In this document: in pieces, positions 1 through 64,000 of the stretch
Layout: every line of letters begins with the position of its first letter
How positions within the stretch are numbered: position 1 is the first letter of the stretch
Source of the DNA: Malania oleifera
Taxonomy: Eukaryota > Streptophyta > Magnoliopsida > Santalales > Ximeniaceae
Direction of reading: 5' to 3'
Assembly: GCF_029873635.1 (NCBI RefSeq)
Contig: NC_080422.1
Location: 5,002,001-5,066,000 of the forward strand
Length of the DNA stretch: 64,000 nucleotides
Notes under the pieces: model-generated
What the model saw: only the letters and a program-made list of their open reading frames with translations
Databases searched by the model: none
Told to the model about the DNA's origin: nothing
Made by a program: the position numbers and the translations under genes

Positions 1-2124
1 TATCTCTCCCCAGTGCCCCTTTGAGTCCAGGATTAGAATCTAAAATCTTCCTACTTGATCCATCATCCCTAGACAAATAAACACTTCTCAAAGTTAGGCC
101 TTCTTGAGCATCCCCCAAACCTTATTAAAATCACATTTTGTCACATTGCACTCATATTTTTTCACTTGCATCATACAAGTATAAAGATTGACCTAGAATT
201 TAAGTTATATTTTTTGGGACCACGGTTTTATAAACCTAACTTATCCATTTTTTAATCTGGGTTATCCAATTGTTATATTATAGGTCAACCAAAATTTTAA
301 TTTGGCAATTGAACAATTATTAGAAGAATTTAAATTTAAACAATTAATGGATACCAAAAACAATTCATGTATAACTCATTTGCACAATTTTTTGAGAGGT
401 AAATTTCATCTTAATACATTTGACTCATTAACATTGTCATCACTTCTTCTAAAATTTTCATTATATTAGTATGTTATACAACCTTTAAAAAATGTTATAA
501 GACGGACTTGTTTTATGGTAATCATATCCCTACACAAATGTGATCAATGACCACACTAGTCTAACACATTTGAAATGCTAATTTTAACCATAAACCAATA
601 ACAAGTTATAAGAATACCCATAAATATTTCTTAATGAATGGAATTGAGATGATTAACGCCCTTTAGACACTTAACTTCTTAAACTCAAGAGATACTGATT
701 TCACCCACTACAACTAACATTAGTTATCCGAAACGTCCTATGATTCATAGAACCCTTTCGCAATCTCTCACCCTTACCAAGATTGCACCCTCATGAGCTA
801 TTATAAATATTATTACTTTAGAATTATTGTCTATTTAATTTGGTAATAGAAGCCATCATTAAGAGAGAGAGAGAGGTCAATCAAACCAAATTCCAAGACA
901 TCGACTTGTCTGCATTAGCAATTAGGGAGTAAAACGATTCAAAATCCAACAAGCTACTTGTTACTCGCTCATTTAGACTAGGTCTGGATTTGAGAGGATA
1001 CAATGGTCTTATAAATGGATCAATTCAAAGTCAACTCATTTAAAAAGCAAACGAATTTAGGTCAAATACCATAAGATCAATCATTCACATTAAAAAAATA
1101 ATATTTAATTTTTTTTTATTTTTATTGTTGAGTTTTTAGATAAAATAATATTTTATAATTACAAATTACATAATAGTTGAAAACTGAAGAGTGAAAAATG
1201 ATACACAAGATAGGTGATGGGTTATATCTATGTAGGTATTAGTTTTGAAGTTTTAAATCATATATTTTAAAATTAAAAGATGTACTATTTTTAAAATTTT
1301 AAGTTTTTATTAAGACATTAATAAAAAAAATGAGCTCTGCTTTAAAAAAAAAAAAAAAATTAGGCCAATTTTGGTGAAATATTAAAAGAAAATTAATATA
1401 AATAAATTATATCTTTTAACATGGCCCATTTACTAAATGATAAGTTTGATTTTATAGGTTATCTACGCATATATAAATAGATCACCGTGAATCAATGTCC
1501 CATCCAAACAAGATCCGGAAACCCATTTTACACCCTGTACCTCCCAGAGGACGAATTATCAATGGATGAAGGAATAAAAAATGTTAATACGAAAGTAGCT
1601 TCATCTGTTATTCCTTTCCTCCCAAAATCAAAAAATGTCTCCCAGAATCTGTGGGCAGATTGCCTTTTGAGTTTCTCACCACATTTCCCAAAATTTTGGG
1701 TCCATAAAATTAGAAAGCCTCCGCCGGAGACACCTCCGGGTGCCACCGTCTGACGACGGTTTTGGCACCGTCAAAAGCTATGTGTTTCAAACAGCTCCAC
1801 TATCGGAACAAATGCCGTTGTTATCCACGCAGTGTTCATTTACTTATTTTAAGATATAAAAACTCTTAAACACATTTTATTAATTTTGGATTTAATAAAA
1901 GTTGACATTTTGAAAAATCATACAGTTCAGTATGATTTTTTAAAAGATATTATAAATAAAAGCTATTTTGTTTACAGTTAGAAGAGACTTTAACTCCTCT
2001 TGATTCAAAGATTATAGTGAAAAAATAAAGAAAAATACAAAATATATATATATATTTTTTTTCCATTATCTTTTTTATATATATAACAAAAGTTTAAAAA
2101 TTTTATTCTAATTTTATTGAAAAA

Positions 2125-2157
<33 letters not shown>

Positions 2158-2247
2158 TGATGCAAAAAATTAAAATATTGTTCATTAAGTTGCTACCTAT
2201 TTAATTATTTTCATCACCTAATAACCAAATATGAAAAAGTTAAAAAC
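1..2247. other. AT-rich intergenic flank, no gene seen
   Basis: This stretch is very AT-rich with short homopolymer runs and a small ATT microsatellite near 2128-2156. The two overlapping reading frames at about 1487-1753, one on each strand, have no recognisable domain. They span a slightly GC-richer patch (1690-1770) with short inverted pieces around CCGTCTGACGACGG. I see no exon structure, RNA gene or transposon ends that I can support. Confidence 0.5.
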
Positions 2248-2805
2248 CTTATCATGGAAAATATTTTCCAATCTTTCAATTTTTAAGTTTCCAAAGGATT
2301 ATAAATTTTTTAGATTATTTTTTAATCTTTCAAGATTCAGCAATTAAAAAATATAGGAGTTTGTTTAAATGTGTAACATAATTTTTCATTTTTCATTTTT
2401 TAAATTTTAAAATAATCACCAAAAGAAAAGATAACTTGTTTTCTAAAACATTTAAATTAATACTTACAATCATGAATTTTAAGGTTTGAATTTAAACTTG
2501 TGTAATTTTTTATAAAAAAAATTATAAATAAACCACACATTAAATTCAAGATCTAAATTTCATACTCACATATCTAAAATAAAAGTTAAAATATAGGAAC
2601 ATAATGAAAAAAAATTTTCTAACTTTTTTTATATAAATTTGAAAAAAAAAAACCATACATTTTGTAATTGTTTAAAAATTGTAAAATATAAAATATAACT
2701 ATTTCCACAAACAAATAAAGCAAAAACTATTTATTATTATTAATTTATTTCATATGAATGTTTAAAAAAAAATAACTTTTTCATAATTAAAAAAGAAAAC
2801 ACAAA
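2248..2805 (+). repeat. Diverged copy of a 0.59-kb dispersed repeat (copy 1)
   Basis: This segment can be followed along its length against 5009-5597: the same order of AT-rich phrases, including a TTTCCAAAGGATTATAAAT stretch, a GTTTGAATTT stretch and a CTATTTATTATTATTAATTTATTTCATA stretch in shorter matching pieces. The better-preserved second copy has terminal inverted repeats, so this is probably an older relative of the same non-autonomous DNA transposon. Both copies lie in the same orientation, one in the 3' flank and one in an intron of the HIZ2-like gene. The ends of this copy are approximate. Confidence 0.6.
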
Positions 2806-2820
2806 AACAAAAGATACTAA

Positions 2821-3128
2821 AGGTTTGACAAAAGGACAATATTAAAAATTTCAAGATCCTTCCCAAGATTTCAAAAATCTCAAGAACCTGTCTTGAGAAT
2901 TGTCAAAAAGACACAAACTGGCCCTTATATTTTATAAAAAGACAAATTTTTTAAAAGAGATCTGTCTTTTTGACAAATCTCGAGGTATGTCATTTTTGAA
3001 ATCCCAAGAGAGGCCTGTATCATTTTTGACAAACCTCAGGAAAGGTTCTTGAAATTTTTAAAATCTTATGAGATCTCAATCTTTATATCAAACCTCACGA
3101 GAGGTGAATGTCTTTTGTCCAAAAAACT
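2821..3128. mobile_element. Foldback MITE-like element
   Basis: The segment is close to self-complementary. It opens with GGTTTGACAAAAGGACA and closes with TGTCTTTTGTCC. Inner phrases recur in opposite orientation, for example TTGTCAAAAAGACA (about 2899-2912) against TGTCTTTTTGACAAATCTC (about 2964-2982), and the CTCAAGAACCT / AGGTTCTTGA pair. This long-hairpin form with no coding capacity is typical of MITEs. I could not fix a target-site duplication, so the superfamily is unassigned. Confidence 0.6.
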
Positions 3129-3576
3129 AAAACTATTTTTCACAACTAAACGAGTGCGGTTATACTATATAATACGGTCGTGTCATCATCATTGGATGAA
3201 AGTGTGCACATGCCCATAATGACACAGACTCAGGTGACAAAACACCATTAGGGGAAGCAATATAAGTGCTAGCCCACATCACTAACAATTTGCCAAACGT
3301 GTGTGGAATAACTCATTTCATATTTTTTTTCCCCTTATTATCAACCTACCACCCCTACAATCCTTTCCCAAAGCAGTGATACTGGGCAAAATTTTGAAGC
3401 ATGGTTTAAGAAAATACTAAAATTATCTCAAGAGTACACTCCCCTATACTTTCTTCCTCGAGCAGAAGCAGTCAGGTTCAGGTCAAATTTTGGGCCACTG
3501 TTAATAAAACAAGTGTAAATGTGTGTCTGCGTGTGTAAAGAAGAGACTGACCTAACTTGCTGGAGCGTGGAGATAC

Positions 3577-3650
3577 CTCGTGATCATACCAGTAGAGAAT
3601 TAGATCAACCCCCCTCCACGCCGTGGCCCCAATCGTATTGACAATAGCCA
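3577..3650 (-). other. Exon-like segment of unknown affiliation
   Basis: On the minus strand an acceptor-like TTTGCAG is followed by a 74-base open segment that ends GAG before GTATCT. Read in its only fully open frame it gives 24 residues containing AWRGVDLILYWYD, which looks like protein-coding sequence rather than random AT-rich DNA. It is downstream of the HIZ2-like stop codon on the same strand. I cannot connect it to a following coding exon: the next acceptor-like site (about 3485) leads quickly to a stop. It could be an alternative terminal exon, a relic exon of another gene, or chance. Confidence 0.25.
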
Positions 3651-4040
3651 CTGCAAATAGATCAAATTTTTCTACAAGGAAGTGTTAGTCTCAAGCAAAT
3701 AAGAAAGATTCAGAAGCAAATATCAGAATTTCAAAAACAGCCAGCCAGCAGAAGGGACTTTCGCCTCGACACAAGTGAAAAATCATATGGGGCAGAAAAC
3801 GAGGGGGAAACAGAAAAGAAGAGGGAGGGGGTGGGGTTTTTTAAAGAAGTCCAGAGATCCCTTTCTTCAATGGGATCCGGAGACTAAAGCTGGCTTTCTT
3901 AAAGAAGGAGACAGAAGAAAAGAGTAAGCTTGGTTAGTGAGCTGGATGAGCAGCAAAGATGAACTATATAAAACAGAGAAGCATGACACTAAATATAAAA
4001 AACAGGCATCAAAAGGAAACTCATGAAAATAGAAATTGTT

Positions 4041-4658
4041 TCAATGTGTACTTTGAGATTGATGTATCCGGCTTAAATTAACTAAACCCGACTCAATTGA
4101 CTCCGGCATCACTGCCTCACATGCCTCAGAAGACACATCTGGAAAAAGCAAGGCACCACACACAGTATCGACTAACTTCTTGTGCTCCTCAGTAATCACT
4201 GGTGGAGAAGGATCGCCTCTGGTTGAAAGTGTGTTCTCCACAGCATCCGTCAAAGCTATCAGATGCAACTCTGGATCCACCTCTGAAGTCATCACCTCAT
4301 TTGATGGATTTGGCTTGCTTTCAGAGCTGTTAGGCGAACCTGGTTCATCTGCCTTCTCAACAGCCAAGAGGGGAACTTCTGGATCATGTGAAGCCACAGG
4401 CACCTCCTCTTTCACCTCGAAGGAATCTGAAACAGCATCAGCATCATCTGCCGCTCCCAAATTGGAACTAGGATTCAGCTCCTCTGCTTTCTCCTGTTTT
4501 GGCAGAGGGACTGGCATCTTTGCTTTCTCCGGACTGGACGTTGGAGCACATTCCATGCTGTCTACATTAGAAAATGAAACTTTCTCTCCATCTAATGATT
4601 GGGGGTAAACGATAGCCCTTGATTCCTCTCTCTGCTTCTTATAAAGGGACAGAGCTCT
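4041..4658 (-). CDS. HIZ2: HIZ2-like exon 5 (C-terminus)
   Basis: Residues 953-1157, starting RALSLYKKQREESRAI after CTTGCAG. The exon codes for an acidic, Ser/Glu/Pro-rich tail and ends with TGA on the minus strand at 4041-4043. Intron 4 (4659-6042) contains the TIR-bearing copy of the 0.59-kb repeat. The 3' UTR runs toward about 3.9 kb or below; no single polyadenylation signal stands out. Confidence 0.82.
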   Translation of the reverse strand, partial: RALSLYKKQREESRAIVYPQSLDGEKVSFSNVDSMECAPTSSPEKAKMPVPLPKQEKAEELNPSSNLGAADDADAVSDSFEVKEEVPVASHDPEVPLLAVEKADEPGSPNSSESKPNPSNEVMTSEVDPELHLIALTDAVENTLSTRGDPSPPVITEEHKKLVDTVCGALLFPDVSSEACEAVMPESIESGLVNLSRIHQSQSTH

Positions 4659-7600
4659 CTGCAAGTTCAAAATAATATAATTAGAAACGCATGAACAAGA
4701 ATATTTGATGGAACATCTAGAACAAGAATTTGAAGTTAAGAAATACCCAAAAATAAATTATTATGAATGCTGTAAATTACACCATGTTTGTATTAAATGG
4801 CCATACTTGCACTTCTGTGGAAATTTTCAGCACCATATTGAAAGCACAAGTATGGTTTTTTATAACATGAATTTTAGGGTGTTTTTTCCCAAGTCGATGT
4901 AGAAACCAAACTTCAAGCCCTCTAAATCACGTTTCAAAATGCAGTGAAATCGAGAAGTGCAGCTTTAAGCAGAGCAAGAAAAATGAGAGATAATAAGGGC
5001 TCATTTAATTGTGGAAAACATTTTTCACTTTCAAATTTTTAGTTTTCCAAAGAATTATAAATATTTTGGCTTATTTTTACATTTTTCAAGATTTGCATTA
5101 ATAAGGTAGAAAATAAAAAGTTCGTTTAAATTTGCAAACCAATTTTTCATTTTTTATTTCTAGATTTCAAAATATCACAAGAAACACAACTTGTTTTTCA
5201 ATTTTCCAAAATTTATATAGGGTAATATCTAGAATCATTGATTAAGAGTTTGAATTTGGATTTGGGTGAATCTAAAAAAAATTATATGCATAATCTACAC
5301 AAATTAAAGTTCAAGATCCAAGTCTATGCTCCAATATGCAAAGTAAGAGATAGAAATTTAGAAAAACAATGAAAAGATGTTTCAGCTTCTCTATATAAAT
5401 TCAGAGAATTGGAAAACAAAGTATCATTTTTGCAATTATTAAAAAAATTAAAATTAGAAATGGAAAATAGAACTATTTCCACAAGCAAGTAGTACCAAAA
5501 CTATTTATTGTTATTCATTTATTTCATAGAAATGTAGTAAAAATGAAAAATTAACTAATTTTTAATAAATTGAAAAAATAAAAACTGTTTTCCACAACAT
5601 CATCTTTAACAATGAAAATAAATCTACAACCCTGAAAGATAAAGAGAACACAAATTCAGTGACCATTATTAGGTGTGACAAAGCGGTAATAACCATCACA
5701 GTTTATCAGCAAGACTGCATACTTCTCAATTTTTTAACCAAAAGCAAAGAAATATGGATCCATCCCAAGTTACCAAAATCAGTTCAGCCACAAGTTAATT
5801 CTCAAAAATTATATGCATATTTTAACAGCCAAAATTGCTTTTTGGTCACCATTAAGTGATCATACGATATGAGCATCATTAGATGACACTCCAAAATGTC
5901 CATAGCAACAATATGTGCGAAGTATGTATGGAAAAAGAATTCTTTCCATCACATTTGTAGAGAAGATATCAATATATGGACATGGAATAAAATCCTTTTT
6001 CACCCAGTTAATCAATATATATACACACAAACATGCAGATACCTGAAATATGGAATCATTTGGGGCAGCAAATGGAGAAACACTTGAAGAGTTAATAGTA
6101 ATCTTCCTGTTTCTTTCAATTTCCTCCTGTCATGCAAAAATAAGATATTTAATAAGATCTAACAAATTAATAAACATACACGTATAGTCAAGTGTTTCTG
6201 AAATTTTATTTTCACCTCCCCGGTTGAAGCCTGGGAAGCATCCTCAGTGGTTATCTTGTGTTTTGCATCCATCAAGCAGGTGCACTGGTTATACAACTCA
6301 GGATGAGTAAGATCTGCTGAAATGTCAAGCTTAGAGAGATAAACATGCCAAAAAGGAGTATCATCGTTCCTTGATATCGTAGAAACCGTGAGAATCTTCT
6401 CAGATAAAGCCTCAGAAGTTTCAGAAGTGTCCTTTGCAACTTCAGTTGACTGAATAATTTCAATGCTTTCAGCCTGAAGATTGGGTTGATTTTGTTCATG
6501 CTGAGCCAGTTGACCTGATGGAACAGGCCAAACATCATCTGTTGGAGCAGGCATTGAGTAGTCCTCTTTCTGAGACACATGAGGCAACTCTGGAGTTACA
6601 ACACCATTTTGCTTCCATGCATCTACACTTGTCTCCCAACCCTGACTGCTCATAATAGTTCTATTATGGTCCCAGTCTAGCCTCCCATACATGTGAGATT
6701 CATCCCCAACTACTCCATTATTAGCATCCCATGCATGCAAGGGAGGACGGCATGAGTCATCCACTGGATTCCGCCAACCAAATGGGTGAGAAGGGCTGGA
6801 AAATCTATTAACATCAGGGATATGGTAAGGAATCCCAGAGTGATTCAATTCAATGGAAGGTCTAACACCAAACATTGATGGACCAGAAAACTGCTGCATC
6901 ACTGGATGGAAACCTACAGGCGGTGGACCATGTTGGAAAGGAAGGAAACCATTTGCCACTGGGCTTGGCCAGTTATGGACACCTTTCCAAGCATTTCCTG
7001 GTGCTCTTCCCAAGCCGGAATCCCCAATCCTCTTGTTACGGTTATTTGACTTACCTCTGCTGTCTTCCTCTGAAAAGCCAAAAACTGAAACATTGTCAAC
7101 CCCAGCTCTGAAAGGAGGAGGGGGAGGAAGATGGGACTTTGACTTGCTAGGCAAGTGACTTCTACCAAAAGGTGAAGAAACTGATAAATTGTCTCCATCT
7201 GCCTGGGATAACTCATCTCCTGAATGTGCTTCCAAAAGCAATTCCCGTCCTCTGCCTTCATTACCAGAATAATCCCTTGCATCCTTTGAGCCACCACTCC
7301 TCTGTCCAGAATCTTCAAGATCAATACTCCGCCTAAGACCAGCTCTGTTCAGATGCCTGCGATCAATACCTGATGAAGGGGATTTCTCTACCAGCTTCAT
7401 TGGTGAAACACGTGTATCAGAGTTTGGACACCTTTCAGCTGACAACTCACCCAAATGACAGTCATCCTTCCGAACTAATTTCTCCATGGAATGGGATGCA
7501 GAAGCATTCTCAGGTACTCCAGATACACCAACAACCTCTCTAGTAGATATTGTATTGTGTCGAACTCTTTCTTCAGACACCATGTCCCTGTACCTTGACT

Positions 7601-10600
7601 CTGCTTGCTTTGAGTGCCTGTAATGGAACCACGTGGAAAACCCACAGGGCTTAATTTTCTAACTTCCAAAATTTGGTGACAAAGCATCAACATCTTGACA
7701 GAAAGCACACATTGTCATTGAACAAGGGAAAAAATTGAGGCACATTAATGTTCATGTCCAGACAAATTTCAAACCTTAGGAACAACAACAAATACAAGCC
7801 TGAAGACCCACAGGGTGGAATCTGCTATACAGTTTACTTTCTGACATTCTATTGATCCAGAGAAATAAACTCAGAAATTGGAATGCTATCAAATCCTTTC
7901 TTACTGCCCTTCCCCAAATTTACGTTGACACTTCCCCATCCTACAGCATTTAACATCAACTAAATCACTCTCTCACTAACATTTTTTGTCTGCATTGCAA
8001 CATTTCAGCACCTTCCCCTTTATCTTCAACAACAGCAACACCTATGTTTAGTACCTTTTCCTTCTATGTATGTATTTGTTCCTCCTTTTTATCTTTTAAA
8101 GTCATACTACTCATCCATCTTAACGTTCTCATATCATCTAAATTCACTTCTGAATATGTTGTTTCTGAATTGCACAACATCCTTGCTACCACAACATGAC
8201 TACTCTTATGGTTGTCTGATAAGATTGAAACTCAAATATAATTTTATTTTTGTATGACTACACCTTTACAAAATGGGGAGAACTCTTATTGTGGTCGTCA
8301 ATTTACTATCTCTTTTTATGGACTAGATCGACTTCAATGACCTTTATAAATATCACAAAGAATAAAATATTAATACACAAATAAGGGTAAGTTTTAAAAT
8401 AAAAGGTAATTATCAAATTTTATGTTAAACAGAATTTTCTTTTATCAATCTCAATTATCTTCCCACGTTATCCACTGTCTTGCAGTCTTATAGGAAAGTC
8501 AATTGACGTATAGAGCAGGTGCTGAAGGGCTATGAGTGAAATGTGCCAAATACAGCACATCTGGTAATCCACACTGAATCAATGTTTTAAATAATTGCCT
8601 GCATAGCAGAAAACATGTGCAGTGAAACTCAAATCATCAGACATAAAGGTTGTTACAGCATCACTGCATGCCACAGCAACGCCTGCGCTCAGATACAACC
8701 AGTGTTACCTAGAGAGTGGGATGTTCAGGCTCATGAACTGGGAACAGAGATTGCGGTATGGAAGATGCTATGAGGTACATTAGGGACATCCTCATATATA
8801 AATATAAAGGAGAGTGTAATAGCACACACGCACACACAAGCACGCATATAATGAAGAGAGGATGCCAAGATGTTTATAATTTAAAGAACTTTTCATTGGT
8901 GAAGAAGATCAATAATGACCAAAAAGAAAATTATATTGTGACAATGCTTCATTTTCTAATAAAAATGTGTCATTTTTTAGAATAGAGAATTAACACTGGA
9001 ATCTGGATTTGTATACTTTTTGTGTTCCAAAACAAAACCATACCATGTCTTGGAACAGTTGAACCAATTCACAGTTCACTAGTGTTCTAGGCAATTAGCG
9101 TTTTTTGGTACAAAGGATAAAAATAAAAAAGAAATTTATTTTCTATTTCATTTCTTTCTATTTAAAATACTAATTAAAAATGAAAATTTCTTTGAATAAT
9201 AAAATATTAAGAAAGATCAAATAATGATGTGTAAAATCAAATTTTTATTCATTTATTTGATAACTTTGTTATTTTCTTTCTTTCTTGATAACCAAATATG
9301 AAAATATAGATTGCTTCATATTTTCTTTTCTAGTCCCTAAAATTTTCAAAGCTTGAAAGGGGCCTATGAGTATGTTTGGATCAAGGATTTTGTTTGGAGA
9401 AAAGAAATCAAGAAGGAAATTCATTTTTCATTGTGTTCTCTCCATATGTCAAATATTACGAAAGAATAAAATTCATCTTAATATGATTAAAAATTAAGAA
9501 AGATCAAATGTTAATAATGTGTAAAAAATTTCAGTTGATAGATATAGTTTTTTTTTTTCATAACTCTCAATAATCAAACATGAAAAAAGGATTCATTCAT
9601 AATTTACTTTCCTTTTCCCAATATTTTCCAAGTTCCAAAATGGAGCTGGGTCTATTTAGACCAAGGATGTTATTTGGGAAAAAAAAAGGAAAAATAAGAA
9701 GTAAATTAATACTATTATATTGAAATTATGCTCATTAATTTTCTGTATATTTTATTTTATTTGTCACTTTTCTTGATAACCAAATATGAAAAAATAAATT
9801 CTTTCAAAAAAAATTTCCCTTTCCCTAATATTTTTCAAATTTCAAACAGGCCTAAGATAGATCATATCTTTTATATTTGCCATCCCTTCTTTTCGGTGTT
9901 CACCCACCCCATGACCAGTGGCTGCCTCTCCTCCCTGCCAGCAACAGCAAAGGAAGACACCCAGACAGCCCGCCCCACAGACCCCCAGCAGGACAGCTAT
10001 TCCAAGAAGAGATTCATTGTTTAGGGAGTGGGAAGAGCAAAAACTACAAGGCATGGCCTTCAAATTTCAGGAATCAATCTTGAATTCCCTTTCATGTATG
10101 CTTTAAAAGTTCATTTGACCCATTTACATTTGTTAAGCATGGACCCCAGAGCATCTGCCAATTTAAGAAAAACAAAATAATATATAAAAGAGAACTTTAA
10201 GAACATAAATAAGCAAAAATGCACTAAAATTCAAGAAGATAATCTGAAGATATGTAATCACCCAGCGATGACAACAATGATGAAGGCAGGCATGCTCATA
10301 CAACAGATGGTCGGAAAAGCAAAGGGGAGGGGCAGAAGGGGGTGGTTTGTGCAGTTACATAGGCAGGTAGGTCTTTTGGAAGAATGAAAGATGAATGATT
10401 TTACAGTAAAGGAATGGTTAGTTTAAAAAAATGGAAAGTTTAGGGGCAATTTGTGTAATATGGGAAGCAGTTTTGGGGACAAATTAAGAAGTTAAAAGAC
10501 CAAACAACAAAGGGGGAATCCCCTTTCTAATAGTGAAGATAATAGTATAATAATAATAACTTATTTTATTAACAAATTGCCACTTGGATCAACCTTAACC

Positions 10601-13600
10601 AAACACAGTTCCACTATTTTCATTACCGAAAACAATTTCAAGAAAAGCTAACCAAAAATGTTTTTAAATTATACTTTCTATTATTTTCATTTTCAAAAAC
10701 AACAATTACAGGAACTCTTTGGATGCTTAACCAAACTGGCCATTAGTACCTCTTTTATCCTACAAGATTTTTTTTTATTTTACATGATTGATGTAGTATT
10801 TTAAATTCTTAACAGTAATGATAGGAAAGGAAAAAGAGTAAAGGAATATATAAATATATAATTTCCTTGCCAACAGCATTTTATAAACACATATAGAAGT
10901 CATTAAATTTGCTAAAGAATGTTTTTTTGGCTAAACAATGTATATCAGATGCAAAGCAATTCAAATTATATTAAATTAATGATATCACTGTGGAGAAGGG
11001 TGCATGCTTAAAAACTTGATTGCCCCTTCACCCCTTTCCTGCTACATAACATCCACTACACCAGCTACACCCCACAGCTTCACCACCTGCTACTGCTATT
11101 TAAAACCATGATCCAAATTGAAAAACAGTGGTCAATTGATCAATGGTCCTCCAGTCCCATAAAGCACCATCATCAACAGCAAAAAGTATACGGATATGCA
11201 TCCACACTTGCAGGCGCAAACTGAATTCTTTTCCCCACTCACACTCCTATTATGTCAAGAGAATGCAGTATCTCTTCATAGAATAAATAGACAATTTTTA
11301 AAAACAGTATGTTGTTTTTAATGTTAGATAAATGATAGTCACTTAAGTCCAAACATTGCCCTAGATTCTCCTTTTTATTCTGACATATTGTCATTGACTT
11401 CTTTTTAAACTTTCCCTCATCTATGTATATTTTTCAATAGTCTGATTAGTGTTCCCAAAATCATAAGGGCAACGAATCCCCTCCTCAAACCTATGTAAAA
11501 AGGCACTAAAACAAACAGAGGCTCACCACCAATGGTGCCTACTGCCTAAAACAAAAATTTTTAAACATCAGTATTTTGCCCACAAAGGGATCCAAAAGCT
11601 CGCATGCTGGCGTCTCTAGAAGGCAAAACTAAACAGACGAGTATGAGCATTAAATTTTTCACACGGCAAACAAGCTATATTCTCTAATAAAGAAAAATAC
11701 CCCAAATATTACCTGTACTGATCTTTTGCAACATGAGAACTGGAGCTAGGGGAACTTCTCCGTCTATTGTGACAAAGACTAGAATCCAGATCTGTATGGC
11801 GTGAGTGAGACCTTCCCCTATCCGATTCTGACTCTAATTTACCAATGCTAGATTTCTTTTCTGCATCGTAATATTGCTCCTTGGTACTTTGGTATCTCAA
11901 ATCACTCTGATCCTCTTTATCATCAAATCTTCTCTTTTCCCTATCATCTTTGCATCTGGTACTCCTATCATCATACACTGGACTACCATCATGATTACTA
12001 TTTTGACTTCTTAATTTCTTATGACGAATTTCAGCAGTACTGGCCTCATCCCTCACATGCTTAGTATCAGACTTGTCACCGCGGTGATCTCTTGAGATGC
12101 GTTCATCTCTATATTTGTCATCCCGATGTCTTTTCTCCCTGTCAACAGCTTCTCTTTGTTTGCCATCTCTGTGCCTATTATCCCTGACAATATCTTCTCT
12201 ACACTTATCTCTATGACTTCTATCCTTGTGTCTTTCTTCCCTGTATTTTCCATCCTTTGTATGCTCGCTTCTTGATGACAATCTTCTTTCATCACCCTCC
12301 CTTGAATCATCTTGATATTTATCCCTTTCGTTAGAGCCATCTAGTCTCCTCTTAATCCGTTTCTCAAGCTCCTTCTCTAGCTCAAGATTTCGCAACTCAC
12401 TTTGCAAAGGCCATTCTGAGAACAACATGCCAAATAGATCAAAATACAAACTAAAATACACTGCAAAATACTGATAAAAAATACATTGCATGCATTAAAC
12501 ATTAGAATAGAAACAAATCTCCAAAGACCATCTCTTGAAAAAAATACACTAGCAACCTCTACAGGGAATATATATATATATATTCTAAAAATGGAACGTT
12601 AAAAAAAATTGAGACGAAAACTTATTAATCCTTATAATCGTAGCACATTCAACTGTGTTTTACATACTTTAAAATCCATCAGCTACACACTGTAGACGCA
12701 CGAGAAAAGAAAAGAAAACTTATTAATCCTTATAATCGTAGCACATTCAACTGTGTTTTACATACTTTAAAATTCATCAGCTACACACTGTAGGCGCACG
12801 AGAAAAGAACATAGTCAATTGAAAAAACTAAAACCTAAAGAGAAATGAGATACAGAACAGCAGTGAGGAGTTACCGCCAATAGAGAAATAGAATAGAGAA
12901 ATATTAGAGAAAAGAGGGGAAGAAGAGAAGGAGGAAGGGGAGAAGAGCGAGGGAAGGAGGCACAAGGTGAAACACAAGTTTAACTTCTCCAGTTCAAAGT
13001 TATTCAATTTGAAGACATTACAAGGAAGGAAATGCATGCTCTTGAAGACTTCCAAAGTCTTCAATACATTCCGATTGTTGAGTTTTCATTCTCAATGCGT
13101 TCATCGATGCCAATTCTCAGTTCAACTCTTTCTATGGTGCTAACACAGGAATAAGATCTCTTGCATCATTTGAGCACCAGATTTGAAGAGTCCAAGTCCA
13201 TTGCTCATTGTCCCCCCTCCCCTCCTTCTCCCCCAAACTTTCAAAATTCAACTGAATTTTTTTCAATCACAGGAAATTTTGCGCAAAACAAGAAGATAAA
13301 CCATTAGACCCTTGTTATAGGCTAAGTCAAAATACTACGATTATGGAATTATTGGGCCTCAGTAAAACTATAAGTAATTAATTAGGATTATGTTTATGTG
13401 AAGGTTTGTTTCCATTTTGCGTGTCTTGGAGGCGGGATTTATTTAATTAGTAAAGGGATTTATTTGTAATTTTATTTGTTTGTGTATATATGCATATAGT
13501 AGGGTATATTGTTATGGGGAGTTTTTCAGCTAAATTTTAATCTAGAAATTAATGCGAGTCCAACTCCTACCCCCTAAAAAAGGTTTTTCTGTCATTCCTT

Positions 13601-14789
13601 CTCCTATCTCCTCTCTCCATGTCTCCCCCCTCCCCCACCCTCTTCTATATCCATAATGAACAGTAAACACCAATGACAGTGTAAGAGATATTCATGGCAA
13701 CAAAATAATCAGCATGGCAGCAAACCTTTAAAAACTGGGGAAAAAAAAAAAGAAAACATAATACTGGAAGTGCGAATAATTCGGAGTAGCAAACCCCATA
13801 TTTTGCAATAAATTGGAGACTGGCCACTATACCAGTCATTACACATTCGCATGTGATCATTATAACACTGCATTTGCCCAGTATCAAACGCGCCCAATGC
13901 TGTTCGCACAACCAAGATACTGTTCACAAATGCATCATTAATCAGCTCTCATGTGATCCATCAACTAAACATCCGGCTAATACTCAAAATTTCCATCCGC
14001 TCAAATGTGTAAGAATGGTATAAAACAGGCACAGCATTGAACAAGGTCTCAAGGCAACATAACTGTGCTCATATAACACACAATGTTGCATATGGCAGAA
14101 CCAAAACAAGAAGTTACCTTACCAGTATTTTCTTGCCGTTTTGCCCCTTGCGCTTCCCCAAAATCCAGCAGTTCAGATCCTTGTCTCCTCTTCACTTCAC
14201 CATCTAATCCCCGCTCCATATTGTGCTTCTTATCCCTGTCTGAACCACGCTCCTTATCCTTCGAGTCCTTATGCTGATGAGCCGGAAAATCCTTTTCAAA
14301 CTTACGTTTGGAGTCAGCTTTACTACTCTTACTCCCCTCTTTTTCATTTAAATTCTCCTCCTTTTTCTCGCTATCATGCTTTCGACCAGGCTTGCTCTTC
14401 AAATCAACAACAGAACCCTTCAACTTTGAATCAAGCCGAGAATCCCCTTTCGTCTCTTTATCACTATGCTCGTCGCCACGACCACCGTTCCACCTATCAG
14501 AACCAGCCACGTCAGCCCTATCTCTGTGCCTCTTCGAAGAACCATGCTCCTCCGACACATCGTCGCCATTACCGTGACCAGACGGATCTTTACCATCCCG
14601 AGACTGCGAAACAAGCTTTCGCTTCTCGCCGGAATACGAATCCCTAGAAACCCTAGCTGCGGACTCGTCCCTGACATTCCTCTCCTTCATCTTCGCATCT
14701 TCCCCCGAGTCCGAGCGCTCTCTATCGTAATCCTCCCTTGAACTGTGCTTGCTTTGCTTGTGAGATTTGTGCCTAGAACCCCTCGGCAT
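4041..14789 (-). CDS. HIZ2: HIZ2/ZC3H13-like m6A writer-associated protein (5 exons, 1157 aa)
   Basis: Exons, in coding order: 14123-14789, 11713-12415, 6216-7617, 6043-6126 and 4041-4658. All introns are GT-AG and the phases fit. The protein is largely disordered. Residues 1-457 are dominated by R/K/D/E/S dipeptides with a short coiled-coil-like stretch at about 229-245. Residues 458-924 carry a PPPPP run, a Phe/Pro/Gly-rich segment and, near 879-903, the conserved-looking FWHVYLSKLDIS and HPELYNQC motifs. The acidic C-terminus ends NLSRIHQSQSTH. I match it to Arabidopsis At5g53440, HIZ2 (HAKAI-interacting zinc finger 2), reported as the plant counterpart of ZC3H13/Flacc, which helps the nuclear m6A methyltransferase complex. 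Database names call it a CCCH zinc-finger protein, but I see no C-x-C-x-C-x-H finger here. The start codon is the first ATG after a leader, and its N-terminus (MPRGSRHKSHKQSKH) is lysine/arginine-rich. The gene looks intact. Confidence 0.85.
5009..5597. mobile_element. Non-autonomous DNA transposon-like repeat with 12-bp TIRs (copy 2)
   Basis: The element starts TTGTGGAAAACA and ends TGTTTTCCACAA, a perfect 12-bp terminal inverted repeat around 589 bp of AT-rich non-coding DNA. It is the better-kept relative of 2248-2805 and sits in intron 4 of the HIZ2-like gene. There is no coding capacity. The superfamily is not clear because I cannot settle the target duplication; a hAT- or Mutator-type MITE is possible. 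Confidence 0.6.
6043..6126 (-). CDS. HIZ2: HIZ2-like exon 4
   Basis: A small 84-base exon (28 codons, phase 0 on both sides) beginning EEIERNRKITINSSS and ending DSIFQ. It lies between ATGACAG and CAG|GTATCT. Because it is symmetric, skipping it would keep the reading frame. It is separated from exon 3 by only 89 bases. Confidence 0.8.
6216..7617 (-). CDS. HIZ2: HIZ2-like exon 3
   Basis: Residues 457 (split codon) to 924, the largest exon. After a short basic lead-in (HSKQAESRYRDM) it changes character to Gly/Pro/Phe/Asn/Trp-rich sequence with PPPPPFRAG, NGFLPFQHGPPP and repeated W-containing phrases. It ends with the segment around PFWHVYLSKLDISADL that I regard as the most conserved part of the family. 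The donor is GGGGAG|GTGAAA. Confidence 0.85.
9110..9850. repeat. Threefold degenerate repeat in HIZ2-like intron 2
   Basis: Three diverged units of about 200-280 bp follow each other (roughly 9110-9360, 9363-9640 and 9641-9850). Each contains a phrase like TTGATAACCAAATATGAAAA, followed by TTTCC and a TTTTCAAATTTC-type end. Units 2 and 3 open with phrases resembling GTTTGGATCAAGGAT and TTTAGACCAAGGAT. This looks like repeated insertion or tandem copying of a short MITE-like element with GGCCTG-type ends. Confidence 0.5.
11713..12415 (-). CDS. HIZ2: HIZ2-like exon 2
   Basis: Residues 223 (split codon) to 456 plus two bases. It starts after TTCTCAG with the coiled-coil-like ELRNLELEKELEKRIKRRL. 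It continues as an almost pure charged array in which HRD, KYRDE and REKRH-type phrases recur, resembling the Arg/Asp/Glu-rich low-complexity regions of ZC3H13-type proteins. The donor is TACAG|GTAATA. The following intron (7618-11712) is 4.1 kb, the longest in the gene, and contains a threefold repeat at about 9110-9850. Confidence 0.85.
12617..12812. repeat. Recent 98-bp tandem duplication (two copies)
   Basis: The 98-bp unit starting AAAACTTATTAATCC at 12617 is repeated at 12715 with only about two visible differences. It lies in intron 1 of the HIZ2-like gene, about 200 bp upstream of exon 2. The near identity indicates a recent duplication. Confidence 0.85.
14123..14789 (-). CDS. HIZ2: HIZ2-like exon 1
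   Basis: Coding part of exon 1, residues 1-222 plus one base. It is rich in Lys, Arg, Asp, Glu and Ser, with serine-rich patches that could be phosphorylated and several potential nuclear-localisation clusters. The donor is ACTG|GTAAGG. Intron 1 (12416-14122) is 1.7 kb and holds the 98-bp tandem duplication listed separately. Confidence 0.85.
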
Positions 14790-15584
14790 GACGAAAATTT
14801 TTTGCCAAAAACATATATATCAAGAACGAAAGAAAAGCAGAAAATGTAAACTCGAAACCCTAGTTTCGAAGTTCCAAACCGATTAACACTCAGACAGATT
14901 CCATTCCCACCGTCAAAGGCAAATTACCACAAAGTTTCCCTTCGAGCGACCGTATAAATTCCGGCCGAACACCTGCCAGTCGGTCGCCGGAAATCTGAAG
15001 CCTAAGCTGCACGAAAACCGAAAAATCAGACCGCCGGATGGAGGCGAGATCTCGATCGGAGAAGGGATGGCGATGGCCGAACTGTAGAGAGAAGAAAATC
15101 CAGAGAGGCAGAGAAGAAAATATTGCGGAAATCTGAAATCCCTGTCGAGAGGAAGAGAGAGAGAGAGAGAGCGAAGAAACAAATGAAATGTGATTAGCAT
15201 TGGGATATCGAGGATAATTAGTGTGGAAAGACGATAATGCCCTCGTATATTTTGAAGAATTACGACCCAGAACTGTAATGCTCGCAAGTTTTGTCTGTTC
15301 GGAGCAAGCATGGAATCCACTTTTGCTGTAATCCATTTACCATTAATTGCCGCAAAGCTATAAAGATCCGTTTACCTAACCCACCCGGTAAAACGGGTCT
15401 TCCCCACCCGGGCAAGTGTCTCTAAATTTTCTATTGTTTTTTCTTTCAACAATGTTGTTTAGATAAGGAAAAAAAATTATATTATCATAACCTAGCAGTG
15501 AAAAATGAGATATTAATGTTCCAAAGTAAATTTATGGGTTGGGTTCAGATGAATCGTAAATAGGTAGGGATTATTACAGCACAA
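14790..15584 (-). promoter_or_regulatory. Leader and promoter region of the HIZ2-like gene
   Basis: Upstream of the start codon (minus strand) the sequence to about 15180 is moderately GC-rich, and 15149-15171 is a CT-repeat tract (GA on the plus strand). CT-rich tracts close to transcription starts are common in plant 5' leaders, so the start site is probably near there. No convincing TATA box can be assigned. A short CCACCCGGTAAAACGGGT palindrome-like patch lies at about 15381-15400. At about 15.58 kb the region is cut by a copia LTR, so the upstream promoter is less than 0.8 kb from the ATG. Confidence 0.45.
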
Positions 15585-15951
15585 TGAACAATAGTTAGTT
15601 TTAGTTAGTTTTGTTAGTTGTTATTTTTATGTTTTCTGTTTCTTCTTTATTTTTATGCTTTTATTTCATCCTTCTTCCTCTATTATATATACAAAGGTTT
15701 TAGTTTGTAATGGTGTGTGGAATAAGAAAAGTATTCTTTTTCTTCCTCGAGTCTTCAACTATTGTTGCTATACTCTGTTTCATGGTATCAAAGCAAGAAA
15801 GCTAAGAAGGTCCATCGTCATGTCTACTTCATCTGTTTCAATAAATAATACGAATGAAAAAAATAATTCATACCACTTACAGAGTGGTGATTCACCAGGT
15901 ACCATGTTGGTTTTGAATGTCCTCACTGGGAAAATTACCATACATGGAGTA
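15585..15951 (+). mobile_element. Ty1/copia 5' end: LTR, primer site and gag stub
   Basis: A short LTR (about 15585-15782) has TTAGTT repeats and a TATATATA box. It ends TTTCA just before TGGTATCAAAGC (15783), a primer-binding site of the initiator tRNA-Met type. A gag start follows at 15820, whose STSSVSINNTN and HLQSGDSPG phrases are typical of RE-type copia elements. It stops abruptly at 15951 where the LTR of a gypsy element begins. It is a fossil fragment: the rest of the copia element is not found in this window. Confidence 0.7.
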
Positions 15952-18732
15952 TGTGACGCCCTGATTTTCGTACAATTTTGTTTTCAATAATAAATAAATA
16001 ATCACACGTCATCCATAACACCCACAAATCGGCCACGTCAACAACCCTACTATCATTCATACGACCCGACCCGTATTGGGTACCGGGTAAACAGTTATTT
16101 TATTATACAACTTATTAGTGGAAGACAATATATACATATCAGTCAGAATACAATATCAAGAGTATCAACATATATACAAATATTCACACTACCTTCCCAT
16201 ACTAAAAAAAATAACTCAACTCTAGGAGAATTACATCTCCCCTACTTCAAAAACTCACCCTGTGTATCAGGGTCTCAGCTCCCTTCTATCACGGAGCTCT
16301 ATCACCCGGTCGGTCTCTGTTCCCTGAAAAATTTAGATAAATTGGGTGAGACATATCTCAATAAGAAGGAATAAATTATTTACAGTGTGTGGTCATATGA
16401 ATTCAATTATAATACATTTTACTTTCCAAATCATCGTTTCATCTGAGAAAATATACTGATATACACATTCTCATAATCATATAGATATACAACACAAGAT
16501 TTTATAAGCTTTAAAATCATTTCTCAAATTCAATAATTTTCAACACATATTTATCGCGAAGTTCCTGAGAATAGGGAAGATTACCCGCCCATACAGGTAG
16601 CTTCGTTCTGCCCTAACACGTTATGCAGCGGGGTATGGCCACATCTGATACCTATCAGGGCACTCACCTTACTTAGTTAGCCCTCAGGCGGAGAGTTTCA
16701 CTTCATCTTAATTATTTATATTATTAACTCACACGGTTTCATTTCTCAATTTTATCATTCTTTATTTCTTAATTTCCATTCTTTCTTTCATTTCTCATTT
16801 TAACCAATTTTATAATTCTTTCACTTTCCATTTTCATTTTACTTTCCGGCACATAAGTATCCTTGATATCAAATACCAACATCGCGTCTGTAACTCATGG
16901 CCACCCTAAGGATCTTTCTATCCACGTCATGCTTCCCCCCATGATCAAAGTTGTGCAGCCCGAAGGTTGGATCTAACCGTGATTGGCTGACCCGATTAGA
17001 TCAAATATCATATCACATATCGCGTTCGTAGTACGAATAGCCGGCCTATAACCCTGATCCGGACTCAGGGAGCCCAACAACCTTACACAATGGTACAGTC
17101 GACTGTCACGCCACACGCTCCAAGAGTCCGTGTGGTTGCACTAACACCACTAGCAACGGTACCGTGCTCGACATCATAACCATCCAATAGGGTTTACCAC
17201 CACATACCCGCAATCATTATGCGGTATTGGCATTTTATCATTCATATTTCACGTATTTCCACATTTCTTATTTTCATATTGTAGGATTAACATAACAATA
17301 TTTTCATTTCACATATTCACATTTTAATATCAGTATTCTCAACACATTTCATCATTTAAATGATATTTTTTCAGTTCATAATTCATCTCATCTCATAATA
17401 TCATATACATATCTTATTTCACAATTACTCAATATTTCTCAAAACACATTTCTATATTTCACCTTTCTTCATTTTCTCAGAGAATACATTTCTTGCACAT
17501 TTCACTTTCATCATTTTCCCACATTTCAATTCTCATATTAAAACACATTTCAGTATCACATATTTCACAGGGTAAAACATTTAACTCAGTTTAAACATTT
17601 CTCAATAAAAATCACATGTCACACAAATTTCATCTGATATTTATATCATAATAAATTTCAAGTGAAATAACATACACCATTTCCACATATTTCTCAACCC
17701 ATAATTTTCATAAAAAGACTGTTATAATTTATTCTCCTTACCTAACTTACTGAGAGTCTCGCTAGAATCCCAAATCCTACGCCCTTTGTGCCCGAAATTC
17801 AATTCTTGCAATTTGCATTTTCCCTAGATTAATTAACCTATTCTCCCAAAATAATACCCATCTAACCTTCCCTAAACTCTATATACCTCAAATTAATATT
17901 TAAACTACCATTTAATAGCCCCACTTAATTTTCTAAATTTTGCTTGTGGGTCCCAAAACTACACTCGCGGTACTCACCCGAACCCTAAATTTTAGAAATC
18001 TTACTTCAACCCCAAATGCTCAATATTTTAGTATTTTTAAATTAATGCGAATTAATTAAAAATAAACCCCTTAATAACCCCCATACCCCAAATTTGGGGT
18101 TTTGGCCCAACACCCCCACAAGAATTTCGTCCCGCTAAACTTGTAGAGAATCATCCCTAGATTCTCGTGATGGTGTCCGTTCGTCAATTAGGCTTATAAT
18201 TTGCAAGAAATTAAAGAAAAATGAAAAATTGACTTATCCTAGGAGATACGTCTACGCCGCTCCTACCACCGATCCGCTCCGGTAGAATTGACAGCAGCGG
18301 AGAATGGAGTCTGACGATATCTTTCGACTTTCGATCGGGCAAAAATTCGCCACGAAATCGAGGAGAGAGGGAGAGAGAGAGGACCTGCGCGCAAGAAAAA
18401 GAAGAAAAGAAGAAGAAGAAGAAGAAGAAGAAGAAGAAAAAGAAAGAAGAAACAAATTGAAATTGAATCTCCTGAAACTTCTAGCAAGCTTAAGGAGGAT
18501 AATAATAATAATAATAATAATAGTATATTTAATTAATATTAATAATAATATATTTTATTAATAAAATAAAAATAAATTTTAATTAATTTTTTTTCTTTTT
18601 TTTAAAATCCAATTAATTAATAAATAAATTATTATTTTTAAAATTTTTTAAATTTTTTTATTTGATTAATTAATTAATTTTTTTTGGGAATCACTCTATT
18701 AATCTTCTATAACCCTTTTTGAAGTTATTACA
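15952..18732 (-). repeat. 3' LTR of the Tekay-like element (2781 bp)
   Basis: It begins TGTGACGCCC and ends TTATTACA on the plus strand, next to the polypurine tract AAGGAGGGGAGAA (read on minus). Read in element orientation it contains an AAT and GAA microsatellite near the 5' end and a long degenerate array of CATTTC-type repeats (about 17230-17640). It then carries the conserved GGTACCGT block (about 17159), a second block around 16560-16690, and the hairpin/acceptor-like motif (about 16335-16372). Confidence 0.85.
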
Positions 18733-21700
18733 TTCTCCCCTCCTTATAAAAATTTTGTCTTCGAAATTTATCATTCTCCTATTTCCCTTCCTTAGCGAAA
18801 ACACTTCATATTTTTATTAATTACCCTCACTTATGGCGAAAGAATATCGTGGTTACAACGAGAGCTCTAGGAGATTACAACCATTCAAAATTCTCCCAAA
18901 ACCAATCACGTTTCAAAACTAAAAACCCTATTTATCCTATGTTACACTATACAAATAAAAACTACACAATATTATTCTTTTTACTCTGACTGGCTCAACT
19001 CTAAACTCCACTAAATAAGTGCGGATATCTCTAGCGTATCTGATCTTCTAGTTCCCAAGAAGCTTAATGGCATGGTTGTGCCACAAAATTTTTACCAGTG
19101 GAATCTTCTTTGTGCATAGCTCCTGTTCTTTCCAGTTAAGAATCTGCATTGACACTTCCTCATAAGTTAAAGTGTCTCTTAACTCCAGTGCTTTATAGCT
19201 GATCACATAGGAGGGGTCTAGGACGTATTTCCTCAGTATAGAAACGTGGAATACGTCATGGATCCAAGATAGGACCGGTGGTAATGTCAAACGATAGGCA
19301 ACCGGACCCACTCTTTTAAGAATCTCGAATGGTCCAATATACCTAGGACTCAACTTACCCTTCCTCTCGAACCTCATAACTCCCTTCATCGGTGCCACCT
19401 TCAGGAACACGTGATCTCCTGCGTCAAACTTCAATTATCACTGACGAGTATCAGTATAACTCTTCTACCGGCTCTGTGCTGTCCTGATCTTGTATCTGAT
19501 GAGTCTGACTTTATCCTGAGTCTACTGTATCAGCTTTGGCCCCAATACCTGTCTCTCTCCAACCTCATTCCAGTACAACGAGGATCGGCACCTCCTGCCA
19601 TAAAGCGCCTCATACGATGCCATCCCAATGTTAGCCTAGTAACTGTTGTTATACGCACACTCAACCAGTGGCAAATACTGCATCCAACGGCCTCCAAAGT
19701 CCAACACACATGCTCGCAGCATATCCTCCAAAATCTGTATCGTCCTCTCCGTCTACCCATCTGTCTGAGGATGAAAAGTTGTGCTGAACGACAATTGAGA
19801 ACCCATGGCCCCTTGCAAACTCTTCCAAAAACGAGATGTGAACCGTGGGTCTCTATCTGAAACTATAGACACTGGGATGCCGTGGAGCCTAACTATCTCC
19901 TGGATGTATAACTCAGCCAATCTGTCCATGGAGTAGCTAACTCTGATCGGCAAAAAGTGGGCAATCTTTGTCAGTTGATCCACCACTACCCAAATAGCGT
20001 CCTGTCCATGCAATGCCGGCGGCAATTTTGAGACAAAATCCATCGCTATATGCTCCCACCTCCACTCAGGAATGTGAAGTGGCTGCAATAATCCCATCGG
20101 TCTCTGATGCTCAGCCTTCACTTGCTGAAATGTCAAACACTGATCCACATACTGGGCTATCTCCCTGTTCATGTTACTCCACCAGAAGGACTCTCGAAGA
20201 TCCCTGTACACTTTAGTGCTACATGGATGTACAGTATACAGGGACCGATGCGCTTCCTCCAGAATAACCCTCTTGATCTCAAGATCAGCAGGAACACATA
20301 ACCTGGTATGGAACCTTAAGGTTCCATCATCTGAAATGCTAAACTCTAGTTCCTGACCATCCTATACCTTTCCCATTAGCTCTACTAGTTTTGCATCATT
20401 CCTCTGAGCTGCTTTAATCTTCTCCCGTAAAGTCGGCTACAAAACCAAGTTAGCAATGAACACCTGGTGATCGCCTTCTACCAACTCCACACCGAGCTTC
20501 TCCAAATCCATCTGAATTGGATGTTGAATCTCCATTGCAGATACAGATGAATCCACTGATTTTCGGCTCAAAGCATCAGCAACCACATTAGCCTTTCCTG
20601 GGTGGTAGCTAATAGTGCAATCGTAATCCTTTATTAGCTCCAGCCATCTCCTCTGCCTCATGTTCAATTCCTTCTGTGTGAAGAAATACTTTAAACTCTT
20701 ATGGTCAGTAAATATCTCACACTTATCCCCATATAAATAGTGCCTAAAAATCTTTAGTGCGTAAACAACCGTTGCCAACTCCAGATCATGGGTAGGGTAG
20801 TTCTTCTCATATTCTTTCAACTGTCGGGAGGCATAGGCTATCACTCTCCCCTGCTGCATCAATACACATCCAAGCCCTTTATGGAACGCATCATTGTAAA
20901 TTACGAACCCCTCTTCTCCTGAAGGAATCGTTAACACAGGCGCAGTGATGAGTCACTACTTCAATTCCTAGAAGCTCTGTTCGCATTCATCAGACCACTC
21001 AAACTTCACTCCTTTCCTGATCAATCTGGTCAATGGGCCTGACAATCTAGAGAAGCCATCAACAAACCTGCGGTAGTACGCAACCAATCCTAGGAAACTC
21101 CTGATCTCATGCACGTTCTTTGGTCGTACCCAGCCTACTACCGCCTCAATCTTACTCGGATCAACAGAAATACCACCCCTGGATATAACGTGTCTAAGGA
21201 AGGTAACCTGTTCCAGCCAGAACTCGCACTTATTGAGTTTCGCATAAAGCTTCTTCTCTCGCAATACCTGAAGCACTATACTCAGATGCTCCTTATGCTC
21301 CTCTAGGCTCTTCGAATACACCAGTATATCATCAATAAATACTACCACAAACTGATCCAAGTACCGGTGAAAGACCCTATTCATCAGATCCACAAACACT
21401 ACAGGAGCATTAGTCAACCCAAACGGCATAACTAGAAATTCATAGTGACCATACCGTGTTCTGAATGCCGTCTTCAGAACATCTTTCGCCCTGACTTTCA
21501 CCTGATGGTACCTGGAGCGTAAATCTATCTTTGAAAAGATCTGTGTCCTCTGTAACTAGTCAAACAAATCATCAATATGCGAGAGCAGGTATTTATTCTT
21601 GATAGTTATTTTGTTTATTTCTCGATAGTCGATGCACAACCTCATCGAGCCATCATTCTTCCTCACAAATAAAACCTGTGCTCCCCAAGGTGACACACTA

Positions 21701-23833
21701 GGCCGAATGAACCCCTTATCTAACAGTTCGTGTAACTGCTATTTCAATTCTTTCAGCTTTGTCGATGCCATTCTATATGGTGCCTTCGAAATCGGCATTG
21801 TCCCTGGAACCAGATCAATAACGAACTCTACCTCACGATTAGGAGGTAGTCCCGAAAAATCCTCGGGGAATACATCAGGAAAACCCTTCACCACTGGAAT
21901 ATCCTCCACCCTTAGTTCCCCTTCTGATACAGCCTTCACGCAGGCTAAATATCCCTAACAACCTTCTGATAGCAATCCACGTGCCTGAAAAGCGGATAGT
22001 AACTGAGGCGGGGTGCGCACACGTGATCCCACGAATCTGTACTCTTGTCCCTCTAGAGGTCTGAATATTACCACTCTCTGATGGCAATCAATGCTAGCAT
22101 AGTGGGCAGCTAGCCAATCCATACCCAAGATTATCTCAAACCCATGCATGTCTAAAACCACCAGATTAGCTAACAAAGACCTCCCTTGAATATCCACTGG
22201 ATAGTCCCTAAGTACCTTTCTACATACCCCTACAGCCCTAGTCGGTGTAGCAACAGACAAACTAATTTCTAACTTTTGAGGCTCAACCCACACAATTTAA
22301 CATAATCTCGGGCGATAAACGAATGCATCGCCCCAGAATCAAACAAAACAGTAGCTTTAAATGACAGTAGTGAAACCGTACTTATCACCACATCTCTCGC
22401 CGCCTCAGCATCTCCCGGCATCAGTGCATAAACTTGCTCCAGCGCATTATTCCTATGCTGTCCACCTCAAGGTGCCTGATAGCCTCCTCTGTATGGCCAA
22501 GGAGCAGCCGCTACCACTGGTGATGCCTGGCAGTTTCTCGCGATATGCCTAGGCTGGTGGCACTGATAGCAGACAACCTCTCTCGCTCGGCACTCTCCTA
22601 GGTGCCTTCTCCAACATCTGGAACAAGGAGGGGGTGTCTGTCTGCCCTGTACTACTTGATCTCCTCCTCCCTGTTGTCTTTCCACCCTGGTATCATATCT
22701 CCTCCACGGTCCTTGACTGGGCTCTGCCTGAAAATCAGAAGGCGTGGGCCTCTTCCTCTGGCTTTGGGCTGCTGCACCTCTCTGTATGCTGCTCTCAATC
22801 ACCGCAGCTTTGTCCACTATCTCCGAGAAGGTCTGAGCTCGGAAACCTACCACCTGCTCATATAGGTTCTGCCTCAAGCCCTCCTCAAACTTCCTTGCCT
22901 TCCTCTCCTCATTTGGCACCATATACGAGGCGAACCAGGACAGCTCAACAAACCTCGTTGCGTACTGTTGCACCGTCATAGACCCCTGTGTCAGATATAG
23001 AAACTCCGATGCCTTTGTGCTCTTGACCGTAGCAGGAAAGTACCGCTCGAAGAAAATCTCCCTAAAGCAACTCCATGTCATCGCTATAGGATCCGATCTC
23101 TGCTCCTCCAGTACTCTCACTAACCTCCACCAGCGCTTTGCCTCCCCGGCCAATTTAAATGTGGCAAATAACACCCTCTTCTCGTTTGTATATAAGAGGA
23201 CTGCCAATATGTCCTCTATGTCCTGAATCCAGTTCTCGGCTACCAGTGGGTTCGCTCCTCCAACAAAAGACAGAGGTCGCATATGTGTGAACTGCTCGAT
23301 CGTGCAGCTCTATTCCCCCGAGCTCCTAGCCATATCAGCCATCACCTGCTGAGTGACGCTACGCAGCACTGCGTCAGGGTCTACAGCACCCATACTGGAA
23401 GGTCCTACTTCATCACCTCCTGCACTCGTGTTACTATTCCCCGAATCCATCCCACAAAGGATACAACTAATCTCAGCATACAATTACTATCACACAACTC
23501 ATACCGCTATACCCCATAAATTATTATTCTATCCACATCCTTAATCCCCATTTAGGATTCATCCCTACCACTCAGAAACAAGACCCAGCGGTAGTATCCA
23601 TGGTTTTCCTGAAATCGTCACCCTAGAAAAAACACAGAAACAACCCTGGTACTCCTGTCTCTAGGTCGCAAGATAGAACCCTAAATTCTAACCTCATCCT
23701 CAAACAACCACTAACTCATATTTCAATTTACCCATCTCCTATTTTCCTCAAAATCCATTCCTATACTCTTGTATTGTATTCCGTTGTCTACTAAAGTCTA
23801 CAGAACCTAGCAACCTAGGCTCTGATACCAAAC

Positions 23834-25742
23834 TGTGACGCCCCGATTTTCGTACAATTTTTTTTTCAATAATAAATAAATAATCACACGTCATCCATAA
23901 CACCCACAAATCGGCCACGTCAACAACCCTACTATCATTCATACGACCCAACCTGTATTGGGTACCGGGTAAAAAGTTATTTTATTATACAACCTAACAG
24001 CGGAAGACAATATATACATATCAGTCAGAATACAATACCCAGAGTATCAACATACATACAAATATTTACACTACCTTCCCATACTAAAAAAAACAACTCA
24101 ACTCTAGGGGAATTACATCTCCCTTAGTCCAAAAACTCACATTGTGTATCAGGGTCTCAGCTCCCTACTATCACAGAGTTCTCTATACCCCATAAATTAT
24201 TTACAATGTGTGGCCATATGAGTTCAATTATAATCATATAATATACAACACAAGCTTTTATAAGCTTTAAAATCATTTCTCAAATTCAATAATTTTCAAC
24301 ACATATTTACCGCGAAGTTCCTGAGAATAGGGAAGATTACCCACCCATACAGGTAGCTTCGCTCTGCCCTAACACGTTATGCAGCCGGGTATAGCCACAT
24401 CTGATACCTATCAGGGCACTCAACTTACTCAGTAAGCCCTCAGGCGGAGAGTTTTACTTCGCCTTAATTATTTATATTATTAATTCACACGGTTCCATTT
24501 CTCAATTTTATCATTCTTTCACTTTCCATTTTCATTTTACTTTCTGGCTCATGAGTATCCTTGGTATCAAATACCAACATCGCATCTGTCACTCATGGCC
24601 ACCCTGAAGATCTTTCTATCCACTCCATGCTTCCCCCCATGGTCAAGGTTGTGCAGCCCGAAGGTTAGATCTAACCGCGGTTGGCTGACCCGATTAGATC
24701 AAATATCATATCACATATTGCATTTGTAGTATGACTGGCCGGCCTATAACCCTGATCCGGACTCAGGGGGCCCAACAACCCTACACAATGGCACAGTCGA
24801 CTGTCATGCCACACGCTCCAAGAGTCCATGTGGTTGCATTAACACCATTAGCAACGGTACCGTGCTGAACATCATAACCATCCAACAGGATTTACCATCA
24901 CATACCCGCAATCATTATGCGGTATTGGCATTTTATCATTCATATTTCACGTATTTCCACATTTCTCATTTTCATATTGTAGAATTAACATTGCAATATT
25001 TTCATTTCACATATTCACATTTCAATATCAGTATTCTCAACACATTTCCATCATTTAAATGATATTTTTTCAGTTCATAATTCATCTCATCTCATAATAT
25101 CATATACATATCTTATTTCACGATTACTCTATATTTCTAAAAATACATTTCCATATTTCACCTTTCTTCATTTTCTCAGAGAATACATTTCTTGCACATT
25201 TCACTTTCATCATTTTGCCACATTTCAATTCTCATATTAAAACACATTTCAATATCACATATTTCACAGGGTAAATCATCTAACTCGGTTTAAACATTTC
25301 TCAATATAAATCATATGCCACAAAAATTTCATCTGATATTTATATCATAATAAATTTCAAGTAAAATAACATACGCCATTTCCACATATTTCTCAACTCA
25401 TAATTTTCATAAAAAGACTGTTATAATTTATTTCCCTTACCTAACTTATTGAGAGTCTCGCTAGAATCCCAAATCCTACGCTCATGGCGCCTGAAATTCA
25501 ACTCCTGCCATTTGCATTTTCCCTAAATTAATTAACCTATTTTCTCAAAATAATACCCATCTAACCTTCCCTATGCTCTATATACCTCAAATTAATATTT
25601 AAACTAACATTTAACAGCCCCACTTAATTTTATAAATTTTGCTTGTAGGTCCCAAAATTATACCCGCGACGCTCACTCGGACTCTAAATTCCAGAAATCC
25701 TACTTCAGCCTCAAATGCTCAATATTTTAGCATTTTTAAATT
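23834..25742 (-). repeat. 5' LTR of the Tekay-like element, truncated
   Basis: Collinear with 15952-18030 except for a deletion of the segment that carries the hairpin motif. It aligns until about 25742, where similarity stops and the tail of a different, plus-oriented gypsy element starts. About 0.7 kb of LTR is missing on this side. Confidence 0.85.
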
Positions 25743-27669
25743 ACGTTGTAGTAGTCCCCAGTTTCTTGTTGGTATTTCATGTATATGTACTCAGTGTACG
25801 AGTTTGTGAATGAGAGATGACAAATTTCGAGGACAAAATTTTTGTAAGGAGGGGAGATTGTAAGAACCCAAACCATGAAAACTGGGTTTAAATAAATAAG
25901 AGAGGGGCAAATTGGGAAATTGGTAGATTTCGTCGACGAGGTCAGATTTCGTCGAAAAGGCCTTTGTTCTTCTCGTTGCCAAAATTCAGAGACTCATCGA
26001 CGAGGAGAAGCCGAGGAGTCTCGAAAAAACCGGCTATCTCAGATTCGTCAACGAGGCCATCGATTCATCGATGAAGTCAGTGAAAGATTCGTCGACGAAG
26101 GCACCATTTCGTCAACGAATTCTCCCAGGTCAAAGGGCTATAAAAGGAAATTTTCATTACTTCTTCATTAAGTAACTTCAAAGATATATCTCTCTCTCTC
26201 TAAAACTCTCCCTACACTCCTTCTCTCTAGATTTCTTCGCCGATCGTTGATGGAATCAAAAATTTGAAGTTATCATGAGGATCGTGGAAGGATTCTCTAC
26301 GATTTTTATGGATCAGAATCTCTTTTCGAAGATTTTTGGGTTTCGGCGAAAAATCGAGGTAAGGCTCGATTTTCAATTCTGATCTGGTAGTTTTGTAGGT
26401 AATGGTTTTGTGAACATATTTTGTAATGTGATTTGTAGGTTTTGGAACTCGGTTCGTTGTTTAGGGGCCTTAGAGTTCGGGATTTACCATTCGAGGAAAA
26501 GGTAAGGGGAAACTATGTTATATTGGTTATTTTTGAAATCGGACTCGATGAAATTGTGGTTCATGGCCTTGTGTGTGTTTTGGCTACTCATTTGGGGGGA
26601 TCTAACAGGAAAAACTATGGGTTTTTCATTATTACAGTTTTGGGAAAAAGGGGGCGACAGGCTGCATCCCTGGTTTTGTTGAAAACTGTGGGTATATGTT
26701 GATTTATACTGTGATATTGAGATGGTCGTGCCTTGACTTGTTTAAACTGTATTTGTTTGGAAAACCATGATTTAGATTACCAAATGGGTGTGGTTTGTTT
26801 GGTTATATAAGCATGCATATGTTGTATTTTGGTGAAATAGGAACGGGTTCCGAATTGTTCCAAGTTTGAAAATACGGCCTTTGCCGAAGAGTACGCAATA
26901 CCACTAGATTGGCCGGCTTTCGAGCCGAAGGGTGTACGAACATCAGATCTGCACCGGTTCAATGTTGATGCAATGCCAGGTTACCGGAGGCACCGACATT
27001 TGCCGAAGGGTGTGAAATACCACTAGACTGCTGGCATTGGCTGAAGGATGTGAAATACCACCAGATCACCAGTTTTTACCGAAGGGTATGAAATACCACT
27101 AGATAGTCCGGCTTCAAACCGAAGGGTGTGACAACACCAGATTGTATTGCTTGGTTTGTGAAAATACTGGAACTGTGTTGATTGTTTTGACTATTGATTC
27201 ATGCATGTTAGTGTATCATGATAACACTCAAATGCCACACACCGATATAACATGTATTCTTCCTTACTGAGAGGTGTCTCACCCTTGCTGTACGTACATT
27301 TTTACAGGTCCTTTAGGTAACCGGAACTAGCGTCCTAGTGTTGGGAGCATAGTGGCCGGTGTACCGCATTTAGCGCTAGGTAAGTGCTAGGACTGTAGTT
27401 TTGGTGGGTTGCCGTTTTGGGATGTGTTGAGCACCTGTTGGTACTTTTTGATAGAGCGTTGTGTCTGCTCTTGTATATGGTACTGCATATGTATGTATGG
27501 TTTTTTTGCTGTGTATATGATTGTGTTTGGATGTGTTTAGGGTGCCTGGGAACCCCACGGGGTCGGACCCTCATCCTTTGTACTATATCTGTGATGATTT
27601 GTATGATACAGGGACAGGTTAGGTTACATTTTCACCCCTGGGTCCCATTTCGGGGTTCAGGGCATAACA
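25743..27669 (+). mobile_element. Ty3/gypsy family A: 3' tail and LTR
   Basis: A short non-coding tail (25743-25858) ends in the polypurine tract AAGGAGGGGAGAT and is followed by an LTR, 25859-27669 (1811 bp), starting TGTAAGAACCC and ending GGCATAACA. Near the LTR start lies an array of TTCGTCGACGAA-type palindromes (25926-26120). An approximately 50-bp tandem array built on CGAAGGGTGTGAAATACCAC lies at 26875-27145, and the TGAGA-N4-TCTCA motif at about 27270. Everything 5' of the tail is missing. It is a fossil 3' end. Confidence 0.75.
26875..27145 (+). repeat. Tandem array in LTR A
   Basis: About five degenerate units containing GCCGAAGGGTGTGAAATACC ACTAGAT-type phrases (written here in two pieces), with unit length near 50-60 bp. 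It occupies the same relative position in the LTR as the unrelated arrays of other LTRs in this window. Confidence 0.7.
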
Positions 27670-29426
27670 TATTGTCTACCTGATGATACAACCTACCTTG
27701 CAAGAAAGAATTAAAGCTACCCAGAGAAATGATGCAGAATTGTTTGAGTTGATAAAGAAAGTGCAGGACAGGAAAAGGGAGGAGTTCAGTATATTAGATG
27801 ATGGAGCCTTATGGTTCATACCAGATTGTGTGTGCCTGCAAATGCTGAGATTAAAAGGGCTATCTTAGAGGAGGCACACAGAGCCCTACACACAGTTCAT
27901 CCTGGCAGTACTAAGTTGTATCGAGATCTCCAAGAATCTTTCTGGTGGAGCGGTATGAAGAGAGAGATAGCGAAATTCGTGGAGTAGTGTTTGACATGCC
28001 AGTAGGTAAAGGTTGGGCACCAAAGGTCGGCACGACAGTTGCAGGCCCTCCACATCCCTGATTGGAAGTGGGACCATATAGCTATGGATTTTGTCACATG
28101 ATTACCTCCGGCGTTGTATGGTCAAAACGCTATTTGGGTGGCTATAGACCAGCTGACAAAGACTGTCCGTTTTCTACCTATTAAAGTTAACTACCCTATG
28201 AACAAATTGGCAAAGTTATATATTCAGGAGATAGTTTGACCCCGTGGAGTGCTAGTATCTATAGTTTCAGACCGAGACCCTCATTTCACGTCCCGATTTT
28301 GGAGGAATTTGCAGGAAACTTTGGGGTCTCAATTATCATTCAGTACAGTTTTTCATCCTTAAATTGAGGGCCAGACAGAGAGGACGATTCAGATACTTGA
28401 GGATATGCTACGAGCTTGTGTGCTGGATTTGGGGGGTGGTTGGACCCAGTATATGCCGCTGGTTGAGTTTGCCTATAATAACAGCTATTAGGCCAGCATT
28501 GGGATGACACCTTATGAGGCGTTATATGGTAAGGGGTGCCGATCTTCATTGTACTGGGATGAAATGGGCGAGAGGTGAGTTTTGGGACCAAAATTAGTGT
28601 AGCAGGCGTATGATAAAGTCTCACTAATTAAAGACCGAATCAGTGCAGCTCAGAGTCGGCAGAAAAGCTACGCAGATACTTGTCGCCAAAAATTAGAATT
28701 TGATGTAGAAGATCAGGTGTTTTTGAAAGTAGTATCGCTGAAAGGAATTATAAGGTTTGGGGGGAAGGGTAAGTTGAGCCCTAGGTTTATTGGCTCATTT
28801 GAGATATTAGAGAGAGTGGGTACAGTGGCTTTCATGTTAGATTTACCGCTAGCTCTATTTATAATACATGATGTAATTTATATTTTCATGTTAAGGAAAT
28901 ACGTCCCAGATCTCTTCCACGTGATTAGCTACGAGGAGATAAAGCTAGATAGAGCTCAAAGACACACTAGCATATGAGGAGACACTAGTGCAGATCTTAG
29001 ATAGAAAAGATCCGAAATTGCGTACTAAGAGAATTCCACTAATAAAAGTTTTGTGGAGAAATCAAACAGTGGAGGAGGCTTCATGGGAGCTAGAGGAGGA
29101 GATACAACAGAAGTACCCACAACTGTTTGGTGGGGATTAGTAGTAGTCAAGAGTGATAATTTGGAGAAAATCAGTATTACTTATTTCAGTGCAGAGTAAT
29201 TAAAGTATGAATGTATATTAGATTATAGGATAGATAGTGTTTTGGTTTTAGGAGAATTTTCTTTTATGTATATATTTGTAATCTTCCAGAACCCTAAATG
29301 TAACCATGGTATTTCTTCGCCACAAGTGAGGGTAATTAATAAAATAAGTTGCCAATTTTTCCTTAGAGGATGGCATATAGCATAGATAGTAAATTTCGAG
29401 GAAGAAATTTTATAAGGAGGGGAGAA
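27670..29426 (+). mobile_element. Ty3/gypsy family B: 3' part of pol
   Basis: The segment carries the end of RNase H, the integrase zinc-binding and core regions, and a chromodomain-type C-terminus (IGSFEILERVG, LRKYVPDLFHVI), followed by a tail and the polypurine tract AAGGAGGGGAGAA. It belongs with the LTR that starts at 29427. It is closely related to, but distinct from, the minus-strand Tekay-like element. The 5' half is absent and the remaining frame is heavily broken; an old fossil. Confidence 0.8.
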
Positions 29427-32400
29427 TGTAACGACCCAAAAAATAAAATTATAAAAGAAAATGAGAAAAATATATTTTTGACCGAACCAGGAGAAAACTG
29501 GCAATGGTTTTCTGAAGGAGTTAGAAAATCGGCGACGGTTTTGGAAAGTTAAACGCGGCCTGGTAAAGGTAAAACGGTAAATTAAGGGGCTAGTTAATAG
29601 AAAACTGGCAATGGTTTTCTGGCCAGTGCTGAAAGTTATAAAGAATCGAAAGCTTCATTTTTAAAACAAAATCAAATTCTATCTCTTTCATCTCTCAAAC
29701 TCACGAACCTCTCTCACTTCTCTCTACAATTTCTGCTCCGTTAAACCTCGTTTCAACGATCAGGAACCACCACTGGGTTCTTGGGAGGATTCTCTATAAC
29801 GTAGGCGGAGCAGAATTTCAGTTTAGGGTTTTAGGGTACCATCCCAAAACTGAGGTAAGGGTGTTATTTGAGTATTTATGTAGTGACCTGAAGAATAATA
29901 ACATTTTAATAATAAAAGGGAGAGAAAATAAATACAGAAGCAAAAGGAGGCCATAGAGTTCGTCGACGAACACAGGGTCTCGTCGACGAAGGTCTTCAGA
30001 ATTTCGTCGACGAACACAGGGCTTTGTCGACGAGAAAATACCGAGAGGGGTTCTGAGGCAGCCTGAATTTCATCCACGAATACAGGGTCTCGTCGATGAA
30101 ATTTGTGAAGAACTCTTTGACGAAGAACGGGCTCGTCGACGAAATCCCCTGGTTTATATATATACGGAATCTTGGAATTATTTCATTTTTAAGAAATCTC
30201 TCTCTCTCCTCTCTCTCTCTCTATGACTCTCTTTCCCTTCTCTCTTCGTTTCCGACCCCACCAATCACCGGATTGACGATCCGAAGCTACCACGACGCTC
30301 CTGATGGAATTCTCTACAAGTTTGCCGGAGCGGATCGTCAAGAAAATGAAGTTGGATTTCATCCCAAATTCAGGGTAAGGTCTTTTATCTAGTTTTTGGC
30401 CTTATGATAGTTATAAGAAATGACGTAGGCGATGAAATACTGATGTTTTGTTCTGGGGGATTGCTTTTTCAGGATGTTGGATTAGGAATCCTGCGGGTAT
30501 AGAGCCAGATTTTTATAGGGGCTTTTCAAAGTTGAGGTAAAGGAAATATGCTATGCTAGGAATTTTTTTAAAGTTATTAGAGAATTTATAAACATATATT
30601 CATATCAGTTTATTATATAGTTTATACAGAATATGAGTTAAATGCTTGTGTGGACTGAGTAGATTTTCATGAGATAAAGAATTTATATAGTCTTGTGATG
30701 TTTCATACTATACTGAATACACAGTTATTGACAGTACATACAATTTACATAATTTTTGCAGTATATGGGTTTACACAGAATATATAAATATAGATTTATA
30801 TTCACAGAGAAATGTACATGCTTATACAGCTTTTATATGAATGGTTTCATGAAACAGATATATACATATATCCATATACATGTATACAGATACTCATAAT
30901 AGTATATATATATATATATATACAGTGTTATAGCATGCCACATTTTCCTATTACCATAACATACAGAACATACAGACAGAGTACATATTTAAAATACATA
31001 GATAGATATACAAAGGTAACATCAAGATGCTACAGACACAGTACACAGAAAGATAGAGTTATGGTAATTTTGGAAACATGATGAAAACGGTAACAGAGTA
31101 TATATGTATATATGTATATGGTATCAGATCCCTGAGGAAAGATACACAGATAGATACAGATTATAGAGCATGGTACCGTTGCTAGATACAGATAGAGTGC
31201 AACCACATATCTCGAATAGTATGTGGGTGCCGTTAGCCGTGCTCGGAGAGTATGCAGCTCCCCAATACACTAGGTTGAGGGGGCCAATTTGACGAGGTAG
31301 TAGCCAGTCCCAAGCTTAGGAGAGGATGCAGTTTGGCCGGGCTAAGGTAGTGTAAAGTATGATGACTTATCTGGAGGGCCGACCAAATAGAGTCCCGCCT
31401 ACGGGCTGCACAACCCTGTCATGAGGGGTCAAATCATGACGTACAGAGTCCCAGGGAATAAATACAGTTATATCTATATGTATACAGTTTTACAGTATAT
31501 GATGAGTATAGTATGATATTATCAGTATGAAAAGTAGAAAATACGGACAATACAGTACATTTTAAATTGAGAAAGAAAGATATGTTTTATAAAATATTTA
31601 TTGCATTTCAGATCAGTTGCTATTTTTAAGTATTCTTAACTTAGTTGTCACACACTAGCAATAGCATATTTCCACTTACTGAGCATTGACTCACCCCATT
31701 ACTTTAACATTTTTCAGGTGAGCTAGTGAGGCGAGCAGATCAGGCTCGCGAGTAGAGTGTAGCTCAGATCACCCTGGTTATAGGGTGAGTTTTTGTCAGA
31801 GTTGTATATCTTTTTGAGTAGATGATACTGGAGGGGCATTTTGTATGGTCTGTATATTCTAAAATCTGGTATTGTACAGTTTATGTATAAATGGTTTTAT
31901 GATTTGTGTTTCCGCTGCGTAGGAATGTTTATTGTATATATATATTTAAAAAAAAATGATGAAAAATGATAAGAATTTTGAGGTCGTTACAATTTATGTG
32001 TTGTTTATCTGAATTATGGGATGCATAGGCCTAGAAATGTAAATATACATATAGTTTTGGGGTTGAACTAAGGAATTAGGAATTTGTGAAATACAGAGTT
32101 ATGGTGTGAATGTTGCAAGCAGAAGTTAGAGTTTCGGTGGGCATTTTTCAGAAAATAGGGTAAGGATAATAATGCTTGTCTGGATTAATATTTTACAGAT
32201 AAACAAGAATATGTGGGTTTGTAGAGATATGTGAATATTATAGTTATTCTAGAAAATTTAGTTGATTGAGAGGGATATATTCATATGTGTGTAATTTTAG
32301 GATTTGGAATTATGAATGCCGCAGAGGTGTGAGTTAGAAAATTAGTGAACAAGTTTAGGTAGTCAGGTAAGGGGAATACATGTTATGCCAGCTTTATTAG

Positions 32401-33410
32401 AAACTTTACCAATGAAGTATAGTATTTGATCACAAGCTTTTAGAGTATGATTATTGAATATATCAAAGCATGAAAATTATACAGTTTTACAGAGTATGCT
32501 TATAGAGTTTTTATTTAGTTGTGTAGCATGAGAAATACTAAATTATTATAGAAAATTTATACAGAGTTTCAAAATCATGTTTATATAGTTTTTATAGAAA
32601 TACGTTATACAGATTTACAGAAACATAGTTATATAGTTTTTACAGAATTATGATATATAGCTTATACAATTTTATTTACAGAACTTCAATTATATAGAAT
32701 ATTACAGAATTACAGTTTATATGGTTATACAGAATTATGATATACACTATTTTACAAAATCATGTTTATACAGTATGTTATAGATTCATGATTACACAAT
32801 GCATTACAGAACATGATTATATAGTGCTTTTATAACCATGATTATACAGTATTATGCAAAACCATGATTATACAGAATTATGCAGAACCATTATTATACA
32901 AAATTTTATAGAACCATGATATACAGAATATACAGATATACAATTATTACAGCGTCATGGCTATACAGAAAATTACAAAATCATGGTTAATACAATTGAT
33001 ATAGAATCATGGTTAAGCAGATAGATGTTATATAGAGATATTATTATATAGTATCAGACCCTGATGGAACAGAGTAGTATACAGAACAGTATATAGAGCA
33101 CGGTATCGTTACTATACAGAGTGCACCCATACGTCTTAGATAGAGTATGGTATTGCCGATTGTGCCCATAGGTAGAGTTGAGAGCTCCCTGACATCGAGA
33201 CCAGGTGGAGCGGACCTTTCGTGCTATAGGCATCCAGATATGCATACAATTAGGCTAGCACTAGAGGGTCAACTAGTGTTTAGCCCCTCCTACGGGCCGC
33301 ACAACCCTGTCATGAGGGGTTAAATCATGACATACAGCCATCTAGGGAAGTTTTCAGAGTTATATATGTATTTATAGTATTCACAGGAAACAAAGATAAT
33401 TTATCTTTGA
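29427..33410 (+). repeat. LTR of family B, split by solo LTR C
   Basis: The LTR starts TGTAACGACCC at 29427, is interrupted at 29879-31991 by an inserted solo LTR, and resumes after the duplicated ATTTA at 31997. It includes GGCGACGGTTTT-type motifs (29490-29620), a long degenerate array with ATTATACAGAATTATG-like units (about 32460-33010), and the GGTATCGTTAC block (about 33107). Similarity to other LTRs ends about 33410, before the hairpin motif, where GC-rich hAT-like sequence begins. Its 3' end is missing. Confidence 0.65.
29879..31991 (+). mobile_element. Solo LTR C (gypsy), 2113 bp, perfect target duplication
   Basis: Starts TGTAGTGACC and ends GTCGTTACA. It is flanked by direct repeats ATTTA at 29874-29878 and 31992-31996, so it inserted into the family B LTR as an element and was reduced to a solo LTR by LTR-LTR recombination. 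It carries GTCGAC palindromes (29957-30145), GGTAAGG donor-like sites, ACAG-rich degenerate repeats (about 30590-31110), the GGTACCGTTGCTAG block (31173) and a TGAG...CTCA/TTTTTCAGG module (31680-31718). Confidence 0.9.
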
Positions 33411-34249
33411 CCGGCCGGGTTTGGGCGGGTCACTAACGGGCTGGGTCATTAACGGGTTGATGTTAAACGGATCACACACATGCCAATCCTAACTCACCCG
33501 TTTAATAAATGGGCGGGTAACGGGTCACTCGTTTAAAAATATATAATTTTTTATTTAAAAAATTTTTATAATCTCATATAAAATGACATTTTTTTAAAAA
33601 AAATTTGCATTTTATTTATTTATTTATAAATAAAAAGAACATAAAATGCAAAAAACAATACATCCCTTTGCAGGAGAGTCGGAGATGACGACTGGCAACC
33701 TGGCAGATCCGGCACGCTAGAGGAGAGGAAAGACTGCCGGATTGGAGAGGAGAGGTCTGCCAGACTGGAGAGGAGAGCTGGAGAGGATCTGAGAGACAGA
33801 GAGAGTGAGAGCTGAGAGATGAGACTGAGAGCCGAGAGCCAAGAGGTCAGAGATGACCCAGACAGCCAGATGAGGAGACTGGAGAGGAGACTGGAGCGGA
33901 GAGGCACGGCGCGGGTTAGGATTAGGTTTTTTTTTTTTTTTTATGTGTGTGATTGTGTTTGTGAAGAGTGAACCGTGACTCCGTGAGGTGTGAGTTGCGT
34001 AAAGGCTTGAAGTTTGAAGTGAAGGGGGGCTGAAGCTGAAGCCGTGAAGCGTGAGAACTGAGAAGCACACAACTGAACTAAAGCATATTGAATTAGCTTA
34101 ACCCGCCCAAACCCACTTAACTCGTTTATAAACAGGTTGACCCGTGACCCGCCCAATTATTAAATGGGTTAGCTTTCTTAAACCCGGACCCATTTTAAAC
34201 GGGCGGGTCCGGGTGACCCAACGGGTTATGACCCGTTTTGCCAGGCCTA
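33411..34249. mobile_element. Non-autonomous hAT-like element (Dart-type ends)
   Basis: The right end, read inward on the minus strand, is TAGGCCTGGCAAAACGGGTC, very close in style to known hAT termini of the rice Dart group (TAGAGGTGGCCAAACGGGC). Both ends are packed with GGGCGGGTC/ACCCG phrases in opposite orientation. The left end is degenerate and the 8-bp target duplication cannot be confirmed. The interior is a purine-rich, GAGA/CTGGAGAGGA-rich tract (33680-33900) and a T16 run with no transposase. It sits at the junction of two LTR pieces that point in opposite directions. Confidence 0.5.
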
Positions 34250-35208
34250 GTAGCCAGTATTCGCAACCAATCTATGTTCACAAATAAATTGTATCCATGA
34301 CCAGCCAATATTCACAAACAGTCAGTTTTTATTACTAAACAATATTCACCAGAGCCAGTATTCGCAACCAGTTAAATTATGAAAATTATATTCATGCCAC
34401 ACAATTTTTCCCATATATAATATATATCAAAAATCAGTATTTTCCAAATGCCTAACTGTTTAGAAAATCATACCTAAGTATATAAATTTGTATAATTAAA
34501 TTTAACCGTTTCAAATTTAGTAAAACTTGTTATAATTAATTCCCCTTACCTGATTCCTGAAAAGCGTGCTAAAATTCTAACTACGTCCGAGGCGTTCAAA
34601 ACTCCAAACCCTGAAATTACATTATCCTCAATAAAATTAACTCAAACCTAGTATAAAAATCATTTACTACCTTTCCTAGGCTGGCATACTACAAATACAC
34701 ACATAAATCCTAAAATATCCCATTTACCTTGATTTTGGGATGGTGCCCCCAAACCCCAAATCAGTAATGTGATTCAATTAAATTGTAGAGAATCTCTTCG
34801 GGATCATCGTGGCAGCTTCTGATTGTCGAAACGGGGTAAAACGGAGCCGGATCGTAGGAAAGAAGGAGGGAGGGCCAAATGTAGAGAGAGAAAATGAGAG
34901 AGGGTGATTTTCTTGTTGGAATTCTGATCTCAGCGTATTTATAGACGGTTGACCGCATGGCTTCGTCGACGAAGCCGTGAATTCGTCGATGAATCTCAAA
35001 AATATCTAAAACCTCTCTCAGTAAATCTTCATCGATGAGACACGTGTCTTCTTCGACGGGCCAAAGAAGGATGTTCGTCGATGAATCCCCGCTGACCCCC
35101 TTCTAAAAATCCTTTTCCTTTTTCCTTTTTTCTTTTCCCTTTTTCCTTTATTTATTTCCCTTTTCTTTTATTTATTTTTATTTTATTTTCCGAGTTCGGA
35201 TTACTACA
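34250..35208 (-). repeat. Partial gypsy LTR D, minus orientation
   Basis: Read on the minus strand it starts TGTAGTAATCCGAACTCGG at 35208. It carries TTCGTCGACGAA and related palindromes (34960-35085), a CT-rich leader with ATTTTGGGATGG / GGTAAATGG, and a second GGTAAGGGG site (about 34545). It breaks off at the hAT-like element. About half of an LTR of this type is present. No target duplication can be tested because the other end is lost. Confidence 0.65.
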
Positions 35209-36078
35209 TGATATGTAAAGAAAATGCGATATAAAATTATTGTTTTTCCTTATTTTCAATGCTTTCAAATAAAACTATCAATTCAAACGACACAATAAAG
35301 TATAAGTGAGAAAATGAAACCATAAAGTACTACCGCACTTTATGTTCTATTTTGACAAGTAATTTATTCACATTACATTTAATAAGCTTAAGAGTTGAAT
35401 ATTTAATTTTTAAGTTGAGTGGAATTAATTCGAGAAAATTTAATGTGGTAATTTTTTGAAAGTATAAGAGTCCATATTGTTATTGTCCAAAAGAATATTA
35501 TTATTGATAAAAATTTAGTTTTATACGTATTTTCTGTAATTATTTACTTTAAAAGAAGTAAATGAGTGCTCGAGAAAAATAAGCTAATATTTTTCTAATT
35601 TATTAAAAATTTTAATAAAAATAATATTTCTATAATTAAACATGTCTTTTAAAATCTTTAAAAAAATTATTTTATTCTATTAGCATTCTTATTTTTTTTT
35701 CTTTTTAAGTATTACGCATTATTTGTTTGTTATAGACAATCATTTTGTCAAACACTCAAGATCAATATGTTTCTTTTTCATTCATCTCTTCTCTCGATAA
35801 AAAGTTATATCAACTTCCTTTTAGATGCTCTTCCATATTAACCCGAATCAAAATAAATATAAATTCAAGAACTAAGTTTCATACTACCGTGCACAACATC
35901 AATGCATCTTTTAAATAAGAAAATACAAAGGGAGCAGGCAAACAATCCCCTCTCCCCCTCCTTTTTTTTTTTTTTCTTTGTTGTCATTGTGTTGGAAATG
36001 AGATCATCCAACAATATCCCATTTTGTGGCCAGCATTAAAAGTTGAGTTTTCTCTTCTGGGTTGGTAAATGCAAACTC
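35209..36078. promoter_or_regulatory. AT-rich upstream region of the small plastid-protein gene
   Basis: About 870 bp of AT-rich sequence with a T17-like run at about 35963. It presumably contains the promoter of the gene starting at 36079. An upstream in-frame ATG at 36043 exists, but I favour the second because MASSFTLPS is a typical transit-peptide start and the ATG is followed by GCT. I see no unambiguous TATA box. Confidence 0.4.
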
Positions 36079-36498
36079 ATGGCTTCTTCCTTCACTCTCC
36101 CAAGCCTTCAATATCCTTTCCTCATCAAATCTCAGTTTCTAGGTCAAATCCACCTTCCAATTCACCTTCATAGATCATCTCCCACAATCCCCACCACACA
36201 CTCCACCATTGGTTCAAGCCCCTGCGCCAACTTTGACCTCTTCAAGATCATGGAAGGCAGGGGACTCTGCAATGGAGAAGAAGGTCTTCAACAAGAGCTC
36301 AAGAGGAACATCTCAGAACAAAGTACACCACCACCAGCAACAGCAGCCAAAGACCAAGAAAACCCGAGTAGTCCCCCGGTCTTGCCCTGCAGCGTAGTAC
36401 CAGAAAAGGCTTTCGAGAAGGAGCTGTTTGGGCTGACTGGTGGATTCCCCGGCGGCGAAAAGGGTCTGCAGCAGTTCATTGAGAAGAACCTCGCATAG
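36079..36498 (+). CDS. Small probable plastid-targeted protein with duplicated GEEGLQQ motif (139 aa)
   Basis: An intronless frame of 139 codons. Residues 1-50 are rich in Ser, Thr, Pro, Leu and His and nearly free of acidic residues, beginning MASSFTLPS, so they resemble a chloroplast transit peptide. The predicted mature part has two related motifs, RGLCNGEEGLQQELKRN (61-77) and GLTGGFPGGEKGLQQFIEKN (118-137), joined by a Pro/Ser/Thr-rich linker with CXXX-type single cysteines. I do not recognise a named family, and no enzymatic residues or membrane segment are evident. It converges with the KGD4-like gene, whose stop codon lies 0.8 kb downstream. The frame's good coding bias and the internal repeat argue that it is real. 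The function is unknown; a role in the plastid is inference from the N-terminus only. Confidence 0.65.
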   Translation: MASSFTLPSLQYPFLIKSQFLGQIHLPIHLHRSSPTIPTTHSTIGSSPCANFDLFKIMEGRGLCNGEEGLQQELKRNISEQSTPPPATAAKDQENPSSPPVLPCSVVPEKAFEKELFGLTGGFPGGEKGLQQFIEKNLA

Positions 36499-37326
36499 AA
36501 GAAGAGGACTCCTAAGGGTTAATCCCAAATCTGCTTAATCTCTGCTTGGGAAAGAATCATTAATGCTGTACAATCTGAAGAAGACTAGAATTCTAGTTAA
36601 TCAGGTTGAGTTATCTCTGGGTGTATGGGGTTGTCTGTCACACTTCCACAACCAAGAGACCATAAAACTCTCTTATTTGGATACTAATGGTTTGATTCAC
36701 ACCTACGCTGACTTGCTCAACCCATTTTGTATATTTATTCTGCACAAGTCTATCATGAAAATTAGGCAGCAAATAGCATCATTCAAAACAAATCACAACA
36801 TGCATCAGCACAATTAACCCTTGTCTGCAGGAAAACCAAAACCAAAACCAAAGTACTTAGAATCATAGCAATTAACACTGACAAATCCAGTGACAAAATG
36901 ATAGCATAAAATGTAAAGAGATTTCTTGATATCGATTAAAATTTAAAAACCTTATGGTCCCACAATATGGATGGATTTACCTCATGACACCAATATTCAT
37001 CAAACAAAACTTGCAACATGTATGGTATATTTCCAACAGCACAAACAACTCTAGTTAACTCGCACCAAAACATAAATAGAACATCAATAAACCATGTCTA
37101 ACTTACAAATCTAAAAAGTCACATTACTTGTGTATGCCTTTAATTTCTTTCATTTTTCTGCTTCCTTTTAAATATTTTCAATTTGTCAATCATTCCCTTG
37201 TAGCCTCCTTACAGTACAATAGTTTCCACACAACATGAATTTGATATATCCCAAAGGGAAATATTTAAAAAGCAAAAAAGAACCATCCAGGGTAGCGTCC
37301 TTCACTCCCAAAGCTCCAGCAAAATA
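36499..37326. other. Convergent intergenic segment (two 3' UTRs)
   Basis: Between the two stop codons lies AT-rich sequence that must hold the 3' UTRs and polyadenylation sites of both convergent genes. The plus-strand gene probably ends near TTTTGTATATTTATTCTG (about 36725-36742). The minus-strand KGD4-like UTR probably runs through 37326-37100. No transposon is seen. Confidence 0.45.
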
Positions 37327-37344
37327 TCAGCAGCAGCCACCCAA
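37327..37344 (-). CDS. KGD4: KGD4-like exon 3 (last 5 codons and stop)
   Basis: After TTTGGCAG the sequence TTG GGT GGC TGC TGC TGA completes the family's terminal LGG motif and stops. The exon is too short to be found by an ordinary frame search; phase 0 with exon 2 and the family ending support it. Intron 2 is 1439 bp and contains two foldback MITEs. Confidence 0.78.
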   Translation of the reverse strand: MGGCC

Positions 37345-40048
37345 CTGCCAAAGCATAATAATAAATGAGTAAAAAAGGAGGGAAAAAAGGAAACACCGGT
37401 TCAGCAAGCCGAGGTTAAAAGAGAGAATTTAAAACCTTGCTTTTCAAGTGGGTGCGGGTGTGAGTGTGTGTGTGTGTGTGTGCATCGTGCATTCCAACTA
37501 TGCTCAAATCAAAATGGCCACATGCTAAGCATGATTGTACACTTTGGTGGGTCCTCTCCAGATCCCAGATGTATTTAAACCTAAATGGGCAATCCCAGTC
37601 AACAATAAGCTTCCAGGTAAACAAATGAATGGTATGTGAAAGTAACCAAGGCACCAATTTCTCTCTTTCAGCATCCAAAGCACAGATCTCTCTCTCTCTC
37701 TCTCTCAAATTATTTTGGGGATGTTAATGAAGGAACTATGGACTTCTTTTGTTGTGTAAAAAGGTAAGCCAATTTGTGGCAACCTTCTGGGGTGTGAACA
37801 TAGGAGCCCCTACCCACAAGGGAACCAATGCAAAAAGCAACAAAGATAAACAATTGGTTGTGGGCCAAAAACATATATTAAGTTATTCAATACTATACAT
37901 TCTTGGCCCACAACCTAGCACCTTAAACTTTTAGGTAAGGTACCAATTCATGATTCACTAGCATCTTAGGTTGTGTTTAGCTCACCAAATTTCTATTCCC
38001 AATATGAAGATTTACGAGCTTACAAAAGCATATGCATTGTTATCATATAGCAAGTGATCATGAAATTTTTTTTATGAATCCATGGCGTGGAATAGACAAG
38101 AAATGACTATTCCCAAATTTCACCATAGAATGTCTACTCCTTATCTTATTCCATGTAAGATGAAACACAAGCTTTTGCGGTAGAGTTTTTTTTTTTCTTC
38201 TAAATTATATATATCCCTATACACTCAATTCTTATTACATTCTTGTCTAATTCCATTCTATTCTTGACATTCCGTGAACCAAAAGTCCCCTTAAACATGA
38301 TTGGAAGAAGGAAGAAGTCTTGGATTTGGATTTGTGTGGATTTGGACAAGTAATACAAAATTGTGTTGAATTTTGTCCAAATCCAAATCCAAAGAACCGA
38401 TTTTAATCCATGCTCTCAAATGCAATGTTAGCATTTCCTGGTAACCATGAGTTAATCCAATTTCACTACTTAATAGTCAACTTTACAAATGCTCAGAATA
38501 TAACAAATGCTCAGAATGTAGGATTCTTAGGTAGTGTTTGGGAGCATGGAATTAAAGTCATGGATTTGGATTTGTGCGGATTTGGATGAAACTTCATACA
38601 ATTTTATTTTTCATTTTTGTCCAAATCTACACAAATCCAAATCCAAGTCTTGAAATCCAAGCTCCTAAATGCAAGGTTAATGCATTTCAAGTAAAAGCAG
38701 TAATTATAAAATGTAGGTAACAAACCCATGAGCAAATATTAGACCTCTGCAGTTGACTAATCAGGAGGATGTACATAGCATACCAGAATGGCCTCAATCT
38801 CCTTGTCAGACACTGGTGTTCGTTTGGGCTGAAGAGATGCCTTTCCTCCTACAGTCATGTTGGATGCCCTCGAGAAGGAAGTTTGATTAACATCCCCAGC
38901 AGCAGACGCTGGTTGAGTCTGGGCTCCAGAAACTGCAAGGTAATTATGCCAGGGGTCTACTACTAAGGTAGCTTCCAAAAACTATTATGAATTGCTTAAG
39001 TGCAGAATGAATCATGAAGAAGGCATTTAGCAAAGACCAAAAAATTCCTTCCCTAATAGAACAATGCATTACACTGTCAAAACACATATTTGGTAAAGAT
39101 ACAGCACAGGGTAAACTATTTTTATGCTGCTCACATATATCATAGGAAAACCATAGTGTGCCCTCAGATACACTTGGAATGAATAATATGGATATAAATT
39201 CTAAACGCAGATTGAAAAGGAACACATAAATGGAGATGAAAGCAATTCATTGCTACTGATTTGGTGCAGTAACCCTCCTCTCTTCACAATTGTTCACCAA
39301 CCACACTTCACTGCACATTGGGCATAGACTGGACGGCACAACTAACAAGGTTAAAATTGAATTCAAGTGGCAACTTCTGTCTCCCACCATTATAGCTTCC
39401 TACACATAAACAGTTACATGTCCTCATCTTCCACGATAAATACAAGACTACGCACCTTGTTTATTTGGGTCCATTAGTAATTTGGTTTAGTGACCAAAAA
39501 TCACATTTTTTAACTAAATTTAAAATCTACCTTGGCTTCAAATTTTTTGCAATTCTATCCTAAACTTTTTCAAGTACTGCAATGTTAGACCTCTGCCATA
39601 GTACTGTTGGTTTAAGCTCTTGCTGTTTACACTGTGATCACCTATTGCTGACATGGAACTATGGAAGTAAGGACCCAGGCGGTCATATTGACAACAGAGA
39701 AGAGAAAGCAATGAAGTTGGAACTTCACTTTATTAGGACTGAAACCAAAAGGAAAAATAGGGAAGGAAACATCACTTTTCCATTACTCCAACCTCTCTCC
39801 ATCTTCCCAGAAAATAGAACTAGCTACCAGCAACTCTTCCAACCCGTAATCCCCAACACATTAAATCTATCTTCAAAGAGATGGATGGAGGGAAAAAAAG
39901 AAAAAGGAAAAAGAAAAAACCATAGTGCAGCTAGACTTTGCAGCTCGACACAAAGCATCCCATGGCAAACCATCTGCCATCAGCTACAGTCGCAAAGTCA
40001 ACCTACATGAAATTATTTTAGAAAGAGTGTGTGTGCGTGCGTGCGTGC

Positions 40049-40122
<74 letters not shown>

Positions 40123-43100
40123 AGACATTTTAAGAGAAAGCTCAGAGAAGCCACAGGCTGAGGTGGGGTTGGGTAGAATAACTGCAAGCAAGTGCCATCT
40201 TTAACCACGGAGCCTTATCTCTTGCAGTTGCAGCCTTCATCACCACCGATATCTTCATCTATCCCTACTTCCAGCAAAATTAATCCCTTCCTAACAACCA
40301 CCGGAAAAATATGTAGCTCACTTCAAACATCGTGTTTCCCCCTCCACCAAGTGCCATTACCCAATACACAGCCACAACCTCCACCATTATGGTAGGTTAA
40401 TATGATTGGAAATAGGCTATCACCTCTGCCATTGTTTTGAGCCAACCCTGTTCAAGGTGATGGTCCGCAGGCAACCCTGTTCATTTGCACTCACCCACAC
40501 CACCCAACAATTACCTCTAACATCCACTAATTCCTGTGAGACCAAGCCATATTTTCTTATCAATTAATTTATTTGCAATTTTTAATACTCATTTGATTGA
40601 AAATCCTTTAAAATCTTGACCTTATGCAAATGTACAAATGTAAAGACCCGGAAAATTTAAAAAGGATTAAAATAATTTAGAAAAAAAATAATAAATAAAA
40701 TAACAGATAAATAAATAAAAGGAATGACGGGGGAAAAGAAAAAAAATTAAAAATAAAGAAATTAAATTAAATTAAGATAAATTAAATAAATAAATAACTA
40801 GTTGTTAAATTAAATATTATTGTATTGGATTTATAAAAAAAAAAAAATTAAAATAAGATATATATATATATATATGTGTGTGTGTGTAAGTAAGTTAATA
40901 TATATATATATATAAAGTACTGACAGAAAAGATAAGAAAGAAGAAAGAAGAAGAAGAAAGAAGAAGAAGAAGAAGAGTCAGCAGACGCCCCCCCCCCCCA
41001 CTGCAATTTCCTGCAGGCAGCACGCGCAGCCGCTCCGTCTCCATCTCTCTCCTTCTCTCAATTTTTCGACGAGTTTGCGACGGATCGGGAAACGAAAGGT
41101 GCCGTTGGATTCCTGGTTCCGCTGCCGACATTTCTACTGGAGCAGATTTTTCATGGGAACGATTTAGGCACTGCTCTTGGGGAAAGGTAATTTTTCTCCA
41201 TTTTCTTAATTTCGCCGTTAATATGTGGTTAAATCGACGAACGGACACCACCACGGGATCCTAGTCGTCGTGATCGTCATTTTGACGTAGGTAATTTGTC
41301 AATTGGGGTTTTCTAGGCCCTACTCCAAAGCGAGAGTGGGATTTGGGAAATTTGGCAATTTGGCTAAATTTAAGGGTATATTTATTTATTTAGGAATTAT
41401 GACCCTAGGAAATATTTAAATAATATTTTATTCACGAATAATTTATTGGAACTAAGAATTTAATTTCAGGATCCGGGTGAGCGCCACAGGTATTTTTCGG
41501 AGTCCCTATTGGCGTAATTTAAGAAATCAGGTAAGGGAAAAAATATATATTAAATCAGAATTTTTATGAATTTAATGAAAAAAATAAATTGTGTTATATG
41601 TACGTGTATATGTTTCGGTATGGGTAAAATGCCAACTGTTTAAATTATATTTCTTTCGAATTTAGGGTTGTTTATTAGATATATATATGCGAAAATGAAC
41701 TGAGGAAAGTGGAAAAATATTTTCAGGATAATTAAGTAAGAAATGAAAGGTATTTTCAGTATATAAACACTAAATATTGGTTGGCTTATTTTACAGGCAG
41801 TGTATGAATTTTACTGTTAAATTGTGTGGCATGAGATTCTGTGCAAATATATGTTAAATGTATGAGATGCAAGCTAAGTAAGTAAAACCATGAAAATAAA
41901 AGATGATATGGACAATGTTGCCTATGTGTGTTAATGCAACCATGTAAACAGCTGAAAAATGCTGGGTAAACAGCTGAAAGATGCTGGGTAAAACAGCTAA
42001 AAGTGGCTGGGTAAATGTAAAACAGCTGAAAGATGCTGGGTAAAACAGCTGAAAGTAGTTGGGTAAATGTGTCACAGCTGAAAGTGGTTGGGTAAATATA
42101 AAACAGCTGAAAGATGCTGGGTAAAACAGCTGAAAGATGCTGGATAAAACAGCTGAAAGATGCTGGATATGAAATGAAATGAAATGAAAAGGGAAATGAA
42201 TGGAATGGAAATGAAATGTGCAATGTGAACAATGTAAAATGAGAAAGAGTCACTTAAAGTGAAATGCAATGTAATGTTAAGCCATGAATATAAACAGATG
42301 TGTATGATTAAATAATGATAGAAAGAATGATGTATTATGATATTAGAAGTATGTATGTACATAGAACATGTTACGATTGGGTAAGGTGTACCTTTCGCCT
42401 GAGGGCTTGCTGAGTAAGGCGAGTGCACTAGTAGTTTCAGATGTGGCAGTAGCTGCATAACGCGCTAGGGCAGAGGGAACCTACTTGTATGGGCGGGTAG
42501 AATTCCCTATCCTTAGGGCCTTTGCCGATAAACTATTGTTGAATGCGTGAGTACGAGATTAATTTATCACTTGAGGGCTTACTGAGTAAGGTGAGTGCCC
42601 TGGTATGCTTAAATTGTGACCTTCGGGTTGCCAAATGTATCAGAGCAGAGGGGTGCTACTTGTATAGGCGGGTAATCACCCCTATCCTTGGGTAATCTCA
42701 TGGGTTAAACATTCGCATGTGTTTGATTAGGATCAGAGAATGATTTCGAAAATTATGTTAAGGATTTTCAAATGTTAAATATTATGTTATATATAAACTC
42801 ATATTGGCCACACACTGCTTTAATATATGGTTTCTTCCCTTACTGAGATGTGTCTCACCCGAATATAAATTTATCTTTTTTTCAGGATTTCATCGAGATC
42901 GAGCTTAGAGAGCTCGAGATTCTATAACATTATTGGAAAATAGTAAAAGAAAATGGTATATTTTTATTTTAATTATGGGATGCAAATATTTATATTTTAC
43001 GTCCTTATATTTTAAGTCTGTGGAAAAAAGAAAGTTTGTGAACATACTGAATTATTTTGGGAGTTCTGTAGATTTATGGAAATGCAGGTGTTGGATGATT

Positions 43101-46100
43101 TAATATGGATTATAGTTAGAATTAGTAAACTCTGGTATTATGTTATATGGAGATTATGATCATGTTTTTCGCTGCGTAACAGTATAACGTACCGGACCCG
43201 GGTTTAAGGGTTCGGGGCGTTTCAACAAACCTGTCAGTAACATTGACAAATTTGTTCCCCATGTATGACTCCTTAAGAATGCCTGTAAGCTAAACAAATT
43301 CTTTCTCCATGCAGGCACAAAAAACAAACAATTGCTTAATTCACTGTCCTCCTAGCATTTGTCTTTATAACTACTCCAACCCCCATTTTGCTGTGTCATT
43401 GTCTATGTAATCAAACAAAAAATAAGATGGATGAAAAGGTTGGTCAGAAGGAAAAGTGCAGTAGTCTTAACTCCAGCTTCATCACCTCAGCTGGCTACAA
43501 AAACCGCCATTGTCACCAATCACAGACCTAGAAATTTTATTCAGTGGGATCAAAATACGAACACAGACAAATAAAAGAAGCATATAAAAAAATGAAAATA
43601 AAAATTAAGGATACTGAGTATTTTTGCTAAGATATTAAGATAAGATCAAAAGCTTTCATCATTATTTTTAAATGCATTTACATAAAAGGCCTTTTTTTCC
43701 TTGCTGTCTTGATGTGGGGGAAAACAGTATTTTCAGTGGGGACAACTATTAAAATTATTTAGGAACCCCCCCCCCCCCCCGCCTTTTCGAGGTTCCAGCG
43801 GAGCCACTTTCACCCAGAGCTATCAACCTTGGCCTGCTGCTGATTGTCACCCATCTTCATTAACAACTCATTTCTCTCCCAAAACCCTCTCAATGACAAC
43901 TATCAACAACCCCTTGAATTATGACACCTACACAAGCTACCTCTTGAGCACCCTCTGAGGCCAAGGCAGAACAAGGAAAATAAAAAAGTGAGTCTCCTCG
44001 AGCATCACACAGCCAGTTCACTAAAGATGGAATACAAGGGTTGAACAAAACATAAGTTGGGTCACTCGCTGTTCTCTATTGCTTGCAGACAGCGCCTTGC
44101 TTCCATGTCAACAAAAAAGGGTCAAGTGATAAATGAAAAAGGGAGCCTAAACTAACTGCAGTGTACTAGAAGTTCAACATTGCAAGAATTAAAAAAGTTT
44201 AGAATTGACTTACAAGAAGTTAAAGTTTGGAATAAATTTGAAATTTTGGTTGAGTCCAAGTGTTTTTTTTTTCCAATTAAGAAAGTAATGTTAATGTTGT
44301 GAAAAACAAATTGCACAACGGAATATATTTAGGATCAAACACACAATGCAACACTCAATGATTAATATACAGAACAATTCACAACCACAGCAATATGTAT
44401 GAAAGCAATAGAAACAACATAAGGAATTATGTGGTTCGGCAATGCCTACATCCACGAGAGCAAACAGCAACGATTCACTATCTTCTTGTACAAAGTACAT
44501 GAACAATGCATCAACCCTCACTACAACCATATACAACCATCTTACTCTAAATACATCACAAATGACATATAAATAGAGTTCCAGGAGGTTTTCCCTCCAA
44601 ACCCCAACCATATTAACATCCCCTTATTCAAATTTGAAATCTGTGTTAGGTTCCCCGAGCCAAACCGTCAACGATTTCAGACAAAATGAAAATTCATTTA
44701 GACACTACTCCAAACCATCGACGGTTTGAACCTTATCATCGATAGCTTCCCCCGCTGCTGCTTGATTTTCTTCATGTTCTCCCTTTGTGCATGCTTTCCA
44801 CTCGGTGTGTGAGCCACATATCACAACAATCTTCACCTTGGTGAACATACGCCCCTTAGAAGAAACAGAAAACATGAACCCACAGCTCCACCTTGACCTT
44901 GGGACGTTAGGTTGGGACCACCTTCCGTCTAACAACTGGAGACAAACACCAAGTCCAAGCAACGCTTGAACTTGCACATGGCACCTTCGGCTTCTGTCAT
45001 GAACCCCAATTCAGTTGTAGATGTTACACCCGAAGACTTCACCCTGGGCTTCCAACAAGGGCTTTCCACAACAGTAAACACAAAACATGTTGTAAGCTTT
45101 CTATCACCAAAGCCTCCTGTATAGTCTTCAACAAATCTCACAACTGACGGACCACTTTGTTGCCTGCCGAAACACCCCATTGCACCAGCATGAGGAACCT
45201 TTGACATATCCTAGACTTCATTGTCCGTCCTTGGGTACCGAGTGGTAGACATTTTACTTTTAACTCTCCACAGAACCCCCTGAGACGGCAAACAAAGTCT
45301 CCTGGTAGTTCTGTCCACAAAGCCACCCTGAGATAACACTAATCTCTCTACAACTTTGTCCATGCGAATCTTCAAACCAAGACCCTTCTTGGCCGTACCC
45401 AAAACCTTCATGTCAAAACCTTTCAACAGAGTTCCCAACTGATTAGCCTTAGTCAAAGCCTTCCCGGCCAATAACATATCATTCACACACAATAGACACA
45501 TCACTCCCTTACATCTTATCACCCCCTTCCATCCTGGAAGTTCCACCAACTCCCACACCTAGTTCTTATGCAATACTTCCATTTCCTCCACCATAGCACT
45601 CATCCACCTATTTTTCCCTTTGCTGTGCACCACATCTTGAAAAATAGTAGGAATCTTTCTGCTGGTAGTAATGAATGCATAAAGCACCAGAATGTCAAAT
45701 TTATACCTGAATGGTGGTCAGATAGTGCACCTGAGCCCACCGTGATACTGCTGGTCTCTCGAGCTGAAACTCTCTGCAATATGAACAATGTCATCTCTGC
45801 CCTGAGTCTGTAGCTTCACCTGCATCACATGCCCATTTATACTGTGATATTATTGACCCGAGATAGAACCCCTGCATTTCTACTTTGAGTATCTAACTCC
45901 ACCTGAATTACATGTTTGTTGCTGTTGCAGTTTTCTGGAATTTGTTTTTCTTCCTTTACCTTAGTATGCTGCCCCATGGCTTTCTCACCAAAAATCATGT
46001 CTCCACTAATTACCATCTTGTTTGCCATAGGATCACCCAACTTGAACTCACCTTTCTTATACCCCACAAAGATGTACTATCCAAACATAACACCAAGCCT

Positions 46101-49100
46101 AAATCCCACCTCACTAGAAACGTGCACCTGTGGACATCCACTCAAACCCGAGTAGTCTAACGCAAAACCTGCCCACAATTCTTCTTGAATTGAATTAGCG
46201 TACTCAGTCCCAATGTTTGACCAGAGAATCTCTCTCTCGGTCTAGTTTTCCACCTCAACCACAAGTTAAACTAGGTAAACACCTCAAACTTGTGCCACAT
46301 GAGATACACCAAGATCTTTCATGATAAACCCATGAAATACATATGTCTACTCCATGATGCTATCATCACCAGTCCCCAAACATTTAAATACATGTAGTCA
46401 CCCATATGCCCTAATCGCATATGCCATGGAACATTTGACTCAAATTCTACAGCTGTAGCTCCACCTACAACTGTGATACCTTGCAGTGCATAGATATTTC
46501 CCGCTATCTTTTATCTTTTCATCACCATCAAGTTGCCTTCACACACTTTCATTTCCCCACTTTTAGACTTGTAACTATATTCATTACAATCTAAAGTGTC
46601 TAATGAAATAACATTTTTCCTCAGATCCGGTATATGTCTTACATCACATAAGGTTCGCACAACACCTTCATACATTTTGATTTTTACATTTCCAATACCA
46701 ATTATTTTGCATGAAATATCATTTCCCATCAAAACTGAACCAGTATTAAGTGACCTATAGGTGTTAAACCATATTCTATTTGCTGTCATGTGATAAGAGC
46801 ATTCGGAATCTAGGATCCAAGAATCCGTGAGGCAGTCTAAACCCGATGAAACATATAGCATATCACCATCACTGCTCCCTGAGTCTCCTTCCACTACATT
46901 TGCAGATTTTGATGGACCCTACTGATTTTCAGCATTCCGTTTCTTCCACTCTGGACATTCCGATCTTATGTGCCCAATTTTATGTCTTTCTTCTTCCCGG
47001 ACTGCAATCGAGATCCACTCCGAGACTTGCGTCTCCCATGTTCCCGATTACTCTTCACAATAAGCCCTTCACCACGTGAAACTTCATCGCTGGTCATTTT
47101 TCTTTGATGAAAACTGAGCAATGCGCTTGTCATTTCTTCCAAATTCAAGCTTTCTTTGCCCCATGTCAGAGTGGTAACCAAATTCTTATACGTGTGAAAC
47201 GCAGGTAGGGAATTCAATAGCATCACTCCCTTGTCTTCCTCCTCGAACTTTACATCAACAATTTGATTGAATGCGTTGATACGTTGGTTCAAATCCAAAC
47301 CTTTTACCATCTTAAATCATTCACAATATGATTGAATGCGTTGATACGTTGGTTCAAATCCGAACCTTTTACCATCTTAAGTCAATACAACCTTTGCTTA
47401 AGAAATAATTTGTTCAACAAAGACTTAGAAATATACCGGTTTCCAATTTTTGCCAAACTACTGCCGGAGAATTCTCATCCATGACGTGATACAGCACATC
47501 ATCAGCCAAACAAAGTCAAATGGTTGATACTGCCTTTACCAACTTGCTTCATCCATGTCTTTCAGTTTAATTCTGTATAAGGCCTTCACCATGCCTTGCT
47601 GCACTAAGAGTTCCATCAAACTTGATAACGTCAAATTTCGCAGATGAAGATCCAGAGATCATTACAACAATGCTTTGATACCAATTTGTTGTGAAAAACG
47701 AATTGCACGGCGGAATATATTTAGGATCAAACACACAATGCATCACTTAATGATAAATATATAGAACAATCCACAACCACAACAATATGTATGAAAGTAA
47801 TAGAAACCGTAAGGACCCGAATCCGAAAAATAAAAAAATAAAAAAATAAAAGAAACGAGAAATAAAGGAAAAGAAAAGAAAAAGAAGGAAAGACGGTTTG
47901 GCAGGATCAAATTGTCGACGGTTTTCTGGAGCCCAGGAAAACCGTCAGTTTTCCTCTGAGCAGGCTTACTTAAGTAGTAAGCAATGTATTTTTATTTCAT
48001 AACTTATATTCCTTTCTCTTTCTAAATTAGGTCTTTTGGACTCTCTCTCTACTCTCACTCTCTCATGTAGCTCTCTCTCCCCTAAACTCACCCAGAGTCC
48101 GTCCTCGCTCCCCGATCATCTCTCCCTCCTCTCTCGGCTTGCCGGCTCACTTTCGACGACGGGTTCAAAAGCTAGGATTTTTGTTTTTCAGAATGTAAAC
48201 AACTTATATTCAGGAACAGATAAGGGGATTAGGTTATGTCAGGTTTTTTTTATCAAAATTGAATCGATTAAACTGTTTGTATGTATGTATTTTCATGGAA
48301 TCAATGGTTAGTTCGAAATCCAAACGTTCAAAACCGAGTCTATAAATATGGGAATATCCTACGATGATTTTTGAACGACTCGAATGGTTGAAAGCTTGGC
48401 TTTGTTGTTACACACATGTCTTGAGAAAAACCGAAAGGTATGCGGTGATCATCTTAGTTTTCCTATAAAATCTATATGTATGTATATATATAAGTGTGTT
48501 GTGAGTAGTTTAAAAGGGTGAGATGATCATACCTGATTTTTATCAAAATTCACTTATTATTTTAATGTGTCCAGTTGGTTTATTTGATTATTATTTAATA
48601 TTCAAAACGTGTGGCATGAGAATAATCCATTTTTGTTTCATTGCATTTTGGAATTTGAGCATTGTGGTAAGAATATACGGTGATATAGTGAACTATACTA
48701 GTTTATAAATGAAAATGGATATGTGATATGATGGCTGTGTGTCAGGTTTTGATATGATGGCTGTGTGCCAGGTTTTGATATAACGGATGTGTGCCGGGTT
48801 TTGATACGACGGCTAAGTGCAGAGTTTTGATATGACGGCTGTGTGTTGGGTTTTGATATGACAGGTTTTGCATTGAATTACGAAATGAGTTATATAACAA
48901 TTTTTATTACTTAAATTGCATTATATGATTTAAGAACCCTGAGGACTAGATATGTTAAGGGCATGGTACCGTAGCCAGTATGTGATATAGTGCAACCACA
49001 CTATTCTGGATAGAAGTGTTGGTAATGAAAATTCGATTTGGCCACGGAAGGATTGTGTATCCCCTTGGAGTCTAGACCAGGCTGGGTAGGCAAATCAGAC

Positions 49101-51330
49101 TTGCAGACATAAGATTTGACTTAGTCTGGTGGTAGGTCATCCAGATTTCGGACCAGTCTTCAAACCACACAACCCTATCATGGGGGTCTATACATGATGA
49201 TGTGTTTGTCCAAAAGGTGTTTCTTCTACGCATATGTGTGAATTTATGTAACCCATGTTAAATATGTATTGGATTGATTTATATTATGGAAATAAATGCA
49301 TATTTTTAACTATATAGGTGTGAGTACGGTTCCCAAATGTTATTATGTTTAAAGAAAGTGATGGATGTTTTCTGCATATACTAAAACTCATGTTGACCAC
49401 ACCCTGATATTAACATTTTCCTTCTTACTGAGAGGTGTCTCACCCCAATGATCATTTGACTTTTCAGGAGATACCAGAGACCGTGCTTAGCCAGCTAGGA
49501 AGCTGGGTTTAGATTGTTTTGTTATAGTAAGTGGGTTGTATGGATTGATATTAGTCTTCTTTCGTTTCTGTTAGATTGTAATATTAATAGCTGGAGTCAC
49601 TTATGTATGGTGGTAATTTGAACTTTGGTAATACATTTCAGGATGTTCAAATTATTTCTGCTACTTTTATATGACGATTGTGGTATCAGGGATTGTAGAA
49701 ATTTTCAAATAACAACCTAGACCCCACTTTCGGGTTTGGGGGCATTACAGAAACAACACATAGAATTACGTGATTCGACAATGCCTGCATCCACGGGAGC
49801 AAACGACAAAGATTTGCTATCTTCTTGTACAAAGTACATGAACAATACATCAACCCTCTGTACAACCATATACAACCATCTTACTCTAAATACATCACAA
49901 ATGACATATAAATAGAGTTCCCGAAGGTTTTCCCTCCAAACCCCAACCATATTAATGTCCCCTATTCAAATTTGAAATCTGCGTTGGGTTCCCCAAGCCA
50001 AACCGTCAACGATTTCAGACAAAATGAAAATTCATTCAAACACTGCACCAAAACAATTAGAGTCTTACCGCCGATGGTTTCCCCTGCTACTGTTTGATTT
50101 CCTTCATGCTTTCCCTTTGTGCATGCTTTCCACGCAGTACACAGTTAATATTTCAAGTTTAACTAGGACTCAGGATTTATTACATATGGGAATAATTTAA
50201 TGTTAATATTTCAAGTTTAGTGAGGAATCGGGATTTTATCACATATGGGAATAATTTTTTCTTTGTTTAAAAATGTTCTAGAAATTTTGGATGATAATAA
50301 TGAATCCCATATGCTTGGTTTTGGAATGTTTCTTTATGGTTCAGGGGTTTTGTAACACATATTGCCACACACCAGCACATGCGCACACACAAGTTTTGGA
50401 TTGTTTCTTTATGGTTTAGGGGGTTTGTAAGACATATTGCTATATACCAGCACACGCACAAACATACAAGAGATAGGAAATTATAAAGATTGATTGAATT
50501 TCAAATTTAGTGAAAAAATTGTATGTTTGTGTGTGTGGAGAGAGGCAGGGGAGCTGCATAGAACCCCTGGGCATTTTCCATGTATCATACTCATTCATCT
50601 TCATCTTCTCCCCTCGAGAAATTCTTACATGTCTCAATTTCATCATCATCCTCACACATTTGATGGGTCACACCATTAAAAACGTATGGGTCCACCAAAC
50701 ATATGGTGGTGATGTGCTCGGTATACTGGACACATGCAAGAATTCATCCTCCTCCTCTCCTCCTGCAGTAACCCAACCTATATTTTCTTACTCTATATCC
50801 CCTTTCTGAGTTCCACCCCCCTCTCTCCCTGCAAACCCCACTAGGGCATTCCCGCATTAAGATTCATTGCGTCATTATATAAAACCAGTGGAATATTAGC
50901 AACAGTACTTAACTATAGTATCATGGCATCATTCAATCTCTGAAAAAAATATTAAAATCCATGAGAGCAACACAAGTATTTCAAGACAGAGGCAAAAGCA
51001 AAGCATTGTAGGGACGATTTCAAAATAGATTTAAGGATTTCAATCAAGTTATATCAAGACAATAAGCTTACAAGCTCAAAACATGTATACACATCCAGAA
51101 ACTCAAAAAAGCACAACTATTTAAACAAAGTCACAAATCTATTCGAAACTTATTTGTCATGAATCGATACTAACTGCATCTAGAAAAATAAAAGAGCACA
51201 AGTTCATACATGAAACAAAAACCCAGATGAAAAAAAAGAAAAAAGAAGCGGCGGTGGAGGTATCAAATTGGCATAAACCTGAGGGTTTGGGATGCCTCTG
51301 AGGAAACTTGATTCTGGGTATTCTCTTCAT
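37327..51330 (-). CDS. KGD4: KGD4/MRPS36-like subunit of the 2-oxoglutarate dehydrogenase complex (3 exons, 72 aa)
   Basis: Three tiny exons join in phase: 51279-51330 (MKRIPRIKFPQRHPKPS plus one base), 38784-38932, and 37327-37344 (LGGCC and stop). All junctions are GT-AG. The N-terminal RIKFPQRHPKP and the C-terminal PKRTPVSDKEIEAIL-LGG correspond to the conserved RFPDRR..PKP and R..VS.EE.E.I..GG segments of human MRPS36 as I recall them. That protein, once thought ribosomal, is now known as KGD4, the adaptor that holds the E3 component in the mitochondrial 2-oxoglutarate dehydrogenase complex of the TCA cycle. Plant relatives are similarly short. Intron 1 is 12.3 kb because two LTR elements lie in it; without them it would be about 3.9 kb. 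Two in-frame ATGs lie upstream (51348, adding MGAAQA; 51408), so the true start could be earlier. No frame damage is seen. Confidence 0.82.
37460..37483. repeat. TG microsatellite
   Basis: A run of TG dinucleotides in intron 2 of the KGD4-like gene. A TC run follows at about 37687-37706. Confidence 0.9.
38286..38450. mobile_element. Foldback MITE, KGD4-like intron 2 (copy 1)
   Basis: The arms pair: CTTGGATTTGGATTTGTGTG on the left and CAAATCCAAATCCAAAG on the right, with an outer AATCCATGCTCTCAAATGCA. It is the same family as 38520-38690 but more diverged. It is non-coding, with target duplication uncertain. Confidence 0.6.
38520..38690. mobile_element. Foldback MITE, KGD4-like intron 2 (copy 2)
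   Basis: The left arm GTGTTTGGGAGCATGGAATT followed by CATGGATTTGGATTTG mirrors the right arm CAAATCCAAATCCAAGTC followed by GAAATCCAAGCTCCTAAATG. The element is about 170 bp, AT-rich and non-coding. The nearby first copy shows that this family amplified locally or recurrently. Confidence 0.65.
38784..38932 (-). CDS. KGD4: KGD4-like exon 2
   Basis: A 149-base exon following CCTTGCAG, coding VSGAQTQPASAAGDVN through PVSDKEIEAIL and ending ATTCTG|GTATGC. The first part is a Ser/Ala/Gln-rich flexible linker and the last 15 residues are the conserved C-terminal helix region. It carries most of the protein. Confidence 0.82.
40026..40120. repeat. Compound microsatellite (TG)n(GA)n
   Basis: TG/CG repeats pass without a gap into a pure GA run of about 25 units. 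It lies in intron 1 of the KGD4-like gene. On the gene's own strand it reads (TC)n(CA)n. Confidence 0.95.
40639..43224 (+). mobile_element. Gypsy solo LTR (2586 bp), target duplication ACAAA, inside KGD4-like intron 1
   Basis: It starts TGTAAAGACCCGG and ends GGGGCGTTTCA, with ACAAA immediately before (40634-40638) and after (43225-43229). It is antisense to the KGD4-like gene. It contains GAA-rich and poly-C tracts near the 5' part, GGTAAGGG donor-like sites (about 41530), and the nine-unit minisatellite. A block around 42390-42520 is shared with the Tekay-like LTR (CCTGAGGGCTTGCTGAGTAA; GTATGGGCGGGTA). The hairpin CTTACTGAGATGTGTCTCACCC lies at about 42839. Confidence 0.9.
41946..42172 (+). 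repeat. Nine-copy minisatellite in the solo LTR
   Basis: Nine units of ACAGCTGAAAGATGCTGGGTAAA, 22-29 bp each. Some units are extended by ATGTAAA or ATATAAA. Most units begin with the palindrome CAGCTG. Confidence 0.9.
43225..44294. other. Host intron sequence between two retroelements
   Basis: This is KGD4-like intron 1 sequence with no gene of its own. It has a run of 15 C at 43766-43780 and the GTTAA target site at 44290-44294. Nothing else is recognised. Confidence 0.5.
47808..49749 (+). mobile_element. Gypsy solo LTR F (1942 bp), target duplication GAAAC
   Basis: It is bounded by GAAAC at 47803-47807 and 49750-49754 inside the copia 5' LTR, starts next to GTAAGGACCCG and ends GGGGGCATTACA. 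It holds GTCGACGGTTTT motifs (about 47893-47960), a CT-rich leader, a tandem array (48722-48872), the GGCATGGTACCGTAGC block (48960) and CTTACTGAGAGGTGTCTCACCCC (49427) followed by TTTTCAGG. It is antisense to the KGD4-like gene. Confidence 0.9.
48722..48872 (+). repeat. Five-unit tandem array in LTR F
   Basis: Units of about 29 bp of the form GGCTGTGTGCCAGGTTTTGA followed by TATGAT. They lie just upstream of the GGTACCGT block, the same position as arrays in the other LTRs. Confidence 0.85.
50149..50465. repeat. Two local tandem duplications in KGD4-like intron 1
   Basis: A unit of about 60 bp with TTAATATTTCAAGTTTA and ACATATGGGAATAATTT occurs twice (about 50145-50204 and 50203-50262). A second unit with TTTCTTTATGGTT and ACATATTGC....CCAGCACA occurs twice at about 50326-50395 and 50395-50465. 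Both are diverged direct repeats in non-coding DNA. Confidence 0.7.
51279..51330 (-). CDS. KGD4: KGD4-like exon 1
   Basis: Seventeen codons plus one base, ending CCCTCAG|GTTTATG. The conserved RIKFPQRHPKP motif identifies it. The sequence upstream to about 51480 is GC-rich and host-like, so the 5' UTR and possibly the core promoter survive there. An ATG at 51348 in the same frame would add six residues. Confidence 0.8.
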
Positions 51331-51479
51331 CGCCTGCGCTGCACCCATCTCTCTCTCTGTGTGAAAACGATGGTCGGAAAGTTGAAGGTGGTGTGGGGCT
51401 GGTTGCATTTAAACAGAGATCCGGAGGGGCCGGCTGCCGCGGCGATCCTGTCTGACGACCTGGTCCAAAAAAGGGCAGT
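51331..51479 (-). promoter_or_regulatory. Short surviving 5' region of the KGD4-like gene
   Basis: Only about 150 bp of host-like, GC-richer sequence lies between the KGD4-like start codon and the 5' LTR of the plus-strand copia element. It includes a CT/GA-rich leader (51349-51362), two upstream in-frame ATGs and a TTTAAAT patch (about 51404) that could act as a TATA-like box. Sequence that once lay further upstream is now beyond 62.6 kb. Confidence 0.5.
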
Positions 51480-51534
51480 ATATCCGAAGATATGCCCCCA
51501 CATGAATGATATAGTCTCACATAATAGGTTAAAA

Positions 51535-51618
<84 letters not shown>

Positions 51619-52073
51619 TTAATTTAAAAGTACATAATTAGTTGGGAGTAATTATAAGGGGCATGCTAACATTAGGTTAAATCAAGAAAAGAACGTTAAG
51701 AAAAAAAGAAGGGCAAAAACTCAAAAGAACTAGTTGTATGGTAACTTCTTATAAGCTCTAACTGTATGTGATATTAGCTGCAAAAAGTAAAGATAAGAAG
51801 AAATGAATTGTCCTCTCTCTCTGTCTCTACTTCTCTAATCATTAGGAGATCTCATAAATTTGGTGAAGGAAGGAAAGAGAAGGAGGAAAAGTGGGAGAAA
51901 TGATTTCTTCAACTTTTCCGGGTGTTCTTCTTGATAGGTTCAATATGGTTGATTTTGGTATATAAAGTTTTTAGTTTATAACTTATTTATTTTCCGCTTA
52001 AAGTTATTAACGTGAAGTTCATGATGATTGAAGATCTGTTGGCTGTTATTCATAAAAAAAAAAATTTCTTACA
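51480..52073 (+). repeat. 5' LTR of the plus-strand copia element
   Basis: It aligns to the 3' LTR from the TATATCC phrase through the shared ACATTAGG, AAGAAGGGCAAAAACTCAAAAGA and TTGGCTGTTATTCATAAA stretches (read in shorter pieces) to TTCTTACA. It differs by an expanded (TA)n(GA)n run at 51538-51618, where the 3' LTR has only a short ATATATATAT. Confidence 0.8.
51538..51618. repeat. (TA)n(GA)n microsatellite
   Basis: About 23 TA units pass into GA units inside the 5' LTR. The corresponding 3' LTR site is short, so the expansion happened after insertion. Confidence 0.95.
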
Positions 52074-52400
52074 TGTGGTATCAAAGCCAAGTTGAAATTA
52101 TCATGGACTTCCTTTAAAAGAAAGATCATTTATAGTAATATTTTTTCGATCTGATTACGGTCTTATAAGTAAAGTTTATGGTTATGTTGGTTTTTTTGGA
52201 TTCAAACTGAAAATATATGTGTTATTTGTAGGATTTTTGGGATAATAGTAGACTGAAAATTATGTTTCTGAAATACTGAGCTTGCTGTTCGAATGGTTTT
52301 GTTGGACTCTCAAAAAATCGTTGACAAATTGAGATACCGAGAGCAGATAAACTGAGTTCCAGAAAACCGTCGACGGTTTGTCTGAAGCAGCTTGAAATTG

Positions 52401-54753
52401 TGTTGACCTTATGGGTCATACCCTGTTTTGATTATGACAAATACTCAGGTATTTAATGACTGCCGAGTTGATGTGCATGTTTATCTAGATAGTATCCTAT
52501 GATGGCACTCGGAGACCCAGAGGAAAACGAAAACTTTGAAGACCCTAGATATAACTTATTTGTTGTAATTTATATTTGGGTCTGTAATATTTAAGTCAGA
52601 AAGGTCTGTAATAGTAAATAGGGATTGGTTTGTAATAAGCTCACACACATCACATGTATGATTTATTACGTAAGCTCAAACAAACCGTAAATGAGAAATG
52701 ACCTTAGAAAGACCTTAGGGTGTAGTCGACCGATACTGAACTTTTTCGGTGTCTTCAAATTGGACCCCAAATGACCCTAGGACACACACATTTACACATA
52801 TGTTTGTTAGGCACTTGAATAGGGCTTATATGTTTCGAAACGGGACCGAAATACACACATGGTGCATTTTTTGTTGACCAGCCAAGCTAGTTCAAAAAGC
52901 CCTGGTCGACCGAAACCTCCCTGGGTCAAAGTTTGACCATATGGTCGACCGAACCAGGTAGTTCAAAAAGCCCTGGTCGACCGAAACCTCCCCGGGTCAA
53001 AAGTTTGACCACCTGGTCAACCGAACCAGGTTGTTCAAAGATCCCTGGTCGACTGAAACCCTCCTTGGTCAACATTTGACCATCTAGTCGACCGAGCACT
53101 TTTGTACTCCAACTACCTGGTCGACCGGAGGGTCCTCGGGAAAATTTCTAGCAGTTTGGTCGACCAAACCAGCCAGTTCAAAATGGCCTGGTCGACTGAA
53201 CCTCGAAAAATTGAGAAATCTTCTTCTCTTGGTCTACCAAAACCTTAGTTCAAAAGTCCCCTGGTAGACCGAACCATATGAGACTTGGTCGATCGAACTT
53301 GTTCTGGTTAACTAGACCTCTCGGGTTGCCCTGATTTTTTTACCGCAGTTAATATTTTTTAAACAGGGTTAAAATGCTTTAAACATCATTAAACTTTTCT
53401 AATAATACCCAATAGGTCCCCAACGGTCATATTTTCTCCTATGCCTATATATATGAGTTCATTTGAGAAAATTAGGGGTGATTAGCCACTTTGATTAGGG
53501 AAGAATTCTCTGAAAAATAAAAACCCTATACTACTCATTTTCTTACTCAAATCACTCATACTTGCCTTCTATTTTTGCCTACATCATTTGTAAGTTGATT
53601 GAGTGTTTTTCTTAAATAGGTTTGCTCTCCTTGTGCTACTTGTTTGACACGATTTTCTTGAGAGCCAAACATAAGGATTCTTAGGGAGCTTTTGCTAATA
53701 AGCCTATCCTAAGAAGACTTGCTTAAGCTTCTAAGTATTGCATTTGTGTTGCAATTTCTTAGGAAGCTTATATTTGTCTTTGGGTTGCAAAATCATTTTC
53801 AAAACATACTAAAATATCTTGTGTGATTTATATTGATATATTTGTGAAAAGATATTTGTGTTTGTGATAGTGATCTTTGTGGCAATATTCATCAACTCAC
53901 ATATCCTTTGCTGAATACAAAGATTGAATGTCTTTTACAAACCAAATATACATATTACTGAAGCATCATATGATTGAGGAAACTTGCTCATTGAAATATA
54001 CATATTGTCTGGCTAGTATCTTTGTGTGAACTATTATATTGAACATATCTTGTGATACAAAGATTATTTGTTTGACACTCTCACATACGCATTACACTGA
54101 TAGAAAATACTTTGAGAGTTGAACCATCTAGACCACATTGAGTTTACATATTGAATCATATTTGTGGTGTATGCTATTGTTCGCATTTGGGTACATATTG
54201 CTTTACACGAAAGCACAATCACTGTACTATCTGATTATATACACATTTGTTGTATATCCAGGCACGGGCCTGAAGAGGGAGACTAGCCCTAGAATACTCC
54301 CGAATTGGCTTAGACCCAGTTAGGAAAGCTAGGTGCGTCATCCTGTTAAGGCGTATAGGTTGAGGTCAGCCTCGCTAATTGACCTGGTTAAGGTTGAGGT
54401 CAGCCCTGTGTTAATTTGACCTGATTGTAAAGGGTGTCGCTCCACCCTTAAGTGAGCTATTAGTGGAATCCTCTGACTTGCGAGCTAGAGGCAGGGATGT
54501 AGGCACAGTTGACCGAACCCCGATAACATATCGTGTGTCTATTTACATTTCAGCACTTTATATTTACCGCATGTATATGTTATTGTATGAATGATGTGCA
54601 TGATTTAAATTCCACGTATTTTATTTATCAGCACATTTGGAACCGTGTAGAAGGACCCTAGGTTACCAAAACATATTGACTTCTAACTTAACCTAGGAGA
54701 AAAATTAAAATTTCCAATTCATCCCCCCTCTTGGGAATACACCTTTTCTAACA
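52401..54753 (+). mobile_element. SIRE/Maximus-like copia solo LTR (about 2.35 kb)
   Basis: It starts TGTTGACCTTATGGG and ends with ATCCCCCCTCTTGGGAATAC and CTTTTCTAACA; the CCCCCCTCTTGGG phrase before the end is typical of SIRE-type LTRs. It contains a repeat block full of TGGTCGACCGAAC palindromes (52885-53310) and a possible TATATATATGAG box (53445). No internal copia domains are attached. A matching 5-bp target duplication is not evident, so the exact ends are approximate. Confidence 0.65.
52885..53310 (+). repeat. GGTCGACC palindrome repeat block
   Basis: Roughly six degenerate 60-75 bp units with CTGGTCGACCGAAACC, TTTGACCA and AGTTCAAAA phrases. Each has one or two copies of the 8-bp palindrome GGTCGACC or a one-base variant. 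Confidence 0.85.
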
Positions 54754-57700
54754 AACCGCTGACGGTTTTTCCCTATATAGTGATATTAAAGTAGGGCTGT
54801 TGAATGATATGCATACAAATAATTTTATTATAACTTGATTAATAATGGAACACTCACATGTTATGCATGCATAAGTTTGAGAATTTTACATGAAAGTAAG
54901 TTAGTAAAATTCTTATACTGGGGAATTGATTATCTACTGTAAATTATGGATAAATCTTTGCTGAGTAAGGTATCAATTAATGTTTCTATTATGGTTAGCG
55001 TGTTGTCACAAAAGTGATCTTATTGAGAAAAGTTGTAAACGTTGATTGAAATATAATCTTGCAAAAATTATAACAGAATGGTTATTTGAATATTATGACT
55101 GGCCCAAAGGTGCACCAACTTTCAAATAATCATTGAGTTAATTAGGATAATTGAAAGAATCGTAGTGAGATTGGGATGTCTGCCTAGTCAAACTTTATAA
55201 AGATTATCAATTATGCCTGGGTGAATGAAAATCACTATTAAAAGTAAATGTAAAGTGTTAGTATATTGCATAAGTTGATCCAAAGATTGAACGCAATTTA
55301 CTAATGAAACGTCTTAAACTCAAAGCATTAATGTGTGTGATCATGTTGTGTTATTGCAATGTTTGCTCCTGTTTTACTTCATTCGCTAGCTTCTTCTGTT
55401 CCGATCTTCAATGGGACAAATTTCTCTGATTGGAATGAGGAGATTTAGTTTCACCTTGGTGTTCAAGATCTGGACTTAACCCTGTAAATGGATAAACCAG
55501 CTGCTATTATTGAATCCAACAATTTGGAGCAGCGAGCTTTGTATAAGTCATGGGAAATGTCGAACAGATTAAGTATGATATTTATGTGGATGTGTATAGC
55601 AAATAACATTAAATCAACACTCCCTCAACTAGATAATGCAAAGGAATATCTTAAGGGAGTGGAGGATAGATTTCGTTCAGCTGATAAGTCCCTTGCAAGA
55701 AGGTTAATGGTTAAACTGACGACAATGAAATTTGATCGTAGTAAAGGAATAAATGAACATGTTCTTGATATGACTAATCTGGCCGCTAAACTTAATACCT
55801 TGGGAATGAATGTTGATGAAAGCTTCCTTGTTCATTTTATTCTGAATTCTCTGCCTCCTCAGTACAGGCCTTTTCAGATTCACAATAACATAATTAAAGA
55901 AAAAATGGAATGTGAATGAATTGGCAAGCATGTTGATTCATGAAGAGGCAAGACTTAAACAACAAGGAAAACATTCAATTAATGTCATGAGTTATGCAGT
56001 TGGAAGTAAGGGAAAGAAATCAAAGAAAGTTTTAAAGAGAAATCCATTGAAGGTGGCAAGTACTTCGTATGGTGGTGAGGCTCGCAAGAAGGAACATTAT
56101 GGTCCCAAGTGTTACTTTTGTCGTGGCTATGGGCATTTAAAGAAAAGTTTCCCGAAATGTAAAGCCTGGTTCGAAAAGAAAGGTAAGCTTTTAGCTTATG
56201 TATGTTTCAAATCAAACATGACACAAGTTCCTTCTAACACTTGGTAGATTGACTCTGGTTTTACTATTCATGTTTCCAATTCGATGCAGGGATACCTTAC
56301 GATCCAGAGCATAAAGGAAAATGAACACATGATAGTCTTGGGGAATGGATATCAAATGCCTATTATGGGTGTTGGAACTGTTCGATTGTATCTAGAATCG
56401 GGTCATTGTTTAGACTTGTTTGATACTTTTTATGTTCTAAATATTTCTAGGAACTTAATTTCTATGTCCAGATTAGACAATGATGGTTATGGTTTGTACT
56501 TTGAACATAAAGGTTTTCGTATTATGAAAGATAACTTATGTGTTGGCTCTGGTGTTTTGTATAAGGGGTTGTATAAACTTAATCTTAATGAAAAGTTTGT
56601 TGAAACACTCCTCACTATGCATCATAATGTTGGAACTAATCGTAATAGAATTAATGAAAATTCTTCTTTCTTGTGGCATAAAAGACTAGGTCATATATCC
56701 AGGGAAAGAATAGAGAGATTAGTAAAGGATGTGGTTCTCACAAACCTTGATTTTATTGATTTTGATGTATGTATTGATTGCATTAAAGGAAAGCAAACTT
56801 AACATACAAAGAAAGGAACTACAAAAAGTGGAAATCTACTAGAAATTGTTCATACTAATATATATGGACCTTTTGACTCACCATATTTAGGTGGAGAAAA
56901 GTATTTTATCACCTTTATTAATGATTTTTCATGGTATGACTATATTTATTTGTTGCATGAAAAGTCTCAGGCAATAGATGTCTTAAAGACATATGTTGCT
57001 GAAGTAGAGCAACTATTAGATAGGAAGGTGAAAATCATTAGATCTGATTAGGGTGGTGAGTATTATGGTAGGTATGATGGGATTAAACAATGTCTAGAAC
57101 CATTTGCTAAATTCCTAGAACAGCATGGTATTTGTGCTCAGTACACAACGCCTAGTACGCCTCAGCAAAATGGAGTGGCTGAAAGGTGAAATCATACTCT
57201 TATGGAAATGGTTAGGAGTATGTTGAGTAATTTCTCAGTACCCATTTCATTATAGATGAAAGCCCTTAAAACAGCAGTGTATGTGCTCAATTGGGTTCCT
57301 AGTAAGGTAGTTCAGAAAACTTCTTTTGAATTGTGGATGGGAAGAAAACAGAGTTTAAGGCACTTTCATGTTTGGGGTTGTTTAGCAGAGATTAGAGTCT
57401 ATAATCCAAATGAAAGTAAATTGGTTTCTAGGACTATAAGTGGGTACTTTATTGGATACCCAAAAAAGTCTAAAGGGTATAGGTTTTACTGTCCTAACCA
57501 TAGTATGAGAATAGTAGAAACCAATAATGCAAAGTTCCTTGAAAATGGTGAAATCAGTGGGAGTGATATATCACGAAATGTGGTCATTAAAGAAATTCAG
57601 GTTCCTATATTGATATCTAGACCTTTAACCTACATTGTTGTTCCTTTAGTTGTTGAAAGGCATGATAGCATTGAATAGCAATCTATTAATGTATCACTTC

Positions 57701-57778
57701 GTAATGAAAATGTCACCATTGAGCCAATTGTAGAACAATCACAAGAAATAGTATTAAGGAGATCTCAAAGATCAAGGA

Positions 57779-59961
57779 TGTAGAGACCCAAATCCGGAAG
57801 ATAAATAAAGAAAATAGAAGGGAAATTAAAAATGATAAAACAGAAGAGCTCGTCGACGAGGCTCCCTTTCTCGTTGACAAAGTTTCTTCTATGGCTTGGC
57901 GATGAAACGCCGAGACCCATCGGCGAGAAGATACCGAGGGATTTTTGGAAGTTCTGAAATCTCAGTCTCGTTGAAGAGGTCACACTCTCAGCAACAAATG
58001 CCCTTCTTCGGCTAGTCGATGAGAACTTCAACTCATTGACGAGGCTAGTCGAGTCAACCTAATTATAAATAGAATATTTATTTCTTCCTTGCTAAGTTAT
58101 CTCAATTCTCTTTATCTCTCTCTAGAACATGAACCAACCCTCTCTCTCTCTCTCTCTCTCTCTCTAAGATTTCGTGATGTCTGTTGTCGGAATCAACAAT
58201 CCGACGTCGCTACGTGGATTTACGTGGATCAGATCTTCGTTTTGAGGATTTTTGGTTTTTTTTCCTAAAATCGAGGTAAGGATCTGATTTCGTTTTTGGT
58301 TCAGTAGATATGTAGTAGTTGGGATTATAGTGAAGTATTGTTCTTCGGTTTTTAAGTTTCGGGGATCTCGTGTCGTTGTTTTGGATTGATTTGTTCGTGT
58401 TTCAATTTTTGGGTTTAGGTAAGGGGATTTGTTTACATCAGTATTTTTTGAAAACGAAACCAGAGGATATGTAGCTTATGTTGATATGTACTTGTTGATT
58501 GCTTATTTCCAAAGTTTTACCGGGTATAAATGCCGATTCTTACGGTTTTTCATGATTTTGCAGTTTTGGCAAAAATGAGATTTTTGGCATAGGATTTCCA
58601 AATTTCTTAAAATTACTTTATTTGCACTAAAACTAAAGTAGGAGAGGCTTGAAACTCTTAAATTGCAGCATAAATGATATTTTACGAACCCGTTTATATA
58701 AAATGTATATTTGATCAAATAAGTGTGACATATGATATGAATTGAATCTATACTAATTTGAGATGTATGTACGTGAACTATGGGGACTAAGGTTCCAAGT
58801 GGTTATCAGAAAATGAAGAAAACAAGTGTCGGTCAGATACCGTGCCAAGTATGAGAAAAGGGTAAAACTGAGAGGTTACGAGCCAGTTTTTACCACAGTA
58901 TGAATGAAAGTATGCATGAATGAGATTGTGAAAATACTGGAATTGTACAAGTTATTATGTTTTAATGTAAATTATATATATGATATTGGGACCGCAACTT
59001 GTTACACAAAGCATAAGAAGCTCAATAGTAAACGAAGCCTTAAAAAACTTATATTATGTAGGCTCGGTGCCGTTGCCAAAACAGAGGTACTGTACAACCA
59101 GACACAGTTATTTTTCAGTGTGGGTATCTAGTAGTCGACTTGGTAAGAAGGGCCACTGGTCAAAAGGGATTCGGGTGGTGATGGCCAAGTCGGACTACAG
59201 TATGTTATGATGTCTGACAATGCCTACATGGACAGGGCTCGATCAGTGCTTTCTTATCACACAACCCTTGCTACGGGGAGTTACTGGCATAATTATGATA
59301 GTTTCAAGATGGATGGTGTTCCATATACATGATTTAAAAGCTTTAATGGGCAAAGTCACAGGTTTGAGTAATGGGCGGAGGGATTGTACAGTGTATGGGC
59401 CTGTACTCTATCCTAACCTCAGGAACTCTCACTTGTAATGATGTTGAGTTATATATTATCAGGAATTTATATATGTACTATATATATTACAATATTGAGA
59501 ATGTGCAATCTATGTAACTGTTTTCAAACAAAAATATAATTGTACAGTCACACACTGATATAATATCTTCCTTCTTACTGAGAATTGTCTCACCCCAATC
59601 ATACAACCTTTGTTTCAGGAGTTACAGGAAATCATTCCTAGTATTCTAATAATAGAAAGACTTTGGAGCATAGAGTCTGGTTAGCTGACGTAAATTTTGT
59701 ATGATTTCTGGATTTTTAACCAGGATGGTGTGTTGGGAATGCAATACAATTTATGTTTTACGTACGAATGAATGTATGTAAGGAACAATTAGATACTCTG
59801 GTACGTATAATAGAATCCATATGAATGCTTTTGTTTTTCGCATTATAAGAAAGTATAGATCAGTATGATATACCCGTATGTCCATGTTTAGGGCGGGTAC
59901 TTGACGTACGTTATCTAATTGTACAGGTTATGTATGTATAGTAGCACTCTGGGGCCGTACA
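57779..59961 (+). mobile_element. Gypsy solo LTR H (2183 bp), target duplication AAGGA/AAGAA
   Basis: It starts TGTAGAGACCC and ends GGGGCCGTACA. The flanks are AAGGA (57774-57778) and AAGAA (59962-59966), a 5-bp duplication with one difference. It carries CTCGTCGACGAG-type palindromes (57848-58050), a TC microsatellite (58138-58166), TCGAGGTAAGG (58272), the GGTGCCGTTGCC block (59066) and CTTACTGAGAATTGTCTCACCCC (59574) followed by TTTCAGG. It is inserted in the copia element between integrase and reverse transcriptase. Confidence 0.88.
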
Positions 59962-61994
59962 AAGAAACCAGTTATTTCTGATGATTATCTAATATATCTG
60001 CAAGAGGCTGATTATGATTTAGGAACTAGTAAGGATCCAGTTACGTTTTCACGAGCCATTGAAATAGATGATTCTGAAAAGTGGATCAATGCCATAAATG
60101 ATGAGTTGAAATCTATGGAGTAGAATAAGGTCTTGGACATCATTGATTTGCCTGAAGGGTCTAAAGCAGTTAGGTGTAAATGGGTCTTTAAGACCAAACA
60201 CGATAATAATGGCAACATTAAACGATATAAAGCTAGACTTGTAGTAAAGGGTTTCACTCAGAGGGAAGGTATTGATCATAAAGAGACATTTTCTCCTGTG
60301 TCTAAAAAGGACTCTCTTAGAATCATAATGGCTTTGGTGGCTCATTTTGATTTAGAGTTGCACCAAATGGATGTGAAAACTGCTTTTTTAAATGAGAATT
60401 TAGATGAAGAGGTATATATGGATCTTTATGAAGGTTTGATGATTGAAGGAAAGGAGCATATGATTTGCAAATTAAAGAAATCAGTATATGAACTTAAACA
60501 AGCTTCCAGACAATGGTATTTTAAGTTTCATGATACCATCACGACTTTTGGTTTAAAGGAAAACACCATTGATTGATGTATATACCTAAAGGTCAGTGGG
60601 AGCAAGTTTATCTTTCTAATTCTATATGTTGATGTTATTTTACTTGCTAGTAATGATCTTGGCTTATTGAGTGATACCAAGAGATTTCTTTTGATGAACT
60701 TTGAAATGAAAGATATGGGTGAGGCAACTTATGTGATTGGAATTAAAATATTCCAAGACAGATCACTTGGACTGTTAGGGTTGTCTCAAAAAGGATATAT
60801 TAATAAATTTCTAGAAAGATTTCATTTGGATAATTGTAAACCAACTCCTACTCCTATTTGTAAAGGGGACAAGTTCAGTGCAAAAGATTGTCCACATAAT
60901 GAATTAGAAAAGAAAAGTATGGAAAATATTCCTTTTAAGTCTGTTGTTGGGAGTTTGATGTATGTGCAGACTTGTATGAGACCAGATATTAGTCTTGCAG
61001 TTGGGATGCTCGGGAGGTACCAAAGTAATCCCGAAATGGACCATTGGAAAGCTGCAAAGAAAGTCTTAAGGTACTTAAAAGGAATCAGACACCATATGCT
61101 CACATATAGGAGAACAGATCAGTTGGAGGTGGTTAGCTACTCCGACTCAAATTTTACTGGATACGTTGATAGTCGAAAGTCAACGTATGGTTATTTGTTC
61201 CTATTAGCTGGAGGAGCAATATCATGGAAGAGCGCCAAACAGATTATCATAGCAACATCTACTATGGAAGCCGAATTTGTGGCATGCTTTTAGGTCACGA
61301 TTTAGGCTTTGTGGTTGCAAAACTTTATCTCAGGACTTGGGATCGTCGATAGTATAGCCAAGCCGCTGAGAATTTATTGTGATAATTCCGTAGCAGTCTT
61401 TTTCTCCAAAAACAACAAATACTCTAATGACACTAAGCATATGGAGCTTAAGTATTTGGCTGTTAAGGAGGAAATTCGAAAACAGACAGTGCTTATAGAA
61501 CATATAAGAACCGAGCTAATGAAAGCAGATCCTTTAATGAAGGGATTGACACTAGAGGCATTTAAAGAACATGTTGATCACATGGGTCTTTATTGTAATC
61601 CTTGATGTATGACAGTGGATCTTTATGGTTTGCTCTATAGCATGTATAATGATATCAATAAAAGTGTTTCTGAACATTATTTCTGTTTACCATCAAACAC
61701 GTGATTATAGAGATCGTTTACTGTTAAACAGAAATGGTCTTTGACAAAAACATTACAAGGACAGTATAGTAACTTCCTATTGTGGATCATAGTTAAGTAG
61801 TTTATTAGTATTGTGGTACATGGAAGGGAAGATGTCGCTCTAATGATATTTACCGCCATAACTCGTGCTAATGGGTTGCTTAATTATGATATTATGGTAA
61901 TCTCATTGAAAAGTATAACTAAACTAATGTTTTGTGCACATTATGATTATTTGTTAATCCGTATGAATGTCATCCATATGGGCCAAGTGGTAGA

Positions 61995-62623
61995 ATATAG
62001 GACTTATATCCCAAATGATATGTCCCACATGAATGACACGGGTCCCACATGAAGGGTATATGTCTCATATGATAAAGGCAATGACATATAATAGGTTAAA
62101 TGAATGGACATATATATATGGATTAACTTAAAAGTAATTAGCTTATGAATTAATAAGATCTTTATAGGGTATTCCTATACATAATTAGCTATTGTTATGG
62201 GGAGTAGTTGTAAGGGACATGCTAACATTAGGCTAAACAAGAAAAGAGAGCTAAGAGAGAAAGAAGGGCAAAAACTCAAAAGAGTTAGTTATATGGTAAC
62301 TTCTCATAAGCTCTAGCTGTATGTGATATTAGCTACAAAAAGTACAAATAGGAAGAAATGAATTGTCCTTTCTTTGCCTCTAGTTCTTTAATCATCAGGA
62401 GATCCCATAGATCTGGTGAAAGAAGGAAAGAGAAGGAGGAAAAGTGGAGAAAAGATTTCTTCGGTTTTTCTGGGTGTTCTTCTTGATAGGTTCGATATGG
62501 CTAATTCTTGTATGTAAAGTTTAGAGTTTATGATTTATTTATTTTACGCATAAAGTTATTAACGTGAAGTTTATGATAATTGAAGATTTGTTGGCTGTTA
62601 TTCATAAATTTTTTTTTCTTACA
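61995..62623 (+). repeat. 3' LTR of the plus-strand copia element
   Basis: It follows GGGCCAAGTGGTAGAA and ends TTTCTTACA. It is the partner of 51480-52073. Beyond it host-like AT-rich DNA resumes with CCAGCTTTTTTG. Confidence 0.75.
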
Positions 62624-64000
62624 CCAGCTTTTTTGTCTTTTTCTTACCAACCCCACCCATGGAACAATGTTCGGAAACCCGACTCGTTTGGTAACCCGAA
62701 ACCCAATCGGATCTAGGTCGAATTGGCCCTCGTGACATTAGCAGCATCACATAATTAAGTGATTTTAATTATACTTTAAAATAAATAATTTTTAGAACAT
62801 GGTATCTAGAATTAAAGCATAAATTAAAATTTAAAAATTCATGCTTCATAAATTAAATTATAAAATTAAATATTAGTTATCATACATTTAAAATATAAAA
62901 TGTTAAAATTAAAAAAAATTCAAATTTATATTAATTAGATGACTTTTGTTTAGTTTGGTTCATCTAAATCTATCGGTTTGTCAATTTTTTTTTTATTTAG
63001 ATTGTTATACAACCCAACAATGTGTTCGTTAGCCAATAAAATAGATCGGCATTCAATTTGATTAGTTCTTATTACACCAGTCAGGCCTAATTTCAAAAAT
63101 ATTGCTAATGTAATTGAATCTTTTTCACTTTTTAGCAAATTCATTAGCTTTTCTTCTTTGACAAAGTCGAACGTTTTGTCTTTTTGATTCACTTCAAGAT
63201 AATTTCTTCTAACACATTCTTAGTAAAAATGGCAAAAAATAAAATAAAAAATAAATAAAGTCAAAAGAAAAAGTGATGGAGAAAAGAGAAAAGATATTAA
63301 CAAATATATTACTTTCTTTTTAATGTCAAGAATAGGCATTGTATAACTATTTCACAAAATTACTAATATCGACAAAAACAAAGAAATTTTTTACGGATTC
63401 ATAAATATTTTTCAAATTCATTATCCATGTGAAAACTTGGATTCTAAATTATAATTTATAGTTGTATGAGTTTGGATAAAATACACTATGAATTATTCTA
63501 AACTTCTTTCAATTTCACATGATTTTGAATTTGAAACTCAAAATTTATGATAATCCAAACACAACTTAGAGCTTTTCTTAGTTTTTCTTTCCCTTTGCCC
63601 TATGTTTGTAAAACTTCAATTTGATTTGCTTTTTTACTTTTCAACAAAGAATTGAGGAGGCGTTTTTTCATGGTAACAAGTAAGTTATTTAATGTAAATC
63701 AATTATAAATGATAGAATCATGTTCTGCAATACGGGTCCATGATGTATGAGCCCAGCTGACATGCTCTGATTGGGTGATGTAATGTGGGTTTATACTACA
63801 TCATCCAGTCAAAGCATGTCAATTGGGATTGTATCATCACGAACTTGTGTTGTTAAGCATTTTTCTAAATAATATTAGTTCAAATTTATGGCGGTAAGTA
63901 GGAAAATAAGTTTTATATACATAAACTCATGATTCAATGAGTAAGAAGGTTTTGTATCCTTCGATCTCAATTGTATGAGTGGAGAAACATAATAGATTGG
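62624..64000. other. AT-rich flank, no gene supported
   Basis: Non-repetitive AT-rich sequence. A GC-richer patch at 62640-62745 has CCCGACTCG / AACCCGAAACCC phrases and could be a piece of the region once upstream of the KGD4-like gene. The 80-codon minus frame at 62950-63192 has no recognisable domain. The hairpin at 63735-63845 is listed separately. Confidence 0.45.
63735..63845. repeat. Imperfect inverted repeat (about 45-nt arms, 13-nt loop)
   Basis: The left arm contains CTGACATGCTCTGATTGGGT then GATGTA. The right arm, read as reverse complement, is TTGACATGCTTTGACTGGAT then GATGTA. About three quarters or more of the arm bases pair, with one small gap outside the core. It could be a MITE core, an inverted duplication, or a small-RNA precursor. 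Confidence 0.65.

Follow-up and report, generated by a model that had tools for sequence, protein, structure and literature searches.

Arrays of GTCGAC-centred palindromes upstream of TATA-like boxes in gypsy and copia LTRs of Malania oleifera

Arrays of palindromes centred on GTCGAC occur in the LTRs of gypsy and copia retroelements within a 64,000-nucleotide stretch of the Malania oleifera genome (NC_080422.1, positions 5,002,001 to 5,066,000; hereafter the window), where they occupy the part of U3 that precedes a TATA-like box, a position that was absent from the original prediction. The arrays are real, and they are probably U3 cis-regulatory modules, with dyad sites that would most likely serve a dimeric DNA-binding protein of the host. 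All site sets come from the window, with each LTR family represented by one or two copies.

Enrichment of GTCGAC in the window

GTCGAC occurs 23 times in the window against 3.28 expected, and has the highest observed/expected ratio (6.9) among palindromic 6-mers with at least three occurrences. Eight LTR promoter (U3) regions contain 19 of the 23 occurrences; the remaining four, against 2.89 expected outside these regions, are found in the LTR pair of Z (17098 and 24796), far downstream in LTR H (59134), and in a copia leader (52369). The comparison with dinucleotide-shuffled controls that had been proposed as a check was run on the window and confirmed the enrichment, as none of 100 shuffles reached the observed count. 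With up to two mismatches, YTCGTCGACGAR is found 29 times (1.91 expected), including 25 times in LTRs A, C, D, and H, AACCGTCGACGGTT seven times (0.02 expected), and YTGGTCGACCRA 38 times (7.92 expected; both strands counted, and some of these are TTCG-class sites). With up to three mismatches, the promoters of A, C, D, and H contain eight, eight, five, and seven sites, numbers matched by none of 500 shuffles of each promoter. Because the motifs were derived from the same arrays, their tests are partly circular, more so than the GTCGAC count. Within the window, the comparison of palindromic 6-mers led us to reject chance and mere CpG richness as the source of the arrays. The sites thus lie where they had been predicted and exceed chance, but, contrary to what had been claimed, the exact core is not kept throughout: it is retained in two of eight sites in A, five of eight in C, one of five in D, and one of seven in H, where the changes are mostly CpG transitions, and it is absent from the Tork-like copia LTR.

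Layout and descent of the gypsy arrays

LTR A (25859..27669, plus strand; TGTAAGAACCC...CATAACA, with ends set by eye), which resembles segments of F and H outside the array, contains eight YTCGTCGACGAR sites (up to three mismatches) at 25929..26119, with centre spacings of 19, 24, 21, 51, 20, 24, and 20 bp, and a TATA box at 26138..26147, approximately 25 bp past the last site centre. LTR C (29879..31991, plus strand), apparently solo and bordered on both sides by the 5-bp duplication ATTTA, has eight sites at 29959..30143 (spacings of 20, 24, 20, 46, 20, 24, and 19 bp), separated by spacers that are repeats of one another, and a TATA-like box at 30153..30167, approximately 15–17 bp past the last site centre. 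LTR H (57779..59961, plus strand) is also apparently solo, with flanks (AAGGA and AAGAA) alike at four of five positions; its seven called sites occupy an array of eight slots at 57849..58043 (spacings of 21, 25, 21, 51, 45, and 20 bp), and its TATA box at 58062..58072 lies approximately 26 bp past the last site centre. On the minus strand, LTR D, which starts near 35208, carries five sites (slots 2–6) at 34962..35085, with spacings of 25, 21, 46, and 20 bp and a TATA box at 34936..34946, approximately 24 bp past the last site centre.

The promoters of A, C, H, and D are collinear and follow a pattern of eight YTCGTCGACGAR slots spaced by about 20-24-20, then 46–51, and then 20-24-20 bp, of which H retains seven and D five. 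In A, C, and H, the LTR start precedes the first site by 76–86 bp, and in A, B, C, D, and H the last site is about 15–27 bp from the TATA box, a distance that D retains despite the absence of slots 7–8. Exact permutation tests of the shared spacing order gave P values of 0.0095 (A–C), 0.0056 (A–H), 0.0083 (C–H), 0.042 (A–D), and 0.083 (C–D).

Two further gypsy LTRs carry AACCG-type sites. LTR B, which was not listed in the original prediction, is represented by its 5′ part (29427..29878, plus strand), interrupted by C, with a TATA box at 29635 and three diverged sites (2–4 mismatches) centred at about 29503, 29534, and 29610. It adjoins gypsy-type pol pieces, and the piece at 28985–29137 beside it matched Pfam Chromo at an E value of 2.2e-05 and 24.7 bits, just under the cut-off of 25.1. 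These gypsy LTRs may belong to a chromovirus lineage of the Tekay/Del type, in which the integrase carries a C-terminal chromodomain. LTR F (47808..49749, plus strand), apparently solo, is located inside a Tork-like LTR, with the duplication GAAAC and C as its first base (CGTAAGG); its AACCG-type cluster at 47893..47960 comprises one called site (47910–47923, two mismatches) and two half or broken sites recognized by eye, and a weak TATA-like sequence is found at 48003. Whole-window scans revealed no TTCG-type cluster in the gypsy-type LTRs E and Z, E having one lone two-mismatch match at 41062.

LTRs A, B, C, D, F, and H are joined by homologous segments in blastn comparisons, so the arrays within gypsy are explained by common descent, and the earlier description of these LTRs as unrelated families is not borne out. 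The case that had been made against common descent does not hold for A, C, D, and H, which share homologous segments, collinear promoters, and spacing order; as for gypsy versus copia, where the sites may have arisen convergently, no blastn match was found between the Tork-like or SIRE-like LTRs and the gypsy LTRs (same strand, E 0.05; both strands, E 0.001). The recurrence of the GTCGAC centre across lineages is notable because of this lack of detected homology. Collinearity and the homologous LTR segments suggest that the arrays of A, C, D, and H were inherited, with divergence, from a single ancestral promoter array that had roughly eight slots. The repeated spacers of C and the SIRE-like LTR suggest that their arrays were built or rebuilt by tandem duplication of a unit.

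Descent could also be the whole explanation, the arrays being inherited tandem duplications, CpG-rich repeats without function, with a spacing that is common through ancestry. The homologous segments that join the LTRs are in keeping with such a passive outcome, as are the spacers of C and the SIRE-like LTR, which are mutual repeats (0 of 500 shuffles), whereas the spacers of H carry no repeat signal (260 of 500). Site identity is 65–78% across all six pairs of A, C, D, and H, while spacers are not above shuffles at the 5% level in four pairs (A–C, A–D, C–D, and H–D) and are above chance in A–H and C–H (7 and 5 of 300 shuffles). Because spacers aligned with gaps reach identities of 0.55–0.64 (shuffled, 0.52–0.60), the H–D sites (0.65) hardly differ from the H–D spacers (0.64), in keeping with passive inheritance; in A–C and A–D, however, the sites and their spacing persist while the spacers are at chance identity. 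This comparison is partly circular because sites were called by motif likeness, and the conservation of sites over spacers is suggestive of constraint, but not decisive.

Across 28 sites, the ten fixed columns show 36 substitutions in total, with 31 in the six CpG columns (25 are CpG transitions) and five in the four others, so that the non-CpG columns vary at only 5 of 112 cells, which also argues against passive inheritance. As passive inheritance additionally leaves the GTCGAC centre of copia LTRs without detected homology unexplained, we consider it unlikely. The observed/expected CpG ratio is 1.17–2.06 in the arrays of A, C, D, and H, compared with 0.60–0.77 for the remaining sequence of LTRs A, C, F, and H and 0.41–0.43 in two other stretches of the window. 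The half-sites do not covary (P = 0.59), and dyad symmetry is therefore a property of the consensus.

Copia sites and the Sirevirus comparison

The copia element at 44290–50138, labelled Tork in the original prediction and putatively of that type, yielded Pol_BBD as the only domain in the single ORF scanned. One of its LTRs carries two AACCGTCGACGGTT-type sites (two and one mismatches) at 44663..44726 on the minus strand, with the TATA-like CTCTATTTATATG at 44566–44578, approximately 92 bp downstream; the second copy (50001..50079, minus strand) has sites at 50001 (two mismatches) and 50066 (three mismatches) and a TATA-like sequence at 49905. The leader of a plus-strand copia element contains a perfect AACCGTCGACGGTT at 52365..52378, the end of which is 22 bp ahead of the SIRE-like LTR, and a second leader site, AACCGCTGACGGTT (two mismatches), lies at 54754..54767 on the same strand, just past the other end of that LTR, followed by CCTATATAG at 54772. 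The related sites predicted in F, the Tork-like LTR, and the copia leader were therefore recovered, those of the Tork-like LTR without the exact hexamer.

Recombination or template switching between gypsy and copia elements may conceivably have moved promoter DNA over a short range and thereby spread the AACCG-type sites. CCAGAAAACCGTCGAC is common to the copia leader (52359–52374) and LTR F (reverse complement of 47914–47929), LTR F resides inside a Tork-like LTR, and, when scored against the extended 26-base palindrome, the leader reaches 22, F 20, and the three sites of B 20, 19, and 18, the best score in one base shuffle of the window being 17. However, this best shuffle score is not surpassed by the other leader site (17), the broken site of F (16), or a Tork site (16), the Tork-like and SIRE-like LTRs lack blastn similarity to gypsy, and the motif is short enough to have originated by selection, making transfer quite unlikely. 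The pair of sites in the leader (52365 and 54754) would also suit an RNA packaging or dimerization signal, which had been among the predicted roles. Packaging signals are unusual in U3 upstream of TATA, the position of the other nine of the ten clusters (A, B, C, D, F, H, SIRE, and the two Tork-like copies), and no fold shared by A, C, D, and H is supported; a packaging role is thus very improbable.

The SIRE-like solo LTR (52401..54753, plus strand; ends set by eye), at which no target duplication was found when looked for at these ends, contains a C-rich stretch near its 3′ end and 13 NTGGTCGACCRA sites (up to three mismatches) at 52870..53296, with alternating spacings of about 32 and 39 bp (the last 24 bp) and a 72-bp tandem unit; an outlier site lies at 52722. 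Its TATA box, CCTATATATATG, at 53444..53455, is approximately 155 bp past the last site. The common form of the sites is CTGGTCGACCGA, in which one half is ACCG and the other usually CTGG. No internal region was seen beside this solo LTR, the place where a Sirevirus has its PBS and PPT.

Bousios et al. 2010 (PMC2829016) describe repeated motifs (RMs) in Sirevirus LTRs, palindromes that recur many times in the upper LTR half and precede the TATA box, a layout that matches the arrays reported here. The RMs are reported there to be Sirevirus-specific and absent from classic copia elements, with a CGG-CCG signature in 12 of 13 RMs; the Vitis RM, CGGTCGACCG, with 10 LTR copies, shares its GTCGAC core with the SIRE-like block, in which TGGTCGACCG differs from it by one base. 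The eight or more copies per element that are reported, mostly in the upper LTR half, are matched by the SIRE-like LTR, with 14 sites (up to three mismatches) centred 328–891 bp into its 2353 bp, and the TATA box follows the cluster at about mid-LTR, at a distance above the typical one in that paper. The C-rich integrase signal, placed about 21 bp from the LTR end, corresponds to CCCCCCTCTTGGG at 54723–54735, 18 bp before the by-eye end. By base composition, the cluster does not qualify as a CpG island, the observed/expected ratio being 0.78 in the array, 0.66 just upstream, and 0.41 downstream in the LTR, with a GC content of 0.42 across 52401–53460; an island is usual for RM clusters but not defining, as Tnd-1 and Sorghum elements have RMs without one (PMC2829016). 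The SIRE-like block is a known kind of feature.

Gypsy A, C, D, and H do not belong to the Sireviruses (Ty1/copia), their LTRs being similar to B, which lies beside gypsy-type pol pieces. Tnt1-type activator motifs have fewer copies and other sequences than the arrays described here. They are likewise short tandem repeats in a copia U3 that act on the LTR promoter, according to work cited in PMC2829016. The RM account (PMC2829016), in the sections consulted, includes no gypsy array, eight-slot spacing, or AACCG- or TTCG-flanked class, all of which are present in the window.

Candidate functions and outside relatives

Of the roles that had been predicted, binding by a dimeric host factor fits the arrays best, given the U3 position, short TATA distance, shared spacing, and dyad consensus; such a protein, bound to the rows of sites, would act on the LTR promoter just downstream. 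The larger TATA distances of SIRE, Tork, and F (approximately 155, 92, and 55–86 bp, respectively) count against it. We infer factor binding, activation, and sensitivity to CpG methylation from sequence, the last because each gypsy site has three CpGs and changes mostly by CpG transition. An informal comparison with the IDD, WRKY, MYB, and DREB classes of plant factors gave no convincing match. A tentative and rather doubtful extension is that a single host factor, or family of factors, recognizes GTCGAC dyads and was recruited on separate occasions by three or more lineages, namely chromovirus-like gypsy (flank class TCG-TCGA-CGA), Tork-like copia (CCG-TCGA-CGG), and SIRE copia (CGG-TCGA-CCG). 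It would form their shared promoter switch, in which CpG methylation of the sites would set binding.

The palindromes might instead act in RNA, since U3 lies at the 3′ end of the transcript, where they would fold and feed host small-RNA silencing. The array RNAs do fold better than shuffles (z = −2.01 for A, −3.43 for C, −3.56 for H, −5.99 for SIRE, and −1.46 for D), in line with the hairpin or silencing targets that had been suggested, and in maize, small-RNA hotspots are reported to coincide with the palindrome regions of Sirevirus LTRs (cited in PMC5311732 and PMC10760457). These maize palindromes (Bousios et al. 2016, via the same two sources) likewise cluster in the cis-regulatory part of the LTR, but their core, CACCGGAC...GTCCGGTG, is unlike that of the arrays in the window. 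Self-folding is expected of any palindrome array, however, and the likeliest slot pairings differ between LTRs (A 1–8, 2–7, and 3–4; C 4–8, 5–6, and 2–3; H 1–2 and 7–8; D 2–6 and 4–5). Nor does the consensus fold support structural conservation among A, C, D, and H, as its covariation term is unfavourable (+3.12), yet 6 of 42 pairs show two-sided change in some sequence. The RNA reading also leaves the TATA distance unexplained, and folding, instead of accounting for the sites, may be incidental to them; we regard this role as improbable.

Outside the window, a scan of viral_contigs for two perfect sites gave 40 loci, of which a single one (L030) was below 50% GC and appeared by eye to be bacterial or phage-like, not plant. 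Queries of viral_contigs with the conserved LTR box, the RT protein, and the SIRE array returned nothing usable, and the LTR box had no match in genome_contigs. In bacterial records, the RT protein matched eight loci of 3.3–7 kb that probably represent stray eukaryote DNA; none of the eight, which may lack LTRs, has a site cluster. Among the literature matches listed, no title or abstract opening announced GTCGAC palindrome arrays in gypsy LTRs. A weak palindrome preference has been described at LTR-element insertion sites, in passages that do not use the word "promoter" (PMC6911290).

Palindromic RMs upstream of TATA have been presented as a Sirevirus speciality; here a gypsy lineage also has them, arranged in a common pattern of slots, which suggests a more general use of dense dyad arrays in the construction of plant LTR promoters. 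The spacing rule provides a precise search signature for plant genomes, and the arrays offer a compact target for finding the host protein that may drive abundant retrotransposons, or mark them for silencing.

Palindrome arrays in LTR promoters

The window is AT-rich (GC 0.29–0.47 in 2-kb steps) and crowded by nested LTR retrotransposons, and GTCGAC occurs in it 23 times versus 3.28 in dinucleotide shuffles, the highest observed/expected ratio among palindromic 6-mers with at least three occurrences in the window. The enrichment anticipated by the original prediction is thus borne out within the window, and 19 of the 23 copies lie in eight LTR promoter regions, outside which 4 are observed versus 2.89 expected. 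The three proposed flank classes were all recovered at up to two mismatches, with 29 matches for YTCGTCGACGAR (1.91 expected; 25 of the 29 in gypsy-type LTRs A, C, D, and H), 7 for AACCGTCGACGGTT (0.02 expected), and 38 for YTGGTCGACCRA (both strands counted; 7.92 expected), these counts overlapping in that some matches of one class also score for another. A lone palindrome, ACAGTCGACTGT, is found outside any promoter array in both LTRs of element Z (17095–17106 and 24793–24804).

Palindrome arrays in LTR promoters are real. Every LTR cluster resides in U3, upstream of a TATA-like box picked by pattern and by eye. The last site centre lies ~25 bp (A), ~27 bp (B), ~15–17 bp (C), ~24 bp (D), and ~26 bp (H) upstream of this box, and the distance is ~155 bp in the SIRE-like and ~92 bp in the Tork-like copia LTR; in gypsy-type LTR F, whose box is weak, it is ~86 bp from the single called site and ~55 bp from a broken one.

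With up to three mismatches allowed, A and C carry eight sites each, H seven, and D five, including three weak calls with three mismatches each (slot 3 of A, slots 3 and 4 of H), and these counts were reached by none of 500 dinucleotide shuffles per promoter. The centre spacings (A, 19,24,21,51,20,24,20; C, 20,24,20,46,20,24,19; H, 21,25,21,51,45,20; D, 25,21,46,20) fit an eight-slot plan of (20-24-20)-(46 to 51)-(20-24-20)-TATA, in which H lacks slot 6 and D lacks slots 1, 7, and 8. Permutation of the spacing order gave P values of 0.0095 (A–C), 0.0056 (A–H), 0.0083 (C–H), 0.083 (C–D), and 0.042 (A–D). The four promoters are collinear in a MAFFT alignment, and a CCGAG-like box common to them separates slot 4 from slot 5.

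Descent and sequence change in the gypsy arrays

Outside the arrays, blastn links A to F (84% over 51 bp, E 2e-8), F to H (80% over 81 bp, E 1e-13), and B to D (69% over 173 bp, E 1e-10), with further links for A–H, C–H, C–F, and C–D, several of these matches falling within a single short box towards the 3' part of each LTR. A TGTA-R-like start (CGTA in F) and an ACC or similar motif are common to A, B, C, D, F, and H. Because the LTRs are linked outside the arrays and start similarly, A, C, D, and H are a single promoter type through descent; B and F are related LTRs with the other flank class. The original prediction had argued against simple common descent, and for A, C, D, and H this argument fails in view of the blastn links, collinear promoters, and shared spacing order. 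Pfam matches in pieces adjoining B are to SH3_Tf2-1 (E 1e-17) and, slightly below its cut-off, to the chromodomain; the lineage may be Tekay/Del.

LTR E (start near 40639) and the LTR pair of Z group with these LTRs through the short 3' box. Neither showed a TTCG-type cluster, the U3 of Z being incompletely delimited, and E has a single isolated two-mismatch match at 41062. A short TTACTGAGAGGTGTCTCACCCC-like box is kept in A, C, E, F, H, and Z (16344–16416, 27235–27284, 31647–31718, 42793–42860, 49397–49445, and 59549–59595); in A, C, F, and H it falls roughly within the final quarter of the LTR, and it is possibly a processing or 3'-end signal.

Sites are 65–78% identical across all six pairs of A, C, D, and H, and gap-aligned spacers 55–64%, versus 52–60% for shuffled spacers. 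Spacer identity was not above chance at 5% for A–C, A–D, C–D, and H–D, and was so for A–H and C–H (reached by 7 and 5 of 300 shuffles); in H–D, the two identities are nearly equal (0.65 for sites, 0.64 for spacers). As site calling itself favours apparent site conservation, this comparison is supporting, not decisive, evidence for constraint. Across ten fixed columns of 28 sites, the six CpG columns (168 cells) hold 31 of 36 substitutions and the other four (112 cells) hold 5, and 25 of the 36 are CpG C-to-T or G-to-A changes, which would be the signature of decaying methylated cytosines. The CpG observed/expected ratio is 1.82 (A), 1.74 (C), 2.06 (D), and 1.17 (H) in the arrays and 0.60–0.77 in the remaining A, C, F, and H LTR sequence. 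The left half-site does not covary with the right one (P = 0.59).

Spacers are repeated within the C and SIRE-like arrays (0/500 shuffles each), indicating that tandem duplication built or refreshed both; the repetition is weaker in A (4/500), and no such signal was found in D (69/500) or H (260/500). Separately, tandem repeats are seen downstream of the promoter in F (~five TGATATGACGGCTGTGTGCCAGGTTT copies, 48724–48862), far downstream of the LTR start in E (~nine AAACAGCTGAAAGATGCTGGGTA copies with CAGCTG palindromes, 41946–42166), in A (a 76-bp unit in ~two copies, 26999–27142), and outside the studied LTRs (a 98-bp duplication of 96% identity, 12611–12806).

Copia arrays and possible mechanism

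Neither the SIRE-like nor the Tork-like LTR matched the gypsy LTRs by blastn (cut-offs of E 0.05 on the same strand and E 0.001 on both). The SIRE-like solo LTR (52401–54753), whose ends were set by eye because no target duplication was found there, carries 13 clustered sites at spacings alternating between ~32 and ~39 bp, forming a 72-bp tandem unit, and has a C-rich stretch close to its end. Three GGGTCAAAGTTTGACC-like inverted stretches, which resemble paired W-box cores, lie between its GGTCGACC sites (52923–53081). In the leader of the plus-strand copia element, two AACCG-type sites flank the inserted SIRE-like LTR, one per side, with a TATA-like CCTATATAG after the second. The Tork-like element retains a perfect palindrome, TTCAAATTTGAA, in each of its two LTR copies (44627–44638 and 49965–49976), near AACCG-type sites. 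Bousios et al. 2010 (PMC2829016) describe arrays of this kind in Sireviruses, with CGGTCGACCG as the motif of a Vitis element, report classic copia elements to be without such motifs, and identify no common binding factor.

The most likely mechanism is that a dimeric host protein would bind each dyad, and that as many as eight sites, placed upstream of TATA at intervals of about two helical turns, would confer cooperative control, probably activation, on the LTR promoter. The position and spacing of the sites, the homologous LTR segments, and the pattern of substitution are shown here, and from them binding, activation, and sensitivity to methylation are inferred. Each site contains three CpGs, the methylation of which could block the protein. 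The original prediction also offered hairpins. Folded as RNA, the arrays of A, C, H, and SIRE do outperform shuffled sequence, and that of D does so weakly, as is expected of any palindrome array. Since the slots predicted to pair vary among LTRs and the covariation term of the consensus fold is positive (unfavourable), with two-sided change in 6 of 42 pairs, a conserved RNA element is not supported. The arrays may produce small RNAs, as reported for maize Sirevirus palindromes in work cited in PMC5311732 and PMC10760457.

GTCGAC arrays may have been acquired convergently across the gypsy and copia lineages, each family here being represented by one or two copies and scans of viral and bacterial collections yielding no usable plant LTRs. 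Given the Sirevirus arrays described in PMC2829016, the SIRE-like array is already known in kind, the form seen in the gypsy lineage is new, and the gypsy and Tork-like arrays extend this Sirevirus-type feature to other elements.
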